Source of the DNA: a virus
IMG/VR virus record: IMGVR_UViG_3300012582_000194
Coordinates: 62,001-126,000 of that record
Strand: one strand, 5' to 3'
Length of the DNA stretch: 64,000 bases
In this document: one piece after another, positions 1 through 64,000 of the stretch
Layout of the letters: each line of letters begins with the position of its first letter
How positions within the stretch are numbered: position 1 is the first letter of the stretch
Notes under the pieces: model-generated
Told to the model about the DNA's origin: nothing
The model's database searches: none
The model's input: the letters and a program-made list of their open reading frames with translations, nothing else
Made by a program: the position numbers and the translations under genes

Positions 1-3000
1 TCAATGTCCATTCAGGATTTAAATTAGAATCTCCTAAATTTATTGTTTGTCCAACATATACAATAGAATTCCCATCTAAAATATTTGTCCATCTTTCTGG
101 TTCAAATGAGAATGGTTCAGTGTGTGAAATTCTTAAATAAGGACCAGTTTTATTTGTTAAATAAGTTCCATTACTACCAGCATCAACAATAAAACCTCTT
201 GATAATAAATCAGAAGTTGTTTTAGTAATACCACCTATTATAGCCGAAGAAGATTTTATATTACTAACTAATGTTGGGAATGTTGAATATTTTTCTCTTC
301 CTATCAGACGGAATGGGAATGTATGTACATCACCAACTTCAGTATCTTTTTTAATATAACCACCCCATGTTCCGATTAAATCATTTTCATAAATTATTCC
401 ACCAGTACCATTTGTTGCACCCACATTAATGTCTAAGAAATTATCAACAACAGAACTCAATTGTAATTTCATAGGATAAATATCTATAGTCCCTGTACCA
501 TTTACTAATTTGAAATTTATTTTAGCATTTATTATATTACCATATACATAATAATTTTCTAAATTCGAGCCTGATGACCCATTATATGATAATAAATTAT
601 TACCACTATATGTAAGTGTTGGTGTATATTTATATGTTTTAAATGAATTTGTAGTTGATGTACCATTAGGTGTAATTGTTTGATAATTAGCAGCCAAAAT
701 ATATTTAGTACTAGATTGATTAACATCTTGTGGATCATTTATTAATTCAATCCATACATTCAGTGCTGTTGCTGAACCAACTTTATTAAAGAAATCTAAT
801 GTTAATGTATAATCTTGATTAGCTAATAATTTAACATTAATTGATTTAATATCAGATGATGGAACACCGATTATAGTTTGTCTAAAAAAGCTTCTTTCAC
901 CTTCTGGTTCATTTAAAATGAAATTTTCATAATTTAGATTATCTGTGTAATGTCTTTCTAAATTAAATTTAGGCGCATCTTGAATTCTTAAATAATCTTT
1001 TATACCATCATAAAGAACTGTATAGCCAGCAATACCAGGATATACATTAGATTCAACTTCAACTTTTCTTGATTGGTAATAGAAGCCTGGTTCCCAGTTA
1101 GAAGAAAATAAATATCTTGAGTCAAATTCATAACCATATTCATCAACCATCGGATAAATACTTTTTCCGTTACCGCTATCTATTTTAAGAATATTACTTT
1201 CAGTATTACATTTAGAAAAAATCAATTCATTAATAGAACCAAAATTAACTACATTTGGAGATTCTGTTGAACTTGATGGATCATAGAATTTCCAATTACC
1301 ACTTTCTTTAATACTTGGTACACCATTAGTTAATTTCGTTAATTCGATATAACCCATCGGTCTAAATAATGGAACTGTTCTAAATATAGGAACATAAGGA
1401 CCTGAATATCTAAATACTGATGGATCTAAATCATTATCCAATTCCCATGTTTGTCTATTATCTTTACCATCCACAATTTCTTTAGCAATAGGATAATAGT
1501 TATATGAGTTTACATCCAATAAACTTCCCACTCTGAATCCATCGGATGTAAAATTCACATTATTAGTAGGACTATCGGTATCGTCGTCTAATACAATTCT
1601 ATTTTTAAATGTATTATTTATATCTATGTCAACATTAATGGGATTTACACTAAATGCATTTTGCTTTATAATTGTTTCTTCTGGTAATTTATACTTAATT
1701 ATAACATCTGTTGTTTCGTATGTCATTGGATTTGAAATTGTGCCATCGTTATAAATATGAATATATTTTGTATCGTCTTTACCTTCTGGTGGATTATAGT
1801 TAAAATTATTTAAATTAAATAAAAATGTTTGTAGCATAAAATCACGAGGTCTTGATACAACAGAACTATTTACCTTAAATCCAGTATTATCCCATTTAAT
1901 AGGACTTACTTCTTCTCTTTCTATGTTATCATTATACCAAACATCTATTTCACATGTTTCAGCGTTTATAGCAGTACCGCTCGTTCCATCAGTTAATTGA
2001 CTAATTTGAATAGTTTCTTCAGTGTCAACATAAAGATGTATCAGAACATTTTTCCAATAATCATTTACATAAATATCAACTCCACTATTATTATTACCAC
2101 TACCATTTAGCTTTCTTCCAAAAACTATAGCGAATTTATAATCTTCATAATTTATATTCACTTTAGTTATAATATCATCAATGAGTGTTGAATTACTTTC
2201 CTCATCACTAAATTTAATTTTATCTACATCGAATATTGTATACTTAACACCTCTAAATATTGTATAAGGATCATTAAATTCATTTGCTGATATAAATGTT
2301 GAATATTTAGTTGTTAGTTCTAAACCATCAATTGTTTCTTGATCTGATTTGAATATGTATTCGAAATAATCGTAATCAGTTGAAACGTATTTTGATAAAT
2401 CGAAAAAAGGTTCTTTTAAATGTAAAGAATAAAATTTATAATCTTTAGCATTATTTAAACCAAAACGATAAAAATAATCTAAATCTAAATTACTTCTTAT
2501 AGGAAAATTATTTCCAGTAAATATACTGGGTTCTCTATTAAAGATACCAGCCATATCTAAACTATAATTCAATCTATATGGATAGTCATGTAAACCTTGA
2601 CTATTTAAAAATCCCCATTTACATATTGATTGATTTTTTCTCCAAATTTCTGTCAGATCATTTTGATTTATTTCCCATAATTCATCAGAAGAAATATATT
2701 CAGAAGAAACTGGAATATAATTAGTATCAACCGATTTATTAGGATCTTGTTTAGATTTAATTAATGAAGATTTAATTTTAGCGTCACTTATTTCTCCTTT
2801 ACCATCTAATCCCCAAGTAAGAACATCTTCTAAATTTGCTGGATCTGAATTTGATTTAAAATCGAATTCGTAAGTTTTCAAGTTATCATCAACTCTCCAA
2901 ACATATTGTTCTTCTCTATAATATCTTCTTTTTAATGATACTTGTCTATCTGTAACACCACCCCAATTAGTACCATCAATAGTTCCAGAAAATAATGACC

Positions 3001-5077
3001 AACTCGAATCATACTCTCTTCTAAATAATTCAAAATCCTCATATGGTTTTTGTGTAAATGGATTTATTTCACCTATTTGATCTCTTATGGTATATGGTCT
3101 ATTATTTAAATCTGTGATAGGAATTCTTCTCGCTCTGTCATTAGTACCAATTAAAGAACGAACTTTTACTATAATATCTCTATATTCTGTTGCATATAAT
3201 TTAGGTTCTAATGAATTATTTAATTCAAACTTCTTTTCATATTCAAAATTAGCATAATCAGTTTCAACTCTATCAAAATCAAAATCTTTTATGTCTGTGA
3301 AATTTATTCTTAAAATATCAAAATATGGGGGTATTGAATCGGATTTAGTTGATTCTATATTTACTCTTTTGTAATAAGCAGGATTTTTATTTATATAACC
3401 ATTATTTATCCAAGATACAATATCTCTATCATTAACATTTATTGACCAGTCTGTTTGTATGTAATATTTACCTTTTAAATTTGGATTTGTATTTGGGTAT
3501 TGTTTAACAACATGATAATTATTATCAATATTAATTAAAAATAAGTCAGCATTATTAAAGTTGGGAATTGTGAAATCATTTGAAAAACTTAACGTATTTA
3601 TTCTAAATAATAATGTAGGAATTCCATCAACTAAAACAGTATCAAATAATCTTTGATATGATGTAAATAATGGATTTACACTTTGAATAATATTAGTTCC
3701 TAAAGTATTATTAATTTTTTGTGAATTTACTACTATTTTATGTTTACCTGTTGTAAGTTCATTTATTAAAATTTTCTTAAATTGTGATAATGTTTTATCA
3801 TCTATTGTATTTGTTGTAAAGAATTCATTATTTTCATCTGACATTAATTCGCCGTCAACAATTCTTTGAACGATTGTAGAAGTTGTAGTTTTGGTAATTT
3901 TTAATTTATGTTCAATGATAATATCAGATACCACTCTATAAATGAAATCACCTATAATACCATCAAGTTTAAAAACATCCTTATCTGGATTTTCAATTCT
4001 TTCAATTCTATAAAATTTACCTTTCCATTCTACCCAATAAGTAAGAGTATCTTTCCATCCTTTTTTAATAGGATTAAATGAATATAATCTACCTTTAGCT
4101 TCTCTTACAAATTTATTATCTTTCAAAAATGGTATTTCACTAACTTCAATGGCTGATAAATCTTTAAGAGTCTCTTCAGTAACTTTACTTAATTCTGATG
4201 CTTGATATGGTGATACTGTTTTAACAGTTGGTTTATCATCTACATAAAATCCAATATAGCGATTTATCGACCACTTTCTTAAAGATGTAGGTGTAGCAGG
4301 AGTATCATCGAATAAAAATTTCATATTAATTATGTGTGGATATACTAAATTATTGTCCTGCCATAACTGTGTGAAATATTCTTCTGTCTTGAATATTGGT
4401 GTGTTTTTACTTTGAACATCTTTTAAACTTAAATACTTTTTTACCCATCCACCATTAATGGTGTCTATGCCAGAAATTTCTGATAAATCGTCACCATGAT
4501 TTACAAATAAAGGGAATTTAGGATAATCTTCATCAGATATAAAATTTCTTTTAATCCACACGCCTAAATCAGTATTCTCAGTTAAATCATACATGGAAAC
4601 AAATTTCCAATTATCAATAATCTGACTTCTAAAATTAGATGCATCCGAGTCTTGATTTAATGAACCTGATCCATCAACACGTAATATTATAAAATTCTTA
4701 GGTAAAGCATTATTTTTTATGTATAGAGGAGCTAAATATTCATACTCTTCATTATAATAAGTATCTTCTGTAAAGAAAGCACCCGAATGATAAGTATCAT
4801 CAAATTGATGTCTATAATCATCATATACTTCCGATGTATCATTATCAAATTTAACATCAAAAACAGTTTTACTTTCAATATCTTGAAAAAAATATGGTAT
4901 TACTTCTTTCCAATATTCTTCTTTTTTTATTTCAACATGTTGTAGTCTTTGTTGTCCTAAAGTCTTATTAATAGCAAAGCTTTCTAAAAACAATTTGTAA
5001 TCAGAACTCACTACTAATTTGATGTTACCTGTTAAAGCTGGATTAGTACGTACTAAAAAGAAGCTCCTATCTATCAT
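1..5077 (-). CDS. Giant virion structural protein, 3' end outside window
   Basis: An uninterrupted reading frame begins with ATG at 5077 and runs leftward out of the window, giving more than 1,690 residues with no stop seen. The N-terminus (MIDRSFFLVRTNPALTG) leads into long beta-rich sequence rich in Asn, Tyr, Asp and Ser, with no enzymatic motif I recognise. A DGTSGTA tract lies near position 1985. Size, composition and its place before another virion-type gene on the same strand point to a tail, baseplate or fibre component. A TTATATATAA motif lies 23 bases upstream of the start. The exact role is unknown. Confidence 0.75.
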   Translation of the reverse strand, partial: MIDRSFFLVRTNPALTGNIKLVVSSDYKLFLESFAINKTLGQQRLQHVEIKKEEYWKEVIPYFFQDIESKTVFDVKFDNDTSEVYDDYRHQFDDTYHSGAFFTEDTYYNEEYEYLAPLYIKNNALPKNFIILRVDGSGSLNQDSDASNFRSQIIDNWKFVSMYDLTENTDLGVWIKRNFISDEDYPKFPLFVNHGDDLSEISGIDTINGGWVKKYLSLKDVQSKNTPIFKTEEYFTQLWQDNNLVYPHIINMKFLFDDTPATPTSLRKWSINRYIGFYVDDKPTVKTVSPYQASELSKVTEETLKDLSAIEVSEIPFLKDNKFVREAKGRLYSFNPIKKGWKDTLTYWVEWKGKFYRIERIENPDKDVFKLDGIIGDFIYRVVSDIIIEHKLKITKTTTSTIVQRIVDGELMSDENNEFFTTNTIDDKTLSQFKKILINELTTGKHKIVVNSQKINNTLGTNIIQSVNPLFTSYQRLFDTVLVDGIPTLLFRINTLSFSNDFTIPNFNNADLFLINIDNNYHVVKQYPNTNPNLKGKYYIQTDWSINVNDRDIVSWINNGYINKNPAYYKRVNIESTKSDSIPPYFDILRINFTDIKDFDFDRVETDYANFEYEKKFELNNSLEPKLYATEYRDIIVKVRSLIGTNDRARRIPITDLNNRPYTIRDQIGEINPFTQKPYEDFELFRREYDSSWSLFSGTIDGTNWGGVTDRQVSLKRRYYREEQYVWRVDDNLKTYEFDFKSNSDPANLEDVLTWGLDGKGEISDAKIKSSLIKSKQDPNKSVDTNYIPVSSEYISSDELWEINQNDLTEIWRKNQSICKWGFLNSQGLHDYPYRLNYSLDMAGIFNREPSIFTGNNFPIRSNLDLDYFYRFGLNNAKDYKFYSLHLKEPFFDLSKYVSTDYDYFEYIFKSDQETIDGLELTTKYSTFISANEFNDPYTIFRGVKYTIFDVDKIKFSDEESNSTLIDDIITKVNINYEDYKFAIVFGRKLNGSGNNNSGVDIYVNDYWKNVLIHLYVDTEETIQISQLTDGTSGTAINAETCEIDVWYNDNIEREEVSPIKWDNTGFKVNSSVVSRPRDFMLQTFLFNLNNFNYNPPEGKDDTKYIHIYNDGTISNPMTYETTDVIIKYKLPEETIIKQNAFSVNPINVDIDINNTFKNRIVLDDDTDSPTNNVNFTSDGFRVGSLLDVNSYNYYPIAKEIVDGKDNRQTWELDNDLDPSVFRYSGPYVPIFRTVPLFRPMGYIELTKLTNGVPSIKESGNWKFYDPSSSTESPNVVNFGSINELIFSKCNTESNILKIDSGNGKSIYPMVDEYGYEFDSRYLFSSNWEPGFYYQSRKVEVESNVYPGIAGYTVLYDGIKDYLRIQDAPKFNLERHYTDNLNYENFILNEPEGERSFFRQTIIGVPSSDIKSINVKLLANQDYTLTLDFFNKVGSATALNVWIELINDPQDVNQSSTKYILAANYQTITPNGTSTTNSFKTYKYTPTLTYSGNNLLSYNGSSGSNLENYYVYGNIINAKINFKLVNGTGTIDIYPMKLQLSSVVDNFLDINVGATNGTGGIIYENDLIGTWGGYIKKDTEVGDVHTFPFRLIGREKYSTFPTLVSNIKSSSAIIGGITKTTSDLLSRGFIVDAGSNGTYLTNKTGPYLRISHTEPFSFEPERWTNILDGNSIVYVGQTINLGDSNLNPEWTL

Positions 5078-5100
5078 TAATAACTAATTTATTATTATCG

Positions 5101-5110
5101 TTATATATAA
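5101..5110 (-). promoter_or_regulatory. TATATA-type candidate late promoter
   Basis: TTATATATAA, 23 bases before the start of the giant virion gene. Confidence 0.4.
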
Positions 5111-5169
5111 AAAAGAATAGTATCTTTGATGTTTATTTTTTAATTTAAAGAAAAATTATGACGTTTTCG

Positions 5170-7785
5170 TTATGCTATTCTAAAACTTATTCCACTTAAA
5201 CTTACCCACCCAGAATTACCTTGTAAAATCATAACTAAACCATTAGGAAAAACATCAATTCTACCATATGTTACATCTAATAATGATTGTGGATTATCTG
5301 AACAAACTATTTGATATATTTCTTTTTGTGCTGGTCTGTATCCAACAGGTAATATAGCAATTCTTGACCATGTTGTGTTAATAGGTGTTCTGTAAACTCT
5401 AATAGCCTCATTTGGATATTTATCATTAGCATCATCGTTATCATCATTATTTAATATAACTCTAATTAATCCTGATAAATAAACTCTAGCTTCATGCTTA
5501 TAGAATTTTGCAGTTCCGAAACCATTTACGTAATTTTCCCATGGTTGTTCTAAAACCATATCTTGTGTAGTTTCTACATTTTCGGCAGTTTCAATTTGTC
5601 TTATTTTATCAGTTAAATTTATAATTCTACCTGAAGCATCGCGAATAGCTATATTATCTGCAAAGTGTGGGAAATATTTATTTTCAACAACAGTGAAATC
5701 GCCTAAATGTTGATCAAGTGTCTTACCATTTAATTCTGTCATAATTCTATTTCTTACAGATTCAAGTTCAGCATTTTTAATAATTAAATCTTCTGGCTTT
5801 CTACCAGTTAATAATTCATCTGGGAATGTTAGAACAATTGAATTTGACCAATCACTTTCGATTGGCGCATTATCAATACCAACTTCGCTAATAGATTTGA
5901 CTCTTATTTCAATTTGCTCATTAGGTGAAATTGGTATTTGGATAGAGTTAATATTTGGTGAGTCAATATTAGATAAATCTTCTTGTTCCCAAACATATGA
6001 TTGTGTGGTAACATTAAAACTTCTATCTCTAAGAGTTGATATAATTGGTTTCCATGGAGAAAATACTGCATTAGTTATAGTTCCATCCGAGTTGGTAACT
6101 TTAAATACTCCATTTTCACTTTCTTGTCCCGATTTAGAAGCTTTTTTATATTCGAGATGAAATTTAACAATTTCTTGTGGTCTTGTTTTACCATTTTCTA
6201 TAGGTAAAGGTATTTGCCAAAATCCTTCTACAGCAAATATCGGATCAACAGCATTATTAGATTGATTCGCAGCTAATATTTCACTAACAGTAGAAGATAA
6301 TAACTCAGTTTTACTCTGTATATCTTGTGTAATTTTAGTAATTTGAGTATCTAAATTTTGTTTATCTTTTTGATTTTTAAATGTTTTACCAAATAATTCT
6401 TTTCTCTTTTCAGTAAGAGTTTTATTTAATTCATCTAAGTTAGAACGTAAGCTATTTGCTTGTGAATGCTGTTTTCTATTTTTCTCAAGTTCTGGCGTAT
6501 CAGTAGCATGTTTGTTAATTTGCCTAATTCTAAAATTATTAATATCAAGAGTTGGTACTGTTGGTTTTAATCCTAAGTGTCTTGGGATATATCTGTTTAC
6601 TAAATCTTTTAATATTTCGCCAAAATCTTTAACTTGGTTAATATAGAATTCTGTCATAGATTTACCATTATCACCAATTCCACTATCAGATTGTAAAATT
6701 AAATCATTTGTATAATAAGCTGTTCCTGGACTCCAATTTCTTGCTATTAAATAATTCTCGGTGTTAATAGGTTTAACAAAAAGAACATTATATTCATTAA
6801 ATCCAATTGAAATATCAACTTTCTTATTGATAATAATAGGGCTATAATATTTCATACCACCGACAATTGCAACAGGAATAGGTTCTTCACCTTCAACTCT
6901 TTCGAATCTAACTCTTATTTCAGAAGCATCTTTATTAATTTCTATAATTCTATATCTTGTAGTTGAAAAAGCAGTATTTATGATAAGTTCATCATTTAAC
7001 TGTAAAGTTTTTTTAGTTCGAGTTTTAATTTCATAATAATCTAAAGTATCAAGTAAATACCATTCTTTTCTATTTACTTTATCATCAAATATGCCTAAAA
7101 TAGTAAAGAAGCCTTCAAATTGTAATTCATTAGCATCTAATGTAAATTCTTGTTCATCATAATTACCAACTGAATTTGCAACAACGCCAGGAGTATTACC
7201 AATCCATGTTTCAAGCTCAATTATAGTAACATTTGTTCTATTTTTGAAATTTTTATTGAATAAATCAATAGCTTGTTGACCTCTTGTTGTAAAATCTCCA
7301 TTAGAATTTAATTCAAAATCTATAATGTATCTTCTTGATAAGACTTTTCTAACATTATTTTCAACTTTACCACTTAAATCAATTCTAATTATCAATAAAG
7401 GATTTAGTAAGGCATCAAAAAACCAGTTTTTTTCAGTTAAAAAATTTGAAATATTACTTAGTTCTCCCAAAGAATTAGGTTCTCTATTTAAATCAACTTT
7501 AATTATTTTTGAATATTCATTTCTTGCTGGTTGTATTGTTGCACCTCTTTGATCTACACTTGATAATGTGCGTAAGTTTTGATTTAATCTTTCTAATTCG
7601 GATTTTATATATCCCAATGATGGAAGATTGACTGTTTGAACTTGTTGATTTTCGTCAACTATTTGAACTTGAATATTATTTTCTGTACTACTAATAGCTT
7701 GATTTAAAGATGCTATTACTGTTAATGAATTATTTTGAAGATCAATTATCTGTTGACTTAATGATATAAAAGAATTTCTTACCAT
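5170..7785 (-). CDS. Virion protein with FN3-like region and fibre-tip-like C-terminus
   Basis: This 871-residue protein starts with a helical segment (about residues 1-75) that could trimerise. The middle is beta-rich, with a stretch around residues 540-660 resembling a fibronectin type III fold (SPWKPIIST, then EIRVKSISEVG). The last 110 residues carry LPVGYRPAQKEIYQ and end GWVSLSGISFRIA, a pattern common at the tips of phage fibres and baseplate proteins. It follows the giant gene's strand and is separated from the next gene upstream by a hairpin terminator. Function as a receptor-facing virion protein is inferred, not shown. Confidence 0.7.
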   Translation of the reverse strand: MVRNSFISLSQQIIDLQNNSLTVIASLNQAISSTENNIQVQIVDENQQVQTVNLPSLGYIKSELERLNQNLRTLSSVDQRGATIQPARNEYSKIIKVDLNREPNSLGELSNISNFLTEKNWFFDALLNPLLIIRIDLSGKVENNVRKVLSRRYIIDFELNSNGDFTTRGQQAIDLFNKNFKNRTNVTIIELETWIGNTPGVVANSVGNYDEQEFTLDANELQFEGFFTILGIFDDKVNRKEWYLLDTLDYYEIKTRTKKTLQLNDELIINTAFSTTRYRIIEINKDASEIRVRFERVEGEEPIPVAIVGGMKYYSPIIINKKVDISIGFNEYNVLFVKPINTENYLIARNWSPGTAYYTNDLILQSDSGIGDNGKSMTEFYINQVKDFGEILKDLVNRYIPRHLGLKPTVPTLDINNFRIRQINKHATDTPELEKNRKQHSQANSLRSNLDELNKTLTEKRKELFGKTFKNQKDKQNLDTQITKITQDIQSKTELLSSTVSEILAANQSNNAVDPIFAVEGFWQIPLPIENGKTRPQEIVKFHLEYKKASKSGQESENGVFKVTNSDGTITNAVFSPWKPIISTLRDRSFNVTTQSYVWEQEDLSNIDSPNINSIQIPISPNEQIEIRVKSISEVGIDNAPIESDWSNSIVLTFPDELLTGRKPEDLIIKNAELESVRNRIMTELNGKTLDQHLGDFTVVENKYFPHFADNIAIRDASGRIINLTDKIRQIETAENVETTQDMVLEQPWENYVNGFGTAKFYKHEARVYLSGLIRVILNNDDNDDANDKYPNEAIRVYRTPINTTWSRIAILPVGYRPAQKEIYQIVCSDNPQSLLDVTYGRIDVFPNGLVMILQGNSGWVSLSGISFRIA

Positions 7786-7806
7786 TATGGTATTAAATAT
7801 TTTTAG

Positions 7807-7816
7807 TTATATATAA
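7807..7816 (-). promoter_or_regulatory. TATATA-type candidate late promoter
   Basis: TTATATATAA, 21 bases before the start of the 871-aa virion gene. Confidence 0.4.
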
Positions 7817-7849
7817 AAAAATTATGTTCTGATTGATTAAAATGGAAAA

Positions 7850-7866
7850 AACCGCACTAGGCGGTT
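7850..7866 (-). terminator. Hairpin terminator
   Basis: Stem AACCGC/GCGGTT with loop ACTAG, flanked by A-run and T-run equivalents, downstream of the Lys-rich gene. Confidence 0.7.
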
Positions 7867-7886
7867 AAAAAAAATCTTATTAAAAT

Positions 7887-8099
7887 TTACTTCTTTTTTG
7901 GAGCTTTAGGCTTAAGTTTAGAGTGCTGTTTTTTAACAGTTTCTTCTACTTTTTTAGTTGTATCTTTAATTTTTTCAACAACTTGTGCTTCTTTTTCTTT
8001 TACTAATTTAACGAATTTTTCTGTTTTTGTATCAGTTTTAGCATCTTTAACAAAAACATATTTAACTTTTGTCCATAATTGTTTAAATAACTTCAACAT
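7887..8099 (-). CDS. Small lysine-rich protein
   Basis: This 70-residue protein is strongly basic: Lys is frequent throughout and the C-terminus ends KPKAPKKK. The middle is a charged amphipathic helix (EKIKDTTKKVEETVKK). It could bind nucleic acid or sit inside the virion, but no family is recognisable. Two TATATA-type motifs precede it, one ending four bases before the start codon. A hairpin terminator lies just downstream. Confidence 0.6.
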   Translation of the reverse strand: MLKLFKQLWTKVKYVFVKDAKTDTKTEKFVKLVKEKEAQVVEKIKDTTKKVEETVKKQHSKLKPKAPKKK

Positions 8100-8103
8100 A
8101 AAA

Positions 8104-8113
8104 CTTATATATT
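8104..8113 (-). promoter_or_regulatory. TATATA-type motif, leaderless spacing
   Basis: AATATATAAG, four bases before the Lys-rich protein's ATG; a further TATATAA lies 15 bases upstream. Confidence 0.3.
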
Positions 8114-8158
8114 TTTTATTATATAGTAAAATGTTATTTTTCCCTTATAGGGAAACTA

Positions 8159-8725
8159 TTATTTGTATGAACCTATTCCATCAAATCCACCAGATGATTT
8201 AACAGGCTTTTTGATAAAATGTTTAGACATTTTACCTAAATATACATCACAATCATTATCAAATGCTTGACAATTGCATTTTCTTGAAAATTCTTCTACT
8301 TTAGCAACAGCATCATCATAATGAAGTCCACTACATACAACTTCGCAATCAGTATCACTTTGTTTATCAATACCTAATCTTTCACCATTATTTGTCATAC
8401 ATTTAATAATACACCAATCAGCTTTAGGTGTAGTAGAGAAATTGTCATTTGGATTAAATCCAGTAGAAACTGGTAAGTCGACTTCTGGTTTTGGACAAAT
8501 TGCTATTACGCCATCTTCCATAGCATCAATTTCTTCTTCTTTAGATGCATCACCTGTTTTAACTTTTACTTCAATTTCCAATGAATCTTCAACATTTTCA
8601 GCTTCGACATCATTTTCTACACCATATTCCAATTTATCTTCAATATCTTTAATGGTTTCTTCTTCATTTTCATTTAGATAACCATTTTTATAATTCTCGT
8701 ATGTTTTTAAATATTTACTTTTCAT
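8159..8725 (-). CDS. Tagged acidic and Cys-rich protein, unknown function
   Basis: The 188-residue protein opens with MKSKYLKTYENYKNGYLNE, one of at least nine similar N-terminal tags in this window. An acidic stretch (about residues 20-75) follows, then a domain with eight cysteines from CPKP through WCIIKC, DCEVVC and KCNCQ to DCDVY. Paired cysteines suggest metal binding or disulfides. No known family was recognised. The tag ends in LNE, compatible with T4-type prohead protease cleavage after Glu, which is inference. A TAATATATAC motif lies 22 bases upstream. Confidence 0.6.
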   Translation of the reverse strand: MKSKYLKTYENYKNGYLNENEEETIKDIEDKLEYGVENDVEAENVEDSLEIEVKVKTGDASKEEEIDAMEDGVIAICPKPEVDLPVSTGFNPNDNFSTTPKADWCIIKCMTNNGERLGIDKQSDTDCEVVCSGLHYDDAVAKVEEFSRKCNCQAFDNDCDVYLGKMSKHFIKKPVKSSGGFDGIGSYK

Positions 8726-8747
8726 ATGAAAAAGTCTATGTTTTTCT

Positions 8748-8757
8748 GTATATATTA
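8748..8757 (-). promoter_or_regulatory. TATATA-type candidate late promoter of a tagged gene
   Basis: TAATATATAC, 22 bases before the tagged Cys-rich protein's ATG. Confidence 0.4.
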
Positions 8758-8813
8758 AAAATTATACTCATATTTCTAAACTTTGCTTATAAAATAATTA
8801 TTATTATAATAAG

Positions 8814-8844
8814 TTGGAATTATGCTATTAAATACTTAACTTTG
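8814..8844 (+). promoter_or_regulatory. Host-type promoter for the sigma-factor gene
   Basis: TTG (8814-8816), 20-base spacer, TAACTTTG (8837-8844). This is the Bacteroidota TTG/TAnnTTTG pattern, 21 bases before the ATG. Confidence 0.6.
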
Positions 8845-8865
8845 TATTATAGTTAATAAATAATT

Positions 8866-9408
8866 ATGAAAGAGGCGGACAAAAATAACGAGAGTGTAGT
8901 AACTTTATCTGTTAAAGAAATGACTGATAAGTTCATGGGCGTAAGAGGTGTGCTTTTTAGACATATTATGTTTAAATTCTATCTTAATAGAGATGATGCT
9001 GATGATTTACTTCAAGATGTATATTATAAAATGTTAAATAATATACACAAATTCAAATCTGATACAAATTTCAAAGCATGGGCTTATACAATTACGTCAA
9101 GATTGTTTATTGATAAGTATAGAGTTAGCAAAAAAAACCAATGTGTTGACGTGGAAGATGATACATTAGAATTAATGTTAAAATCTGATAGAAATGGGAG
9201 CGATTCGTTATTCTTAATACAGGATATTAAGAAAGCTATTGCCGCTATTAAGAATCCAAGAGATAAACGATTAGCTGAAATGTACTACGATGGCTTTAAA
9301 TACGAAGAGATGGTAGATGAATTAAAAGTACCTATGGGTACTATCAAAGGTAGGTTACATAATGTTAAAGCGTATTTGGCCAAAGAATTAGCAATGTATA
9401 ATGTATAA
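8866..9408 (+). CDS. ECF-type RNA polymerase sigma factor
   Basis: This 180-residue protein has the two-domain layout of extracytoplasmic-function sigma factors. Region 2 covers about residues 25-95 (DADDLLQDVYYKM, then FKAWAYTITSRLFIDKYR). Region 4 covers about residues 125-175 and holds a helix-turn-helix (YEEMVDELKVPMGTIKGRLHN). Such proteins bind host core RNA polymerase and redirect it to new promoters. The gene has its own host-type promoter and a strong terminator, so it is a single-gene early-type unit. It is a natural candidate to read the recurrent TATATA motif before virion genes, which is inference. No anti-sigma gene is adjacent. Confidence 0.88.
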   Translation: MKEADKNNESVVTLSVKEMTDKFMGVRGVLFRHIMFKFYLNRDDADDLLQDVYYKMLNNIHKFKSDTNFKAWAYTITSRLFIDKYRVSKKNQCVDVEDDTLELMLKSDRNGSDSLFLIQDIKKAIAAIKNPRDKRLAEMYYDGFKYEEMVDELKVPMGTIKGRLHNVKAYLAKELAMYNV

Positions 9409-9410
9409 AA

Positions 9411-9441
9411 TAAAGGGAGATTTAATCTCCCTTTATTTTTT
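9411..9441 (+). terminator. Strong hairpin terminator
   Basis: Ten-bp stem TAAAGGGAGA/TCTCCCTTTA with a five-base loop, then a T-run, three bases after the sigma-factor stop. Confidence 0.85.
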
Positions 9442-9456
9442 TAATATAAAAATTAA

Positions 9457-9765
9457 ATGAAAATAATATTATCTATACCTGTTTATATTAATATTATTCC
9501 TAAAGGAGTTAATTATTATAAAAATATTGATATTGAATGTACTTTTATTAAAAGAAAATATAACAATTTTAAATTGAATAAAGATGATTTAATTTCTAAA
9601 TTGGGTGTATTTTTTTCGGATTCACATAATCAAAAAATAAACATTAATTGTTCTACTTGCTTTACTTTGGAGTCGGGTATTAATTTAGAAGATTATCCAA
9701 ACTTCATTATATTAGAAAGGACTTTAAAAAGTCATAGAGATATTATTATAGAATCTCTTCTATAG
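9457..9765 (+). CDS. Hypothetical protein, 102 aa
   Basis: The start is ATG 21 bases after the sigma-factor terminator. The protein begins with an isoleucine-rich strand (MKIILSIPVYINIIP) and contains CSTC near residue 66. No family or domain is recognised. Its 3' end overlaps by 20 bases the 3' end of the convergent HAD gene. No clear promoter lies between the terminator and the start, so expression may depend on read-through. Confidence 0.5.
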   Translation: MKIILSIPVYINIIPKGVNYYKNIDIECTFIKRKYNNFKLNKDDLISKLGVFFSDSHNQKININCSTCFTLESGINLEDYPNFIILERTLKSHRDIIIESLL

Positions 9766-10450
9766 CATTTTCAACTTTAATTGATTCGTATTCTACATTA
9801 GGAAATTTGGAAGCCATCATTTTATCTACGGCTTTTATAGTTTTTCTATTATCATCATAAAAATATACTTTAGTTGGATTATATTCAAATATTAATTGCG
9901 ATATAACATCCGATTTCCATTTAGGTGTTGTTCCTGAATTACCTGGATATGTAAATAAGCCTCTATTTGGTAATTCTAAATTAAATTTAGTCAAACAATC
10001 TTTAACTTTATCTTCCATTCTAAAACTTCTTGCTGTAATTATAGCTTTATTTTTAGCCATTTTGTATATATGTGCAATTTCGGGATTTACTTCAGTTGGT
10101 AAACTAATATCGGATAAGCTAAATTGTGTAGGACTTGTCATATAGATTCTACTACCTTTAACCACCCAATTTTTTACATTAGGTGTTATTTGGAAGCGTT
10201 GTTCATTGAGTACGTATATTCTACCATTTTCATGTTTTAAATCGTTTACAGAAGCTCCTATTTCATTTAAACAAATATTTAATAATGATGAAAGAGTGTG
10301 TCCTTCATTTAAAGTTTGAATAATCAAATCATTAAAGTATGGAGACCTTACAAGGGTATCATCGAAGTCAAAAATATAGAGTTCTTCTATTTTATGCGAT
10401 GCATTTTCAGCAGAAAAATTTTCAAATGTTTTAATGTGTTTACTTCCCAT
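9746..10450 (-). CDS. Tagged HAD-superfamily phosphatase
   Basis: After the tag MGSKHIKTFENFSAEN, HAD motif I appears as FDFDDTLV (nucleophile Asp28, acid Asp30). Motif II may be MTSPTQF. A conserved Lys lies in the KNKAIITARS or WKSD segment, and motif IV is VYFYDDN. HAD enzymes of this size remove phosphate from nucleic-acid ends, nucleotides or sugars. A separate polynucleotide-kinase-like gene sits at 47332, so the pair could be a split version of T4 Pnkp, which is inference. A TAATATATAA motif ends four bases before the start codon. Confidence 0.75.
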   Translation of the reverse strand: MGSKHIKTFENFSAENASHKIEELYIFDFDDTLVRSPYFNDLIIQTLNEGHTLSSLLNICLNEIGASVNDLKHENGRIYVLNEQRFQITPNVKNWVVKGSRIYMTSPTQFSLSDISLPTEVNPEIAHIYKMAKNKAIITARSFRMEDKVKDCLTKFNLELPNRGLFTYPGNSGTTPKWKSDVISQLIFEYNPTKVYFYDDNRKTIKAVDKMMASKFPNVEYESIKVENAIEEIL

Positions 10451-10454
10451 TGTA

Positions 10455-10464
10455 TTATATATTA
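10455..10464 (-). promoter_or_regulatory. TATATA-type motif of the tagged HAD gene, leaderless spacing
   Basis: TAATATATAA, ending four bases before the ATG. Confidence 0.35.
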
Positions 10465-10480
10465 ATACTAAAGGGTTATA

Positions 10481-10513
10481 AAAAAGGGGAAGTTTTTAAC
10501 TCCCCCTTTTTTT
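10481..10513 (-). terminator. Bidirectional hairpin terminator
   Basis: AAAAAGGGG pairs with CCCCTTTTT around an inner AGTT/AACT stem, one mismatch between. It ends the 740-aa gene on the minus strand. Confidence 0.8.
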
Positions 10514-10517
10514 GATA

Positions 10518-12740
10518 TTAAATTTCAGCTATTAAATCATTACTTCTATAACCATTTTCTTCTCCGTTGCTCCATACAACGTTGTATGGATAATAATCGT
10601 CTTCCCATGGTTCGCGATTAAACACTTGTGTGATTGTTCCAATATTTTCTGGTGCTTGTTCATAAAACTTAGAATTGGTTTTAAGTTTTACACGAGTTTC
10701 TACACCTACTAAATTGGTATCAACAATGTCAACCCAAACCATTTTCTTTTTCAACTTCTTAATGAACGTTCTCACAGTTTCATAAGTATTGCCTGTTTTT
10801 TGAACAAGTAAATCATTTAAAGTATATGTGTTAGTATTTCCATTTTTCCAAGTAATTGAAATACTACCATTTGATTTAGTATTATCAACTACACCATTTG
10901 TACCTTGTGATTGATTTAAATATTGACTTCCTGGTTTTAGTTTAACTACATCACCTTTCTTTATTTCTTTAACTGATGTGAAGTCTCCTGATGAGTAATC
11001 CCAATCATAGCTCAATTCCAAAATCGCTGAACCATCATTTTTCATTAATAAATTTTCAACACCTGGCTCTAACCCATACGCGATTAGTTCTTCTACTTGA
11101 GCATGTGAAAGATTTAGCCACAGCTTATCTTCGCTATAAAATATATTAAATTTTGATGCTATCTTAGCAAGAACAGCACCATCAATAAGTTTAGTCTTGG
11201 CAAAGTCAACAACATTCTTAAGAGTGATTCTATCAGTAAAAGAATCATCAAATTTAGCCATCATTTTTAATTGAGAATCATTGTAATTATCAATTGACGA
11301 TTTGAATAATTCTGGTTTTTCTTTAACAATTTTTTCATTAAGTGTATCTGATGTAATATCAGTCATTAAAAAGTTTTGAGAATCACCTTTGATATTTCTA
11401 ATCCAACCATTAACATTATTAACTCTAACATATGGATGTGTAAGAACATCAACTAATTGTTCGTGATATTCTTTGTTATATTTTTTCTTACTGATATTTT
11501 TAATTTTATCACCAAGTTGAAAACGTGTAAAGTCATTGCTGTCATAATTCATTGCAATGAAAGTGAGCGGAACATCATTTTTATCAAAAAGAACTAATAC
11601 AGTATTGCAGTTATCCGTAAGATGTCCACTTCCAGCATTGAAAATATTTTCGGGTGTTTCAATATCTGACCAATAGAAACCATTATCATATTTAATAAAT
11701 GGCTTCTTGGGCAACATCTTGTTAAGAATATCTCTTTTCTTATGATAGTGACTATTACCTTGTGGTGTACCGTCAAGTCTATCCCATCTTTCGAGCCAAT
11801 TCAAATCTTTAGGACTTCTATCTTTATCATTTCTATGTGAGATAAGAACTGGTACAAGATTTTCACCTTCTAATTTATAACCAAAGAATCTCATTGTATC
11901 AGCATAAGGTTTTCTTATTCTAGAATAATCTAGAATAGGAGGAATATAAACTAACATTTTAGGATCATTGTGTACTTTTACACCATCACTAATTTCTCTA
12001 AATGGGACATGTGTTTCTTGATTTGTACCTTGTCTCATTTTAAACCACCAACCTTTTTGAATAGCATAGTTTTTAAATGTTTCTTCCAATGGTGCATCCA
12101 TAGTATAAATTCTATCCATGAATGTTACTTTACCTATATTCTCAATTCCAACATTTTCCCAAATCAAAGCTCTACCAATTAAAAGTCCTTTTTCATTGAA
12201 AAGACAAAGCATTGAAATGTCATCATTATTTTCATAAACACTAAAAAATGTATTACATTTTTCGTGTCTCATACAAGAACCATACAAACTTCTTCCTGGA
12301 TTTTGTCCTTCCCCGCTATATTGACTTAAATCGTATGTTTCTTGATTGTAATATTTAGTGATGTCTTTACCTTTAACTAATTTAAAATTGTGTGGGTTTT
12401 GTGTGGTTTTATATTCATTGACAAATTGTTCAATTTCTTTGTCAATAAAATTAAGTCCTTTATTTTGAAGAAATGCTCTAATAACTTTACCAATAGCAAC
12501 CTGTTGTCTACCTTTAGTCCACTTGTCTTTATCGGGCAATTCCTCTTTAGTTTTATGGCAAAACTCTTTCCCAGCAGGAAGCCATGAAATCATCCCATCT
12601 GCTTTATCGAAGTCAATATAAGAGTTCTCTAAAAGATTCTCTTTGTTATTGTGTGCATCAACAAGAATTTTAGCATATGGGTGTGTCATTTGTGATAACA
12701 CGGAAATCAATTTGCTACTTAGTATGATTCTCTTTTCCAA
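10518..12740 (-). CDS. Large conserved phage-type protein with two KOW/SH3-like C-terminal domains
   Basis: The 740-residue protein uses a TTG start. No in-frame ATG precedes it and two host-type promoters lie upstream. The N-terminal two thirds include the motif YGSCMRHEKC near residue 154, followed by GLLIGRALIWENV, a segment I associate with uncharacterised large-phage proteins. The last 150 residues hold two similar SH3/KOW-like domains: KKGDVVKLKPGS to ITWKNGNTNTYTLNDLL, and RVKLKTNSKFYE to VVWSNGEENGYRSNDLI. No catalytic signature is recognised. It ends before a strong hairpin terminator. Confidence 0.6.
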   Translation of the reverse strand: MEKRIILSSKLISVLSQMTHPYAKILVDAHNNKENLLENSYIDFDKADGMISWLPAGKEFCHKTKEELPDKDKWTKGRQQVAIGKVIRAFLQNKGLNFIDKEIEQFVNEYKTTQNPHNFKLVKGKDITKYYNQETYDLSQYSGEGQNPGRSLYGSCMRHEKCNTFFSVYENNDDISMLCLFNEKGLLIGRALIWENVGIENIGKVTFMDRIYTMDAPLEETFKNYAIQKGWWFKMRQGTNQETHVPFREISDGVKVHNDPKMLVYIPPILDYSRIRKPYADTMRFFGYKLEGENLVPVLISHRNDKDRSPKDLNWLERWDRLDGTPQGNSHYHKKRDILNKMLPKKPFIKYDNGFYWSDIETPENIFNAGSGHLTDNCNTVLVLFDKNDVPLTFIAMNYDSNDFTRFQLGDKIKNISKKKYNKEYHEQLVDVLTHPYVRVNNVNGWIRNIKGDSQNFLMTDITSDTLNEKIVKEKPELFKSSIDNYNDSQLKMMAKFDDSFTDRITLKNVVDFAKTKLIDGAVLAKIASKFNIFYSEDKLWLNLSHAQVEELIAYGLEPGVENLLMKNDGSAILELSYDWDYSSGDFTSVKEIKKGDVVKLKPGSQYLNQSQGTNGVVDNTKSNGSISITWKNGNTNTYTLNDLLVQKTGNTYETVRTFIKKLKKKMVWVDIVDTNLVGVETRVKLKTNSKFYEQAPENIGTITQVFNREPWEDDYYPYNVVWSNGEENGYRSNDLIAEI

Positions 12741-12764
12741 TTGAGTTATAATTTAAATTCCTTA

Positions 12765-12795
12765 CAAATATACAAACCTTTTTTCAAAAAACAAA
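12765..12795 (-). promoter_or_regulatory. Host-type promoter for the 740-aa gene, proximal
   Basis: On the minus strand TTTG (12795-12792), 19-base spacer, TATATTTG (12772-12765), 24 bases before the TTG start codon, supporting that unusual start. Confidence 0.6.
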
Positions 12796-12854
12796 GAAAT
12801 TAATAAAAATATTTAATTTCAAGCTATTTTCCCATAGTTTTTTGAGTTTAAATA

Positions 12855-12886
12855 CAAATATAGAGAAATGTTATCAACTATACAAA
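12855..12886 (-). promoter_or_regulatory. Host-type promoter for the 740-aa gene, distal
   Basis: A second TTTG-N20-TATATTTG arrangement on the minus strand, 90 bases upstream of the proximal one, giving tandem promoters. Confidence 0.5.
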
Positions 12887-12890
12887 TAAA

Positions 12891-12914
12891 AAAAGGAGTT
12901 TTTCAACTCCTTTT
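12891..12914 (-). terminator. Hairpin terminator overlapping a stop codon
   Basis: AAAAGGAGTT/AACTCCTTTT with a four-base loop. The stop of the coiled-coil membrane gene lies in one arm. Confidence 0.75.
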
Positions 12915-14031
12915 AATCTATTTTAAGATAATCTTTAATTTTTTCTTGGGCAGTTTCTTTATCGACTTTTATTATTTTCTTGTTACCCTTTTTTTGTAGT
13001 ATATTTAAATGTGTTAAAATTTTACTAGCATCCTCCAATTCTTTACCTGTTAAATCAGCATTAGACATTTTCATAATCTTATTTAGCTGCGCCATATATG
13101 GTATAGAATCACCTATTTTAGTATCACTTGAAAAAATAATATCGATAAGTGTATTGTATTGTGAGAATGTTTTATATTTAGTATCTTTTTGTATTTTGGT
13201 TTCAAAATCAGTTACTCCTCTATGATTATAGTAATTTTTAAACCAAATACCAATAATTATAAATACTTCTATAATTGTAGAGAAAATTAAAAATCTAATA
13301 GAATTATCAGCATTCGAAGAAATAGATTCATTTGCTTTATTTTCTGTACTTTCTTTATGATTTGTTAATAAGTCATTACGTTCTTTTTTTAATTCTTTTA
13401 TCTTAGCATCATTTTTTTCTATAAGAGCTTGATTCTCTTTTATTTGCTCTCTATAATATTTTTTATCTCTTTGAGTTGTAGCATCATCTGATTTCTCTTC
13501 ATAATCTAATTTCTTTTTTGATAAAAATTCTGAAGCAGAGTCTAATTTACTAATTTTATTATCGTATAGTGTTGTTGTAGAATCTTGGTATGTTTTAACT
13601 GTTATTTCAGTAGTTTCTTTTATTTCATCGGTTTTCGCTGCATATGATCTTGCACCATTTAAAGATAAATAAAAACTTATACTTATACATACCATTGCAC
13701 TTAGAGCTAATACTTTAATTTCAGTGCCATTAAATTTAAATTTCTCTCTTATGAATGCTAAACTAAATTTATCGAATAAATATCTTTTAAAAAATTCTAA
13801 TCCTGATAAAATTAAAACACAAATAATTAATGCTATTGCTAAAGTAGATGGTGATTGTGTAGTAATAGCTTGTTTTAATATTTTATCTGCATGAAAATAA
13901 GCAAATACAATACTAAAAATATTAGCAACAAAGCTAGCATAAAATAAAATTTTAGTCAATCCTCTGTAATTGGAAAAGAAATCTTTATTTTTTACTTCTT
14001 CTTTTAATTTTTTATAGTCATTAAAGTTCAT
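12913..14031 (-). CDS. Membrane protein with long periplasmic-type coiled coil
   Basis: This 372-residue protein has hydrophobic segments at about residues 28-45, 62-78, 104-122 and 235-252. Between the last two lies a 100-residue charged coiled coil (KKLDYEEKSDD through AKIKELKKERNDLL). The soluble C-terminus (about 110 residues) ends KEKIKDYLKID. The layout suggests a membrane-anchored scaffold or sensor in the host inner membrane, but no family is recognised. The stop codon lies inside a terminator hairpin. The start is 14 bases from a 20-bp inverted repeat. Confidence 0.6.
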   Translation of the reverse strand: MNFNDYKKLKEEVKNKDFFSNYRGLTKILFYASFVANIFSIVFAYFHADKILKQAITTQSPSTLAIALIICVLILSGLEFFKRYLFDKFSLAFIREKFKFNGTEIKVLALSAMVCISISFYLSLNGARSYAAKTDEIKETTEITVKTYQDSTTTLYDNKISKLDSASEFLSKKKLDYEEKSDDATTQRDKKYYREQIKENQALIEKNDAKIKELKKERNDLLTNHKESTENKANESISSNADNSIRFLIFSTIIEVFIIIGIWFKNYYNHRGVTDFETKIQKDTKYKTFSQYNTLIDIIFSSDTKIGDSIPYMAQLNKIMKMSNADLTGKELEDASKILTHLNILQKKGNKKIIKVDKETAQEKIKDYLKID

Positions 14032-14044
14032 ATTAAATATAGTT

Positions 14045-14104
14045 TTACGAATATTGTATTCCTAATTTTAGATTTGTTTTAAAATAGGGATACAATATTC
14101 GTAA
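14045..14104. repeat. Long inverted repeat, 20-bp arms
   Basis: Arms at 14045-14064 and 14085-14104 (TTACGAATATTGTAT then CCTA-type ends) pair over 20 positions with a single G-U wobble in RNA, around a 20-base spacer. It lies between the ClpC-like gene's stop and the membrane gene's start. No T-run follows on either strand, so it is not a standard terminator. Confidence 0.8.
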
Positions 14105-14126
14105 TTATCTATTATATATCTGATAA

Positions 14127-16073
14127 TCAAGCTTCTTTCTCTTCTTTCAATCCTACAGATATTGCATCATTTTCTATATTAATAACAAGTGTAGAATCAT
14201 TTTCAGGAGCGTTTACAAGTAAGAATTCACAAAGAGCATCGGTAATTTCATTCTGAATAGTTCTTTTTAAGAATCTTGCACCATATTCTTCACTATATCC
14301 CTTATCAACCAAATATGTTTTAGCCTTTTTAGTGATTTTAAGATTATATCCTCTATTATCTTTAAGCATTTTTCTAACGCTATCAATCTCAATCTCCATA
14401 ATTTCAGCCATCTGATCTTTTTTCAATTGTTCGAATACTATTATATCATCAATCCTATTCCATATTTCTGGGGTAAAGAATTTCTTAGCAGTTTCGATAC
14501 TTTTATCACGAAGTTTATTATCGTCTTTAGCAAATCCAACAGATTTAATAGCAGTTTCTCTTGCACCAAGATTAGAAGTCATAATGACAATACAATTTCT
14601 AAAGTTAATTTTTTTACCACTACCATCCGTCAATTCACCAACATCTAACATTTGAAGAAGAGTGTTTAATACTTCTGGATTTGCTTTTTCTACTTCATCT
14701 AATAAAACTAAACTATACGGATTCCTTCTTAATTGTTCAAACTTACCACCTTTATCATGCCCAACATATCCTGGAGGCGCACCAATTAAAGCTGATGAAC
14801 TAATCTTTTCCATGAATTCTGACATATCAAGTCTTAACAATGCACCGTTATACCAAGATTCTGCTAAAACTTTTGCAAGTTCTGTTTTACCCGTGCCTGT
14901 CATACCAAGGAACAAAAAACTAGCAACGGGTTTGTTTGGTGAGTTAATCCCAAGAACACTCCTTCTTAATGCCTTAACGATTTTATCTTTTGCTTCTTGT
15001 TGACCAATGATACGTTCATCAAAATTTTTAATAAGTGTTTTTATTTTATCACCACCATTAAGTGTCATATCATCAAGAGGGATTTTTGATTGTAAAGATA
15101 TAACTTTAAGAATATCCTCTCTATTAATAACTCTTTTATTCTCCTCTCTTTTGGTTTCCCATTTATTAATTTCTTTAGTTAAAGATGTTTGAGTCTTTTT
15201 AATAGACTTCTTTAATAGCATAATATCTTGCCATCTCTCTTCTACTATTATAGATTTCTTTTCTTCATTTAAATCAGCAAGTTCTTGTTCAAGTTTTGAT
15301 ACTTTATCAGGGAAAGACATTGATTCTATATTAGCTTTTGCACCAGCTTCATCAACTAAGTCTATAGCTGAATCTGGTAAATGTCTGTCAGGTAAAAATC
15401 TTTTTGCAAGAAATGGAATTTCGGCTAAAACATCGTCGGGATAAACAACAGAATGATATTGTTCATAGCTTTCTTTACAATTTTGTAAAATTTTTACAGT
15501 TGTTTCGGGTGTTGGATCTTCGACGCTAAGTTTTTGAAATCTTCTCGCCATTGCACCATCCTTTTCAAAATATTTTTTACATTCATCGTGTGTAGTAGCA
15601 CCTATACATTGAATAGTACCATTACTCAAATGTGGTTTGAGTATATTTGCAATATTCATTGAGTTATTACTACTGCTATCCATAATAATATGAATTTCAT
15701 CAATGAATAGAATTATTTGTTTATTTTTAGCACAATAATCAGAAATAGATTTTAATCTCTCTTCCATCTGTCCTCTATATTGAGTACCAGCCATTATTGA
15801 TCCAATATCTAAACTAAAAATTATTTTATCTTGTAAGACGTGTGGCACATCTTTGGATGCAATACGTTGTGCTATAAGCTCAACCATTGCTGTTTTACCA
15901 GAACCAGGATTTCCTATAAAAAGCAAATTATTCTTTTTTCTTCTGCTTAAAATTTGAACAGAGCGTTCGATTTCTTCTTCTCTACCATACACTTTATCTA
16001 GTTTACCAGCCTTAGCTTTCTCAGTTAAATTAACACCGTAATTCAATAGAGGATTTTCTATAGTTTTCTCCAT
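14127..16073 (-). CDS. ClpC/ClpA-like AAA+ unfoldase without N-domain
   Basis: Two AAA+ modules are intact. D1 has Walker A GNPGSGKT (54-61) and Walker B ILFIDEIH. D2 has Walker A GMTGTGKT (390-397), pore loop GYVG (435-438) and Walker B LVLLDEVEKA (455-464). A short coiled middle region covers about 255-310. The double Clp N-domain is absent, explaining 648 rather than about 800-850 residues. KSVGFAKDD (510-518) occupies the place of the ClpP-docking IGL/VGF loop of ClpA/ClpC, so the protein may feed substrates to host ClpP. That is inference from the family. It is one of the few genes here ending in TGA. A TATATA-type motif ends seven bases before the start. Confidence 0.9.
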   Translation of the reverse strand: MEKTIENPLLNYGVNLTEKAKAGKLDKVYGREEEIERSVQILSRRKKNNLLFIGNPGSGKTAMVELIAQRIASKDVPHVLQDKIIFSLDIGSIMAGTQYRGQMEERLKSISDYCAKNKQIILFIDEIHIIMDSSSNNSMNIANILKPHLSNGTIQCIGATTHDECKKYFEKDGAMARRFQKLSVEDPTPETTVKILQNCKESYEQYHSVVYPDDVLAEIPFLAKRFLPDRHLPDSAIDLVDEAGAKANIESMSFPDKVSKLEQELADLNEEKKSIIVEERWQDIMLLKKSIKKTQTSLTKEINKWETKREENKRVINREDILKVISLQSKIPLDDMTLNGGDKIKTLIKNFDERIIGQQEAKDKIVKALRRSVLGINSPNKPVASFLFLGMTGTGKTELAKVLAESWYNGALLRLDMSEFMEKISSSALIGAPPGYVGHDKGGKFEQLRRNPYSLVLLDEVEKANPEVLNTLLQMLDVGELTDGSGKKINFRNCIVIMTSNLGARETAIKSVGFAKDDNKLRDKSIETAKKFFTPEIWNRIDDIIVFEQLKKDQMAEIMEIEIDSVRKMLKDNRGYNLKITKKAKTYLVDKGYSEEYGARFLKRTIQNEITDALCEFLLVNAPENDSTLVINIENDAISVGLKEEKEA

Positions 16074-16080
16074 AATTACT

Positions 16081-16090
16081 TTATATATGT
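16081..16090 (-). promoter_or_regulatory. TATATA-type motif of the ClpC-like gene
   Basis: ACATATATAA, ending seven bases before the ATG. Confidence 0.3.
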
Positions 16091-16139
16091 AAATAAAACC
16101 GTTTAGTTTTGTTTTTTCTAACTTTTTTTAGAAAAAATA

Positions 16140-16149
16140 TAATATATAG
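16140..16149 (+). promoter_or_regulatory. TATATA-type motif deciding the zinc-ribbon start
   Basis: TAATATATAG, ending four bases before the ATG at 16154 and downstream of the alternative ATG at 16109. Confidence 0.35.
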
Positions 16150-16153
16150 TTAT

Positions 16154-16345
16154 ATGAAATGTGCTAAATGTAAATCTGAAAATTTAACCTTTATGGTCCC
16201 TGTATATCTCGAAATGCCCATAAAACATTATAGGAGAATCACTAAGCTCACTCTTAGAGAAAAGTCTACAAAAATTATGGGTGCTAATTGGGAGAATGAA
16301 ACTATAAGGTGTTTAGATTGTGGGAATATAGAAAAAATGAAATAA
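16154..16345 (+). CDS. Small zinc-ribbon protein
   Basis: I choose the ATG at 16154 over an in-frame ATG at 16109, because a TAATATATAG motif ends four bases before 16154. The 63-residue product starts MKCAKCKSENLTF and ends with CLDCGNIEKMK, so two CxxC pairs about 42 residues apart form a zinc ribbon. Such proteins may bind nucleic acid or transcription machinery, but the target is unknown. It is divergent from the ClpC-like gene. Confidence 0.6.
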   Translation: MKCAKCKSENLTFMVPVYLEMPIKHYRRITKLTLREKSTKIMGANWENETIRCLDCGNIEKMK

Positions 16346-16354
16346 TTATTATTA

Positions 16355-17275
16355 TTATTTAATATTAAACCATCTTTCGCAATCAATAGCAGCTTTACAA
16401 CCATCACCCGATGCAGTTATAGCTTGTCTATAATAATTATCTCCGACATCACCAGCAATAAAAATACCTGGTATTTCAGACATAGTTCTATGTTTAGGTA
16501 CTAAATAACCAAAGTCATCTGATGTAATAATATCTTTAAGTAGCTCAGAATTAGGTGTATGGCCAATTGCTACAAATAGTGCATCTATAATTAAACGTCT
16601 TTTACTAATACCGTCTTTAGTAGGGAGTAAGTATATACCACCTAAATTATTATTTAGTATTGCAAAACTACAGATTTGATAATCAGTTAAGAATTCTATA
16701 TTACTAATTGTTTTACACCTATCTACCATAATTTTAGATGCTTTAAAATTATCTGATCGGTGTATGATATAAACTTTATTAGCAATATTACTTAAATACG
16801 ATGCTTCTTCCATTGCGGTATCACCACCACCAACTACTGCAACATCTTTCCCTTTATAAAAAAATCCATCGCATGTCGCACATGTATGTAAACCATAACC
16901 AAGTAATTCTTTCTCACCTTCTATGTTTAGCATTTTTGGAGTAGATCCAGTTGCTATTATAACAGCATCAAAAGATTCTTCTATTTTATCATAACTAACT
17001 ATGAATGAATTATTTTCTATTTTTATTGATTGAACTATAGTGTGTATTAATTCAGAACCAAATCGTTGTGCTTGCTTCATCATATTAGACATTAATTCAC
17101 TACCGTTTATTCCGTCAATAAATCCTGGAAAGTTTTCAATTTCTGTTGTTTGAGTTAATTGACCACCAGCCAATTGTCCTAAGAAATTTTTCACTTTTAT
17201 ATTTGCTCTCGATAAATAAATTGATGCTGTTAATCCAGCAGGACCAGAACCAATTACTGCTACTTTCTTACTCAT
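16355..17275 (-). CDS. trxB: Thioredoxin reductase
   Basis: The 306-residue length matches low-molecular-weight thioredoxin reductases. The FAD site GSGPAG is at 9-14. The redox-active pair is CATC (Cys132 and Cys135). The NADPH site VVGGGDTA is at 147-154 and the C-terminal FAD signature GIFIAGDVGD is present. It would use NADPH to reduce a thioredoxin or glutaredoxin-like partner, for example in support of ribonucleotide reduction. No thioredoxin gene lies in the window. It is the last gene of a three-gene minus-strand run after the polymerase fragment, starting three bases after the stop of the 104-aa gene. Confidence 0.95.
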   Translation of the reverse strand: MSKKVAVIGSGPAGLTASIYLSRANIKVKNFLGQLAGGQLTQTTEIENFPGFIDGINGSELMSNMMKQAQRFGSELIHTIVQSIKIENNSFIVSYDKIEESFDAVIIATGSTPKMLNIEGEKELLGYGLHTCATCDGFFYKGKDVAVVGGGDTAMEEASYLSNIANKVYIIHRSDNFKASKIMVDRCKTISNIEFLTDYQICSFAILNNNLGGIYLLPTKDGISKRRLIIDALFVAIGHTPNSELLKDIITSDDFGYLVPKHRTMSEIPGIFIAGDVGDNYYRQAITASGDGCKAAIDCERWFNIK

Positions 17276-17278
17276 AAA

Positions 17279-17593
17279 TTAAATTTTTGCTCTTCCTGTT
17301 ATTCTTTCCCATATAGACAATTTTTTAGTTAAATGTGATTTTAAAAAACTTATTTGTGTATTTTGAAAATCTATTTTTTTTTCTAAAGATTCTATCTTAA
17401 TATTTAATTCTTTTAATATCTTATCTCTATGATGAAGTTCGTGTTTTATCCAACTATTGTTTTCTTGAATTTGTCTATAATAAAATTGATAATAATTCAA
17501 GAATTCTATCAATTCTGGATATGAATAACCATAATGACTTTTAAAATCTGCCGTTAATAGAAAATCTAAAATTCCTTCTTTATTCTTATTCAT
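17279..17593 (-). CDS. Hypothetical coiled-coil protein, 104 aa
   Basis: The N-terminal half contains YSYPELIEFLNYYQFYYRQIQ. The C-terminal half is a likely coiled coil (LKELNIKIESLEKKIDFQNTQ). No family is recognised. It lies between the polymerase fragment and trxB with gaps of 28 and 3 bases, so it is probably co-transcribed with them. Confidence 0.55.
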   Translation of the reverse strand: MNKNKEGILDFLLTADFKSHYGYSYPELIEFLNYYQFYYRQIQENNSWIKHELHHRDKILKELNIKIESLEKKIDFQNTQISFLKSHLTKKLSIWERITGRAKI

Positions 17594-17621
17594 TTAAATA
17601 TTATTTTTTTAATCTACATTA

Positions 17622-18848
17622 TTAAAATAATGATAATGTAAATGTTAACTTAGAATCAAGTTCTGATAGACCTAGAACTACATTGAATCTATTTATAAGT
17701 GCTAATATACATTTCTCAAACTGTGTGTCATAATCAATCGGTGCATGTAGCATAGCAATTTCTTTTGGGTATTGTCCTGCCATATATGCAAACTCATTAC
17801 ATATAGGATTGCTTGTATAATAATATTTGATTTTAGAACCAGATTTAATCAAATTATATTTACTCTTATATTTAGGATTTTGATTCAATAGGTAATTATG
17901 TAATGCTGATGCTTTAACACCATGATGTGCTCCTTTAGCAAGCAGTAAAGAAGTTTGATCATTCAAAACCATTTGACCATATTTATTACATGAAGTACTC
18001 ATACTAATGTCTTCTATACTAGCAATTTTAAATTGGCTTTTTAATTCTCTTATAATTTTTACTAAGTCTCTATCGTTATAAGTATTAGGATTTTTAAAAT
18101 AATATTTTATAATGTCATACACTTTTTGTCTAGCGAATAATGGAGAACTTGAACGTACTAAGTCAATGCCCTTTGATTGTATATTACTTTCATGTTCAAA
18201 GAAAGTACCTTTTTTCTGCCATTCTGGATTTGCATCATTTGGTGAACCATCCTCCCATACAGCATTTTTAACATACATTTTTTTCTCTAAGAAAATAATA
18301 GATTTACATACTTGCTCCAATTCAAAATCTTGTACATTCTTAACTTTGTATTTTTGTGCATACAAATCTAATACATTTTTAAAATATCCAGATAATCTAT
18401 GACTACAAACTGTATGTAGGAACTCTAATGGATCACCTTCCCAACCACAGCTTTCCATTGCAGGTTTCATTGTAAAGAAATTTGAATCAGTGTCTACATA
18501 AACACAACATTCAACATCAGTAGGAATTGGTTTCACGTCAGTTACTCCAAGAATTTTATGAAGTTCTGTATCTAAATGCCATTTTTTCTTAAAATAATGA
18601 TTGCCTGCTCTATCCATGATTTTAATTAAATCTCTACCATGTGCAGTAATTGTCGATGCAACTCCGTTACAAAAACAAACAAAATGACGGTTTGCGAACG
18701 CACCGTAAGATCCATTAAGTGACAATTTTAATGCAAGTTGCATAGAATTGAATGAATCTGCTTGTTTTTTTAAGATTTCTATCTGATTTTTCTTTTCTTC
18801 AATTAAGACTTTTAATTGCTTTTTTCTTTCTGCTTTTGTAATTTCCAT
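17622..18848 (-). CDS. Family-B DNA polymerase, C-terminal half only
   Basis: Residues 41-51 (KLSLNGSYGAF) match polymerase motif B of the fingers. YVDTDS (117-122) matches motif C of the palm with its catalytic aspartates, followed by a thumb-like region. The 3'-5' exonuclease and motif A (DxxSLYPS) are missing. The 408-residue product begins with a charged helix (KAERKKQLKVLIEEKK) corresponding to the fingers helix just before motif B in T4 gp43. Splits of gp43 are known in some Aeromonas T4-like phages. The gene directly upstream is unrelated, so the N-terminal half must be encoded elsewhere. A TCATATATAG motif lies 16 bases upstream. Confidence 0.85.
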   Translation of the reverse strand: MEITKAERKKQLKVLIEEKKNQIEILKKQADSFNSMQLALKLSLNGSYGAFANRHFVCFCNGVASTITAHGRDLIKIMDRAGNHYFKKKWHLDTELHKILGVTDVKPIPTDVECCVYVDTDSNFFTMKPAMESCGWEGDPLEFLHTVCSHRLSGYFKNVLDLYAQKYKVKNVQDFELEQVCKSIIFLEKKMYVKNAVWEDGSPNDANPEWQKKGTFFEHESNIQSKGIDLVRSSSPLFARQKVYDIIKYYFKNPNTYNDRDLVKIIRELKSQFKIASIEDISMSTSCNKYGQMVLNDQTSLLLAKGAHHGVKASALHNYLLNQNPKYKSKYNLIKSGSKIKYYYTSNPICNEFAYMAGQYPKEIAMLHAPIDYDTQFEKCILALINRFNVVLGLSELDSKLTFTLSLF

Positions 18849-18864
18849 ATTTTAATTATATCTA

Positions 18865-18874
18865 CTATATATGA
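18865..18874 (-). promoter_or_regulatory. TATATA-type motif of the polymerase fragment
   Basis: TCATATATAG, 16 bases before the ATG. Confidence 0.3.
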
Positions 18875-18943
18875 CAAAAATGATATAAGTTTAAAAACAA
18901 TATGAACAAATTATCTCTAATGTAGACAAATAAAACTAATTAA

Positions 18944-19309
18944 CTATTCTTCTTTATCATCTCTTTTATTTTTAGCATCTATAGATGAATATTTCACACC
19001 AACCCAATCGGTAGGTAATTTATTCTGAATACTTTTAAAAACATCTTTATTAATTGGCTTATCCATATCTTTAAGTCTCTTTTTAAAAGAATATTCCATT
19101 GAATTTAAAATTGTGTTAATTTCATCTTCGTTAAAAGTTGCTTTATTTCCATTTAATAGTTTAAATAGTGCATTTTTAGAGTTTTCGGCAGTTTTTTTCT
19201 TAGAATATTCGACTTTGCTCCAAAGGTATTCTCTTTCTTCTTTATTTATAGAAACTGATTCGTTCATATTTTCATTATTTTTATGAAATTCTTCAAAATT
19301 TTTAATCAT
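18944..19309 (-). CDS. Tagged small charged protein
   Basis: I take the start as ATG at 19309. An in-frame ATG at 19321 adds only MYIY. From 19309 the protein begins MIKNFEEFHKNNENMNES, matching the N-terminal tag family, with a possible cleavage point after MNE. The rest (about 100 residues) is highly charged and helical, with no known domain. It ends in TAG, which is rare here. Its upstream region is shared with the divergent 19384 gene. Confidence 0.55.
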   Translation of the reverse strand: MIKNFEEFHKNNENMNESVSINKEEREYLWSKVEYSKKKTAENSKNALFKLLNGNKATFNEDEINTILNSMEYSFKKRLKDMDKPINKDVFKSIQNKLPTDWVGVKYSSIDAKNKRDDKEE

Positions 19310-19346
19310 GTAAATATACAATTTTATTTATATATTGTCAAATTTT

Positions 19347-19377
19347 TTGGAAAAATGTAAAATTAATAGTATATTTA
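19347..19377 (+). promoter_or_regulatory. Variant promoter TTG-N20-TATATTTA
   Basis: TTG at 19347-19349 and TATATTTA at 19370-19377, six bases before the 19384 small frame; probable start of the smpB operon transcript. The final G of the -7 element is A. Confidence 0.4.
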
Positions 19378-19383
19378 TAAATT

Positions 19384-19482
19384 ATGAGCATAAATATTAA
19401 AAGTCTTACATATGAAGATGTTAAAAATATGTATCAAACAATTGATAATGAACAAACTAAAATATGGAAAATAAAGATTTAA
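19384..19482 (+). CDS. Possible 32-aa leader peptide overlapping the next gene
   Basis: A short frame encodes MSINIKSLTYEDVKNMYQTI and 12 more residues. It overlaps the start of the 19464 gene in another frame. A TTG-N20-TATATTTA promoter-like sequence lies six bases before its ATG, so transcription begins here. It may serve translational coupling, or reflect a frameshift in a once longer gene. Coding status is uncertain. Confidence 0.35.
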   Translation: MSINIKSLTYEDVKNMYQTIDNEQTKIWKIKI

Positions 19483-19724
19483 TCAATGTAGGTTTTCAAG
19501 AGATATCTCATTTTACTATTGGTAATACTCTTATATTTCCATTGGGAAGAGATAGACATTTATCGGCAAGTAATATAGGAACTCCCAATGAATTTCTATA
19601 TATTTGTAGTACGGATGATAAAGATTCTAAGAAAATTACGGATTTAATATGCTTACATAATTATGATTATGATGGCTATTTAACTATGGAAAAAATTATA
19701 GGCTTAATAAAAATATTAAAATAA
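19464..19724 (+). CDS. Hypothetical protein, 86 aa
   Basis: The product contains FTIGNTLIFPLGRDRHLSAS and ends in a Leu/Ile-rich helix. I recognise no family. It is the first sizeable gene of a tight operon: its TAA is followed after one base by the ATG of smpB. Its start lies inside the 19384 small frame. Confidence 0.5.
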   Translation: MENKDLINVGFQEISHFTIGNTLIFPLGRDRHLSASNIGTPNEFLYICSTDDKDSKKITDLICLHNYDYDGYLTMEKIIGLIKILK

Positions 19725-19725
19725 A

Positions 19726-20160
19726 ATGGAATTAAAGAATAGAAAAGCTAGTTTTGATTATCATTTCGAAGATACTGAAATTGCTGGGATTGTGTTAACT
19801 GGTTCTGAAATAAAATCATTACGTGAGGGTAAAGCTAGTTTAGTAGAAGGCTTTATATTCATTGACGATGATAATGAAATGTGGTTGAAAAAAATGTATA
19901 TTGCACCATACGAAAATGGTGGATATGCAAACCACGAGCCTGTTAGAGATAGAAAACTTCTAATGACTAAGAAGCAGATTCAAAAATGGGATAAAGAGGT
20001 TCAGACATCAAATTTAACTATTATTCCAGTTAAAGGATTTTTTAATAAGAAAGGTATATTCAAATTAGAAATCGCTCTTGCTAAGGGTAAAAAACAATAT
20101 AATAAAAAAGAATCTATAAAAGCTAAAGATATTAAAAGGGATTTAGATAGAAATTTATAA
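19726..20160 (+). CDS. smpB: SsrA-binding protein SmpB
   Basis: This 144-residue protein matches SmpB along its length. NRKASFDYHFED is the N-terminal strand, VLTGSEIKSLREGKASLVEGF the conserved tmRNA-binding core, EPVRDRKLL the RxRKLL loop, and EIALAKGKKQYNKKESIK the family signature before a basic C-terminal tail. SmpB loads tmRNA into stalled ribosomes and drives trans-translation. No tmRNA gene was recognised here, so it would use host tmRNA or one encoded elsewhere. It sits in an operon with overlapping stop and start codons (TAATG) to the C39-like gene. Confidence 0.93.
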   Translation: MELKNRKASFDYHFEDTEIAGIVLTGSEIKSLREGKASLVEGFIFIDDDNEMWLKKMYIAPYENGGYANHEPVRDRKLLMTKKQIQKWDKEVQTSNLTIIPVKGFFNKKGIFKLEIALAKGKKQYNKKESIKAKDIKRDLDRNL

Positions 20161-20624
20161 TGGAAAAAGGTAAACACTTTTTACAAAAAACTGAGTATAC
20201 ATGTGGGCCTGCTTGTATGAGAATGGTTTTATCAGATTTTGATATTGAATCAACTGAGATTGAATTGAAGAAGATGATGGATACCAACGAAAAAACTGGT
20301 ACAACATACGAAAATATAATTACTTGTGGTATTGATAAATATAATTTATATTGTAAAAGTGGTGAAGACGGCTCTCTCGAATTATTGGAATATTTAGCAA
20401 AGACTGGATGGAGCGTAATTGTTTGTTATACGTTAGGTACTATGCCACACTATGCATTATATGGAAATAGTAATGGTCAACATATATTTCTTCGTGATCC
20501 AGCTTTTTCAAAAAGAAATTCTATAACAATACATAAATTTTTGAAATCTTGGAGAGTCGATATGAAATCTTTTAAGAAATTAAACTCATTTAGATGGTAC
20601 ACAGCATTTAAAGACATAAGATAA
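20160..20624 (+). CDS. C39-like cysteine peptidase domain protein
   Basis: The catalytic Cys lies in EYTCGPACMRMVL (Cys15), the His in MPHYALY and the Asp in FLRDPAF. This is the Cys-His-Asp order of peptidase C39 and papain-like folds. The 154-residue protein is a bare domain with no transporter fused. C39 enzymes often cleave after double-glycine leaders, but the substrate here is unknown. It overlaps the smpB stop by one base and its own stop overlaps the next start, so it belongs to the same operon. Confidence 0.7.
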   Translation: MEKGKHFLQKTEYTCGPACMRMVLSDFDIESTEIELKKMMDTNEKTGTTYENIITCGIDKYNLYCKSGEDGSLELLEYLAKTGWSVIVCYTLGTMPHYALYGNSNGQHIFLRDPAFSKRNSITIHKFLKSWRVDMKSFKKLNSFRWYTAFKDIR

Positions 20625-21139
20625 TGAAAGAGATAAAAAGAATTAGAGAAATTACGATTATGGTGAATAAACAAAGTGAAGGTTATACGTTTGATTTACA
20701 TCCATTATCATTAAAAGAAGTTCGTGAATATTCACCAATGGCATTACGTGGTGCTATATTTGTATCGTATGATACTAAGATAGATTTTGAAATTTTTCAA
20801 GACAATGTATTGCCTCGTGTAATAGAAATATTGACTAATATGGATAACGAAAAATTACTCCATATTGATATTAAACTTATTATTCCTTATTCAGGTGAAG
20901 AAATATACATTAATAATTCAAAATCATGTTATGCATCCGATAATACTGTATTAGAAATTATCTTCGCAGAAGAAGAGAATATTGATGCAAGATATTGGTT
21001 TAGAGATATTGGTAAAGCTATAATTGAAAGAGAATATTTAGAAAATTACCATATATTAATATCTAAATATAGAATTTCTATAGTTTTAGGTAGTAGATGG
21101 TTTGTTAAACCTAATTATTATACTTTTTTAGGAGAATAA
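20624..21139 (+). CDS. Hypothetical protein, 171 aa
   Basis: This is the last gene of the smpB operon. It has a mixed alpha/beta appearance (DFEIFQDNVLPRVIEILTNM, then HILISKYRISIVLGSRWF). No motif is recognised. Met13 is an alternative start, but the ATG overlapping the preceding stop is favoured by coupling. Confidence 0.5.
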   Translation: MKEIKRIREITIMVNKQSEGYTFDLHPLSLKEVREYSPMALRGAIFVSYDTKIDFEIFQDNVLPRVIEILTNMDNEKLLHIDIKLIIPYSGEEIYINNSKSCYASDNTVLEIIFAEEENIDARYWFRDIGKAIIEREYLENYHILISKYRISIVLGSRWFVKPNYYTFLGE

Positions 21140-21140
21140 T

Positions 21141-21171
21141 TTGTAAAATTGTGATAATTTATTTATATTTA
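21141..21171 (+). promoter_or_regulatory. Variant promoter TTG-N20-TATATTTA
   Basis: TTG at 21141-21143 and TATATTTA at 21164-21171, four bases before the metallophosphoesterase ATG. Confidence 0.4.
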
Positions 21172-21175
21172 TAAT

Positions 21176-21745
21176 ATGCACTTAAATAAAGATAATATAT
21201 TTTTCATATCGGATACTCATTTTTGGCATAAAAATGTAATAAAATTCGATAATCGACCATTCAAATCTGTCGAAGAAATGAATGAAGCTTTGATATTAAA
21301 TTGGAATAATGTTGTTAAAAAGGATAATATAGTATTCTTTTTGGGTGATTTTGCATTTGCAGGAATAACAAAAACAAAAGAGATTGCGGATAGACTTAAT
21401 GGGATTATACATGTAATTACAGGAAATCATGATAATACAAAATTATTAGCTAAAACTGGTAGATTTGTATCTATAGAAGGATATAAAGAGATATGGATAG
21501 AAGGTACTTTGATATGTATGTCTCACTACCCTATGATAGTATGGAATTCACATCACAGAGGTTCTATCCATCTGCACGGACATTCTCACGGTAGTTTAAT
21601 TCCAACCGAATTTGGTAAAACTTATTATAAAAGAAAAGTAATAGATGTTGGATGTAATAATATTAATTATACACCTATATCTTATTTAGATATTTGTAAA
21701 ATAATGAATGAAAAGGCTATTATTACTATTGATAATCATAAATAA
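21176..21745 (+). CDS. Calcineurin-like metallophosphoesterase
   Basis: All metal-binding blocks are visible in order: ISDTHFWH, FLGDFAF, TGNHDN, MSHYPM and HGHSHG. At 189 residues it is a minimal single-domain member. Relatives act as phosphodiesterases or phosphatases on nucleotides or nucleic acids. The substrate here cannot be told. A TTG-N20-TATATTTA promoter-like sequence ends four bases before the start, so it is probably transcribed alone as a leaderless message. Confidence 0.88.
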   Translation: MHLNKDNIFFISDTHFWHKNVIKFDNRPFKSVEEMNEALILNWNNVVKKDNIVFFLGDFAFAGITKTKEIADRLNGIIHVITGNHDNTKLLAKTGRFVSIEGYKEIWIEGTLICMSHYPMIVWNSHHRGSIHLHGHSHGSLIPTEFGKTYYKRKVIDVGCNNINYTPISYLDICKIMNEKAIITIDNHK

Positions 21746-21785
21746 AATTTTAAAACTTTTATAAGTCATTTTACATATAATATAC

Positions 21786-22262
21786 ATGTCGAGTATAATC
21801 TTTGGTGCATCATTACTATTAGCAGTTTTAGTTTTTCTATTAATATTGGAAATTTTTTTTCTATTATTTAGTAAATCTGTATCATGTATAAATAAAGTTT
21901 ATAATTTATTAAAAAATATAAACAATTTGGTATATGTTGGTAATTGTTTTTACTATAACTTCTATTATACTGATGATAAACATTTCTGGATTTTACAATA
22001 TTCACCAAGAAGTCCTAAAATATTTAGGTTATATAAATGGGAAGATAACAGTTTAGACAACAAACATTTTTACTGTCAATTAGGACAACCCATTTCAGGT
22101 ATTATGTTTCATATCATAACAAACAAGCTGGATAAAATTATAATTCCATTGAGTGGAGGAAGTAATACGGATGACATTAGAAAGGAGGCATCTATTATGA
22201 ATTCTTATATAGAATTTAAAAGGATTTCAAAGCGTAAGAATTTAATTGATGAACTAATGTAA
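21786..22262 (+). CDS. Membrane-anchored hypothetical protein
   Basis: Residues 5-30 form a strong transmembrane helix (ASLLLAVLVFLLILEIFFLL). A soluble domain rich in Tyr and Phe follows (YYNFYYTDDKHFWILQYS). There is no lipobox or signal-peptidase site, so it is probably anchored by its N-terminus. No family recognised. Confidence 0.55.
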   Translation: MSSIIFGASLLLAVLVFLLILEIFFLLFSKSVSCINKVYNLLKNINNLVYVGNCFYYNFYYTDDKHFWILQYSPRSPKIFRLYKWEDNSLDNKHFYCQLGQPISGIMFHIITNKLDKIIIPLSGGSNTDDIRKEASIMNSYIEFKRISKRKNLIDELM

Positions 22263-22307
22263 TGTAGATGCTTTCTTTTTATAAATAAATTAAATAATAG
22301 GTACTGA

Positions 22308-22958
22308 ATGTCTTTATTTAATTTAGAGTCTAAAAAAATTCTTCTCGATTTTCGATATGCAAAAGAGGAACTAAACATAAAGAAAGAGATGATTGAAGAA
22401 ATGAATGGACTCTTTAATAAAGCGGTTTCTGAATATCTTCAAAATGACATTGAATTGAAAACTCAATGGGATTTGTACCTTAAAAAGTCTGATGATAATA
22501 TATCTAAAATATTGGATTTACAGAAATTTGAAGGTGATGTATATAAAATTGAAGATAATAATGAATCTATACAAGAAGTATTTGAAATAGAAGAAACAAT
22601 AGAAAGCGAATTAGATAATTTTTTAAGACACGTTTATAGAGAAATTGTAAAGAAAACCCATCCTGATAAAACTACACATCTTTCAGAAGAAGAAAGAAAT
22701 GTGAGGGATAAATTATACTTGGATGCTACAGTTGCATATGAGATAAAAAGTTTAGCTGATATTTTATATTGTGCATACATACTTAAAATTCCATTTGAAA
22801 TAAATAAAGATTATGTGGAATCTTTAAAAGATTCTTTACAAAGATGTAAAATGGAATCTATTTTTTTAGAAAAAACATATACATGGCAATGGTATCATGT
22901 TGATGAAATAATTAAACAAGAACTAATATTTAAGTTTGTGAAACATTCAGTAAAGTAA
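22308..22958 (+). CDS. J-domain-like protein
   Basis: The central segment FLRHVYREIVKKTHPDKTTHL (about residues 105-125) carries the HPD tripeptide between two helices typical of a J domain, which stimulates the ATPase of DnaK. The preceding 100 residues are a charged coiled coil and the C-terminus is unique. There is no zinc domain, unlike the full DnaJ at 55394. It probably recruits host DnaK to a phage process; the client is unknown. Confidence 0.65.
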   Translation: MSLFNLESKKILLDFRYAKEELNIKKEMIEEMNGLFNKAVSEYLQNDIELKTQWDLYLKKSDDNISKILDLQKFEGDVYKIEDNNESIQEVFEIEETIESELDNFLRHVYREIVKKTHPDKTTHLSEEERNVRDKLYLDATVAYEIKSLADILYCAYILKIPFEINKDYVESLKDSLQRCKMESIFLEKTYTWQWYHVDEIIKQELIFKFVKHSVK

Positions 22959-22963
22959 AAATA

Positions 22964-23923
22964 TTATGATAAGTATTTAATTTCCACATAATCATCTACA
23001 TCAATTATGTATGGTAAATACGTTAAATCAAAATAAAGTGTAGATGTTGTTGTTGGTTTGTAATTACTTACCGAATCGAAATAATAATCTTGTTTTTTTA
23101 ATTTAACACCATTAATGAATATATCGGCATCAGTTACAGCATTTATAGGATATGTAAACGTTCCACCGTAAGTAACTGCTCCAGATGTTCCAGATAAAGA
23201 AAAGCCTGTTTGCTCTAACCAAATATTTTGATTTAATGCTGAACCACTTACAGCATTATCAACATAAGCTTTATCAACAAGTGAGCGATTAGTATAAGTA
23301 GAAGAATAATCAGCAGCATATTTAAATCCGCCATTAGTACCAGATACATCCGTATATAAACCTCCACCATTTAAATGTAATGTTGCTAATGGTGAAGATA
23401 ATGCTATAGCAGATGCAATGATATTTACATTACCACTACTTGATGTTATATTAGTATTAAATGTCGATACTATATTAACGATACCATTTGTTGCACTTGT
23501 ACCATTACTGTATAAATTTATGCTATTTGCTGTAATATTATTATAACCATTTGAAGCTATTAATGATATACCATCAGTGTTTGTAGTAGTTAAACTAATT
23601 TTATCAGAATCGGAATAATTTTGAATATTAAGTACTACACTATCGGATTCTATTGCAATACCAGAACCAACATTTACATTAATTATACCAGATGTAGAAT
23701 CACCAGATAGTCCTGCGCCAGCAAGAGTTGTAGTGTTTGACGTTGCGGTATTAATTTTGCTATCTACATAATCTTTTGTAGTAAATTCTCTTACATCTAC
23801 AATTTCGCTGATTGTTTTATCAGAACCTAAAGTAGCAGTATCAGGTAAAATTTTACTACCACTGCGTATTTTTTCTAAATCTAATGAATCATTCTTAATC
23901 TGCTTCCCTTTAATTTGTCCCAT
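22964..23923 (-). CDS. Tail-fibre-like virion protein
   Basis: The 319-residue protein starts MGQIKGKQIKNDSLDLEKIR, a head similar to fibre N-termini that attach to a baseplate. It continues with Ser, Thr, Asn and Gly-rich beta repeats (GSGIAIESDSVVLNI, TANSINLYSNGTS). Its last 60 residues (INGVKLKKQDYYF to DDYVEIKYLS) resemble the C-terminus of the 31654 product. SGTSGAV and SGTNGG tracts occur. A TTATATATAC motif lies 20 bases upstream of the start. Confidence 0.7.
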   Translation of the reverse strand: MGQIKGKQIKNDSLDLEKIRSGSKILPDTATLGSDKTISEIVDVREFTTKDYVDSKINTATSNTTTLAGAGLSGDSTSGIINVNVGSGIAIESDSVVLNIQNYSDSDKISLTTTNTDGISLIASNGYNNITANSINLYSNGTSATNGIVNIVSTFNTNITSSSGNVNIIASAIALSSPLATLHLNGGGLYTDVSGTNGGFKYAADYSSTYTNRSLVDKAYVDNAVSGSALNQNIWLEQTGFSLSGTSGAVTYGGTFTYPINAVTDADIFINGVKLKKQDYYFDSVSNYKPTTTSTLYFDLTYLPYIIDVDDYVEIKYLS

Positions 23924-23943
23924 TAAATTCTTTAGGATTTAAT

Positions 23944-23953
23944 GTATATATAA
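23944..23953 (-). promoter_or_regulatory. TATATA-type candidate late promoter
   Basis: TTATATATAC, 20 bases before the fibre-like gene's ATG. Confidence 0.4.
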
Positions 23954-23972
23954 AAAAATTGAAATATTTAAT

Positions 23973-24533
23973 TTAAATATTCTTAAAATATTCTAAACAA
24001 AGTGCTGTAATAGTATCAGATGGATTTAAATTTTTAACAAATTTAACATCAATTCTGACAGAAATACTTTTATCTTCTATTTCAGAACCATCCCCTTTAG
24101 CTAATACTTTTTCATAATCAGTATCATTTAAAGGAACATAATAAATATGATATTGCGCTGTACATCCTTTATTAAAAAATAGTTGATTTAACTTTTTAAA
24201 TCCTCTGTAATGGGTGTGTAGTTTTATTCCAGCTTCTTCTTCAAGTTCTCTAATTAATGTTCTTTCCGCAGTTTCACCTTCTTCTATAGCACCTGATAAA
24301 ATAGTTAAGTAGAATTCTTTCTTATTAACCCAATTATATGTAGGTACATATTCCTTTCTTAATACTAATTCATCATGTTCTAATAGATATACTATAGCGA
24401 CAATGCAATCTTTTTCGCACACACCTTCCCAACCATCTAATTCTTTAATTTTAATGTAACTTCCCTTCCAAAGGTAGTTATCATCATCTTTAAGTTTTTT
24501 ATTTGATTGAAATAATTTAGAGAACTTATCCAT
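23973..24533 (-). CDS. Nudix hydrolase
   Basis: Residues 81-103 form an exact Nudix box, GX5EX7REUXEEXGU (GAIEEGETAE, RTLIRELEEEAGI). The upstream CIVAIVYLLEHDELVLRKEY strand pair and general fold resemble ADP-ribose pyrophosphatase-type enzymes. It would hydrolyse a nucleoside diphosphate linked to another group. The specific substrate, such as ADP-ribose, NAD or capped RNA, is not determinable. It lies four bases from the stop side of the transglycosylase gene and is probably co-transcribed after it. Confidence 0.92.
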   Translation of the reverse strand: MDKFSKLFQSNKKLKDDDNYLWKGSYIKIKELDGWEGVCEKDCIVAIVYLLEHDELVLRKEYVPTYNWVNKKEFYLTILSGAIEEGETAERTLIRELEEEAGIKLHTHYRGFKKLNQLFFNKGCTAQYHIYYVPLNDTDYEKVLAKGDGSEIEDKSISVRIDVKFVKNLNPSDTITALCLEYFKNI

Positions 24534-24537
24534 TTAA

Positions 24538-25434
24538 TTAAGCAACATTTTTTGGAATATCCTTTTTAACATAATCTTTAAATTCTCCAACAGTAATTTG
24601 CCCATCTTTATTTAAATCTACACCTGGATTTTGTTGAGCTACCTTCTTACCACCTAATGCATCATCATCATCTTTACCTAATCCAATAGGATAAAAAGTT
24701 ATCATATAGAGGTCTTCTACTGAATGAATTTTACCTGTATATTTTTCAAAATATTTAAAAATTAAATCTAGCTGATTTAAGGCTGGCATTTTACGAATTT
24801 CTTCTACAGATGTATTTAACCCTCGTGCTGTTGATGGTATAAATTGTAACAAGCCACTAGCACCTGAGTATTTGTTCACTATAGTTGGTGAAAAACTTGA
24901 TTCTTTTTTAATTACATAGGATAACCAATTAGCTTTAATTTGTAATTTCTTACTTATCTCATACAATTTAGCTATAAATTCTTCTGGGTTTTCTATATTT
25001 TTAACAATTAAATCTTGGTAAATTAACTCACTATCATTTTCTAATTGTTTAGACAATTCTTCAAAATGTTTTTTAATTATTTCTTTAGCCTTATCATTTT
25101 GAGCCAACTGATAAATAATTGATTGTTGTTCTGGTGTTACTGTATTATTTTTTATTTCTAAATCACCTTTAACAAGATTAGATAAATCTTTATTGGTTTT
25201 AATTAAATGTAATAGTGATTTAACCTGTCCCATCGTTTCTGCGCCAAAAATACTATCTATATAAAAGCGTGTTAAATGAAATCCTAATATTTCAAGTGAT
25301 GTTTGTAAATTTTTAACACCTTCTGAATTTTGCATCCATGTAATAGATTTATATAATTCTTTAGCATCCTTTTCAGCTTCTATTTTATCATTTCCCCAAA
25401 AAAGGAATTCATTTACAGTTTTGAAATATTTCAT
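24538..25434 (-). CDS. Tagged lytic transglycosylase with PG-binding and EF-hand motifs
   Basis: After the tag MKYFKTVNEFLFWGND, residues 39-77 resemble peptidoglycan-binding domain 1 (VKNLQTSLEILGF, SIFGAETMGQV). Residues 168-250 form a soluble lytic transglycosylase domain with catalytic Glu178 in KKESSFSP and the motif SGASGLLQFIPSTA. A canonical EF-hand loop DLNKDGQITVGE lies at 273-284. The enzyme would cleave murein glycan strands. It could be a virion-borne entry enzyme or a lysis enzyme. No signal peptide or membrane segment is present, and the tag favours packaging. A TATATA-type motif ends three bases before the start. Confidence 0.85.
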   Translation of the reverse strand: MKYFKTVNEFLFWGNDKIEAEKDAKELYKSITWMQNSEGVKNLQTSLEILGFHLTRFYIDSIFGAETMGQVKSLLHLIKTNKDLSNLVKGDLEIKNNTVTPEQQSIIYQLAQNDKAKEIIKKHFEELSKQLENDSELIYQDLIVKNIENPEEFIAKLYEISKKLQIKANWLSYVIKKESSFSPTIVNKYSGASGLLQFIPSTARGLNTSVEEIRKMPALNQLDLIFKYFEKYTGKIHSVEDLYMITFYPIGLGKDDDDALGGKKVAQQNPGVDLNKDGQITVGEFKDYVKKDIPKNVA

Positions 25435-25437
25435 AAT

Positions 25438-25447
25438 GTATATATTA
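25438..25447 (-). promoter_or_regulatory. TATATA-type motif of the tagged transglycosylase, leaderless spacing
   Basis: TAATATATAC, ending three bases before the ATG. Confidence 0.35.
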
Positions 25448-25565
25448 TATTATAAGTTCTTTTTTACTGTGTTTATTATATTCCGTAAAATTGTATCATA
25501 TAGTCCATTTATATAGAAAAGGAAAAAATATATAACCGTTTTATATAATGTTTTAGCTTAAATTT

Positions 25566-28103
25566 TTAAAATTTGTAAGCATTCGATATAATTTTTCTAT
25601 TAGAATTGTCAATTAGTAACGCCATTCTTGTATCACGCAGGATGTATTGGTTTAGCGATTTTGAAAATTTATCCTTCTCAACTACATCACTAAATATTCT
25701 AAGATTGGTATAGTACATATTAGATCCTAACAATTCCACTACTAAATTCGTATTATCCCATGTTTGTGGAATGTATGCTGAACCTCCTTCTGATACTAAT
25801 TTCAATTCTGATGATGAGGATGAACCTGGTTGAGTATCACCATAACGCTCATATAAAGCCCAATCAATTTTATGTTGTCTTTGATTTAAATTAATTATTA
25901 TACCATACCATTTATTTTGAACTACGCTCATATCATATTCATATAATGTAGCATTAACAACTATTTGTAATTTACCGTCTTTGTATCCAATTTTATACCC
26001 ATTATCATTTTTAAAATTGTGTATGAAATTATAATATTGACCTGAAACTAAATCAACTATATTAAACCAATTCATAAAACATCTATTTTCACCTTCTATT
26101 AGATAATTATCTAGCTTCGCATAAGTAATAGCTGGTATACCAACAAAATTGCTTAAATCATAAAAATTGAGGGATATAATATTAGGGCCATTTTCCAATT
26201 CAAAATCAATAATAGGTGCTTTTATACTTAATCTCACTATTTCTTCTGTTAAATTTTGTTGTGTTATTTTATCTGAAATTTTATTCTTCTCTTCTTGTAC
26301 TTGTTCACCAATAAGAGTTTCTAAAGCATTATCTGTTGTAGCATCATGAATTTCTTGATCGAATTCTCGTCTATCAATAGAAGTATCTGTTTCGTGTTTA
26401 GTGAGAATAACTTTATAGTATACTGATGAATTCATGAAATTTTTTGACATTTGTGCATGTTCCACTCTATACCATCTATTTGTCAAACAAAAGAAAATAA
26501 TATCTTTTTTAGCAGGTCTTTCTGTAATACCAAACGCATTATGAAATTCATCTTTAGTGATATTAATTTCAGATGATTCGAATAAAGCTAAATCAAAACT
26601 TGTAAAATTTACAGTATTTTCTGGTATTTTATTTTCAGGAAATAATATTTTTATTCTCTTTTTATTACTAAGGTTCATCGTACCATATTCATGTAATATA
26701 TTATCGACACCAGAACCATCAGGTGTTGCTTTATAATAATCAACTTCCCAACCATAAACATTAGTTACATCATTTGCTAATTTATTATACAAATCAATTG
26801 GTTGACTAAAATTATATGGGTTATATGTAGGTGCGCATGAATTAGCCCACTCATTTTTAATTTCATCAAATGTAGCTATGCTATCAGGTGTATCAACATT
26901 ATTAGTTGAACCACAACTTGGACATTCACAGTCAACATTATATAAACAATCCATTCTCAATCCTAATTTATTCATTTTCGCATAATCATTTGTGATATTT
27001 TGAAAATCTCCTTCGAATATAATATCTCTTAATCCAATTGATCCTGTATTATCTGTACCATTTCTCGTAAATGCTATTTCTATATAAAAGAAAGATAGCA
27101 TATCTGTTTTAATTGTTGAAAAATTTGCTTGTGTGAATGGAGTCCATTGACTCCATTGTTTTTTATTTTTAGAATACCTGTATTGAATATCCATCATTCT
27201 TGTAGAAGTTTCACCAATAATTGATATTTGATAACCAGTAAATTTGAATGCTTTAAAAACAAAAGGAGGTTGTAAAATTATTCTATCTCCTATTTTATAT
27301 AAGTCAAATATGGTATCAGTAAATATGTTAGATTGTTCTGCTAAAAATTTAACTTCATTTAGATAAATTCTTTTTTTATAATTATTATCTAAACTTCTTT
27401 CTGTATAAATTATTTGAAGAATTTCACCACCTATAAGAGTAATTCCAGCAAAAAGTGGATTAATGTATATAAAATCACCTTTATTAATTATACTATCAGC
27501 AGTTAATAAACTTGTTCCGAATAATATAGAGTTACTATCCAATAATACGCTATCAAGAACGAATCCATAACTACCTTGTGTGGGATAATCTCTATCGAAT
27601 TGAAAGAAACTACTACCATCAAATACATTTGTCCATCCTAATGTTTTAGGTTTATCCACTACTATAGAAAATGTAAAATTTCTATCTACTGGTATACAGC
27701 TATATTTAAACTCAAACCATGCATCATATCCTTTAATAGTATTAAAATTTTCTAAATCTATAATAAGCCAATCTGACCAAGTTATGTTATCGAATGAGTA
27801 TCTAAATTGTTTTTCAAAATATAAAAAATCGGTATCACCAATAACATTATCGATGAAATCTTTCCATTCTAAAATATTTTCAATTTTTTCCGTTGTTCTC
27901 CATTGAATTACTTCATTTTCATATGCGAGCGATACTAAATTTGTACCTGATGTACCTTCCAAACTAGGAAATATAGGAATACCATTAGTACCATCATCAT
28001 CCCATAAATAAGGAATTTGAACTAATGATGGTGAAAATATAAAAGATAGTGATACATTTTCATTCAAGTCGTTGTTTACTATAGGATTAAGTATGATACT
28101 CAA
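25566..28103 (-). CDS. Large virion protein with Cys cluster and lectin-like C-terminus
   Basis: This 845-residue protein uses a TTG start (28103-28101); no suitable ATG is near and a TAATATATAA motif lies 19 bases upstream. The N-terminal half is beta-rich with several Trp (ITWSDWLIIDLEN, NKKQWSQWTPF). DCECPSCG near residue 390 could bind metal. The C-terminal 200 residues (IISLNFYDLSNF to YYTNLRIFSDVVEK) resemble a concanavalin or laminin-G-like jelly roll. An EGTSGTN tract lies near residue 49. It probably belongs to the tail or baseplate. Confidence 0.65.
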   Translation of the reverse strand: MSIILNPIVNNDLNENVSLSFIFSPSLVQIPYLWDDDGTNGIPIFPSLEGTSGTNLVSLAYENEVIQWRTTEKIENILEWKDFIDNVIGDTDFLYFEKQFRYSFDNITWSDWLIIDLENFNTIKGYDAWFEFKYSCIPVDRNFTFSIVVDKPKTLGWTNVFDGSSFFQFDRDYPTQGSYGFVLDSVLLDSNSILFGTSLLTADSIINKGDFIYINPLFAGITLIGGEILQIIYTERSLDNNYKKRIYLNEVKFLAEQSNIFTDTIFDLYKIGDRIILQPPFVFKAFKFTGYQISIIGETSTRMMDIQYRYSKNKKQWSQWTPFTQANFSTIKTDMLSFFYIEIAFTRNGTDNTGSIGLRDIIFEGDFQNITNDYAKMNKLGLRMDCLYNVDCECPSCGSTNNVDTPDSIATFDEIKNEWANSCAPTYNPYNFSQPIDLYNKLANDVTNVYGWEVDYYKATPDGSGVDNILHEYGTMNLSNKKRIKILFPENKIPENTVNFTSFDLALFESSEINITKDEFHNAFGITERPAKKDIIFFCLTNRWYRVEHAQMSKNFMNSSVYYKVILTKHETDTSIDRREFDQEIHDATTDNALETLIGEQVQEEKNKISDKITQQNLTEEIVRLSIKAPIIDFELENGPNIISLNFYDLSNFVGIPAITYAKLDNYLIEGENRCFMNWFNIVDLVSGQYYNFIHNFKNDNGYKIGYKDGKLQIVVNATLYEYDMSVVQNKWYGIIINLNQRQHKIDWALYERYGDTQPGSSSSSELKLVSEGGSAYIPQTWDNTNLVVELLGSNMYYTNLRIFSDVVEKDKFSKSLNQYILRDTRMALLIDNSNRKIISNAYKF

Positions 28104-28122
28104 AGTTATTCTATCATTTTTG

Positions 28123-28132
28123 TTATATATTA
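28123..28132 (-). promoter_or_regulatory. TATATA-type candidate late promoter
   Basis: TAATATATAA, 19 bases before the TTG start of the 845-aa virion gene. Confidence 0.4.
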
Positions 28133-28263
28133 ATTTTGGTGGTAATAAAATAAAATGACAATTAAGATGAAAATATTCCTTTTGACAAGTCGCAATATTA
28201 AATTTTGATATTAATGAGTTTATACAAGATCATGATATATATTATAATATTAATTATATAATT

Positions 28264-28273
28264 TAATATATAG
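28264..28273 (+). promoter_or_regulatory. TATATA-type candidate late promoter
   Basis: TAATATATAG, 18 bases before the Ig-repeat virion gene; divergent from the 28123 copy. Confidence 0.4.
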
Positions 28274-28291
28274 AGAAAATAGGTTATTATA

Positions 28292-30169
28292 ATGTGTAAT
28301 AATAGTTTAGTTAAACCTTTTAGTAAGTATATTAAATTATATAAAGAAGATTTTGTTGCAATTGAAGGTTCAAATACTAAAAATAAATTGTCTTTATCGG
28401 ATTTAAAAATACCGTATGAGCAGTATTTATATACAGAAGTAATGCTTAAAGAAGATTCTTATCATCATGAAATTCCTTATGGAGCTTTGGGTGATGAAGT
28501 AACTATTTTAATTGTTAAAATTACATATGTTCCTGTAGTAAAAACATTAACTCCTGATCCAGAAGTTCCATATGTACAATATTTTTTTAGAAATAATGAA
28601 GAAGAAATAAGAAATATTGATAGTCTTTTGATTTTATCTGGAACTAAAGATAAGAAATTACCTAAAATATATTTAAACAATCCTAATAAGAAATATAGAG
28701 CTAAAGTTGAAATATTTACTGCTACACAAGAAGTTGTATTTGGTACTGGTGTAACATTTGTTCCTATTAATGAATCGGTATTTAGTATTCAGGATTTAGA
28801 ATATACTAATATAGTTTCTGATGCGAATGGAGTATCTATAATAGTTCAAACTGATAGTAATACGCCATTAGCTAATATTGCAATTGATAGAATTTCTAAT
28901 ATTGAAATTAGTGGAAGGTTATTAATTATAGATGATACAGCAATAGGTAAAATTAATTTATTTTTTATAAATGATTTTCATTGTTTACAAGCGTTTTCGT
29001 TAATTAACTGGGCTATTAAAGATCCTCAGAATAATATTATTACAATATCAACTGGTCCTGATTTAATTGCACCTGTTATTACTTATGCATCAACTTTTAC
29101 AACCAGTATTTCATTATTGGATTATCCAGTTGGAACAAGTGGAACAGCAGGTTATTTGATTACTAAACAAAATTTAATTAATTTGTTTATTGATAATATA
29201 GAAGATAATAGAGATGGATTAGTATATGTTGATTCATCAAATGTTACTATTACGAAAGTAAATCAAAATTTAAAGAGAGAAAGTATTTCAGAAATAGGTA
29301 AATATAATTATACATTAGATGTTTTTGATACGGCTGGTAATTTAACATCGGATTCATTTATATTGAATATTACTGATAATAACCCACCACAAATCATTTT
29401 AAATACCTTGGGTTACGAATTATATCAAAATAGTACATCTGGTACTGGTGGTACATCAGGATTTGTATTACAGCCACATATTTATTTAGAAGATTTTAGT
29501 TCTAATATTATAGATAAACAAGATTTAATAGATTTGTTAATATCTATGGTACTTGATACTGCTGATGGTGTTATTACTGCAAACACTAATAATATTGAAA
29601 TAACTATAACTGATTTCCAAGGGGTTACTATTGTTAGTGAAATAGATTCACCTGGATATTATGATATTTACTTTCAAGCAGTAGATTTAAATAATAATGT
29701 TTCAACATCTTTATGGAAAGATATTGATACTGAGTTATTAGATTTATCTAATGCACCATTCACTAATCTTTCAATTGAAATTAGAGCAAATCAACCACCA
29801 GTTGTTAATTTCTTTAGTACGATACCAAATATTAGTTTAATGGCTCAAGGGGGTATAGTATCAAAATCTGTATTACAAAATCTATTAATTGATAATATTA
29901 CTGATGATAGAGATGGTATTATCACATCTAATATATTGAATATCAGCTTATTTAAAACATATTTTTGGGATAGCACGGCTGGTACAGCGGGAGCTGGTAC
30001 GGCTGGTGTTGTAGTTGTAGATGGTTTTAATACATATGTTTTTGAGCCTATACCTGCTGTTGAGATGATTGCAACAACAACTGAGGGTATTTATATAGTA
30101 AAAGTTCTTGTAGTAGATAGTGATGGTGGATTAGCATTAGAAGAAGTTTCTGTAAATATTCTCACTTAA
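28292..30169 (+). CDS. Virion protein with three Ig-like repeats
   Basis: The 625-residue protein has an N-terminal domain of about 250 residues, then three related Ig or cadherin-like units. The repeats share LFIDNIEDNRDGLVYVDSSN, LLISMVLDTADGVITANTNN and LLIDNITDDRDGIITSNILN. Two carry GTSGTAG or TSGTGGTSG inserts at the matching place; the third has STAGTAGAGTAG elsewhere. Ig-like domains in phage virions often decorate surfaces and bind carbohydrate. A TAATATATAG motif ends 18 bases upstream of the ATG. Confidence 0.7.
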   Translation: MCNNSLVKPFSKYIKLYKEDFVAIEGSNTKNKLSLSDLKIPYEQYLYTEVMLKEDSYHHEIPYGALGDEVTILIVKITYVPVVKTLTPDPEVPYVQYFFRNNEEEIRNIDSLLILSGTKDKKLPKIYLNNPNKKYRAKVEIFTATQEVVFGTGVTFVPINESVFSIQDLEYTNIVSDANGVSIIVQTDSNTPLANIAIDRISNIEISGRLLIIDDTAIGKINLFFINDFHCLQAFSLINWAIKDPQNNIITISTGPDLIAPVITYASTFTTSISLLDYPVGTSGTAGYLITKQNLINLFIDNIEDNRDGLVYVDSSNVTITKVNQNLKRESISEIGKYNYTLDVFDTAGNLTSDSFILNITDNNPPQIILNTLGYELYQNSTSGTGGTSGFVLQPHIYLEDFSSNIIDKQDLIDLLISMVLDTADGVITANTNNIEITITDFQGVTIVSEIDSPGYYDIYFQAVDLNNNVSTSLWKDIDTELLDLSNAPFTNLSIEIRANQPPVVNFFSTIPNISLMAQGGIVSKSVLQNLLIDNITDDRDGIITSNILNISLFKTYFWDSTAGTAGAGTAGVVVVDGFNTYVFEPIPAVEMIATTTEGIYIVKVLVVDSDGGLALEEVSVNILT

Positions 30170-30173
30170 TTTC

Positions 30174-30204
30174 TTGTATTTTTGAATAATTTGGTTTATA
30201 TTTG
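30174..30204 (+). promoter_or_regulatory. Host-type promoter
   Basis: TTG (30174-30176), 20-base spacer, TATATTTG (30197-30204), 19 bases before the UVR-like membrane protein gene. Confidence 0.55.
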
Positions 30205-30223
30205 TATATAAAATTGGAAAATT

Positions 30224-30634
30224 ATGTATAAAGATAGAACCCAATTACTTAAAGAAATTGAAAAATTACAAGAAGAAAGACATTCATTAAGGCTTAAAGA
30301 AGCTCAAATTTACAGAATTTTAGCTATAGTTATTGGTGTTGTTACTGCTGGTTTAATATTCAATTCTTTTATAGGAGTAACAACGAATCAGATATATGTT
30401 TCTATTTTTTTAAACATAGTTTCATGTTTCTATATAATCAGAGAATTAGTAAAGAAAAATACAAAAGTTAGTATAAATGATAGTTCACCTATTAATGTTT
30501 TCGAAAAAGGTGAGAAATTATATACTTTATCTGAAGGTAGATTAAACGAACTATTATCTATTTGTGTAGAGAAAGAAAACTATGAAATAGCCTCAAAAGT
30601 GAGGGATGAATTAAAAAAGTTTAAAAATAATTGA
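30224..30634 (+). CDS. Membrane protein with C-terminal UVR-like motif
   Basis: An N-terminal coiled coil (RTQLLKEIEKLQEERHSLR) is followed by two hydrophobic helices (ILAIVIGVVTAGLIF and QIYVSIFLNIVSCFYII). The C-terminus LNELLSICVEKENYEIASKV resembles the UVR helical-hairpin motif of UvrB and UvrC. The 136-residue protein therefore presents a UVR-like hairpin at the membrane. The partner is unknown. It ends in TGA, unusual here, and a host-type promoter lies upstream. Confidence 0.55.
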   Translation: MYKDRTQLLKEIEKLQEERHSLRLKEAQIYRILAIVIGVVTAGLIFNSFIGVTTNQIYVSIFLNIVSCFYIIRELVKKNTKVSINDSSPINVFEKGEKLYTLSEGRLNELLSICVEKENYEIASKVRDELKKFKNN

Positions 30635-30660
30635 AATTCTAATATAAATTATTATATTTG
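30631..30660 (+). promoter_or_regulatory. Host-type promoter, leaderless spacing
   Basis: TTG (30631-30633), 19-base spacer, TATATTTG (30653-30660). Only four bases separate it from the ATG at 30665. The TTG overlaps the TGA stop of the upstream gene. Confidence 0.55.
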
Positions 30661-30664
30661 TAAT

Positions 30665-31009
30665 ATGCTTGATGTAAAAGGAGAAAATTTATTCAGATTT
30701 TTAAGGAAAACTGTACTTAATGGTTTATATTGTAAATCAATTGAGAGTGGTGATGATATTCAATATACCGATGCGGAACTTAATCGTATTATGGGATATA
30801 TTAGTGTATTGCAACCGCAGGATAAAGTTCTTCTTTTAAATGTTATGAAGAAAAGCAAATTTCCTGATGATTTTTTAGGTTTGTTTGAGGAAGAAATGAA
30901 ATTTATAAAAAAGAATTATAAAAATGATAAATGGGATTTCTTTACTAAAAAAGGCTTCAAAGACGAAATTAAGAAGGTTTTCAAAGTTGAAGAAACTGAA
31001 CAAGGTTAA
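30665..31009 (+). CDS. Hypothetical protein, 114 aa
   Basis: This predominantly helical protein includes FRFLRKTVLNGLYCKSIESG and a basic C-terminus. No family recognised. A good host-type promoter (TTG-N19-TATATTTG) ends only four bases before the ATG, implying a leaderless message. Two further small genes follow within 300 bases, forming a short cluster. Confidence 0.55.
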   Translation: MLDVKGENLFRFLRKTVLNGLYCKSIESGDDIQYTDAELNRIMGYISVLQPQDKVLLLNVMKKSKFPDDFLGLFEEEMKFIKKNYKNDKWDFFTKKGFKDEIKKVFKVEETEQG

Positions 31010-31011
31010 AT

Positions 31012-31242
31012 ATGATGTTTGCGATAGGAGATAAAGTAAAATGTAATTCGTCTGATATTCATACAATATTACGTATTGGTGCTGAAGAAATTCTTATTGT
31101 TAGAAAATCTACTTATGATATAGAAACAAATAAATTTTACTTAAAATTCGAAGATAAGGATTTTTTTTATGGAATATCTGAAGATTGTTTTACCTTAGTT
31201 ACAAATAGAAAAAATAGAATAGAAAATCTTTTTAGTGAATAA
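31012..31242 (+). CDS. Small KOW/SH3-like protein
   Basis: The 76-residue product opens MMFAIGDKVKCNSSD and continues as a run of beta strands (EILIVRKSTYD, FYLKFEDKDFFYGI), similar to an SH3-like barrel. Comparable small barrels occur in the 47881 and 54823 genes. It begins two bases after the preceding stop, so it is co-transcribed. Function unknown. Confidence 0.5.
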   Translation: MMFAIGDKVKCNSSDIHTILRIGAEEILIVRKSTYDIETNKFYLKFEDKDFFYGISEDCFTLVTNRKNRIENLFSE

Positions 31243-31270
31243 ACTTTTTATATTTTTATACTATAATGGT

Positions 31271-31621
31271 ATGAAAATTAGAGTATTTTCCGATATTATC
31301 GGAACATCCATTTTTATTAATAATAAATTAGCCGAACATGATATATTAGTAAAGTCTGTGTGGGTTTTATTGATATTGGTTAAATATGGTATTATTCCAC
31401 ATGATACAGACTCGGTATCAAAATTAATACATAAATATGGTGATTTTAGTAAAATTCCGAGTATTCATGAGTTTATAACAAATGATATGGTGAATGATGA
31501 TAAATTCAAGTTTAATATTGATATTAAATCTATTAAAATAAATATTGATAAAAAACATCCTAAACTTTTTTCTACTCTACAAAAATATTTAATCAAAAAG
31601 CACAATATAGATTTTCAATAA
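31271..31621 (+). CDS. Hypothetical protein, about 116 aa
   Basis: I choose ATG at 31271 (MKIRVFSDIIGTSIF). A GTG at 31235 in the same frame would overlap the preceding gene and add twelve hydrophobic residues. The product has a strand-rich start and a Lys-rich C-terminus (LKYLIKKHNIDFQ-like). No domain recognised. It ends 33 bases before the next virion gene. Confidence 0.45.
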   Translation: MKIRVFSDIIGTSIFINNKLAEHDILVKSVWVLLILVKYGIIPHDTDSVSKLIHKYGDFSKIPSIHEFITNDMVNDDKFKFNIDIKSIKINIDKKHPKLFSTLQKYLIKKHNIDFQ

Positions 31622-31631
31622 AAATATATAA
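31622..31631 (+). promoter_or_regulatory. TATATA-type candidate late promoter
   Basis: AAATATATAA, 22 bases before the 179-aa virion gene's ATG. Confidence 0.35.
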
Positions 31632-31653
31632 CGTAAATGAGATTAAAGTTGAA

Positions 31654-32193
31654 ATGGCTAATTATAGCAAATTAAATTTTTGTGTTCCCGCAGGAGATTC
31701 GACATCTCTTAGAATTAGAGATTCTAAAGGTAATATTAAATATACTATTTATAATAGTAATGAGACATTATTTTTTAATAATAATAATTTGATTGTTATT
31801 AGAACTGAAGGTGATGCAACTGATATTATGTTAGATTTCTCATCTAAACCAGAAGCTATACAGTCGTTGGCTATATTAAATACAGAATATAGTAAAATAA
31901 AAAAAAATTATGAAGATAAGAAAATATCGACAATAATAGAAAATATTGGTGAAGGTATAACACCTGACATAAAAGAAATTATTTTTAGTAGTGAATCAGG
32001 TGCAAATCCTATTACAAATGGACAGACAGTTTTTAATATTCCGAATTCTGTAGCAATAGATTCTGTTATATTTAATGGTATTGTAATAAATGACTATTCT
32101 TTTAATATTATTGATAAAAACATCACATTGGATGTTGTTAATATTGGATATGATATTGAAGATACCGATGAAATCTTTATAAAATATTATTAA
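31654..32193 (+). CDS. Small virion or fibre protein
   Basis: The 179-residue protein has a beta-rich N-terminal domain (LNFCVPAGDSTSLRIRDSKG), a coiled segment around residue 80, and a C-terminal module (SVIFNGIVINDYSF to DTDEIFIKYY). That module resembles the end of the 22964 fibre protein. An AAATATATAA motif lies 22 bases upstream. It probably belongs to the tail-fibre or baseplate set that follows it. Confidence 0.55.
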   Translation: MANYSKLNFCVPAGDSTSLRIRDSKGNIKYTIYNSNETLFFNNNNLIVIRTEGDATDIMLDFSSKPEAIQSLAILNTEYSKIKKNYEDKKISTIIENIGEGITPDIKEIIFSSESGANPITNGQTVFNIPNSVAIDSVIFNGIVINDYSFNIIDKNITLDVVNIGYDIEDTDEIFIKYY

Positions 32194-32224
32194 ATTGTTT
32201 ATTTTTATTTCTATTTTACTTGAT

Positions 32225-32234
32225 TAATATATAC
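32225..32234 (+). promoter_or_regulatory. TATATA-type candidate late promoter
   Basis: TAATATATAC, 25 bases before the 548-aa fibre gene's ATG. Confidence 0.4.
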
Positions 32235-32259
32235 ACTATATTAAAAATTTAGATAGAAT

Positions 32260-33906
32260 ATGTCAAAATTAATAAAAAGAAAACAGATAGATTTAAAATT
32301 AAAAGCTGCACCCGATGGTTCTTATGGGTTTTCGTCTAATATACCAAATGTTTTACAAGGAGATGATTTAGAATCTGCTATTGATAAAATTGTTTCGGTA
32401 TTAGATAAATTATCACCTGTAATGCCACCATTATTAAATCAGCTTACATTATCAATATCTGTTGCTGGTGGTACTACAACACCAACTACTGGGTTATTAA
32501 CATCTGATGGAACTACTAAAACGAATGTTCATAAATTTGTTAACAATTCAACTTTAACATGGACTACAACAGGAATATTTAATAGTGTTTCAACAAGAAA
32601 TGGACATTTTAGAAATGGTGATTCAACTACAGCTAAATTAAGAATTACACATTTATATAATTCAATAGTTAAACAAGCAACTATTAGCAATATTGATACT
32701 ATTGCTATAGATGGTACTTCCTCAGCATCCGATAATATTAATTATAATGTCAGAGTTGATATTATAGAAAAAAAAGATTATTATTCTGATGATGTTTCTT
32801 CAGCAACTAAATCTAATTTTTATAAATCAATTAAAGGTGCTATACTTGCTACAATGGCTACAACACAAAATGATTCCGATATTTTAGAAAGAACAATTAT
32901 GATTGAGTATTCAGAAAATGGATCATTTTCTGATACTATTTATTTAACAGGAACTTATAGAATTGAAAGTGCATCAACACCAACAGCATCTATTAATTCT
33001 GTTACTATTCCCTCTATGTCAGGACAAAAAGTTTCTGGTGTTCCTACATTAAATAATGGACAAATTATTTCAATTAGTGCTAATATTAGTAATGGTATTA
33101 AATATTATTATCCATCTATTATAGCTTCTTCAACTGTAACATCGGCTAGTACATTAAGTGTTACAATATCAGGTAGTCAAACACCAAATAGTACATATAA
33201 TTATGTAAGAAATCATACAATATCTGGTTCTGTGACTGTGGAATCTATTACATCATCTGTAACTCCAAATGATATTTTTGGTAGTGGTTCAGCAATACTA
33301 TCTACGGATACAAGTAAGCGTATTGATACTGTAGGTGTTGCTAAAATAACTACTGACACATCTATCAGAAAATTATCACCTGTGACAGGTGGTCAATATG
33401 AAACTATTTCGGGTACTTATGGGTTAGTTCAACATGATAATACATTAAATTCTGTATCTGATGCTTATTCATATCAATTACAAGTTTATGGTAATAATTA
33501 TAGATACCCATCGGGAAATTTTACAGCATTTGGTGGACCAAATTATACATCATTAACACAAAATTCATGGAGATACTCAGATTTTTCGGTAACTTCTATT
33601 TCAAATAAAACAAATATAGATTTAACAATAGTAGGTGCAACAGGTATTACTGTAAATCCTTATGGTACTGCTAATTTTAGATTGTATGTTAAAATTGAGG
33701 GTGTGACAGGCTGGTTGGATGCTAATGCTGCATGGGCAGCAGGAACGCCTATTAGTGATGGTGATGCGTCTGTTGATGTTGGAAACTCTACATCTGCTAC
33801 AGTGAGACGTATTACATTTGGTGCTAACCGTACAGGTAATATTAGTGTGAGAGTTGGAATTAATAGTGGTTCGGCAATTACATTTAGTGGAATAACAATA
33901 GCGTAA
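32260..33906 (+). CDS. Tail-fibre-like virion protein
   Basis: The 548-residue protein starts MSKLIKRKQIDLKLKAAPDG, then has a short coiled segment (DLESAIDKIVSVLDKL) that could trimerise. Long Ser/Thr/Ile-rich beta sequence follows, with no enzymatic motif. The C-terminus (VRRITFGANRTGNISVRVGI) is typical of fibre shafts or tips. It is expressed from a TAATATATAC motif 25 bases upstream and is followed after 17 bases by another virion gene. Confidence 0.65.
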   Translation: MSKLIKRKQIDLKLKAAPDGSYGFSSNIPNVLQGDDLESAIDKIVSVLDKLSPVMPPLLNQLTLSISVAGGTTTPTTGLLTSDGTTKTNVHKFVNNSTLTWTTTGIFNSVSTRNGHFRNGDSTTAKLRITHLYNSIVKQATISNIDTIAIDGTSSASDNINYNVRVDIIEKKDYYSDDVSSATKSNFYKSIKGAILATMATTQNDSDILERTIMIEYSENGSFSDTIYLTGTYRIESASTPTASINSVTIPSMSGQKVSGVPTLNNGQIISISANISNGIKYYYPSIIASSTVTSASTLSVTISGSQTPNSTYNYVRNHTISGSVTVESITSSVTPNDIFGSGSAILSTDTSKRIDTVGVAKITTDTSIRKLSPVTGGQYETISGTYGLVQHDNTLNSVSDAYSYQLQVYGNNYRYPSGNFTAFGGPNYTSLTQNSWRYSDFSVTSISNKTNIDLTIVGATGITVNPYGTANFRLYVKIEGVTGWLDANAAWAAGTPISDGDASVDVGNSTSATVRRITFGANRTGNISVRVGINSGSAITFSGITIA

Positions 33907-33923
33907 AAAATAAAATATTAAAA

Positions 33924-35291
33924 ATGGCATTAAATGTAAACCAAATAGCAGACATATTATTTAAAAAAATAGCCGCTGGTAAAGCAACTACTGAATTTGG
34001 TAGATTTTATGGTAATGGTGAAGAACCATATTCAGGAAGATCTTTTGTTGATTTAAGTCAAATATGGGTTGAATCAAATTTAATTCCTTCTGTAGCTTCT
34101 GAAGTTGCAAATATTGTAGTTAAAATTAATAATATACAATTAACAAATATACCAGGTTCATCATCGTTTACACATGCATCATTGAAGAATGTCATACCAT
34201 TCAATTATGGTGATGGTTTATCATATACTTATACACTTAAAAGAAATGATGGTGCAACTGTTATACCACCAGGTGTCAATGATTGGTATTTGGATACAGA
34301 AACAGGTGTTCTTACATTCTTTTTTGGTGATACTGCTACACCTGGCTTACCAGGTACATTACCAACAGGTGTATCAACGGTATCAGGTCCATATATAACA
34401 TGTTATAAATATGTTGGTAAAACTGCATTAGATACTGGTTTGTCTGGTGGGAGCGGTTCGGCTAATATTTCAATGGGTGAATGGCAAAATTCAGTTTATA
34501 GTTTAATTACATCATTACCTGGTTCTTCTGTTAATGGTGATAGATATATTTGGAATTCTACATCTGGAACTAATGCTAATATAATAAATCCTTCAACAGA
34601 AGTTGTAACATTAGGAACTATAAATCCTTATGATATTATTGATTGGTATGCAACTTCGAGTGGTACGGCAGGATGGGTAAATATACCTGCCACAACTGGA
34701 ATGTTTACATCAATTGATAGTTTATCTAATGCGATTTATTTTTATAATACCACAAATAAATGGTCTAAATATGAAGGTGAAAAAACATATCCAACGGAAT
34801 TAGTTTTAATAGCACAAGATACATTTACACAAGAAGTGGATAATTATGATCATGTAATTTCTGATACAACTGTAGTTCAAGAAGGAACACCTGATAGTGA
34901 TTATAATTTGAGTATTAATGGTATTAAAACAACTGATAATAGCTTTGATATTCGACCTTTAATAAATAGAGCACTATCTTACAGTTCATCTACTATTGTT
35001 GATATTACTTTTTCTTCTATAGGTTCAGCATCATTAGGTGATCCAATTAGAATTTTAACTTCAACTGAAATTATATGGAGAGTCGTTAAAGCTATAAACA
35101 CAAATACTATAACATTTACAGGAACACCAATTTTAAGTATAACTGGAGCACAAGTATATTCTAAAGATACTGTTAGTTTATACCCACACACAGGTGATTA
35201 TATTTTAGTGAAATATAACTTAGGTTTTGATATTGAAAGTGGTTTAGATCCTGATAATTTATCATTAACATATGTAAGACCAATAGTATAA
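33924..35291 (+). CDS. Virion structural protein, 455 aa
   Basis: The protein starts MALNVNQIADILFKKIAAGK. Such short helical starts followed by KATTEFGRFYGNGEEPYSGR are seen in neck, tail and fibre-connector proteins of large phages. The rest is beta-rich with STSGTNAN and SSGTAGW tracts and ends GLDPDNLSLTYVRPIV. It follows the 32260 fibre gene after 17 bases without its own motif, so it is co-transcribed. It is convergent with the PEPCK gene, two bases from that gene's stop. Confidence 0.62.
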   Translation: MALNVNQIADILFKKIAAGKATTEFGRFYGNGEEPYSGRSFVDLSQIWVESNLIPSVASEVANIVVKINNIQLTNIPGSSSFTHASLKNVIPFNYGDGLSYTYTLKRNDGATVIPPGVNDWYLDTETGVLTFFFGDTATPGLPGTLPTGVSTVSGPYITCYKYVGKTALDTGLSGGSGSANISMGEWQNSVYSLITSLPGSSVNGDRYIWNSTSGTNANIINPSTEVVTLGTINPYDIIDWYATSSGTAGWVNIPATTGMFTSIDSLSNAIYFYNTTNKWSKYEGEKTYPTELVLIAQDTFTQEVDNYDHVISDTTVVQEGTPDSDYNLSINGIKTTDNSFDIRPLINRALSYSSSTIVDITFSSIGSASLGDPIRILTSTEIIWRVVKAINTNTITFTGTPILSITGAQVYSKDTVSLYPHTGDYILVKYNLGFDIESGLDPDNLSLTYVRPIV

Positions 35292-35293
35292 TA

Positions 35294-36868
35294 TTATATC
35301 TTAGGTTCAGCGGATAATATATCTTCTGATGTATTTTCTCTATATTGATTAAAATTATTTATAAATGATGTAGCTAATTTAGCTAATTGTTCATTATATT
35401 CATTTTCACTACTCCATAAATATTTTTGATTTAATACTTTAAATGGGACATCCTCACATGATGTTGGATAGCTTAAATTAAATATTGGTAAATTATCAAA
35501 TTCTATATTATCAAAATCACCATTCAGTGCAGCGTTAATTAATAATCTTGTATACTTTAATTCAATTCTATTACCAATACCGTATCCACCACCTATCCAT
35601 CCAGTATTTACTAACCAAACGTTTACTTTATGTTCGTGAATTTTTTTACCAAACATTTCGGCATATTTCGATGGGTGTAATGGTAAAAATGCTTTACCAA
35701 AACATGCAGAAAATGTTAATTGTGGTTCGGTAATATTCATCTCAGTACCCGCAACTTTTGATGTATATCCTGAAATAAAATGATACATTGCTTGTTCTGT
35801 AGTTAATTTTGAAATTGGTGGTAATACACCAGTTGCATCACAAGTCAAAAAGAAAATGTTATTAGGTATATTTCCAATAGATGGTGATATAGCATTATCA
35901 ATAAATGATAAAGGGTATGATACTCTTGTATTTTCTGTTATTGATACATCTGAGAAATTAACTTTATTTGAATTTTCAAAGAATTTAATATTCTCTAATA
36001 TAGATCCATATTTAATTGCTTTGAATACCGCTGGTTCTTTTTCTTCGGATAAATTTGCTGTTTTAGCATAACAACCACCTTCAAAGTTAAAAACACTTTT
36101 ATCTGACCAACCATGTTCATCATCACCAATGAGTTTTCTATTTGGAACATTTGAAATTGTAGATTTTCCCGTCCCAGAAAGCCCGTAATATAAAGCAGTA
36201 TCACCACTCTCCCCAATATTAGCTGAACAGTGCATGGGTAATACATTGTGTTCATTTGGTAGTATGTAATTTAAAATAGTAAATATACCTTTTTTAATTT
36301 CTCCTGTATAACCACTACCACCAATTAATAATATTTTTTTACTAAAATTGATGATGGTGAAATTATGCTGTCTTGTACCATCTTTCAGTGGGTTTGCTTT
36401 GAATGATGGTACGCATAATATTATCCAATCATGTTTAAATGTCTTCAATTCATCTTCGGTAGGCCTTAAAAACATATTGTAAGCAAAAAGATTTGACCAA
36501 GGTTTCTCAGTAATTACTTTAATATTAAGTTTATATTTTTCATCAGCACATACATAGCTATCTCTAATATAAATTTCTTTATGTTTAAGATAGCTAATCA
36601 TTTTGTTGTAAATTTTGTTGAAGTTATCGGCTTCAAATTTATTATTTACATCACCCCACCATATAGTATCTTTTGTAATATCATCATAAACAACATATTT
36701 ATCTTTTGGTGAGCGGCCAGTAAATTCACCAGTATCTATTGCTAAACTATCAGTAGAAGTTATAACACCTTCTCCAATACTAACAGTTTTATCAATTAGT
36801 TTGGATGGTGATAAATTATAATAAATTTTGGAATTATTAAGTCCTATGCTTTTTATAAAATTTTTCAT
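35294..36868 (-). CDS. pckA: Phosphoenolpyruvate carboxykinase (ATP)
   Basis: At 524 residues this is a full-length ATP-dependent PEPCK, which interconverts oxaloacetate plus ATP and phosphoenolpyruvate, CO2 and ADP. The substrate Arg is in TGRSPKDK (Arg52), HCSANIGE precedes the P-loop GLSGTGKST (229-237), and the metal site is IGDDEHGW (247-254). EGGCYAK, TRVSYPLSFID and TCDATGVLPP are all present, so the enzyme appears functional. It could redirect carbon during infection. The gene lies between virion genes, downstream of a 116-aa gene with a six-base gap. Codon and base use match its phage neighbours. Confidence 0.96.
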   Translation of the reverse strand: MKNFIKSIGLNNSKIYYNLSPSKLIDKTVSIGEGVITSTDSLAIDTGEFTGRSPKDKYVVYDDITKDTIWWGDVNNKFEADNFNKIYNKMISYLKHKEIYIRDSYVCADEKYKLNIKVITEKPWSNLFAYNMFLRPTEDELKTFKHDWIILCVPSFKANPLKDGTRQHNFTIINFSKKILLIGGSGYTGEIKKGIFTILNYILPNEHNVLPMHCSANIGESGDTALYYGLSGTGKSTISNVPNRKLIGDDEHGWSDKSVFNFEGGCYAKTANLSEEKEPAVFKAIKYGSILENIKFFENSNKVNFSDVSITENTRVSYPLSFIDNAISPSIGNIPNNIFFLTCDATGVLPPISKLTTEQAMYHFISGYTSKVAGTEMNITEPQLTFSACFGKAFLPLHPSKYAEMFGKKIHEHKVNVWLVNTGWIGGGYGIGNRIELKYTRLLINAALNGDFDNIEFDNLPIFNLSYPTSCEDVPFKVLNQKYLWSSENEYNEQLAKLATSFINNFNQYRENTSEDILSAEPKI

Positions 36869-36873
36869 ATTGT

Positions 36874-37224
36874 TTAAAGTTCATCAATTCTTAATTGTCT
36901 TATACTACTTTTAGATGTAATAACATCAGCTATTATTTTTATATCATTTCTTACACCAATATATTTTGACTGTAATACAACAGTATTAACATTTTGCATT
37001 TCTTCATTGATAAGGAAATCTTTAATTATTTTTATACTTTGTTTAGCATCATTTAAATATATTTCACCATATTCTGTTAAACAACACGACATTTTAGGAA
37101 ATTCAATATCATACTCTTTCCATAGATAATTTACATCCAAACCTCTGTATAACAATTTTACTCTAATATCCCTACTAGATAGTGTAAATGTTTTAAAATT
37201 CCCTAAATTATCCAAATCAATCAT
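36874..37224 (-). CDS. Hypothetical protein, 116 aa
   Basis: The protein starts MIDLDNLGNFKTFTLSSRD and has alternating strands and a helix (SIKIIKDFLINEEMQN). CC occurs in KMSCCLTEYG. No family recognised. It is the gene immediately upstream of pckA and shares its transcript, though nothing in the sequence links it to that enzyme. Confidence 0.5.
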   Translation of the reverse strand: MIDLDNLGNFKTFTLSSRDIRVKLLYRGLDVNYLWKEYDIEFPKMSCCLTEYGEIYLNDAKQSIKIIKDFLINEEMQNVNTVVLQSKYIGVRNDIKIIADVITSKSSIRQLRIDEL

Positions 37225-37279
37225 TTTTTATTTAATACTTATATTAATGAAAAATTAAATAGTTTTAAAAAATGAAATT

Positions 37280-37289
37280 TAATATATAG
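37280..37289 (+). promoter_or_regulatory. TATATA-type candidate late promoter
   Basis: TAATATATAG, 17 bases before the retropepsin-like gene; the spacer holds AAAAGGG, a possible ribosome-binding site. Confidence 0.4.
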
Positions 37290-37306
37290 AAAAAAGGGAT
37301 ATTTAA

Positions 37307-37966
37307 ATGATTTTACTATTTGAAGAGTATAATCCTCTTATGGATTTGAATAATGATGTAAAGGATCATTTATCTCAATTTCCTTACTTAAGTTATACTA
37401 TAAAGGATGAAGATAATGGTATAGTATTAACATTTAATAAAGATGTTTCATTAAAATACGTTAAAGGTATTTTAGATCCTTTCAAAATTGAAGTTAAAAA
37501 TGAATTTCCAGTAAAAATTAAAGTTATTTCTAAAAAACTAGTTGATTCTTTTGAAGAATTTAACGGTAAGCTTATAATTGGTCCTACAGAGAAAATTGAT
37601 ATTCCAACATTAAATTTAAAAGGAATTTCGGTAAAAATTGATAGCGGAGCGACCTGTTCTAGTATGGGTGTGTCTTGGTTACATGTAGATAAAAAAAATA
37701 AAAAAGTTAGTTTTTTACCATTGGATAAAACATATCCACAATATGTAAATAAAAAATTTACTTTACCTTTGATTGAAGAAGTTAGTGTTCAAAACTCTAG
37801 TGGTAAACAAGAATTAAGACCATTAATTAAATTAGATATTATAATTAAGGGTAAAACATACGAAACATTTTTTTCATTAGCTAGTCGTAGAGAATTAGAA
37901 TTTCCTATATTAATTGGTCGTGATGCGTTATCTGGAAGATTTTTAATAGATATTTCTACTATATAA
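37307..37966 (+). CDS. Retropepsin-like aspartic peptidase (RimB/Zn_protease family)
   Basis: Residues from about 90 onward resemble the family once called putative ATP-dependent zinc protease. They show the catalytic DSGA-type motif KIDSGATCSSM, the strand QELRPLIKLDIIIKG, and the signature LEFPILIGRDALSGRFLIDIS. Relatives are retropepsin-like aspartic peptidases; bacterial members include one that processes the RimK-modified ribosome tail. The N-terminus MILLFEEYNPLMDLN is a weak member of the tag family. Role could be capsid maturation or host proteolysis; both are speculative. A TAATATATAG motif ends 17 bases upstream and AAAAGGG lies between. Confidence 0.72.
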   Translation: MILLFEEYNPLMDLNNDVKDHLSQFPYLSYTIKDEDNGIVLTFNKDVSLKYVKGILDPFKIEVKNEFPVKIKVISKKLVDSFEEFNGKLIIGPTEKIDIPTLNLKGISVKIDSGATCSSMGVSWLHVDKKNKKVSFLPLDKTYPQYVNKKFTLPLIEEVSVQNSSGKQELRPLIKLDIIIKGKTYETFFSLASRRELEFPILIGRDALSGRFLIDISTI

Positions 37967-37994
37967 AATATAGTTCCGTGAAGTGATAATATTG

Positions 37995-38004
37995 TAATAT
38001 ATAA
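37995..38004 (+). promoter_or_regulatory. TATATA-type candidate late promoter
   Basis: TAATATATAA, 24 bases before the 1575-aa virion gene. Confidence 0.4.
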
Positions 38005-38028
38005 ACCCAAATAGGTTTAAAGCAACTC

Positions 38029-41000
38029 ATGCCAGATTTTAAATTCAGTGGTAATAAGTTTTATTTTAGTATATTAAATGATCCAAATGGTAAACACCCT
38101 CTTTTAGTACCATTAGTAACTAATCCTAATTTTATTGATACTAAAACATTTAAAGTAACAGGTCCACCTGGTATTAAAGAATTGATAGAAGGTGATTTAG
38201 GTATTACCGAATTATTAATGTCTAAAATTATGGAGCCAGTATTTGCTTCATTAAAAATTAATACTCTCCTTTCTGAATTTTTAGCAAATCAACCAGATCC
38301 TTTAGAAAAAGCTAATCCTAATGCTGTACCAACACAATTAAAGGGGTCTGATGCATTTAATAAAGCTAAAAAGAAATTATTAGCAAGTGCTATACCTGGT
38401 TCTGTATATTTACAATCGGGTGGTGAGCCAACAGGACTTAAATCTTTAGAAAAAACTATTATAACATCTATGATGGAATCATATAAGCCATTAATGGATT
38501 TTGCTAAAATATTAATAGAATTATTAAGCGTTGGTGAAGATGTTGTATGTAGATTTTTAGGAAGCTCTATTAAAATATTAGGTAAAGAAATAGGTTCACC
38601 ATCAAAGAATCCTGCATATTGGAGTCAGGATTTAGGATATGCCAAAACTATGACTTATTCTAAAAAAGAATTTGATGATGCTATTGCTGGTGGTTTAGCA
38701 GAATTTAATAAATCAATGGCTAAAAACAATCCAATAAAGGAAAATCTTAAAAATGGTGATTCCACACCAGGTGATATTGTATCAGATGAAAAAGAGGCTT
38801 TATATGTTGGTTATTTTGATGAAACAGGAAATTATATAGATCCTCCACAATGGGTTAAGAATAGTAACAAATGGTTGGAAATACTCGATAGAAATAATAA
38901 TAGGATTGGTGCGCCATTTGATCAATTATCTACTAATTTACATGATGGTGCTGAACAAGTAAGAAGTTATCACGAAAAAGCAATTGAGAGAATTAAAACA
39001 CAAAAAGTTTTAATGCTTGAAGAGATTACTAAAAGAGCTACTGATATAAATTCTAAATATGATGCACTTATAAAAGCGACTAATGAAAATACATCATATA
39101 CTACAGAAGTAAAAGCATCTGAGCTTAAAACCATAGCGAATAAAAAAGTAGAAGATATAAAAGTATTAGAAGAAGAAAAAAAACAATCAGCTAGTGAATT
39201 TGATGATTTAATACAAACATTAATAGATGTGATAGATGGTACAAATGTAGCAGGTAATAATTGGGAAGATGATAATGATAAATCTAAAGGTGTTAATCCA
39301 CCAAGCGTAATATCTGAATGGATTGCTAAAACAAGAGGGTCTCAATTAAGACAAAAATATTTTCCTGAAACAGTATCTACCGCACAAACGATTATTAAAA
39401 GTAATGGCGAAGGTAAAGAACCATATGTATTTATTCCTAAATTTGCAGCAGATTATAGAGGTAGGTCAGTTCAATTAGAAGTACCGTTGATTTATAGTAA
39501 TCAAATTAGACAAGAAGAAGTGAGAAGTAGTAGTGAATTTTTTGATTCGCGTGAAAGAAAACCTCTTAATAAAGGGGGGTATAGATATTCTATGAGAAAT
39601 GTTATTGATAATATTGATTTATTTTATAATACGGATGCCAATGAACCATATCGTGAAAATAATATTACATATTTTAGACATGATAATAAAACTGATTATT
39701 ACATACCAGATAAATTAAAAACTTTTTATTTACCTATTGAATGGGAAGAAATAAGAGAGTTTGAAGTTAGATATAAAAACGATCCTTCTAAAGTTATTAG
39801 AACTGAAACTGAAGTAATATTACATAAAATTGATATAGAAAATGATTATGAGCTTCGTGTAATAAAAGTAGTTAATTTACCATTATTACCGCCTGCTGGA
39901 CAAGCAGGCTTATTAGAATTCTTTCCAAGTAATAATGATTTACTTATAATGAGAAGTCAAAATCAAATACAATTTTTGAATGTAAGTGAAAATCCTATCA
40001 TAGAATCAGTTGAACTTTTAGATGTAACTAATACTGTGACATCGACAACAAGTGGTTCAACAATAACAAATATTAATGCTACAAGATTTAAAACTAGTAA
40101 TCGTTATGTAGATGAAGCATATTATACGAAAGATTCATTCTTTTATTTAAGAAAAGAGAATTCGAAATGGGGTGATGAAGTAAAAAATAAAGATGTTGAT
40201 GATTCTGAAATATATCAAGTTAAATCAATAAATAAGCAATGGGCATCCAAATCAATTACATTCACATATAATCCTAGATTGGGTGTAGTAGGTAGTCAAA
40301 GAATGGTTGAAAATGGTACTGATTTTTCGCAACATATTATTATAAATAATTCCAATAAAACAATACAGATACACTCATCTAAAGTATCAGATTTACCAAA
40401 ATTTATATTAGAATCTAAAAGTAATCAATTTAAAATACTTTCGGGTAAAAATGCAAATAGAGAAATTAGAATAACTAATTGGGATAGTACAACTGAATAT
40501 GCTATCTTTAAATATGAAGGTGAACTTATAGATGAAATATTTAGTACTTCTGCGCAGTATGATAATTCGGGTTTATTAACTAAATTTGATACAACTGTAT
40601 GGAATTATCAATATGCAGAATTTTCACATGTTGAAACATATCAAACATTTACACACGAAAGAACATTCAATGCTATAATATATCCAATTAGAGACATTAA
40701 TTACGTACCAGCAATATTGAAACAAACACCGCGTGCCATTGTAATTCAAGGTATGAATGATAGTAGTATTTTAGCATCATTGACAGATAAAGTTAAAAGA
40801 ACTGGTGTTGATTTGAAAAAATTTAATAAACCCGATTTACAAGTAGACGGTATATTTAATATTTCATCTGTTAAAACAGTAAAAACTAAAAAGGGGGTTC
40901 TCGTTAAAGTATTGCAAGTAAATGAGACTATAGAAAATAAATTTTTGAATAGAGCTTATTCTGGTAATAGAAATGATAAATTTTATTTTCCATTAAGAAT

Positions 41001-42756
41001 TGTAGGTATATCGAATGACTTAAATGATATTGGTATAAAGAATGCTGATAATCCATTAACTAAAACAGGTACATTATATACATATAACAATAATATACCA
41101 GATGATTTAATTCAGCAAGAAGATGGTACATCACCCATTGGTAATTTACATTCTACACCTGATATTAATGAAAGTAATTATCTTAAAGAGGGTACGATTT
41201 TCCATGGGCTTGATCCAAGATTTGTACATAGAACTAAATATAAAGTTTTTTGGTTAGTAGAAGCTTTGAAGAAAGATAATAGTGGTATTGCAGCAATTAA
41301 TAAAAAATATAATCCAAAGGATTTAGCATCGGCACAAGATACAGCTAAAAAAACTGGTGGCGGAGGTGCGTCACGTGGTAAAGAATGGTATACACTTATA
41401 GATAAATTTACTGCTATTCCAATACTTATATCGAAACTTGTTCCTATAATAGCGGGTAAATTAATTCCTTTAATAGTTAAAATAATACAATTGATTTCTA
41501 ATCCAAGTAAGATAACAGAATTATTAACTGATTTAATTACGGATAAAAGTATTAGTAAAGTTCCAATTAATTTTCCAGTTTTCGATAAAGATAAAGGTAC
41601 TTTGAGTAAAGTAATTAAATATAAATCAACAAAACTTCCAAAGACATTTGATGATGGAAAACCTATATCAGACAATCCTTATTATTATGCAGGTCCACAA
41701 GTAGGTGTTGATAACCCTAAATTGGTTTCTATGATGGATGGTAAAGCTGTTGCTGATTTTGGAAAAGGATTAAGTGCTAGTAAGAAACCATTATTTAGTT
41801 TTGGTATTGATACAAATTTTGCTGGATCACCACCATTTAAACTCATTACTAAAAAAGCCAAGCAAACAGATTTCACAAAACCTGCAATAGATAAAACACA
41901 ACCTTTATTTGAATTAATAATGAATTTTATAAAAATGCCATTCGAAATTATATTCATGATATTTAAATGGGTTATGAAATGGGTTAAGAAATTACTTAAT
42001 CCAACGAAAATTCCATCAGCAGTATCGGAGCTATTATCTTTTAAATGGCTAATAGATATAATTGGTAAAAATAGTTTATTCCAAATATTAGGAATAGAAG
42101 ATCCTTTAGAGAGTAGTAAAGTTGCTAAGGGTATGGATGATGTAATAAATGCAAACGGAAAAAATGCACAAGGATTATTTAATAATCTTATTAAAGCAAT
42201 GGCTGGTGGTACACCTGAATATAGTGAAATATTAATATATCATTTATTTAAAAATGGTGTATTTTTAAAAGAAGAAACAGTAGTGCGACCATATAATGGC
42301 TCTATTAATGATCCTAATTTGAGTGGTAATACTTCTGATAAAAATAGAAATAACAATTTGAATAATGCTAATAATCCACCATTACAGTCGGCAAGTAATA
42401 AAGAAGGTGATGGTGATGGTGCAATAGGTAATTTAAATTTCAATCCACTTGCTTTATGTGGACCAAGATTTTTTAATATTAATGATTTAGTTCCAATACC
42501 GTTCTGGTCAGCAATGCCATCTTTTAATATGTGTGAATTACCACAGATATTTTTAAAACCATTAGAATTGATTTTAGGTACATTAAAACTAATACAAGAA
42601 TTATTAAATTCTTTAATAAGTATGCCTATATCTATATTAGGATTGGATCCACAAATACCTATTCCTAAATTTGGTAAAGAGATACCATTTGCTAATGTAT
42701 TTGAAGATAAATTAAATCAATTGAAAAGTAAGCTTCAACAAATAAAAACAGCTTAA
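38029..42756 (+). CDS. Giant virion protein, 1575 aa
   Basis: This is the longest complete gene here. The N-terminal 250 residues are helical. A coiled segment at about 310-400 (HEKAIERIKTQKVLMLEEI) is followed by a beta-rich middle. The region about 1120-1400 has amphipathic hydrophobic stretches (IPILISKLVPIIAGKLIPLI, IIFMIFKWVMKWVKKLL) that might insert in membrane. The C-terminus is Pro/Phe/Leu-rich. It could be a baseplate or membrane-penetrating tail protein. A GC-rich palindrome encodes PPAGQAG at residues 621-627. A TAATATATAA motif lies 24 bases upstream. Confidence 0.65.
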   Translation: MPDFKFSGNKFYFSILNDPNGKHPLLVPLVTNPNFIDTKTFKVTGPPGIKELIEGDLGITELLMSKIMEPVFASLKINTLLSEFLANQPDPLEKANPNAVPTQLKGSDAFNKAKKKLLASAIPGSVYLQSGGEPTGLKSLEKTIITSMMESYKPLMDFAKILIELLSVGEDVVCRFLGSSIKILGKEIGSPSKNPAYWSQDLGYAKTMTYSKKEFDDAIAGGLAEFNKSMAKNNPIKENLKNGDSTPGDIVSDEKEALYVGYFDETGNYIDPPQWVKNSNKWLEILDRNNNRIGAPFDQLSTNLHDGAEQVRSYHEKAIERIKTQKVLMLEEITKRATDINSKYDALIKATNENTSYTTEVKASELKTIANKKVEDIKVLEEEKKQSASEFDDLIQTLIDVIDGTNVAGNNWEDDNDKSKGVNPPSVISEWIAKTRGSQLRQKYFPETVSTAQTIIKSNGEGKEPYVFIPKFAADYRGRSVQLEVPLIYSNQIRQEEVRSSSEFFDSRERKPLNKGGYRYSMRNVIDNIDLFYNTDANEPYRENNITYFRHDNKTDYYIPDKLKTFYLPIEWEEIREFEVRYKNDPSKVIRTETEVILHKIDIENDYELRVIKVVNLPLLPPAGQAGLLEFFPSNNDLLIMRSQNQIQFLNVSENPIIESVELLDVTNTVTSTTSGSTITNINATRFKTSNRYVDEAYYTKDSFFYLRKENSKWGDEVKNKDVDDSEIYQVKSINKQWASKSITFTYNPRLGVVGSQRMVENGTDFSQHIIINNSNKTIQIHSSKVSDLPKFILESKSNQFKILSGKNANREIRITNWDSTTEYAIFKYEGELIDEIFSTSAQYDNSGLLTKFDTTVWNYQYAEFSHVETYQTFTHERTFNAIIYPIRDINYVPAILKQTPRAIVIQGMNDSSILASLTDKVKRTGVDLKKFNKPDLQVDGIFNISSVKTVKTKKGVLVKVLQVNETIENKFLNRAYSGNRNDKFYFPLRIVGISNDLNDIGIKNADNPLTKTGTLYTYNNNIPDDLIQQEDGTSPIGNLHSTPDINESNYLKEGTIFHGLDPRFVHRTKYKVFWLVEALKKDNSGIAAINKKYNPKDLASAQDTAKKTGGGGASRGKEWYTLIDKFTAIPILISKLVPIIAGKLIPLIVKIIQLISNPSKITELLTDLITDKSISKVPINFPVFDKDKGTLSKVIKYKSTKLPKTFDDGKPISDNPYYYAGPQVGVDNPKLVSMMDGKAVADFGKGLSASKKPLFSFGIDTNFAGSPPFKLITKKAKQTDFTKPAIDKTQPLFELIMNFIKMPFEIIFMIFKWVMKWVKKLLNPTKIPSAVSELLSFKWLIDIIGKNSLFQILGIEDPLESSKVAKGMDDVINANGKNAQGLFNNLIKAMAGGTPEYSEILIYHLFKNGVFLKEETVVRPYNGSINDPNLSGNTSDKNRNNNLNNANNPPLQSASNKEGDGDGAIGNLNFNPLALCGPRFFNINDLVPIPFWSAMPSFNMCELPQIFLKPLELILGTLKLIQELLNSLISMPISILGLDPQIPIPKFGKEIPFANVFEDKLNQLKSKLQQIKTA
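39891..39909. repeat. GC-rich palindrome within a coding region
   Basis: GCCTGCT and AGCAGGC flank the loop GGACA, inside codons for PPAGQAG (residues 621-627) of the 1575-aa virion protein. Its GC content is far above that of its surroundings. Confidence 0.75.
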
Positions 42757-42760
42757 TTTT

Positions 42761-42770
42761 TGATATATAA
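42761..42770 (+). promoter_or_regulatory. TATATA-type candidate late promoter
   Basis: TGATATATAA, 19 bases before the ATG at 42790. Confidence 0.35.
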
Positions 42771-42789
42771 TAAAAATAAGATATATTTT

Positions 42790-42963
42790 ATGGAAAATGA
42801 TGAAATGAATGAAAAAGTTGAATATGGTAAAAAAGAAATTAAACAGAAAGAAGATAATGTTAATGAAGTATTTAGCGCACCAAAAAATCTCGATTTAATT
42901 GAAAAGAAGGTAAAAATTAAGAAACCTGAGAAATTTAAAAAAGAAGATGGTATTAGAGAATAA
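42790..42963 (+). CDS. Small charged protein, 57 aa
   Basis: I start at ATG 42790; an in-frame TTG at 42760 overlaps the TGATATATAA motif. The product (MENDEMNEKVEYGKKEIKQK and onward) is almost entirely Glu and Lys and is probably disordered or helical. No family recognised. It ends just before a bidirectional terminator. Confidence 0.45.
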   Translation: MENDEMNEKVEYGKKEIKQKEDNVNEVFSAPKNLDLIEKKVKIKKPEKFKKEDGIRE

Positions 42964-42966
42964 TTT

Positions 42967-42995
42967 AAAAAAGAAGTAGAAATTACTTCTTTTTT
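42967..42995. terminator. Bidirectional terminator between convergent genes
   Basis: AAAAAAGAAGTA pairs with TACTTCTTTTTT around a five-base loop, between the stops at 42963 and 42983. Confidence 0.75.
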
Positions 42996-43393
42996 CTTTT
43001 TAGCTTCTTTGTAACTATGTTTTTTTCAATTTCCTTTTCTCTTTCTATTTTATAATCGATTTCTTTTTGATAAAAATTCTCTAAAATATATTTATCTATA
43101 TCATCAATATCTTTCATAGAATCTAAATAACTTTTTTCTTGCTTAGATTTTTTTACTCTTGGATAATACCAATCGGGTGTTAAAGTGGTTCTTTGTGCAT
43201 AATTAAACCATATATCCATAGCCAATGCACCATCAATACCATTTTTATTTAAAGCCTCAGCATTATGTGGTAAAGCTCTACCCATATATCTATTTAAAGG
43301 AAAAAATAACATTTCTTTATCTTTTTCGTCTATATTGTAATATAAATGTTTTTTTTCAAAAATTGCTTTAGTAAGAGAGCTAAAATCTATCAT
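42983..43393 (-). CDS. Possible clamp-loader small subunit, gp62-like
   Basis: The 136-residue protein contains FFPLNRYMGRALPHNAEALN, then AMDIWFNYAQRTTLTPDWYY and a basic tail ending KKLKRKKK. The spacing NR-x9-N-x(n)-D-x(n)-P-x-W recalls the compact gp62 homologs of T4-like phages (NRALSYFPDTVLHANEMN-type core). That resemblance is recalled, not searched. If right, it would partner with a gp44 ATPase to load the sliding clamp; no gp44 is adjacent. It is convergent with the small gene at 42790. Confidence 0.4.
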   Translation of the reverse strand: MIDFSSLTKAIFEKKHLYYNIDEKDKEMLFFPLNRYMGRALPHNAEALNKNGIDGALAMDIWFNYAQRTTLTPDWYYPRVKKSKQEKSYLDSMKDIDDIDKYILENFYQKEIDYKIEREKEIEKNIVTKKLKRKKK

Positions 43394-43552
43394 TTGGTTA
43401 TTATTTTGTATTTTTAGTTAAAATATGATAAAAGTTTATGATTGTGTAGAAATAAAAATATTTTAACTTTTTTTTAAAAAACATGAAAAAAACAAAACTT
43501 TTGATTTATTAAATACTATATGTTAAAAATTAAAACAATTAAATAACAGGAT

Positions 43553-44656
43553 ATGAAATTTACAGAAGAACAATTGAGTAGATTGAATGAGAAAGAACGT
43601 TCATATTTAAATATGATGGCCCCTCAATATGGAGTATTATATATTACGTCTAAACCAGGATTAGCTAAGTCTGCTATTGCGAGAAGTATAGCCAGAAAAT
43701 TAGAATTAAATTATTATGATATTCGTTTAAGTATGGTAGATGAAACCGATGTTGGATTGTACCCTACAGTAAGTGATATTGAAGTTAATGGTACGAAAAC
43801 AAAGGTGTTAGAATTCGTAGTGCCTGAGTGGGCTATTAGAGCGAATGAAGCACCATGTATCATTCACTTTGAAGAATTAAATAGAGCCTCTTTACAAGTA
43901 AGAAATGCCGCACTACAACTCTTACTAGAAAGATGTATAGGCACTAAATTTAAGTTCAATGATAATGTACTTATGTTATCTTCTGGTAATTTAGGTGAAG
44001 AAGATGGTACTGACGTAGAAGAATTTGATTCGGCACTAAATAATCGTCTAATTCACGTAAAACATGAATTAACTGCACAAGAATGGATAGATTCATATGC
44101 CAAAGATAATGTTCATCCATTAATAGTAAACTTCGTTAAGAATTATCCAGAAGAATTCTATAGAAGAGGAAAAGAAGATGTTCGCGCATATGCAACACCA
44201 CGTACATGGACATTCTTGAGTAGCTTTATAAATACCACATTGGGTGAAAATTCAAATAATATTGAAGCTGTTAAAGAATTGGTACAAAAAAATGGATTCT
44301 CTTATATTGGTAATTCGCAAGTGAAGTTTAACAAGTATCTTGAAGAAACAATGAGATTATCTATTAATGATGTACTTAAATCATTCGATAAAGTAAAATC
44401 AGCATTAGAAAAATCTAATAGAGATAAAAAATCTGAGTTGTTGAATAACTTACGTGAAATGAAGTTAAATAGCTTAACTGAAAATGAAGTTTCTAATTTA
44501 ATTAGCTTCTTAAATATTCTTGATGAAGATGAATTAATCGGTTATTTAACGTACCTAATTGATGGTGGAATGGATGATGAATTGAAGAAATATCCATATA
44601 AAAACATTCTACAATCATTTAAGGTAATCTTGAAAAAGATTTCATCAATGAGCTAA
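43553..44656 (+). CDS. MoxR-family AAA+ ATPase
   Basis: The P-loop SKPGLAKS (33-40) is a MoxR/dynein-related variant with Lys39, and Walker B is CIIHFEELNRA. The sensor region LMLSSGNLGEEDG and the later arginine-bearing DSALNNRLIHV fit AAA_5 proteins. These act as chaperones that remodel partner complexes, often with a VWA-domain protein. No VWA gene is adjacent. The C-terminal 130 residues are helical and unique. A hairpin terminator follows the stop. Confidence 0.85.
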   Translation: MKFTEEQLSRLNEKERSYLNMMAPQYGVLYITSKPGLAKSAIARSIARKLELNYYDIRLSMVDETDVGLYPTVSDIEVNGTKTKVLEFVVPEWAIRANEAPCIIHFEELNRASLQVRNAALQLLLERCIGTKFKFNDNVLMLSSGNLGEEDGTDVEEFDSALNNRLIHVKHELTAQEWIDSYAKDNVHPLIVNFVKNYPEEFYRRGKEDVRAYATPRTWTFLSSFINTTLGENSNNIEAVKELVQKNGFSYIGNSQVKFNKYLEETMRLSINDVLKSFDKVKSALEKSNRDKKSELLNNLREMKLNSLTENEVSNLISFLNILDEDELIGYLTYLIDGGMDDELKKYPYKNILQSFKVILKKISSMS

Positions 44657-44675
44657 TATATTTGGGTTTAGTAAT

Positions 44676-44710
44676 AAAAGAACCACATCTGATAAAGGTG
44701 TGGTTCTTTT
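44676..44710. terminator. Bidirectional terminator
   Basis: Twelve-bp stem AAAAGAACCACA/TGTGGTTCTTTT with an 11-base loop, between the MoxR gene and the convergent 79-aa gene. Confidence 0.8.
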
Positions 44711-44948
44711 ATTGAACAATATAACCAATATGTTGTAATAGTCTTACTAGACAAGACTCGAAATCTTTTTCACCACCTATATTTTTTTCTTGTAGTGTTT
44801 GTGGATAATAAAAATTATTTTTAGATTTAAAGTAGATTTTACCAATTTTAAGCCATTTTTCATCTTTAAAAATGTAAATATATTCAAACGAGTCTATATA
44901 GCACCCATATTTTTTACAAATAATGTTTAAATCTTTGTTTTTCATCAC
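44709..44948 (-). CDS. Hypothetical protein, 79 aa
   Basis: The product begins MMKNKDLNIICKKYGCYIDS and contains aromatic-rich strands (FEYIYIFKDEKWLKIGKIYF). No family recognised. Its stop overlaps the terminator shared with the MoxR gene. A TAATATATAT sequence occurs about 27 bases upstream. Confidence 0.45.
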   Translation of the reverse strand: MMKNKDLNIICKKYGCYIDSFEYIYIFKDEKWLKIGKIYFKSKNNFYYPQTLQEKNIGGEKDFESCLVRLLQHIGYIVQ

Positions 44949-45002
44949 ACCAGTAGAAATTCTTCATAAAATCAAGATATATATTAATATTTCTTAAAAT
45001 AA

Positions 45003-45033
45003 TTGTTTTTTATATAAAAAATTTATACCTTTG
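45003..45033 (+). promoter_or_regulatory. Host-type promoter of the peptidase-zinc gene
   Basis: TTG (45003-45005), 20-base spacer, TACCTTTG (45026-45033), about 100 bases before the ATG. A TATATA-type motif follows at 45105, so the gene may be expressed in two phases. Confidence 0.5.
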
Positions 45034-45104
45034 TGTTAAATAAAACCATATTTGATACTCCGAATACAGACTTTTAGTCCGATGAGAAATTAAAGAGGTA
45101 GTTT

Positions 45105-45114
45105 TAATATATAA
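45105..45114 (+). promoter_or_regulatory. TATATA-type candidate late promoter
   Basis: TAATATATAA, 17 bases before the peptidase-zinc gene, in addition to its host-type promoter. Confidence 0.4.
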
Positions 45115-45131
45115 TAAAAATAGAATCGCAA

Positions 45132-47234
45132 ATGGATTTTAAAAAGACATTTATTAGTCTTACGCAGTGGACAATACCTCATGGATATGAGGAAAGTATT
45201 GCACATTTGCTACCTAAAGGAGTACAAAAAGACGGTATTGGTAATTATCATATTACCATTGGTGAAAATAGTAAAACATTGTTTACTTGTCATTTAGATA
45301 CTGTTTCTAAAAGAGAGAAAATTCATCATGTTATTAGTGGTAATATTATTAAAACTAATGGTAAAACTATTTTAGGTGGTGACAATAAAGCTGGTGTATG
45401 TATTTTGATGTATCTAATTGAACAAAATGTTCCTGGTACATATTACTTCTTTGTTGGCGAAGAGTGTGGAACAATAGGTTCAAGATGGGCATTACAAAAT
45501 AATACTGAATTTTTTAAAGGATTTAAGAGAGCCGTTGCATATGATAGAAGAGAGCAAGGTTCAATTATTACATATCAAAGAGGTAGAAGATGTTGTTCTG
45601 ATGATTTTGCTAATGCTTTATCAATGGATTTTGCAAAAAATAGAATGGAATATCATATAGATCCCAATGGAGTTTATACGGATACTGCTGTATTTGTGAA
45701 TGTAATACCAGAGTGTACTAATTTGTCTGCTGGTGTTGTTGGTGAGCATACTAATAGCGAACATGTAGATATTGAATATTGTGAAAGAGTAGCTAAAGCT
45801 TCTGTTAAAATAGATTGGGAAAATTTACCTGCTATTAGAGAAGCAAAAGAGGAAGATTATAGTAATTATTATAATAGAGGTAATTCACAATTCAGAGGTG
45901 GTTATACTGTATATGATTACAGAAAGAGGAATGGATTACTTGGTAATAGTAAATGGAAAAAATCAAGAGATCCAGAAGAGGAGGAAGAAGAGGATGATGA
46001 TTCGATATTAGCTAATGATGATCATTATCAAGCAACAGGTAGAAGAAATAATATTGTTAATAAACACTTTCATCTTGCAAATAATGAAGAAGAACATGAT
46101 TGTGAACATTGTGATGGTGATGGTATACATTCATGTGAAAACTGTGATGGTATGGGTGTTATCGAATGTGATAATTGTGATGGTGTAGGTAGAAAATATA
46201 CAGATAAAAATTGTAAAAAATGTAAAGGTGAAGGTACAGTTTTCAATGAAGTTTGTCCTGTGTGTGATGGAGAAGGATATGAATTTACAGATTGTAAGAA
46301 ATGTAAAGGTGTTGGTAATTTAGGTGAGTGTGAAATGTGTGATAGTACAGGAGATGTTGATTGTGTTTTTTGTAATGGCACTGGTATAGAATTATTTAAT
46401 GATGAAGAGGATGATGAAGTAGCTGGGTATGACGATGACGATGATTCTAGTGATTATTCAAGTAGAGGTGGTAGTTTTCTAAACGAAGATCCAAATGATT
46501 ATAATTGGAGAAGATGGAATAATAATGATAAAAATACTAAAAATGGAATTGAAAAATTTGATTCATTTTTAAATAGAAGTAATAAAAATGATGGGCATAC
46601 ATCACTATATTCTGAAAATCTAATGGTTGTTAGACAACCAAATGGTTTATTTGGTGTATTTAATGAAAAAACTTCAAATTTTGAAAAATTTAATCTACTT
46701 GATGAAGAAGCACAAGAATTTTTAAATGACGAATTAGATATTTCAAATTTAATAATTCAACATATGATTCAGGCAGCAGTAAATGATAAATTATCAAAAG
46801 AAAATTCTGAATTCCATAAATCGGATGATGGATTGGGTAGATGGAGATATTGTTTAAATGAACTTTCATCTAAAGTAGGTGGTGAAAATATGGTTGAAGA
46901 AGCAATAGATGAAATTAAAAAATATATCCTAAAGCACGGTGAAAAAGTTGCAATGGATAAAAAGAAAACTCGTAGAGGTAATAAGAAGTCTACTAATAGA
47001 GAAAATGTTTATGAAAATTTCATAAAGGCTGAAAATAGAAGAGACTTCATTAATGCATTAAAAGGTAGTAGCTTAGAAGAATTTATTGATGAAATGAAAC
47101 ATTTATCACCAAAATCTTTAAATATAACCCTAAATGTTATTCTAAACTTTGTTAAAGCAGAAGATTTAGAAAAAGACAAACCTGTCCATATAATATTTAA
47201 TATTTTTAAGAAACAAGTTGACGAATTAATCTAA
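45132..47234 (+). CDS. M20/M28-like metallopeptidase fused to eight DnaJ-type zinc motifs
   Basis: Residues 1-230 resemble a dinuclear zinc peptidase: CHLDT (54-57), GGDNKAG (82-88), GEECG (109-113), Asp138 in AYDRRE, and HTNSEH (206-211). An acidic linker follows. Residues about 322-418 contain eight CxxCxGxG-type units (CEHCDGDG, CENCDGMG, CDNCDGVG, CKKCKGEG, CPVCDGEG, CKKCKGVG, CEMCDSTG, CVFCNGTG), twice the four of DnaJ. About 280 residues of unknown helical sequence follow. The zinc array may deliver unfolded substrates to the peptidase. Both a host-type promoter and a TAATATATAA motif precede it, and a terminator follows. Confidence 0.85.
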   Translation: MDFKKTFISLTQWTIPHGYEESIAHLLPKGVQKDGIGNYHITIGENSKTLFTCHLDTVSKREKIHHVISGNIIKTNGKTILGGDNKAGVCILMYLIEQNVPGTYYFFVGEECGTIGSRWALQNNTEFFKGFKRAVAYDRREQGSIITYQRGRRCCSDDFANALSMDFAKNRMEYHIDPNGVYTDTAVFVNVIPECTNLSAGVVGEHTNSEHVDIEYCERVAKASVKIDWENLPAIREAKEEDYSNYYNRGNSQFRGGYTVYDYRKRNGLLGNSKWKKSRDPEEEEEEDDDSILANDDHYQATGRRNNIVNKHFHLANNEEEHDCEHCDGDGIHSCENCDGMGVIECDNCDGVGRKYTDKNCKKCKGEGTVFNEVCPVCDGEGYEFTDCKKCKGVGNLGECEMCDSTGDVDCVFCNGTGIELFNDEEDDEVAGYDDDDDSSDYSSRGGSFLNEDPNDYNWRRWNNNDKNTKNGIEKFDSFLNRSNKNDGHTSLYSENLMVVRQPNGLFGVFNEKTSNFEKFNLLDEEAQEFLNDELDISNLIIQHMIQAAVNDKLSKENSEFHKSDDGLGRWRYCLNELSSKVGGENMVEEAIDEIKKYILKHGEKVAMDKKKTRRGNKKSTNRENVYENFIKAENRRDFINALKGSSLEEFIDEMKHLSPKSLNITLNVILNFVKAEDLEKDKPVHIIFNIFKKQVDELI

Positions 47235-47238
47235 AAAC

Positions 47239-47270
47239 AAAAAAAGTGAGACTTTATTCCCACTTTTTTT
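47239..47270 (+). terminator. Hairpin terminator
   Basis: AAAAAAAGTG pairs with CACTTTTTTT after the peptidase-zinc gene; the loop may close further with G-C pairs. Confidence 0.75.
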
Positions 47271-47298
47271 GTTTTCTCTATATTTTTTGTTATATTTG
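47269..47298 (+). promoter_or_regulatory. Host-type promoter of the polynucleotide-kinase-like gene
   Basis: TTG (47269-47271), 19-base spacer, TATATTTG (47291-47298), 33 bases before the ATG. The TTG sits at the end of the preceding terminator's T-run. Confidence 0.55.
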
Positions 47299-47331
47299 TA
47301 AACATTTCCTTTATAAAAGGATATAAGCATT

Positions 47332-47820
47332 ATGATAAAATTAAATCCAACGATTAAAATTTTGATTGGTCCGCCATGCAGCGGTAAAACTTTTTACGTA
47401 AATAAAAATGCTTTATCTAACGAAGTAGTAATATCAAGAGATGCTATTATAATGGAATTACATCCCGATTTAAATTATACAGAAGCATATAGAGTATGTA
47501 ATCAGAAAGATGTTAATAGAATATTTAAAGAAAGATTTGACGAATGTGTAGCTAATGGGGTATCTATTATCATAGACAAAACTAATTTAACTTCTAAAAC
47601 AAGAAAAAAACTATTAGCTAAAGTCTCTGTTGATTATACTAAAATAGCGATACTATTTGATTGGGATAAGAAAATATTGTTAGAACGAAATATTAAGAGA
47701 AATATAGAAGAAGGTAAATTTATATCTGATAAAGTATTTGAAGATATGATAAATTCTTTTGTACCTATAAAAGATATTGAAGGATTTGACAAAGTTATAT
47801 CTTTAAAAATAAGCAAATAA
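47332..47820 (+). CDS. P-loop kinase related to polynucleotide 5'-kinase
   Basis: The 162-residue protein has Walker A GPPCSGKT (13-20), the catalytic-type VISRDAI motif and the strand IIIDKTNLT, as in the kinase domain of T4 Pnkp. The LERNIKRNIEEGK segment may form the lid. It lacks the C-terminal HAD phosphatase domain of T4 Pnkp; a separate HAD gene occurs at 9746. It could repair RNA ends cut by host anticodon nucleases. Host-type promoter upstream. Confidence 0.75.
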   Translation: MIKLNPTIKILIGPPCSGKTFYVNKNALSNEVVISRDAIIMELHPDLNYTEAYRVCNQKDVNRIFKERFDECVANGVSIIIDKTNLTSKTRKKLLAKVSVDYTKIAILFDWDKKILLERNIKRNIEEGKFISDKVFEDMINSFVPIKDIEGFDKVISLKISK

Positions 47821-47831
47821 AATATGTATGT

Positions 47832-47876
47832 CAAGTATATGAGAAAAAGGTAGATTAATAATTAGAACTATACTTG
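47832..47876 (+). promoter_or_regulatory. Inverted repeat in the leader of the 82-aa gene
   Basis: CAAGTATA (47832-47839) and TATACTTG (47869-47876) could pair and end four bases before the ATG at 47881, possibly limiting ribosome access. Confidence 0.35.
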
Positions 47877-47880
47877 TGTG

Positions 47881-48129
47881 ATGGATGTTAAAAAAGGGGA
47901 TACTATAATATGTAAAAAAGAATTTACATTAGCTGGTCATAATTTTATACTTAATCAAAAATATATTATTAAAGGTGATGGTATTATTGGTGGAAAGCGA
48001 GTACTTACTATTTCGATAAAAGGTGGAGAACGATATTTAGGAAGTTTACGTAATATTTATGAATCAACTTTAAATAATAATTTTGAAAATAAATGGGATA
48101 AAAGAAAAAGAATTATTGATGAACTATAA
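47881..48129 (+). CDS. Small beta-barrel-like protein, 82 aa
   Basis: I use ATG at 47881 rather than the in-frame GTG at 47878. The product starts MDVKKGDTIICKKEFTLAGH and continues YIIKGDGIIGGKRVLTISIK, a KOW/SH3-like strand pattern, ending with a basic helix. An eight-bp inverted repeat (47832-47876) sits directly before the start and could influence translation. Function unknown. Confidence 0.5.
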   Translation: MDVKKGDTIICKKEFTLAGHNFILNQKYIIKGDGIIGGKRVLTISIKGGERYLGSLRNIYESTLNNNFENKWDKRKRIIDEL

Positions 48130-48148
48130 CAAAGAACAATTTTAATCG

Positions 48149-48158
48149 TTATATATAC
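48149..48158 (+). promoter_or_regulatory. TATATA-type motif upstream of the release-factor leader
   Basis: TTATATATAC, about 100 bases before the release-factor ATG, leaving a leader long enough to hold the nested hairpin. Confidence 0.35.
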
Positions 48159-48178
48159 TGTATGAAACAAATAACAAA

Positions 48179-48231
48179 ATATTAGCCTTTTTCAATTTTT
48201 AACTGAATACCCAATTCAGTAATGCTAATAT
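48179..48231 (+). promoter_or_regulatory. Nested hairpin in the release-factor leader
   Basis: Outer stem ATATTAGC (48179-48186) with GCTAATAT (48224-48231); inner stem ACTGAAT (48202-48208) with ATTCAGT (48214-48220) around loop ACCCA. It ends 29 bases before the ATG. Confidence 0.45.
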
Positions 48232-48260
48232 ATTGTATAATCAAAAAATAATTTACAAAA

Positions 48261-48935
48261 ATGGAAAAGATAATTTTAGAAATTCGTCAAGCCGAAGGTG
48301 GTGATGATGCGAAACTACTTACAGAAGATATGGCTAATATTTATATCAAAGCATCCAATATTCAAAACTTCAAAGTTAAACCTATTGAGTGAAGAGATGG
48401 CTTCATAACACTTTCTGTTGAAGGTGAAGGCGTGAAGCAATATTTTTCAAATGAAAGCGGTATTCATTGTTGGAATAGAGTTCCTCCTACAGAAAAAAGA
48501 GGAAGAATGCAAACTAGTTATGTATCAGTATCCATTTTATCTCAATATAAAAAAACGTTTAATATGAATTGTGATGATGTGAGAGTTCTTTATACAAAAG
48601 GCTCTGGTCCTGGGGGACAAGCAAAGAATAAATTAGAAACTTGTGTGGTATTAATGCACATTCCTACTAATATATCTGTTAGAATTGATGGTAGAAGTAG
48701 AGTTCATAATGAAAAAGAAGCTTGGAGAATATTAGAAGATAGATTAAAAAAAGTTCATAACAATATAGAAGATAGTATTGAAAACACTAATAGGTTTGAT
48801 CAAATTGGATATGGTAAAAGAGGTAATAAAAAAAGGAGTTATAAAGTAAAAGACAACTTAGTTATTGATCATGATACTAATAAGAAAATTCAATTAAAAG
48901 ATATTCTTAAAGGTAGAATCGAACTTCTTAAATAA
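48261..48935 (+). CDS. RF1-like peptide chain release factor with in-frame UGA
   Basis: Translated through a TGA at codon 44 (48390-48392), the frame gives one continuous release-factor-like protein of about 223 residues without domain 1. LEIRQAEGGDDAKLLTEDM precedes the TGA; RDGFITLSVEGEG, NRVPPTEKRGRMQTS and GSGPGGQAKNKLETCV follow it. P75-P76-T77 matches the RF1-type PxT stop-codon-recognition motif rather than RF2 SPF. GGQ (118-120) is the peptidyl-hydrolysis motif. Both sides stay in frame, so this is not the RF2 +1 frameshift. Full-length product needs UGA readthrough or suppression. A GTG at 48432 could start a shorter form. A structured leader lies upstream. Confidence 0.82.
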
Positions 48936-48999
48936 GATATTGCTTAATTTCTTTCAAAACAATGAAAATTAAAGATTTATCAAAAATGTTTAAAAATAT

Positions 49000-49030
49000 T
49001 TGCTTAATTAGAAAATACCTATTATATTTG
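49000..49030 (+). promoter_or_regulatory. Host-type promoter of the TelA operon
   Basis: TTG (49000-49002), 20-base spacer, TATATTTG (49023-49030), 27 bases before the ATG. Confidence 0.6.
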
Positions 49031-49057
49031 TAAAAAAGAAATAAACCGACATCATAT

Positions 49058-50182
49058 ATGAACTCAGAAAAATCATTAAAAACAGTAGAAATTAATAAAG
49101 TAAAGCCAGAAGTTTTAGCGAAAGCTCAAAGTCTTGTCAAAACTATTGATATTTCTAAACAGGATAGTATTACTAACCTTGGATTAGAAACTCAGCAAAA
49201 GTTGAGTTCTATGAATAATGCAATTCTTGATGAAGTTCGAACAAAAGATTCGGGTGAAGTAGGTAAAACTATTAATGAATTACTTACTCAAATCAATGCC
49301 ATTGATGTTGATTTAAAACCAAGCCCACTTGCAAGCATTCCAATTATTGGAAGTTTTCTTGCTAAAATGTTTGATAAAGGAAAAGAAATTGTTTCTAAAT
49401 ATGAATCAGTTAAAACTAATATCAATGGTATAGTTTTAAAGCTTGATAAAAGTCGCTTAGGATTAAGAAAAGACAATAATAATTTTCAAACTATGTTTGA
49501 AAAGAATGTTATAAACATTTCTGATTTGGATGCTGCTATTGTTGCAGGTAAAATGAAAGTTGAAGAATTGAGTGGTGTCGTAGCATCATTCAGTCCTGAA
49601 GATGGTATTGAGGATTATGAGAAAAAAGATACCGTTAACTTTTTGGATAGACTTGAAAAGAAAGTATATGACTTGCAATTAACAAGACATATTACTATTC
49701 AATCATTGCCTCAAATTAGATTGATTCAATCAAACAATCAATTGCTCGAAGATAAAATTTTAAGTTCAATTAACAATACCATTCCAATTTGGCAACAACA
49801 AATGGTTATTGGACTTGGTATTCAAAGACAAAAAAATGTGTTAGAAGTTGCTAAAAATATGGATGATGCAACAAATATAATGATTGTTAAAAATTCCGAG
49901 AATCTTAAATTTAACACAATTGAAGCTGCTAAAGCTAACGAGCGTGGAATTATTGACGTGGCTTCTTTGAAGAAAGTGAATGAAGATATAATGTCCACTC
50001 TTGATGAACTAGTTAAAATTAAAGAAGATGGAAAGAAAGCAAGACAACAAGCTGAGGTAGAACTTTCAATGATTGAAAGTGAATTGAAAAATAAAATCCT
50101 TACAATCAAACAAGGTACATCAGCAACAGATGTTGAACCAAATGTTAAAATTATCAATATAGACGAGCCAGAAAATGTCTAA
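49058..50182 (+). CDS. TelA-family protein
   Basis: The 374-residue protein matches TelA/KlaA (toxic anion resistance) in its central and C-terminal parts: FLDRLEKKVYDLQLTRHI, IQSLPQIRLIQSNNQLLEDK, and PIWQQQMVIGLGIQRQKN. Family members are linked to tellurite resistance and envelope stress, but their biochemical activity is unclear. Host-type promoter at 49000-49030. Its stop overlaps the next gene by eight bases, heading a three-gene operon closed by a terminator at 51494. Confidence 0.88.
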   Translation: MNSEKSLKTVEINKVKPEVLAKAQSLVKTIDISKQDSITNLGLETQQKLSSMNNAILDEVRTKDSGEVGKTINELLTQINAIDVDLKPSPLASIPIIGSFLAKMFDKGKEIVSKYESVKTNINGIVLKLDKSRLGLRKDNNNFQTMFEKNVINISDLDAAIVAGKMKVEELSGVVASFSPEDGIEDYEKKDTVNFLDRLEKKVYDLQLTRHITIQSLPQIRLIQSNNQLLEDKILSSINNTIPIWQQQMVIGLGIQRQKNVLEVAKNMDDATNIMIVKNSENLKFNTIEAAKANERGIIDVASLKKVNEDIMSTLDELVKIKEDGKKARQQAEVELSMIESELKNKILTIKQGTSATDVEPNVKIINIDEPENV

Positions 50183-51134
50183 TCTTGTAAAAGTAAATAA
50201 TAACAGAAATGCTTCATTGTGGAATCGCTTTACTAATTTCTTTTTACAAGTTTTTGGTATTTCTTCCGATGAAATTCAAACTGTTGTAATAGAACCTGTG
50301 GACATGAGAAAAGAATATGTTAAAAGTAGTACGAAAAAAATCCGTACACTTTCTAACGTGTTGAAGTGTGATGAATTTGTTATAGGTGAAACTGTAACAA
50401 TAGAACAACCACAGTTATTGTTCAATGATATATTAAAAATTGTTAATAGTGTTCATTCAAGAATTGAAAGTGATATTAATATAATACCTGAGAAGTTAGA
50501 ACAATTTCACATGTATTATACAGATAACTTAATAACTCTTCTCGCTCAATTAAAAAATATGAGAGAAGATATTAGAGAGGTTCATATAAATTCAGAGCCA
50601 TATGTAGCAAAAGCAATTAGTTATCGTGAAGCTCTTATAAATCAAGCATTAAAAAATAATGATGCTGTTATTAACGAAAGATATGGTGATGTAATTGGTA
50701 AGAGAATGATCAAAGCGGAGAGAGAAGCTTTTCTTGCAACATTAGACAGACGAATATTCTACATTAAAAACAGTAAAGATGTTGAACGCTGTCCTATATT
50801 TTATTCAATGGGACATTTATATAAAGTGTTTATTGGTGGTGAAAATAATGAGTATGTAACCAAAAAACTTGTTATAAATGAAGGCTTTAATATTAGAATA
50901 GAAGATGCTAAATATAATAATGATGATAATTTTGCTAATATTATATTAACTAAGCAAAAAATATGCAAAGTTGAATTTTTTAGTTTAACACAAGAGCAAT
51001 ACGATTTGTTGGTTGAATTTAAAATAAAGATTGGTGAATATTATACTAACATGGATGGTAAGAAAGAAAAAATTAAATTAGAGATTGATAATCTCAAATC
51101 AATCTTGAATACTGATATGTTAGATTTAGGTTAA
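50175..51134 (+). CDS. Hypothetical protein translated with TelA
   Basis: This 319-residue soluble protein is mostly helical (YTDNLITLLAQLKNMREDI, SYREALINQALKNNDAVINE) with a mixed C-terminal domain. It overlaps the telA stop by eight bases, so it is probably translationally coupled and may form a complex with TelA. No family recognised. The partner position is where XpaC-like genes often sit beside telA in bacteria, but I see no XpaC motif. Confidence 0.55.
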   Translation: MSNLVKVNNNRNASLWNRFTNFFLQVFGISSDEIQTVVIEPVDMRKEYVKSSTKKIRTLSNVLKCDEFVIGETVTIEQPQLLFNDILKIVNSVHSRIESDINIIPEKLEQFHMYYTDNLITLLAQLKNMREDIREVHINSEPYVAKAISYREALINQALKNNDAVINERYGDVIGKRMIKAEREAFLATLDRRIFYIKNSKDVERCPIFYSMGHLYKVFIGGENNEYVTKKLVINEGFNIRIEDAKYNNDDNFANIILTKQKICKVEFFSLTQEQYDLLVEFKIKIGEYYTNMDGKKEKIKLEIDNLKSILNTDMLDLG

Positions 51135-51136
51135 TT

Positions 51137-51514
51137 ATGAGAAGTAAAGTAGTAAAGCGAATATTATCAGAAGCTTCTATAAGTAACTCTAAAATTTTAG
51201 AAAAAGCCATTGTCGAACATAAAAAGAAATGGGATAGTGTGAATAGCATATTATCATTTTTTGGTGCAATATTATGGTTTTTTACAATTATTGCATTATT
51301 TAAGATAAGTCCAATAATCGGCATAATTTTATTATTTTGGTCATTTTTGGGTATATTTTCTTTAAATTTTAATAATAGTAATACAATTATTATATTACCA
51401 CTTATTATATGGATGTTGATATTCGCATTAATATCATATTTGTTAATGAAAATAAATTATCCAACATTAGCAAAAATAAGAAAACAAAAAATTAAAAAAG
51501 CTTCTAAAATTTAG
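51137..51514 (+). CDS. Small membrane protein of the TelA operon
   Basis: The 125-residue protein has three hydrophobic helices (SFFGAILWFFTIIALF, IIGIILLFWSFLGIFSL, TIIILPLIIWMLIFALI) flanked by basic ends. It follows the preceding gene after two bases. It could anchor the two soluble operon products at the membrane. It ends in TAG inside a strong terminator. Confidence 0.6.
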   Translation: MRSKVVKRILSEASISNSKILEKAIVEHKKKWDSVNSILSFFGAILWFFTIIALFKISPIIGIILLFWSFLGIFSLNFNNSNTIIILPLIIWMLIFALISYLLMKINYPTLAKIRKQKIKKASKI

Positions 51515-51524
51515 AAGCTTTTTT
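51494..51524. terminator. Bidirectional terminator of the TelA operon
   Basis: Fifteen-bp stem AAAAAAGCTTCTAAA/TTTAGAAGCTTTTTT, overlapping the TAG stop of the membrane gene. Confidence 0.8.
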
Positions 51525-51562
51525 TGGTTTAGTATCGACTCTAATCAAGTTACCTACTTTTA

Positions 51563-52474
51563 TTATTTATCCATTCCTGCTTTAGGTTCTTCTAAATTGT
51601 TATGATATTCATGTTCCGCATCAGGATTAAGAATCATTTGTTTCCCTAATTCAAACCATGCTCGTGATAAATCTTTATCCATTTTATATAAAGATGTTGT
51701 GAGTGCGAATGGCGTATAATATATATTTAATGGAATATTTTTCTGGAAACATGCTAATTTTATTTCACTTTCATTTTCAATCGTTGTATTTCTTGACATC
51801 ACTGTAATAGTTCTTAACATCACACCTAAAACACTCTTTGGTGTCCATTCAACATCACTCTCCGTTAATTCTATTTTCTCTGGTCGTGAGAATATAACAT
51901 CTAGTGATTTTGATCCAGCTTCTAATGCCGCAATACCACCGACATGTTCTAGTGATCCACCATCAATATAATAATATTCACCTATTTTTACAGTTTCAGT
52001 TGCAATAGGAATTGATGACGATGCAACAACCCATTTGATTGCCGTCTCATAGTCTACTTTAGTAATATCACAATATTCAATTCTAACTAAATTAAGATTT
52101 ACTGCACCTATTTTTACAATTTTACCAGAATTTTTCATTCTTTCGTGTTGCTCTGGTGTGTAATATTTTTTTAATAGTTTATCTAAAGAATATTTACCTA
52201 AAGATTGTTTTCCTGAAATAACTCTGAATACCGCTTTAAGTGATATTTTACCATTATCTTTTGTTGGTTTAACTTCAAAGAAGTCGTCCTCGGTTGTATT
52301 CATAATAGCATTTTCTAAAATATCATAATCTTTAATTGCGATTAGTAATGCTATTATTGATCCTGCTGAAATACCAGTAATGACTTCGTAATCATTTCGT
52401 TTCATGAGCTCTGTAGCTACAGAGCTCAAAAAACTGATCTTAGTTGATCCTCCTGATATAGCTAAACCTTTCAT
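51563..52474 (-). CDS. Patatin-like phospholipase
   Basis: The family signatures are present: an oxyanion-type GGS near the N-terminus (ISGGSTKI), nucleophile Ser37 in GISAGSI, and the Asp partner in YYIDGGSLEH. Bacterial patatins are lipid acyl hydrolases. At 303 residues it is complete, with no signal peptide. A perfect 24-bp palindrome (52405-52428) lies within codons for FLSSVATELM. It is convergent with the TelA operon. Confidence 0.88.
   Translation of the reverse strand: MKGLAISGGSTKISFLSSVATELMKRNDYEVITGISAGSIIALLIAIKDYDILENAIMNTTEDDFFEVKPTKDNGKISLKAVFRVISGKQSLGKYSLDKLLKKYYTPEQHERMKNSGKIVKIGAVNLNLVRIEYCDITKVDYETAIKWVVASSSIPIATETVKIGEYYYIDGGSLEHVGGIAALEAGSKSLDVIFSRPEKIELTESDVEWTPKSVLGVMLRTITVMSRNTTIENESEIKLACFQKNIPLNIYYTPFALTTSLYKMDKDLSRAWFELGKQMILNPDAEHEYHNNLEEPKAGMDK
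52405..52428. repeat. Perfect 24-bp palindrome in the patatin gene
   Basis: TGAGCTCTGTAG (52405-52416) is followed immediately by its exact reverse complement (52417-52428), with no loop. Confidence 0.9.
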
Positions 52475-52666
52475 ATTTTATCGATAAATTAATTTATACT
52501 TTATATAATAAAAAATGAAAAAGTTTTAATATGGTAAAAAAAACAACAGAGGATTTTTTATTAGATGTTTTAAAAAATAAATATGACTAAATTATATGCC
52601 AAATATTTTTCTTTATATTAAAAACTTATTTGAGCTTTACTTTATAATAGAAAAGAAATACAAAAT

Positions 52667-53215
52667 ATGATAGTTATACAGCTTATTGCGGGTCCAGGGA
52701 CAGGAAAATCAACATTAGCACATTCTTTATTTTCAAAATTAAAGAAAAAAGGATTTAATGTAGAATTCGTCTTTGAAATAGCAAAAGAAATGCTTTTCGA
52801 AGAAAATAGTGCTATAAAATATCAAATGCAAGTTTTTTCAGAACAGCTTTGGAAATTGAGATCAAAAGAAAGTAAAGTTGATATTATTGTAACTGATACA
52901 TCTTTATTATTAGGATTAATATACTCAAGAGAAGAGAATCCACATTTTATACCTATGACAATATGGGAGTATAATCAATATCAAAATATGACATATTTTT
53001 TAGAAAGAGAAGATTTAGTATATCAACCTCATGGTAGATTCCAAACAGAAGAACAAGCAAAAGAAATTGATACAACAGTATTAAATTTACTAAAAGAACA
53101 TAATATAGAATATAAATCAATAAAAAGAAAAGGTGCTAAAAAAACAATTCTCGATGATATTGAAAAAATTTTACAACCTACTTTAGAAACTTTAAAAGAT
53201 AATGTAACTGAATAA
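52667..53215 (+). CDS. P-loop ATPase/kinase-like protein
   Basis: The protein begins directly with strand and P-loop, QLIAGPGTGKSTLAHSL (Walker A GPGTGKST), then VFEIAKEML and a Walker-B-like strand VDIIVTDTSLLLGL. This matches small AAA_28-type or NadR-like kinases. The substrate is unknown. The next gene starts three bases after its stop, so the two share a transcript ended by the palindrome at 53712. Confidence 0.65.
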   Translation: MIVIQLIAGPGTGKSTLAHSLFSKLKKKGFNVEFVFEIAKEMLFEENSAIKYQMQVFSEQLWKLRSKESKVDIIVTDTSLLLGLIYSREENPHFIPMTIWEYNQYQNMTYFLEREDLVYQPHGRFQTEEQAKEIDTTVLNLLKEHNIEYKSIKRKGAKKTILDDIEKILQPTLETLKDNVTE

Positions 53216-53218
53216 TAT

Positions 53219-53713
53219 ATGTTTCAATGTGTCCTTAAAACAGCGATAGATGATAACGACAAAATACAGTGGCAAGCATTGTATGTTGATGGTAAAAAAG
53301 TATTAGAAAACTTTGAAATCGATATAGAGAAAGCTCTACCTATATTCACACCAGGTAACATTGATTATGATGTAGTAGATATGCGAGAAAATGAATTTTC
53401 GGATATTGATAACTCGTTTCCATCAAATGAAGACTTTTATTATTTACTTGACTATAGAGACATTGAAGTTGGTTCTAAAGTATGGTTAGAAGATGGTGAG
53501 TGGGAAGTATCGGAAGTCGTTGGTGGTTATAGAGAAACTGGTGAGTATGAATATGTTGATTGGAAAGGGTTAACACCATATAAAAAAATGATACGCTATT
53601 CAGGACATATTATAACAAGATTTAAAGTAAAAGGTAAAAATATAACTTTTGTATGGGAAGATTACAACTATCAACAATCTTATTTATACGAATATTTGAA
53701 TTGTTTAAAATAA
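53219..53713 (+). CDS. Hypothetical acidic protein, 164 aa
   Basis: The protein is rich in Asp, Glu and aromatic residues (MRENEFSDIDNSF, WEDYNYQQSYLYEYLN) and looks like a compact beta domain around GSKVWLEDGEWEVSEVVGGY. No family recognised. It lies in an operon with the P-loop gene and is closed by a perfect palindromic terminator overlapping its stop. Confidence 0.5.
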   Translation: MFQCVLKTAIDDNDKIQWQALYVDGKKVLENFEIDIEKALPIFTPGNIDYDVVDMRENEFSDIDNSFPSNEDFYYLLDYRDIEVGSKVWLEDGEWEVSEVVGGYRETGEYEYVDWKGLTPYKKMIRYSGHIITRFKVKGKNITFVWEDYNYQQSYLYEYLNCLK

Positions 53714-53741
53714 AAAAGGGTGAATTAATTCACCCTTTTTT
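53712..53741. terminator. Perfect palindromic terminator
   Basis: A 30-base perfect palindrome: AAAAAAGGGTGAATT followed directly by its complement, ending in six T. It begins at the stop codon of the acidic 164-aa gene. Confidence 0.8.
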
Positions 53742-53769
53742 ATTAGTATAATTTAGGAGAATAGAAAGT

Positions 53770-53779
53770 AAATATATAC
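53770..53779 (+). promoter_or_regulatory. TATATA-type candidate late promoter of tagged genes
   Basis: AAATATATAC, 22 bases before the acidic tagged gene. Confidence 0.35.
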
Positions 53780-53801
53780 TAAAAAGTAAATAAAATTTTA
53801 A

Positions 53802-54803
53802 ATGAGTAAGTTAAAAAGATTGAAATCTTTTAGTGATTATAAACAGGATATGGGAAATACACCAAAATCTACTCCTGTACCATTGGTTTCGGAAAGAAAT
53901 TTACATAAAAGTGTAGTTACTAAACAAAGAATGGTGAAAGAATCTGCTTTTAAAGTGGGTGATGATTATAAAGTAAAGGTTACTTTTGATATTCCTGTAT
54001 CATTAATATCTGCTTATATTGAAAAAGTACAATCTGAAACAGGTAAAAATGCTTTAGAACATTTTAATGAAACTGAGTTGGCTGAACAAATGGCTCAATA
54101 CATACTAAAACAACATTTAAATATTGATCAAATACCGTCAGCATTATCAGTTGGTGAAGATCCTAATAGTTCTGAATCTACAGAAGCGCAAGAAGAAAAT
54201 GATGCTACTGATTTAGGTGCTGAATTTGGTGATACGCCATCGGGTGAAACAGCAGAACCAGGTATTGAAGAAACACCATCAACAGATACACCATCTAATA
54301 TTGATATTAATGATTCTGATTTAAATATTGATAAAGAAGAAGATGGAGAAGATATATCATTAGAAGATGATAATAAAGAAGAGGTTGGTGAAGACATTCC
54401 ATTAGAAGATGAAACTTCTGAAGAACCTGAATCCGAAACAAAAGAAGATCAAGATGAAAAAGAAATTAACTTAAAAAGTGATGAAGTAAATCTTGGTGAA
54501 GAAAGAGAGATTGAAGCAAATAAAATAGAAGAACAAGAAGAAGAATATGAAGAAATAAATCTTGATGTTGATACTATTGGTGATACAACAGGTGTATTGA
54601 ATAGTGTTACTATGGCTACTAAAGATATGTTATTCTATCTTAAACATCATGGAATAGATTGTACTGATTGTACAGCCAAAGATGTTGTAGATATTTATAA
54701 TGAAATATCAAAAGAATATACAATTGGAATTGATGATGATGGTAATGAAATAAAGCCAAGTCATAAAGAAGATTCCGATTTTAATGATTCTGATTTGTAC
54801 TAA
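53802..54803 (+). CDS. Tagged protein with long acidic domain, scaffold-like
   Basis: The N-terminus MSKLKRLKSFSDYKQDMGN belongs to the tag family. A small ordered domain (KVKVTFDIPVSLISAYIEKV, 55-105) precedes about 140 residues dominated by Glu and Asp with Ser/Thr/Pro, then a C-terminal domain (MATKDMLFYLKHHGIDCTDC). T4 prohead core proteins are likewise acidic and helical, so a scaffold or internal-head role is possible but unproven. An AAATATATAC motif lies 22 bases upstream and the next tagged gene follows after 19 bases. Confidence 0.55.
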   Translation: MSKLKRLKSFSDYKQDMGNTPKSTPVPLVSERNLHKSVVTKQRMVKESAFKVGDDYKVKVTFDIPVSLISAYIEKVQSETGKNALEHFNETELAEQMAQYILKQHLNIDQIPSALSVGEDPNSSESTEAQEENDATDLGAEFGDTPSGETAEPGIEETPSTDTPSNIDINDSDLNIDKEEDGEDISLEDDNKEEVGEDIPLEDETSEEPESETKEDQDEKEINLKSDEVNLGEEREIEANKIEEQEEEYEEINLDVDTIGDTTGVLNSVTMATKDMLFYLKHHGIDCTDCTAKDVVDIYNEISKEYTIGIDDDGNEIKPSHKEDSDFNDSDLY

Positions 54804-54822
54804 AAAATAAAAGATAAATGTT

Positions 54823-55092
54823 ATGAGTAAATATAAATATTTAACAAATTTTAAACAATTTGAATCACCTTATGGGAAAGATTCCAATGGTACACAGACA
54901 TCACATATGTATAAAGTTGGTGATAATGTTATAGTAGATGACATTAACGAAAAACATGCTGGTAAAGAAGGTGTCATTGTAGTACCTACTGATTTACATG
55001 AAGTAAAAGAAAAACAAGGTGAAATGGTAAAAGTGAAATTTACCGATGGTAAATCGGATTATGTAAGTATCTATGAATTAAACAAGATATAA
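54823..55092 (+). CDS. Tagged KOW-like small protein
   Basis: After MSKYKYLTNFKQFESPYG, the remaining 65 residues form a KOW/SH3-like barrel (YKVGDNVIVDDINEKHAGKE, VKVKFTDGKSDYVSIYEL). Combination of tag and small nucleic-acid-binding-type fold is consistent with an internal head protein, by inference. It is co-transcribed with the acidic tagged gene and closed by a hairpin terminator. Confidence 0.55.
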   Translation: MSKYKYLTNFKQFESPYGKDSNGTQTSHMYKVGDNVIVDDINEKHAGKEGVIVVPTDLHEVKEKQGEMVKVKFTDGKSDYVSIYELNKI

Positions 55093-55094
55093 TG

Positions 55095-55119
55095 AAAAGG
55101 GAGATTAATTCTCCCTTTT
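55095..55119 (+). terminator. Hairpin terminator
   Basis: AAAAGGGAGA/TCTCCCTTTT with a five-base loop and T-run, closing the two tagged genes at 53802 and 54823. Confidence 0.8.
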
Positions 55120-55191
55120 TTATTTCCGAAATTTTTAAAACTTTTTTACACATTTTCCATATATTATAAAGTCTGTGGTAAATTGTGAATT

Positions 55192-55201
55192 TAATATATA
55201 C
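55192..55201 (+). promoter_or_regulatory. TATATA-type motif, leaderless spacing
   Basis: TAATATATAC, four bases before the ATG at 55206; heads the dnaJ cluster. Confidence 0.35.
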
Positions 55202-55205
55202 ATTT

Positions 55206-55394
55206 ATGGCAATAGGTTCAATACCATCAAGACTTTACTTAGATTATGATATGGCTATCCATATTTATAATAAAATGGGAGATATTCAATTTATTGATTT
55301 CTTAGAAAACCACTATGTAATCTCTATGGATAAAGATTGTTATTATTTTCTTTTAAGTATTAAACAGGATTATGATAAATTAAAAAAGTTTTAA
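55206..55394 (+). CDS. Hypothetical protein, 62 aa
   Basis: I choose ATG 55206 over an in-frame GTG at 55185, because a TAATATATAC motif ends four bases before it. The product starts [20 protein letters not shown] and is aromatic-rich and helical. No family recognised. Its TAA overlaps the dnaJ ATG, so the two are coupled. Confidence 0.5.
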
Positions 55395-56371
55395 TGTCAT
55401 TTATGAAACAAGATTATTACAACATTTTAGGTGTTGATAAAAACACTTCGCCAGAAGAATTAAAAGCAGCTTATAGAAAAAAAGCAAAAGAACATCATCC
55501 AGACAAAGGTGGTGATGCGGAACAATTTAAAATTATCAATTCTGCATATGAAACTCTCTCTGATCCACAAAAAAGGAGAGAATATGATAACCCGAATCAA
55601 TTTTCAAATTTCCAAGGTTCTCCTTTCGGTCAAGAGTTTAATTTCGATTTCGATTCAATATTTAATCAATTTAATTTTGGTGGACATAGAAAACAAGAAT
55701 TTAGAGAAGATTTAGATATAAGATTAACTGTAGATATACCGTTTAAAACTATTTACCAAGATAAACCATTAGAAATAAAATACTATAAAAATACACCATG
55801 TTCTAAATGTAATTATACAGGTGTTGAAGAAAGTGATGATTCTGCTGATTGTTTACATTGTGATGGTAAAGGACATAGTACAAAATTTGGAGGAAATAAA
55901 ACAACTTGTAATTATTGTCATGGTTCAGGTAAAATTCATACAAAGGCATGTTCTCAATGTGATGGTAATAAAGTAGAATCTAAATTAGAAACTATTACAA
56001 TGGACAATGTATTTATATTAGGTGAAGAACCACAAAGGATGGCATATAGAGGTAGTGGACACTTTTCTAGATATTATCCTGGTAGAAGAGGTGATTTAAT
56101 AATTTTATTAAACCCTATAGTAGATGGAAAATATTTAAGACAAGGTGTTAATTTATTACACCAATTGGATATAGATTATAGAACAGCAATTGAAGGTGGT
56201 GAAATTGAGTATACGCATCTTGATGACAAAATTTATAAAATAAGAATTTCTGAAAAATCTAATAAAGGAACTAAACTAAAAATGACAGGAAAAGGATTAT
56301 TACAAAGAGATAAAAAAACAAGAGGTGATTTAATAATTGAATTATCTATAATTATAAATTATGCAATTTAA
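55394..56371 (+). CDS. dnaJ: DnaJ (Hsp40) co-chaperone
   Basis: The 325-residue protein has a J domain ([23 protein letters not shown] near residue 38), a short Gly/Phe linker ([15 protein letters not shown]), and a zinc domain with four CxxC units ([32 protein letters not shown]). A substrate-binding C-terminal region contains RRGDLIILL and TGKGLL. It would deliver clients to host DnaK. The final dimerisation part is shorter than in bacterial DnaJ. It overlaps the previous stop and the next start. Confidence 0.93.
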
Positions 56372-56771
56372 AGATTTGATTGATAATGGTGGTAGTGGTG
56401 TTTATTATAAAAATGTATCCATTATAAAAAAAGAAATAGAAAATATAAATGAAGATTTTATTTCTAAGAAAAGGATTATCCCAAATTCATTAAAGGATGT
56501 TTTACTTGATGAATCAATAACATATTGTTTTAATGAATATTATGTTGATGGTAATATGAAATCATATAGAGATTATAATAATAAATGTACAAGTGTATCT
56601 TTTTATTATGAATATAATGGAACAATATTTCTAAGTATTAAGAAAACGAATAGTGGTAAAATAACACGTAAGTGTATATTTGCGTGGGATGATATTTATA
56701 TTGAAAGAATTTATAAAGCTATATGTAAAATAGATAGGAATAATATTATTTCAGAAATCGTTAATGAATAA
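56361..56771 (+). CDS. Hypothetical protein, 136 aa
   Basis: The start overlaps the end of dnaJ by eleven bases. The protein begins [20 protein letters not shown] and contains a C-terminal beta sheet ([20 protein letters not shown]). No domain recognised. It is co-transcribed with dnaJ. Confidence 0.5.
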
Positions 56772-56781
56772 AAATATATAG
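56772..56781 (+). promoter_or_regulatory. TATATA-type candidate late promoter
   Basis: AAATATATAG, 15 bases before the 73-aa helical protein gene. Confidence 0.35.
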
Positions 56782-56796
56782 AAAAATACAACTACA

Positions 56797-57018
56797 ATGA
56801 TGGATATTAAAGATAATTGTACAGAAATGTTAAGAGAAGAAAGAGAAATCTTAATAAAAACATTAATAGATAATTTAGATGAATTGAAAGAAGATTTTTA
56901 TAAAGGACATATTCATATAGACAAAGAATCAATGTTGAGAAAAATTAATGAAATTTGGGATAACTATCAATTTGAAATGAAATATCGTAAGCTTAAGGCT
57001 TTATCAGAAAAGAAATAA
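56797..57018 (+). CDS. Small helical protein, 73 aa
   Basis: The product is a charged helical protein (EMLREEREILIKTLIDNLDEL, EIWDNYQFEMKYRKLK). Two adjacent ATGs (56797 and 56800) are possible starts. An AAATATATAG motif ends 15 bases upstream. It is convergent with the tagged gene at 57022, three bases apart. Confidence 0.45.
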   Translation: MMDIKDNCTEMLREEREILIKTLIDNLDELKEDFYKGHIHIDKESMLRKINEIWDNYQFEMKYRKLKALSEKK

Positions 57019-57021
57019 ATT

Positions 57022-57384
57022 TTAATTATCCTTTAATATAATTAAATATTTTCTATTTGTAATAGGAGATATATTTTCTTTTATTGTCCAATTATTATCC
57101 GATAATTTCATTTTAAATAATCTTAATCTTATATCACATAAAACATATAAACGAATTTCGGTATAGTTTACACTTTTAATTATATTTTTTATTTTTTTAT
57201 AAAAATTTGGTTCAGGTTTTCCAATTTTATTAAATGAATAGGTGTCTGTATCAATATCATAATATGCAATATCTAAATCTACTGTTTTCTTATCCCTTTC
57301 TTCTAAAATTATTTTATATTCTCCTATATAAAACACATTTTTATTGGAAGAATCGTAATTTTCAAATAATTTGATATATTTCAT
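57022..57384 (-). CDS. Tagged small beta-rich protein
   Basis: The 120-residue protein starts MKYIKLFENYDSSNKN, a clear tag-family member. A beta-rich domain follows (YIGEYKIILEERDKKTVDLD, IRLYVLCDIRLRLFKMKL) with no recognised family. A TTATATATAG motif lies 15 bases upstream, as for several other tagged genes. Confidence 0.5.
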   Translation of the reverse strand: MKYIKLFENYDSSNKNVFYIGEYKIILEERDKKTVDLDIAYYDIDTDTYSFNKIGKPEPNFYKKIKNIIKSVNYTEIRLYVLCDIRLRLFKMKLSDNNWTIKENISPITNRKYLIILKDN

Positions 57385-57399
57385 ATTTAAATATTTAAA

Positions 57400-57409
57400 C
57401 TATATATAA
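57400..57409 (-). promoter_or_regulatory. TATATA-type candidate late promoter of a tagged gene
   Basis: TTATATATAG, 15 bases before the tagged 120-aa gene. Confidence 0.4.
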
Positions 57410-57450
57410 AACAAAAATTACTTTTTAAGTAGAATAGTAAATCTTGACAT

Positions 57451-58206
57451 ATGAAAAGCATTAATTTTAAAGCAAGTAAAGAAGAATTTCATAAATTCTT
57501 ATATATTATAGAAGAATTAAATAAAATATCAGACACTCATAAAATAAAATGGGAAGGTGATAATGTTTTCATTTATTCTCTTATGGGTGATGATGGTACA
57601 AATCAGAAAATAGATGTTCTAAAGATATTTATTTTAAAACGTGATGTAGTATTTGCAGAATTTCTTGACGATAACATTACCTGGATAATAATAAAAACTA
57701 AGAGTTGGTTGAAGCAAGTTAAATTTCTTCGTGATGATGATGAAGATGTTGACATTTGCATTAATGTCATAGATAATAAAGTATATTCAGTTCAATTGAA
57801 AACTTCTATTCTACAGATTAATACTATCGCTGGTGATGATGTAATCAAAGATGTTCCAATGTCATTTGTTAAGGAGAGAATGAATCCTAAGTATGCCGAT
57901 TGGACATTCAACGCATCCGAAGATTTAATTAAGAGAGTTAAAAAACTTAATAAGTTAGATCCTTATAATGATATTATATCATTAACATCAATTGATGGTG
58001 AAGTAGTGATTAGAGAAGAAGCATTATGGGATTTAAAGATTACACCAAATGGAACAGTACCATCAAATAATTGGCTATTTAAGAAAGAACATTTAGAAAG
58101 AATTACATTAAATGAAGATGGTGTAGTGTTCGGTGTATTCGAAAGTTATATTTCAGTTAAAGAGAAAGAAAGTACAATGTTATTTACTTTAGATTTACTG
58201 TCATAA
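57451..58206 (+). CDS. Candidate DNA sliding clamp, gp45-like
   Basis: At 251 residues, size fits a T4-type clamp. The C-terminal half has the clamp pattern of helix then strands: WTFNASEDLIKRVKKL, IISLTSIDGEVVIREEALWD, LKITPN, NWLFKKEHLERI, VVFGVFESYISVKEKE and LFTLDLL, like the processivity-fold repeat of gp45. The N-terminal half (FKASKEEFHKFLYIIEELNK) fits a first repeat. The assignment is from pattern memory without a search. A homing endonuclease gene directly follows, a common location beside replication genes. Confidence 0.55.
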   Translation: MKSINFKASKEEFHKFLYIIEELNKISDTHKIKWEGDNVFIYSLMGDDGTNQKIDVLKIFILKRDVVFAEFLDDNITWIIIKTKSWLKQVKFLRDDDEDVDICINVIDNKVYSVQLKTSILQINTIAGDDVIKDVPMSFVKERMNPKYADWTFNASEDLIKRVKKLNKLDPYNDIISLTSIDGEVVIREEALWDLKITPNGTVPSNNWLFKKEHLERITLNEDGVVFGVFESYISVKEKESTMLFTLDLLS

Positions 58207-58221
58207 AAATAATAATGATAT

Positions 58222-59157
58222 ATGAAAGATAGTAAAAAACCTAATAAATATTGGACAAAAGAATTGTGTCATATAGAAGCCTTAAAATATGACACAAAAA
58301 GAGAATTTGAAAATAAATCTGGTTCAGCGTATGTTACGTCTATAAAAAATAAATGGATTAATGAAATATGTTCACACATGAAAAATTTGGTTAAACATGG
58401 ATACTGGGTATTTGAAAAATGTAAAGAAGATGCTCTAAAATATAAAAACAGACAAGATTTTAAAAATAATTCTGGTGGTTATAAAGCATCACTTAGAAAT
58501 GGTTGGTTAAATGAAGTTTGTTCACATATGGAAATTCAGGGTAGTAAATATTTGAGATTTATTTATGTGTTTGAGTTTGAAAATAATGCAGTATATATAG
58601 GATTATCATATAATGTTAAAATAAGATTGAATGAACATTTAAGTAATAAAAAAAGTCAGGTATATAAACATATAGAAAAAACAAATTCTAAATATATTTT
58701 AAAAATAGTAAATGATAAACCTATTATTAAAGAAAAAGCACAAATATTAGAACATGAGACAAAATTAAATTACATTAAAGAAGGTTGGATAATTCTTAAT
58801 AAAGCTAAAACAGGTAAAGGATTTGGCTCTCTTGGTGGTAATACTATAAAATGGACATATGAAAAATGTAAAGAAGAATCTCTAAAATATAAAACTAAAA
58901 GTGAATTTAAAAATAAATCAAATGGTGCTTATAGTTCTTCTGTTAAAAATAATTGGTATAAAAAAATAACCTCACATATGATAGAACTCAAGAAACCAAA
59001 TGGTTATTGGACAAAAGAAAAATGTCATGAAGAAGCTTTGAAATATAAATCCAAAATAAATTTTTGTAATGGATCTAAATTTGCTTATTCCAAATCTTAT
59101 AAAGAAGGGTGGTTGCTTGATGTGTGTATTCATATGATAACTTGTTATGATAAATAA
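58222..59157 (+). CDS. GIY-YIG homing endonuclease with four flanking repeats
   Basis: The nuclease core lies at about residues 112-185: FIYVFEFENNAVYIGLSYNV with KIRLNEHLSN, where YV and YIG form the GIY-YIG pair and Arg follows. Two repeats of about 45 residues precede it and two follow, each of the form YWTKExCHxEALKYK, EFxNKS, KNxWxxExCSHM. Such units probably bind DNA. GIY-YIG enzymes mobilise themselves or introns between phages. It is free-standing between two intact genes, so no intron is evident. Confidence 0.85.
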   Translation: MKDSKKPNKYWTKELCHIEALKYDTKREFENKSGSAYVTSIKNKWINEICSHMKNLVKHGYWVFEKCKEDALKYKNRQDFKNNSGGYKASLRNGWLNEVCSHMEIQGSKYLRFIYVFEFENNAVYIGLSYNVKIRLNEHLSNKKSQVYKHIEKTNSKYILKIVNDKPIIKEKAQILEHETKLNYIKEGWIILNKAKTGKGFGSLGGNTIKWTYEKCKEESLKYKTKSEFKNKSNGAYSSSVKNNWYKKITSHMIELKKPNGYWTKEKCHEEALKYKSKINFCNGSKFAYSKSYKEGWLLDVCIHMITCYDK

Positions 59158-59158
59158 A

Positions 59159-59392
59159 ATGAAACTTGGTGTTTTATACCATGATGGAAAGATAGTAAAT
59201 CACCGTCCTCTATTGAAAGTTTTATTAAATCCGATACTAAGAATGTTCGGAATCTGTATTGGTACTAACTTTAAAGATGGTGTTTTGGGTAGTATTATGA
59301 TTATTAAATGCGAAAAAGTAAATAAATTACAATGGGACTTCACCAATCATAATAAATACGATAAGATAGATAGAAAAAGATTATTTATCTAA
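59159..59392 (+). CDS. Hypothetical basic protein, 77 aa
   Basis: I start at ATG 59159, one base after the endonuclease stop; an upstream in-frame ATG at 59147 overlaps that gene. The product (MKLGVLYHDGKIVNHRPLLK) is basic with a hydrophobic middle (VLLNPILRMFGICIG). No family recognised. It may be co-transcribed with the endonuclease. Confidence 0.45.
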   Translation: MKLGVLYHDGKIVNHRPLLKVLLNPILRMFGICIGTNFKDGVLGSIMIIKCEKVNKLQWDFTNHNKYDKIDRKRLFI

Positions 59393-59408
59393 AAAATAAT
59401 ATCACAAT

Positions 59409-60098
59409 GTGTTTGCACTAAAAAAGAATATTTCACAAATTTTAATACCTGCTCTTAGAAAAAATGGTTGTGCATTTGATTTAGCAAAATATATTAATAA
59501 AAGAAATTTAATAATAAATTCTTTATTGGATGAGGATTGTGAAATCGGAGAAGCCTATTCACCATATTTAAAAGGAAATAAGAAAATAAAAATAGTTTTC
59601 TTTAATAGTCACCTTGTTTTAAATGATGATTTGAATAATACTTTAGTTAGAATTGATAACTACATGGATGATGTTGATAATACTGTTAATATTATTAATG
59701 AATATTACCAAGCAAAGTTTTATGAAAAAGATGAAATAAAAGAAATCTTAAAAGATAGAGCAGATGTTGAAAAAATAGAAAAACTACTAGATATTTTTTA
59801 TCCTGATGTTAAAGTAAGAAATTATGGTATTGTTGAAAGTAATTTATATTTATATTTAGGTGCTGGAATTTTTAGTTTTGAAATAAAAACAACAGATACT
59901 AATAAAAGAAGTTGCTTTACTAAAATACATTTTTATGGTAGATCTAGTGGTAAGTATCAAACAAATAATTACGGGCAAATTTGGAATTTAAATTCTAAGT
60001 ATAGATATTTAATATCATTCTCACAAGATCAATTAGAAATTAATGATTTCAATTTTCATAGATACGTAAAAGCCTATAATAAAAGCAAAACTATATAA
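59409..60098 (+). CDS. Hypothetical protein, 229 aa
   Basis: The likely start is GTG at 59409; an ATG two bases earlier is in a different, immediately closed frame. The N-terminal part is helical (ISQILIPALRKNGCAFDLAK) and the C-terminal part is beta-rich (NLYLYLGAGIFSFEIKTTDT). No family recognised. It is convergent with the glycosyltransferase gene, with stops adjacent. Confidence 0.5.
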   Translation: MFALKKNISQILIPALRKNGCAFDLAKYINKRNLIINSLLDEDCEIGEAYSPYLKGNKKIKIVFFNSHLVLNDDLNNTLVRIDNYMDDVDNTVNIINEYYQAKFYEKDEIKEILKDRADVEKIEKLLDIFYPDVKVRNYGIVESNLYLYLGAGIFSFEIKTTDTNKRSCFTKIHFYGRSSGKYQTNNYGQIWNLNSKYRYLISFSQDQLEINDFNFHRYVKAYNKSKTI

Positions 60099-60731
60099 TT
60101 ATTCAGCAGAATGATTTATGAATCTATTTCTAATAGTTGAGAAGTTTGGTACTGTTTCAATTATAGATGGATTAATTGCGTATGATTTTCCTCTTGTGTG
60201 AAAAATTTCTGATGTGATTACATCTATTGGTCTATCGACTTTTTGTAGTTCTTCTAAATATAAATCATATATAGAATTATTTATAGCATACATTTGACAA
60301 CTCCAAGAACCATTTAATTTTATCAATCTATTACCACTCCAATCGGGCTGTATATGGTGTGTTGATGCAAAATGAAATAGTTCCCAATCAGAAGGTAAAC
60401 TAAGCATTGCTTCATCAACCTTTTTATTTGTATTAGGTTTAAATAATAAGTCATCTTCTAAAATAAGAATATTCTTATATCCTTTTGATTTAGCATCATT
60501 GATTATATTAATTGTTGTATAGACAAGCCCAGCAGCACCTTTTGTCCATCCAGGCATTGTAGCAGTATTAGTTTCATCCCAAGTAAAATCAGTTCTATAA
60601 CCATCTACACCTGGAAACACTTCAAATTCTAAATTAATTTGAGAGCATTGATATGTTATTAAATTTAATCTGTCTTGACAAATCAACGGTATATTTATAA
60701 CATATGTGTGATCAAAGTATGTATTTATCAT
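60099..60731 (-). CDS. Glycosyltransferase family 25-like
   Basis: The 210-residue protein fits GT25 (LPS glycosyltransferase type): THYVINIPLICQDRLNLITY-type start with Arg, a small GAAGLVYT segment, the DxD-like NILILEDDLLF, and SCQMYAINNSIYDLYL near the C-terminus. It would transfer a sugar to LPS or to a protein. It lies 15 bases downstream of a fibre gene on the same strand, so fibre glycosylation or modification of the host surface are both plausible. Confidence 0.75.
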   Translation of the reverse strand: MINTYFDHTYVINIPLICQDRLNLITYQCSQINLEFEVFPGVDGYRTDFTWDETNTATMPGWTKGAAGLVYTTINIINDAKSKGYKNILILEDDLLFKPNTNKKVDEAMLSLPSDWELFHFASTHHIQPDWSGNRLIKLNGSWSCQMYAINNSIYDLYLEELQKVDRPIDVITSEIFHTRGKSYAINPSIIETVPNFSTIRNRFINHSAE

Positions 60732-60746
60732 ATTAATATTTATTTT

Positions 60747-62450
60747 TTATGAAATAGAAATAGTAGTTATTGCCCCAGCATTGTCAATTGAAATATACCA
60801 TAACGTATTATCTGGACTTCTACCACTAATTACACTATCAGCTATTGGGTTATTATATGTTTGTGTAGCATCTGAATATACATTAAATGTGGAGTTAGAA
60901 ATTGTACTATTAAAAGTTATATTTTTTACAGTATTATTAAATGCGATATTAGTACAAGTATTATTTATTATTAAATTTGTGCAATTTATTGCGAATTTAC
61001 CAACCGTTACTGAACCTGATGTAGATACTGAAATATTATTACAACCTGTTGCAAATTCAGTAGATGAAATAATACCATCAATTATAATATCATTACACCC
61101 TATATTAAATTCATTGTTAAATAATGTACCATAAGAAACAACACTTTTAGAATTCTTAATCTGTGAACAGTTATTAGATATTCTATTACTTATTGCCCAT
61201 AACATAAAGTTGTCGGTGCAATTATTACCAAGTGAATTATTAGATGAATTGTAAATAACATTATTGCTATTACTTGCGCCAAGTGTATTATTTTTTCCAT
61301 ATTGATTAATATGATTAGATGTAGAGAAATCGCCGATGGTGTTATAAGATGAAATCATATTTAAATAATTATTAGAGCAATTTGATTTTAATGTATTATA
61401 TCTTGCCATATAACCAATGTAATTATTAATACCAGTTTTACCTATTGTATTACCGTGTGCCATACCACCAATAAAGAAATATGTGTTATTACTATCTACG
61501 TATGTGTTGTTTGATGAGTTGATAATAAAATTATTACATCCATAATTTACTGTTGATAAATCTGGTGATATATTATCAACTTCATCAGATATTGTTCCAT
61601 TAAAACAATTTTGTTCAATTTGTATATTAACACCCCTTTTAATTACAATATTATTATATGCTATTGATATATTCTTTTTAACATAACTATTTTTAACATT
61701 ATTTTCAAATGTAAAATATTCAGTTGGAGTATTTGCAGCATAAACAGTACCCCCCAAAAAAGTAATTACTTGATCCCATGATAACATGTTTGCTAAATCG
61801 AGTTGTTCCCAATATTTAGAAAGTAAATCATCTGAAAATGTTCCACTTGTATGTGCTGTCCTACATCTATAAAGAACACTACTTTGGTTAACTATTGTAC
61901 CTATACCGTAAGGAGTTGATGTTACCCATGCAGTAAATAAACCTATAGTTATAGGGTATCTAACAAACTTAACAGTTCTAATATCATAATAAGCAAAGTT
62001 ATTATTAACAGTATCGTGTCTAAATGTTATTTTACCATTTCTTGGTGTTGACGAATCTTCACAAAGAATATCCTGAAAATCATAATGAATTAAATCAGTG
62101 GGGAATAATGTTGAATATGCTTGTTTATGAAAAGTATTTGTAGAAACAGATAGTACAAGTAAAGGCTCTGTAGTACCAGTTTTTATTGTGGTTGTGATAG
62201 GTTGTTGATATTTTGTTACATAATCACTTATTGAATAGAATTTACCCACTGATAGATTGCTGTTTGATACTAAAGTCGCTAAATTTGCATACGTTATAGC
62301 TTCAGTATTAATTAAATCATTTGAGTTAAGAATGGATGATATTTTACCATTTGTACCAAAAACTGGAATAGTACCCGAAGTACCATTAATGGTTTTTGAA
62401 ATTAATTCTTCATTAACGTTATAATTACCAAAAGCTGATTTAAAAGACAT
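60747..62450 (-). CDS. Beta-helix tail fibre or spike with carbohydrate-binding-like module
   Basis: The 567-residue protein starts MSFKSAFGNYNVNEELISKT and has NGTSGTIPVFGTNGK near residue 25. A segment YGIGTIVNQSSVLYRC followed by HTSGTFSDDLLSKYWEQL resembles the CBM5/12-like module found in phage fibres. From residue 270 onward, repeated Asn-rich rungs (NNYIGYMARYNTLKSNCSNN, NNTLGASNSNNVIYNSSNNS) look like a right-handed beta-helix. A TAATATATAC motif lies 20 bases upstream. A glycosyltransferase follows in the same transcript. Confidence 0.75.
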   Translation of the reverse strand: MSFKSAFGNYNVNEELISKTINGTSGTIPVFGTNGKISSILNSNDLINTEAITYANLATLVSNSNLSVGKFYSISDYVTKYQQPITTTIKTGTTEPLLVLSVSTNTFHKQAYSTLFPTDLIHYDFQDILCEDSSTPRNGKITFRHDTVNNNFAYYDIRTVKFVRYPITIGLFTAWVTSTPYGIGTIVNQSSVLYRCRTAHTSGTFSDDLLSKYWEQLDLANMLSWDQVITFLGGTVYAANTPTEYFTFENNVKNSYVKKNISIAYNNIVIKRGVNIQIEQNCFNGTISDEVDNISPDLSTVNYGCNNFIINSSNNTYVDSNNTYFFIGGMAHGNTIGKTGINNYIGYMARYNTLKSNCSNNYLNMISSYNTIGDFSTSNHINQYGKNNTLGASNSNNVIYNSSNNSLGNNCTDNFMLWAISNRISNNCSQIKNSKSVVSYGTLFNNEFNIGCNDIIIDGIISSTEFATGCNNISVSTSGSVTVGKFAINCTNLIINNTCTNIAFNNTVKNITFNSTISNSTFNVYSDATQTYNNPIADSVISGRSPDNTLWYISIDNAGAITTISIS

Positions 62451-62470
62451 TAATTATTAATCTATTTTAG

Positions 62471-62480
62471 GTATATATTA
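62471..62480 (-). promoter_or_regulatory. TATATA-type candidate late promoter
   Basis: TAATATATAC, 20 bases before the beta-helix fibre gene. Confidence 0.4.
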
Positions 62481-62503
62481 TTTTTCTATACCTTTAAAAA
62501 CGA

Positions 62504-62719
62504 TTATAAATTTCGCCATTTTTTAATTTCGTTGACTTTTTGCATTTTGTCCCATGCTCTAGTATTAATACTTGTTAAGTGATATGAACCGCATTTGGTG
62601 CAAAGATAAGAGCGTGATTCTTGCTTTTCCTTGGATTTATACACCTTATTATTTTTAATGTTTAAAAGGACTCTATCAGCTTCATGTTTAGTAAAGTATT
62701 TTCTTTTGAGGCATCCCAT
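62504..62719 (-). CDS. Small zinc-ribbon protein, 71 aa
   Basis: The basic protein (MGCLKRKYFTKHEADRVLLN) contains YLCTKCGSYHLTS, half of a zinc ribbon, with a further Cys at position 3. It could bind nucleic acid. It follows the HD-domain gene after 18 bases on the same strand and is probably co-transcribed. Confidence 0.55.
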   Translation of the reverse strand: MGCLKRKYFTKHEADRVLLNIKNNKVYKSKEKQESRSYLCTKCGSYHLTSINTRAWDKMQKVNEIKKWRNL

Positions 62720-62737
62720 AGCTCACAGGGGTTTAGG

Positions 62738-63556
62738 TTATTTAATTACGTCTTTTCCTAATTCTATCATTCTTTTAAAAACTGCATCCTTATCATTTGG
62801 TAAAGTACCATTTACAATTTCATCTTTCAACTTTTTCTTGATAATTCCGATTTCTCTACCTGGTTTTAGATTAAAATAGTCCATTATCTCTTGACCAGAA
62901 ACAGGTGGCTCAAATGTACGAACTTTATCGGCTTCTTCTAAAGCTATCATTTTAGATTTTAGTACATCAATACTTTTAATATTACTTTGTTTCCTCTCTT
63001 CATTCTTTGTTGTCATATCACATTTAGCGAAGAGTAGTAAATCATCCAAATCATCACCAATATCTAATTTAAATCTCCTAAGAGCAGAATCAGATACATT
63101 AGGGATACATAATACTTTAACTTGACCATGTAAATTAATTAATTTCTTTACATAGTCTATCTTATCCATTGGTAAACTTAAACGTTTGAAAATGTTATCA
63201 ATCATTCTAGCACCAATTTCTTCGTGTAAATGGAATGTCCAACCTAAAGATTTATCATATCTTTTGGATTTAGCTTTTCCAATATCATGTAATATAGAAA
63301 CACAGATTAACCAAGGGTTATCTGTCATATTTCTTGTATTTCTAACAACTTTTATAGTATGCCAAAAATTGTCTTTATGGCCATTATTACCCACCCTTTC
63401 AACTCCCTTTAAAGCAGTTAATTCGGGTAATAGATAATCTAATACCCCCATTTCATTTAGTTTTTCTAAATCTTCCGCAGGAGTATTTGAATGTAAAATG
63501 TTCAAAAAAATCTTAGTTTCCTCTTTAAATGATTCAAATGTCATAAAATATTTCAT
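62738..63556 (-). CDS. Tagged HD-domain protein, C-terminal half of CCA tRNA nucleotidyltransferase
   Basis: After the tag MKYFMTFESFKEET, the protein matches the body, tail and HD part of bacterial CCA-adding enzyme: LLPELTALKGVERVG, HKDNFWHTIKVV, SILHDIGKAKSKRYD (HD motif), FHLHEEIGARM, DDLDDLLLFAKCDMTTKN, and ISGQEIMDYF-like PPVSGQEIMD with LKPGREIGIIKK. The catalytic nucleotidyltransferase head is completely missing and replaced by the tag. The remaining HD site may act as a 2',3'-cyclic phosphodiesterase or phosphatase on tRNA ends. A host-type promoter and a TATATA motif are upstream. Confidence 0.85.
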   Translation of the reverse strand: MKYFMTFESFKEETKIFLNILHSNTPAEDLEKLNEMGVLDYLLPELTALKGVERVGNNGHKDNFWHTIKVVRNTRNMTDNPWLICVSILHDIGKAKSKRYDKSLGWTFHLHEEIGARMIDNIFKRLSLPMDKIDYVKKLINLHGQVKVLCIPNVSDSALRRFKLDIGDDLDDLLLFAKCDMTTKNEERKQSNIKSIDVLKSKMIALEEADKVRTFEPPVSGQEIMDYFNLKPGREIGIIKKKLKDEIVNGTLPNDKDAVFKRMIELGKDVIK

Positions 63557-63559
63557 AAA

Positions 63560-63569
63560 CTATATATAC
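63560..63569 (-). promoter_or_regulatory. TATATA-type motif of the tagged HD gene, leaderless spacing
   Basis: GTATATATAG, three bases before the ATG, abutting the host-type promoter core at 63569-63576. Confidence 0.3.
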
Positions 63570-63600
63570 AAATTTACTAATTTTTTTGCATTTCTGCAAA
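63569..63600 (-). promoter_or_regulatory. Host-type promoter of the tagged HD gene
   Basis: On the minus strand TTTG (63600-63597), 20-base spacer, TAAATTTG (63576-63569). It overlaps the oppositely directed promoter of the 63640 gene. Confidence 0.5.
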
Positions 63601-63616
63601 TTTTATGTTATTTTTG
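63585..63616 (+). promoter_or_regulatory. Host-type promoter of the right-edge membrane gene
   Basis: TTTG (63585-63588), 20-base spacer, TATTTTTG (63609-63616), 23 bases before the ATG. Confidence 0.5.
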
Positions 63617-63639
63617 TTGTTCATAGTTAAAATAATTAT

Positions 63640-64000
63640 ATGAAAGCACCAATGTTCCGTAGTAGTGGAGATTTTCAGCGAGGAAATCATAATACAACAA
63701 ATCGTAAAAAAAGAATACATTCTTTAATGTCACCTTTACCTTCAAAGAAAACAATAATTAAGATAGGTAATTTTCTATTTAACACAATATTATTAATTTC
63801 TTTTGCATGGCTTCATTATTGGTCAATAGGTAATTTATTTTTCAAAGATATAAAATCTACTGAACTTGTATATGGAACAATTCATAAAGTTTTTGAAAGA
63901 CCTATGCATAATTCGAACACGGGTGATCAAAATGGTGTTGAAAAAATAATAGTGATGAAATATGCAGATGGATATGAAGAGAAAAATGTAAGCGATAAAA
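63640..64000 (+). CDS. Membrane protein, 3' end outside window
   Basis: From ATG 63640 an open frame runs to the window edge (at least 120 residues). A basic N-terminus (MKAPMFRSSGDFQRGN) is followed by one transmembrane helix (FLFNTILLISFAWLHYW, about residues 49-65) and the start of a soluble beta domain. No family recognisable from the part seen. A good host-type promoter lies 23 bases upstream. Confidence 0.6.
   Translation, partial: MKAPMFRSSGDFQRGNHNTTNRKKRIHSLMSPLPSKKTIIKIGNFLFNTILLISFAWLHYWSIGNLFFKDIKSTELVYGTIHKVFERPMHNSNTGDQNGVEKIIVMKYADGYEEKNVSDK

Follow-up and report, generated by a model that had tools for sequence, protein, structure and literature searches.

Dozens of proteins encoded by a 636-kb phage genome carry a putative T4-type capsid-targeting sequence

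In the accessible text of one source, mutagenesis of the capsid-targeting sequence (CTS) of phage T4 assigns targeting to residues 4 and 7 and processing to residues 8 and 10, gp21 cleaves at L/I-X-E, and the internal protein IPIII also influences head assembly (PMC9026906). The first 30 residues of P1 DarB direct a reporter to the capsid, and P1, as far as the accessible part of that source goes, apparently has no separate scaffold (PMC9024508). The giant phages phiKZ and SPN3US have cleaved, packaged proteins and propeptides; the available sections of two sources describe a diverged gp21 relative and an S/A-x-E cleavage motif for phiKZ, and several SPN3US propeptides of more than 100 residues (PMC5694885, PMC9026906).

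The window analysed here, a stretch of 64,000 nucleotides, sits inside the 636-kb genome LR756504.1, in which unrelated proteins begin with similar peptides. The shared core has seven residues, [I/L/M]-K-x-[F/Y]-x-x-[F/Y], and lies close to the protein start. As in the CTS of T4 IPI, IPII and IPIII, a short N-terminal peptide stands on unrelated proteins, positions 4 and 7 are aromatic, in some cases hydrophobic-x-Glu lies behind the tag, and the same genome encodes a gp21-type protease and a gp23-type capsid protein. On the sequence evidence, the tag is probably a capsid-targeting sequence of the T4 type, specific to this lineage and borne by about 55 cargo proteins. Some features differ from T4, in which only a handful of proteins carry a CTS: here mostly 1–6 residues precede the core (MKY-, MKH-, M-), the protease and a repeat scaffold form one fused protein, and in many cases no cleavage motif immediately follows the tag.

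Other systems are comparable in part. Four proteins of P-SSM2 have MK[S/T]F.QF and MKTYQQF starts that are matched by the profile described below, and gp21, gp22 and gp23 are annotated there as separate genes; tagged genes are few, the four tags have the T4 form with Met first in the core, and a search of gp21 and gp22 found no scaffold repeat YxxY[I/L]AE. Sphingomonas phage PAU has an S77-type protease and a related capsid protein, with its own repeated N terminus, MK[T/S][L/I]xxL[Y/F]E, on 13 genes in its 95–145-kb region, including two annotated by the depositors as 'internal capsid protein' and one as 'scaffolding'. The PAU tag is a different version, with 17 pattern matches in PAU and none in the seven other phages searched. 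P1 DarB is alike, by description only, in having an N-terminal packaging signal.

We built the tag profile from LR756504.1 genes alone, with T4 absent from training, and set the cut-off at a score of at least 9. In the whole genome, 65 of 912 genes reach this score; 30 rounds of N-terminal shuffling gave 4.4 on average and never more than 10, an excess of about 14-fold for the real genes. Removal of three genes with membrane-like N termini leaves the 62 that we call tagged, so that extending the predicted motif to the full genome yields 62 of 912 genes against about 4 by chance; one of the 62, a RecF/SMC-like ATPase (LR 181583; N terminus IKNFKSF), is a false positive. An earlier version of the profile, at a score of at least 10, matched 88 of 912 genes compared with 5.3 in 50 shuffles, and matched 3 of 1,948 internal methionines. 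Core positions 4 and 7, the counterparts of the targeting residues of T4 IPIII, are the most conserved (3.43 and 3.19 bits) in a profile whose seed itself required aromatics at those positions. The spacing test did not require them: aromatic pairs three residues apart within residues 2–15 are over-represented in LR756504.1 (z 6.6) and in the relative LR745206 (z 7.6), and z does not exceed 1.3 for T4 or P-SSM2, nor for the portions of phiKZ and G that were scored. A profile-free motif search gave a diffuse motif, from which only this spacing test was used.

Nine genes in the window had been singled out in the original prediction for their shared N termini. All nine genes and starts lie where they were placed; six tags are strong and three (37307, 24538 and 62738) are weak (Table 1). 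The ATG that precedes the tag in gene 18944 lies at 19309; the list of open reading frames instead starts this gene at a TTG at 19321. Ten window genes hand-picked as untagged examples, including those for ClpB, DNA polymerase B, a sigma factor, DnaJ and PEPCK, lack the tag.

Table 1. Window genes with the shared N terminus (core set off by hyphens; TATATA positions relative to the start)
Gene	Strand	Product	N terminus	Core DNA	Score	TATATA	Other features
8159..8725	-	Tagged acidic protein, 188 aa	MKSKY-LKTYENY-KNGYLNE	8690-8710	14.3	-29	LNE four residues past core; no Pfam match
9746..10450	-	Tagged HAD-like protein, 234 aa	MGSKH-IKTFENF	10415-10435	16.5	-11	No Pfam match; weak PHROG polynucleotide-kinase match; DFDDT motif spotted by eye; LR745206 homolog with variant N terminus, score 6.0
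18944..19309	-	Tagged protein, 121 aa	M-IKNFEEF-HKNNENMNE	19286-19306	15.6	-25	MNE six residues past core; no Pfam match
24538..25434	-	Weakly tagged transglycosylase (SLT), 298 aa	MKY-FKTVNEF	25405-25425	6.3	-10	PF01464 E 1.1e-8
37307..37966	+	Weakly tagged putative zinc-protease-like protein, 219 aa	M-ILLFEEY	37310-37330	8.4	-24	PF05618 E 2.1e-13
53802..54803	+	Tagged acidic protein, 333 aa	MSKLKR-LKSFSDY	53820-53840	13.8	-29	Partial LR745206 homolog tagged too
54823..55092	+	Tagged small protein, 89 aa	MSKYKY-LTNFKQF	54841-54861	10.3	None in 60 bases upstream	No Pfam match
57022..57384	-	Tagged protein, 120 aa	MKY-IKLFENY	57355-57375	14.6	-24/-22	No Pfam match
62738..63556	-	Weakly tagged HD-domain protein, 272 aa	MKY-FMTFESF	63527-63547	7.9	-12/-10	Resembles C-terminal part of CCA-adding enzyme: PF01966 E 1e-8, PF13735 E 2.6e-6

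The genome also encodes two head proteins of T4 type. Its prohead protease is of the T4 type (S77) and is fused to a repeat scaffold; the S77 match (E 4.4e-6) lies below the Pfam cut-off, and on this protein alone PF20034 (Peptidase_S80) slightly outscores S77. Among 25 tagged relatives, only 13 records have an S77 match, a point against the link between tag and protease, though the records may be fragments; the match exceeds the Pfam cut-off in 6 (best E 2.8e-14). The best match of the family profile to a solved structure is T4 gp21 (5jbl; E 8.7e-5), and D-H-P and S-S-R-A-A-G, which we take to hold the S77 active-site His and Ser, are invariant in all 13 protease sequences. PF03420 gave no match in phiKZ or SPN3US. 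The capsid protein is of the gp23 type (E 3e-22), and its N-terminal part contains H-x-[I/L/M]-x-E in LR756504.1 and ten relatives. The scaffold repeat is a 14-residue unit, YxxY[I/L]AE; a low-confidence AlphaFold model of the protease–scaffold family (mean pLDDT 56) suggests that the repeats may form one long helix, residues 236–449 of the L262 protein.

The likeness to T4 proposed at the outset extends beyond the nine genes, with the same two aromatics dominating the motif and T4 internal proteins among the top T4 matches of a profile that had not seen them. In T4, 5 of 252 open reading frames match, including 61.1, ipI (score 13.1) and ipII (12.0), and ipIII also scores 12.0; in P-SSM2, 5 of 302 match. 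Profile matches number 0 of 184 in phiKZ (160 kb scored) and 0 of 315 in phage G (240 kb scored), which rules out a generic feature of giant phages. Counts of the simpler tag pattern were likewise near control in phiKZ (4 versus 2), SPN3US (none), G and crAss001. In 18 records selected by the protease and not by the tag, the pattern occurs 140 times compared with 33 in the control; 18 crAss-like records showed no enrichment (5 versus 8). Among relatives with the same protease family, PTm1 has 6 matches against 1, and counts are near control in a 735-kb phage (12 versus 11), even though it has the scaffold repeat, and in Lak-A1 (15 versus 9), which argues that the protease does not demand this particular tag.

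A cleavage-like hydrophobic-x-Glu is enriched behind the tag. In LR756504.1 it stands directly after the core in 12 of 62 tagged genes compared with 20 of 674 untagged genes, and within six residues in 27 of 62 compared with 95 of 674, leaving 35 tags without one; within 20 residues it is still absent from 23 of the 62 tags and present in 249 of the 674 untagged genes. The enrichment directly after the core recurs in LR745206 (12/70 versus 18/698) and in two IMG/VR sets (62/264 versus 14/832; 10/64 versus 15/1,030). In the loci selected by the protease, the excess is gone when the search reaches 12 residues (25/64 versus 303/1,030).

Most tagged genes have TATATA ahead of the start. The motif had been reported before most of the nine window genes, and it does stand 10–29 bases upstream in eight of them; genome-wide it occurs 8–45 bases upstream in 44 of 61 tagged and 146 of 643 untagged genes. 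AATATATA stands upstream of the capsid and portal genes. The box suggests late expression of the tagged genes, hinting at the predicted timing without proving it.

We infer the following route from these sequence features. The tagged proteins would be made late, and their N-terminal peptide, chiefly the two aromatics three residues apart, would recruit them to the core inside the prohead, for which the scaffold portion of the protease–scaffold protein would supply the material. The S77 protease would then cleave tags, scaffold and the propeptide of the capsid protein behind the Glu of nearby hydrophobic-x-Glu sites; the freed proteins would share the head with the DNA and accompany it into the host. 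Most, not all, of the approximately 55 are expected to be packaged.

The putative cargo is varied. A Pfam scan of 46 of the 62 tagged proteins and the three weak ones placed 5 of the 46 in a family above the cut-off, one of them the false positive. Domains on tagged proteins in two such genomes include Nudix, the head domain of CCA-adding enzymes, NFACT-R and an FMN-reductase-like domain, with HD and transglycosylase domains on weakly tagged ones. In the window, the SLT, HD and protease-like proteins have Pfam matches; the HAD-like assignment comes from inspection and a weak PHROG match, with none in Pfam. For the weakly tagged transglycosylase, a role in the tail or in lysis is just as plausible. 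Mutual similarity is rare, with only four pairs at a BLAST E of 1e-5 or better among the genes scoring at least 9. A literature search found no usable virion proteomics for this clade or its relatives, and we know of no cultured member of the 634–642-kb phage group.

The tag might truly target the capsid while most of its carriers are helpers of head assembly, core or scaffold proteins that stay in the head or leave it. We regard this as unlikely, though it is the strongest of the alternatives. It draws on the effect of T4 IPIII on head assembly described in the accessible text of PMC9026906, on a tagged NFACT-R gene that directly follows the capsid gene in LR745206, and on the mildly acidic character of the tagged proteins (median net charge per residue −0.018 versus 0.0). 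Against it stand the enzyme domains on some tagged proteins and the diversity of the set: LR745206 has homologs of only 8 of the 65 genes scoring at least 9, and the false positive is among these eight. Such diversity, rarely shared between relatives, fits the expectation for accessory cargo.

A sorting signal for another place, such as the replication compartment, the membrane or the phage lysis apparatus, is improbable. Some tagged enzymes are of types expected in the producing cell (SLT and HD/CCA-type, both weakly tagged, and an AAA ATPase), and this tag is scarce or absent in some relatives that have the protease. The high rank of T4 internal head proteins, the lack of profile matches in those portions of phiKZ and phage G that were scored, the adjoining cleavage-like motif and the link to the protease point instead to the head. 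Very improbable is a gene-start cassette that recombination has spread, carrying a late promoter, the start codon and the opening codons, with a functionless peptide. The TATATA box common to tagged genes would suit it, but the 21-mers encoding the tag are distinct in 61 of 61 genes, and pairs of tags with the same residue use different codons at a frequency of 0.41, more varied than the 0.34 expected from genome codon usage, which rules out a copied stretch of DNA and indicates that the peptide is conserved; the peptide pattern also recurs in LR745206 and T4. Least credible is a by-product of an AT-rich genome, MK starts and proteins rich in I, K, F and N: about four matches persist in shuffled N termini, the RecF/SMC-like protein matches, and chance could account for the three lowest-scoring of the nine, but the excess over shuffles, the scarcity at internal methionines and the aromatic spacing rule it out for the whole set, with composition a possible source of single members, and crAss-like records fall below their control.

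A wider reading of the capsid-targeting sequence is about evenly balanced between true and false. It holds that Mahaphage-type phages may use a coded address system in which each lineage has its own version of the T4 label, matched to its scaffold core and freely attached to host-takeover and repair proteins, so that about 55 proteins would enter the host with the DNA before phage gene expression, from a cargo list readable in the genome. In its boldest form, the tag would mimic one 14-residue unit of the scaffold helix, and cargo would join the core as a lone repeat, to be released by the same cut. As a general account of such tags, a copy of the scaffold repeat is unsupported outside the clade: the core proteins of T4, P-SSM2, PTm1 and PAU lack the repeat, the sole exception being a single motif in PAU gp155.

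Should the tag prove to target the capsid, the genome would yield a list of delivered proteins whose members could be tested one at a time, and a place and time of action would be assigned to dozens of proteins of unknown function. The internal-protein system of T4, now a handful of proteins, would grow to dozens, and phage heads could be loaded with the help of new short tags.

The window (bases 62,001–126,000 of a virus record of 267,884 bases) contains a 14,672-base stretch that matches, at 100% identity, the 636,363-base uncultured phage genome LR756504.1, and both ends of the record also lie within LR756504.1 stretches. We analysed this entire 636-kb genome, stretch by stretch. Passages of PMC7162821 describe a Mahaphage clade with complete genomes of 634, 636, 642 and 735 kb and predicted replication in Bacteroidetes.

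All nine tagged N-termini named in the original prediction are present as described; six score strongly and three weakly against a seven-residue profile trained on N-termini of the phage itself (core [I/L/M]-K-x-[F/Y]-x-x-[F/Y]; score cut-off 9). The full-genome motif search that it proposed extends the set, with 65 of 912 genes scoring at least 9 compared with a mean of 4.4 and a maximum of 10 in 30 shuffles of the N-termini. Removal of three membrane-like N-termini leaves 62 tagged genes including one false positive (a RecF/SMC-like ATPase), so counts are based on 61 or 62 genes. As aromatic residues had been used to seed the profile, we added a profile-independent count of aromatic pairs at spacings one to seven (residues 2–15, all non-membrane proteins). 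Spacing three is the strongest in LR756504 (146 versus 96 expected, z = 6.6; spacing seven, z = 2.8; spacing four, z = 2.3) and is also enriched in the compared phage LR745206 (148 versus 92, z = 7.6), in which spacing four is prominent too (z = 6.1); it is not enriched (z ≤ 1.3) in T4, P-SSM2 or those parts of phiKZ and phage G that were scored. A copied DNA stretch as the source of the tag is rejected: all 61 tag-coding 21-mers are distinct and identical tag residues use differing codons at 0.41, versus 0.34 predicted from genome codon usage, so it is the peptide that is conserved.

The most probable function of the tag is that of a T4-type capsid-targeting sequence. According to passages of PMC9026906, mutagenesis of the T4 IPIII tag assigns capsid targeting mainly to residues 4 and 7 and processing to residues 8 and 10, and gp21 cleaves after L/I-X-E. 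Positions 4 and 7 are likewise the most conserved in the LR756504 profile (3.43 and 3.19 bits), and T4 residue 10 corresponds to the third position past the core. Built without any T4 sequence, the profile matches 5 of 252 T4 ORFs (ipI, ipII, gene 61.1, one tRNA-region ORF and one more), and ipIII, split by a stretch border in the ORF scan, scores 12.0 when scored alone. Gene 61.1, annotated as hypothetical, starts with MKTFKEFIKE and has a score in line with those of the known internal proteins, which makes it a candidate T4 internal protein. Five of 302 P-SSM2 ORFs match, four of them reading MK[S/T][F/Y].QF; there were no matches in the scored parts of phiKZ (0/184; 160 kb) or phage G (0/315; 240 kb). 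Titles and search listings, covering literature other than subscription papers and preprints, revealed no description of a capsid-targeting sequence in these huge phages.

All sequence-level features examined bear out the predicted likeness to T4 targeting sequences but one: a cleavage motif immediately past the tag is present in only part of the set. Hydrophobic-x-Glu ([LIVMF]xE) begins directly past the core for 12 of the 62 tagged LR756504 genes versus 20 of 674 untagged ones, and at most six residues past it for 27 of 62 versus 95 of 674; the other 35 tags lack such a start inside six residues. The motif is likewise enriched directly past the core in other sets, with 12/70 versus 18/698 in LR745206, 62/264 versus 14/832 in IMG/VR loci found via the tag pattern and 10/64 versus 15/1030 in loci found via the protease, where no excess is left within 12 residues (25/64 versus 303/1030, p = 0.12).

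TATATA does precede most tagged genes, as originally noticed: it lies 8–45 bases upstream of the start in 44 of 61, versus 146 of 643 untagged genes. Capsid and portal genes are likewise preceded by AATATATA, and the motif would fit a late promoter. Across the tagged genes two distances from the start codon are favoured, 10–13 and 24–29 bases; the shorter, if TATATA is a −10 element, would leave almost no leader.

LR756504 encodes an S77 (T4 gp21-type) protease (E = 4.4e-6) adjoining a gp23-type capsid protein gene (E = 3e-22), with a portal-like gene, named by eye and position, nearby. For a profile of 13 protease relatives, the best solved structure is T4 gp21 (5jbl; E = 8.7e-5). A long repeat region fused to the protease is built of 14-residue units (YS[E/N]Y[I/L/V]AE, 11 motif copies), and all 14 protease proteins compared have at least 10 loose repeat matches except that of record G002 (4). 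Each unit contains the aromatic spacing of the tag and the L/I-x-E motif that ends many tags. There are 85 instances of the combined motif [FY]xx[FY][LIVM]xE, spread over 68 of 935 proteins (39 in the reversed proteome): 11 in the scaffold, in 26 proteins inside the first 25 residues, and 47 elsewhere. The repeats of one relative are modelled, with low confidence, as a single helix of about 200 residues. An H-x-[I/L/M]-x-E motif in the N-terminal part of the capsid protein and 10 relatives is a likely maturation site.

Tag-pattern matches, reversed-pattern control and PF03420 (S77 protease profile) matches; the pattern was written for the LR756504 clade
Phage	Tag pattern	Control	PF03420
LR756504	45	8	match
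LR745206	44	7	match
LR756502	60	4	match
T4 (tag form missed by pattern)	2	0	match
KVP40	3	0	match
P-SSM2	3	3	match
phiKZ	4	2	no match
phage G	1	2	no match
SPN3US	0	0	no match
crAss001	1	0	no match

A diverged gp21 relative is described for phiKZ in a passage of PMC9026906. Among 25 tag-selected records of at least 100 kb, perhaps fragments, 13 have a protease match, the best of each in a frame of 635–736 residues. A protease-first search confirmed at least 575 relatives, of which 80 were kept. The search in relatives that had been suggested found enrichment: all 18 kept records above 60 kb (2.1 Mb; 8 also met in the tag-pattern scan) contain 140 matches versus 33 reversed, about 132 of the 140 being distinct because six G032 matches repeat in G010 and two G033 matches in G031. 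Eighteen crAss-like records above 60 kb (1.7 Mb), selected by the crAss001 capsid protein, show no excess (5 versus 8). Profile counts are 64 of 1,198 genes in protease loci (shuffles 4.2) and 1 of 267 in crAss loci (shuffles 0.7). Despite encoding relatives of the LR756504 protease, the 735-kb phage (12 versus 11) and Lak-A1 (15 versus 9) have counts that speak against a simple rule that the protease goes with the tag.

Coordinates of features discussed
Feature	Location	Description
Protease–scaffold gene	LR756504 185342-187636, and relatives	single protein combining both, with 14-residue repeats
CCA-adding-enzyme parts	window 62738-63556; LR756504 107701-108867; L204:16201-17373	
Small NFACT-R protein, often tagged	L300:13976-14365 and homologs in 27 other protease loci; L189:2508-2897	near head genes
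Paralogous family members	window 10518-12740; LR756504 273014-275044, 299414-301732, 480997-482868, others	
Phosphoenolpyruvate carboxykinase	window 35294-36868	
T4 gene 61.1	AF158101 18966-19130	

A Pfam scan of 46 of the 62 tagged proteins gave WG repeats, PG_binding_1, FMN_red and AAA_25 above cut-off, with AAA_23 on the false positive; the three weakly tagged window proteins gave SLT, PF05618 (putative zinc-protease-like), and HD with tRNA_NucTran2_2. Ten window genes hand-picked as untagged, which are no survey of early genes, gave families in nine, including ClpB-type AAA, pyridine-nucleotide oxidoreductase, DNA polymerase B, sigma factor, PEPCK, patatin, DnaJ and Nudix. The phosphoenolpyruvate carboxykinase is full length (PF01293, E = 6e-213); its start, MKNFIKS, scored 7.7 under an earlier profile version. 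Tagged LR745206 proteins include Nudix and poly(A)-polymerase/CCA head domains, and some homologs carry the tag in only one of LR756504 and LR745206. Among CCA-adding-enzyme parts, the HD/C-terminal part is weakly tagged in the window, and the head-domain protein is tagged in LR745206 and untagged in LR756504. A large paralogous family, in which 13 further genes match the LR756504 273014 protein at E ≤ 1e-5, has tagged and untagged members, several with a hydrophobic-x-E-K stretch, read by eye, right before the shared domain; the 273014 member has no Pfam family in the scan, and the window member has PHROG matches of unknown function.

A 129-residue protein has homologs in 28 of 80 protease loci, 16 of which score at least 9; Pfam assigns both of the members scanned to NFACT-R, a ribosome quality-control type domain. 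The gene directly follows the capsid gene in LR745206, and in the other protease loci its usual place is about 2 kb beyond the protease gene. LR745206 homologs exist for 8 of the 65 genes scoring at least 9 (one the false positive) versus 191 of 847 others, a difference that would fit fast-changing accessory cargo.

Sphingomonas phage PAU has a protease and capsid of the LR756504 type but a different repeated N-terminus, MK[T/S][L/I]xxL[Y/F]E, with 17 matches in PAU and none in seven other phages searched. Thirteen genes at 95–145 kb start this way; depositors named two internal capsid protein and one scaffolding, and five of the N-termini run on with LNEA, LNES or LNEN. We infer that the PAU and LR756504-type N-termini are lineage-specific versions of one system.
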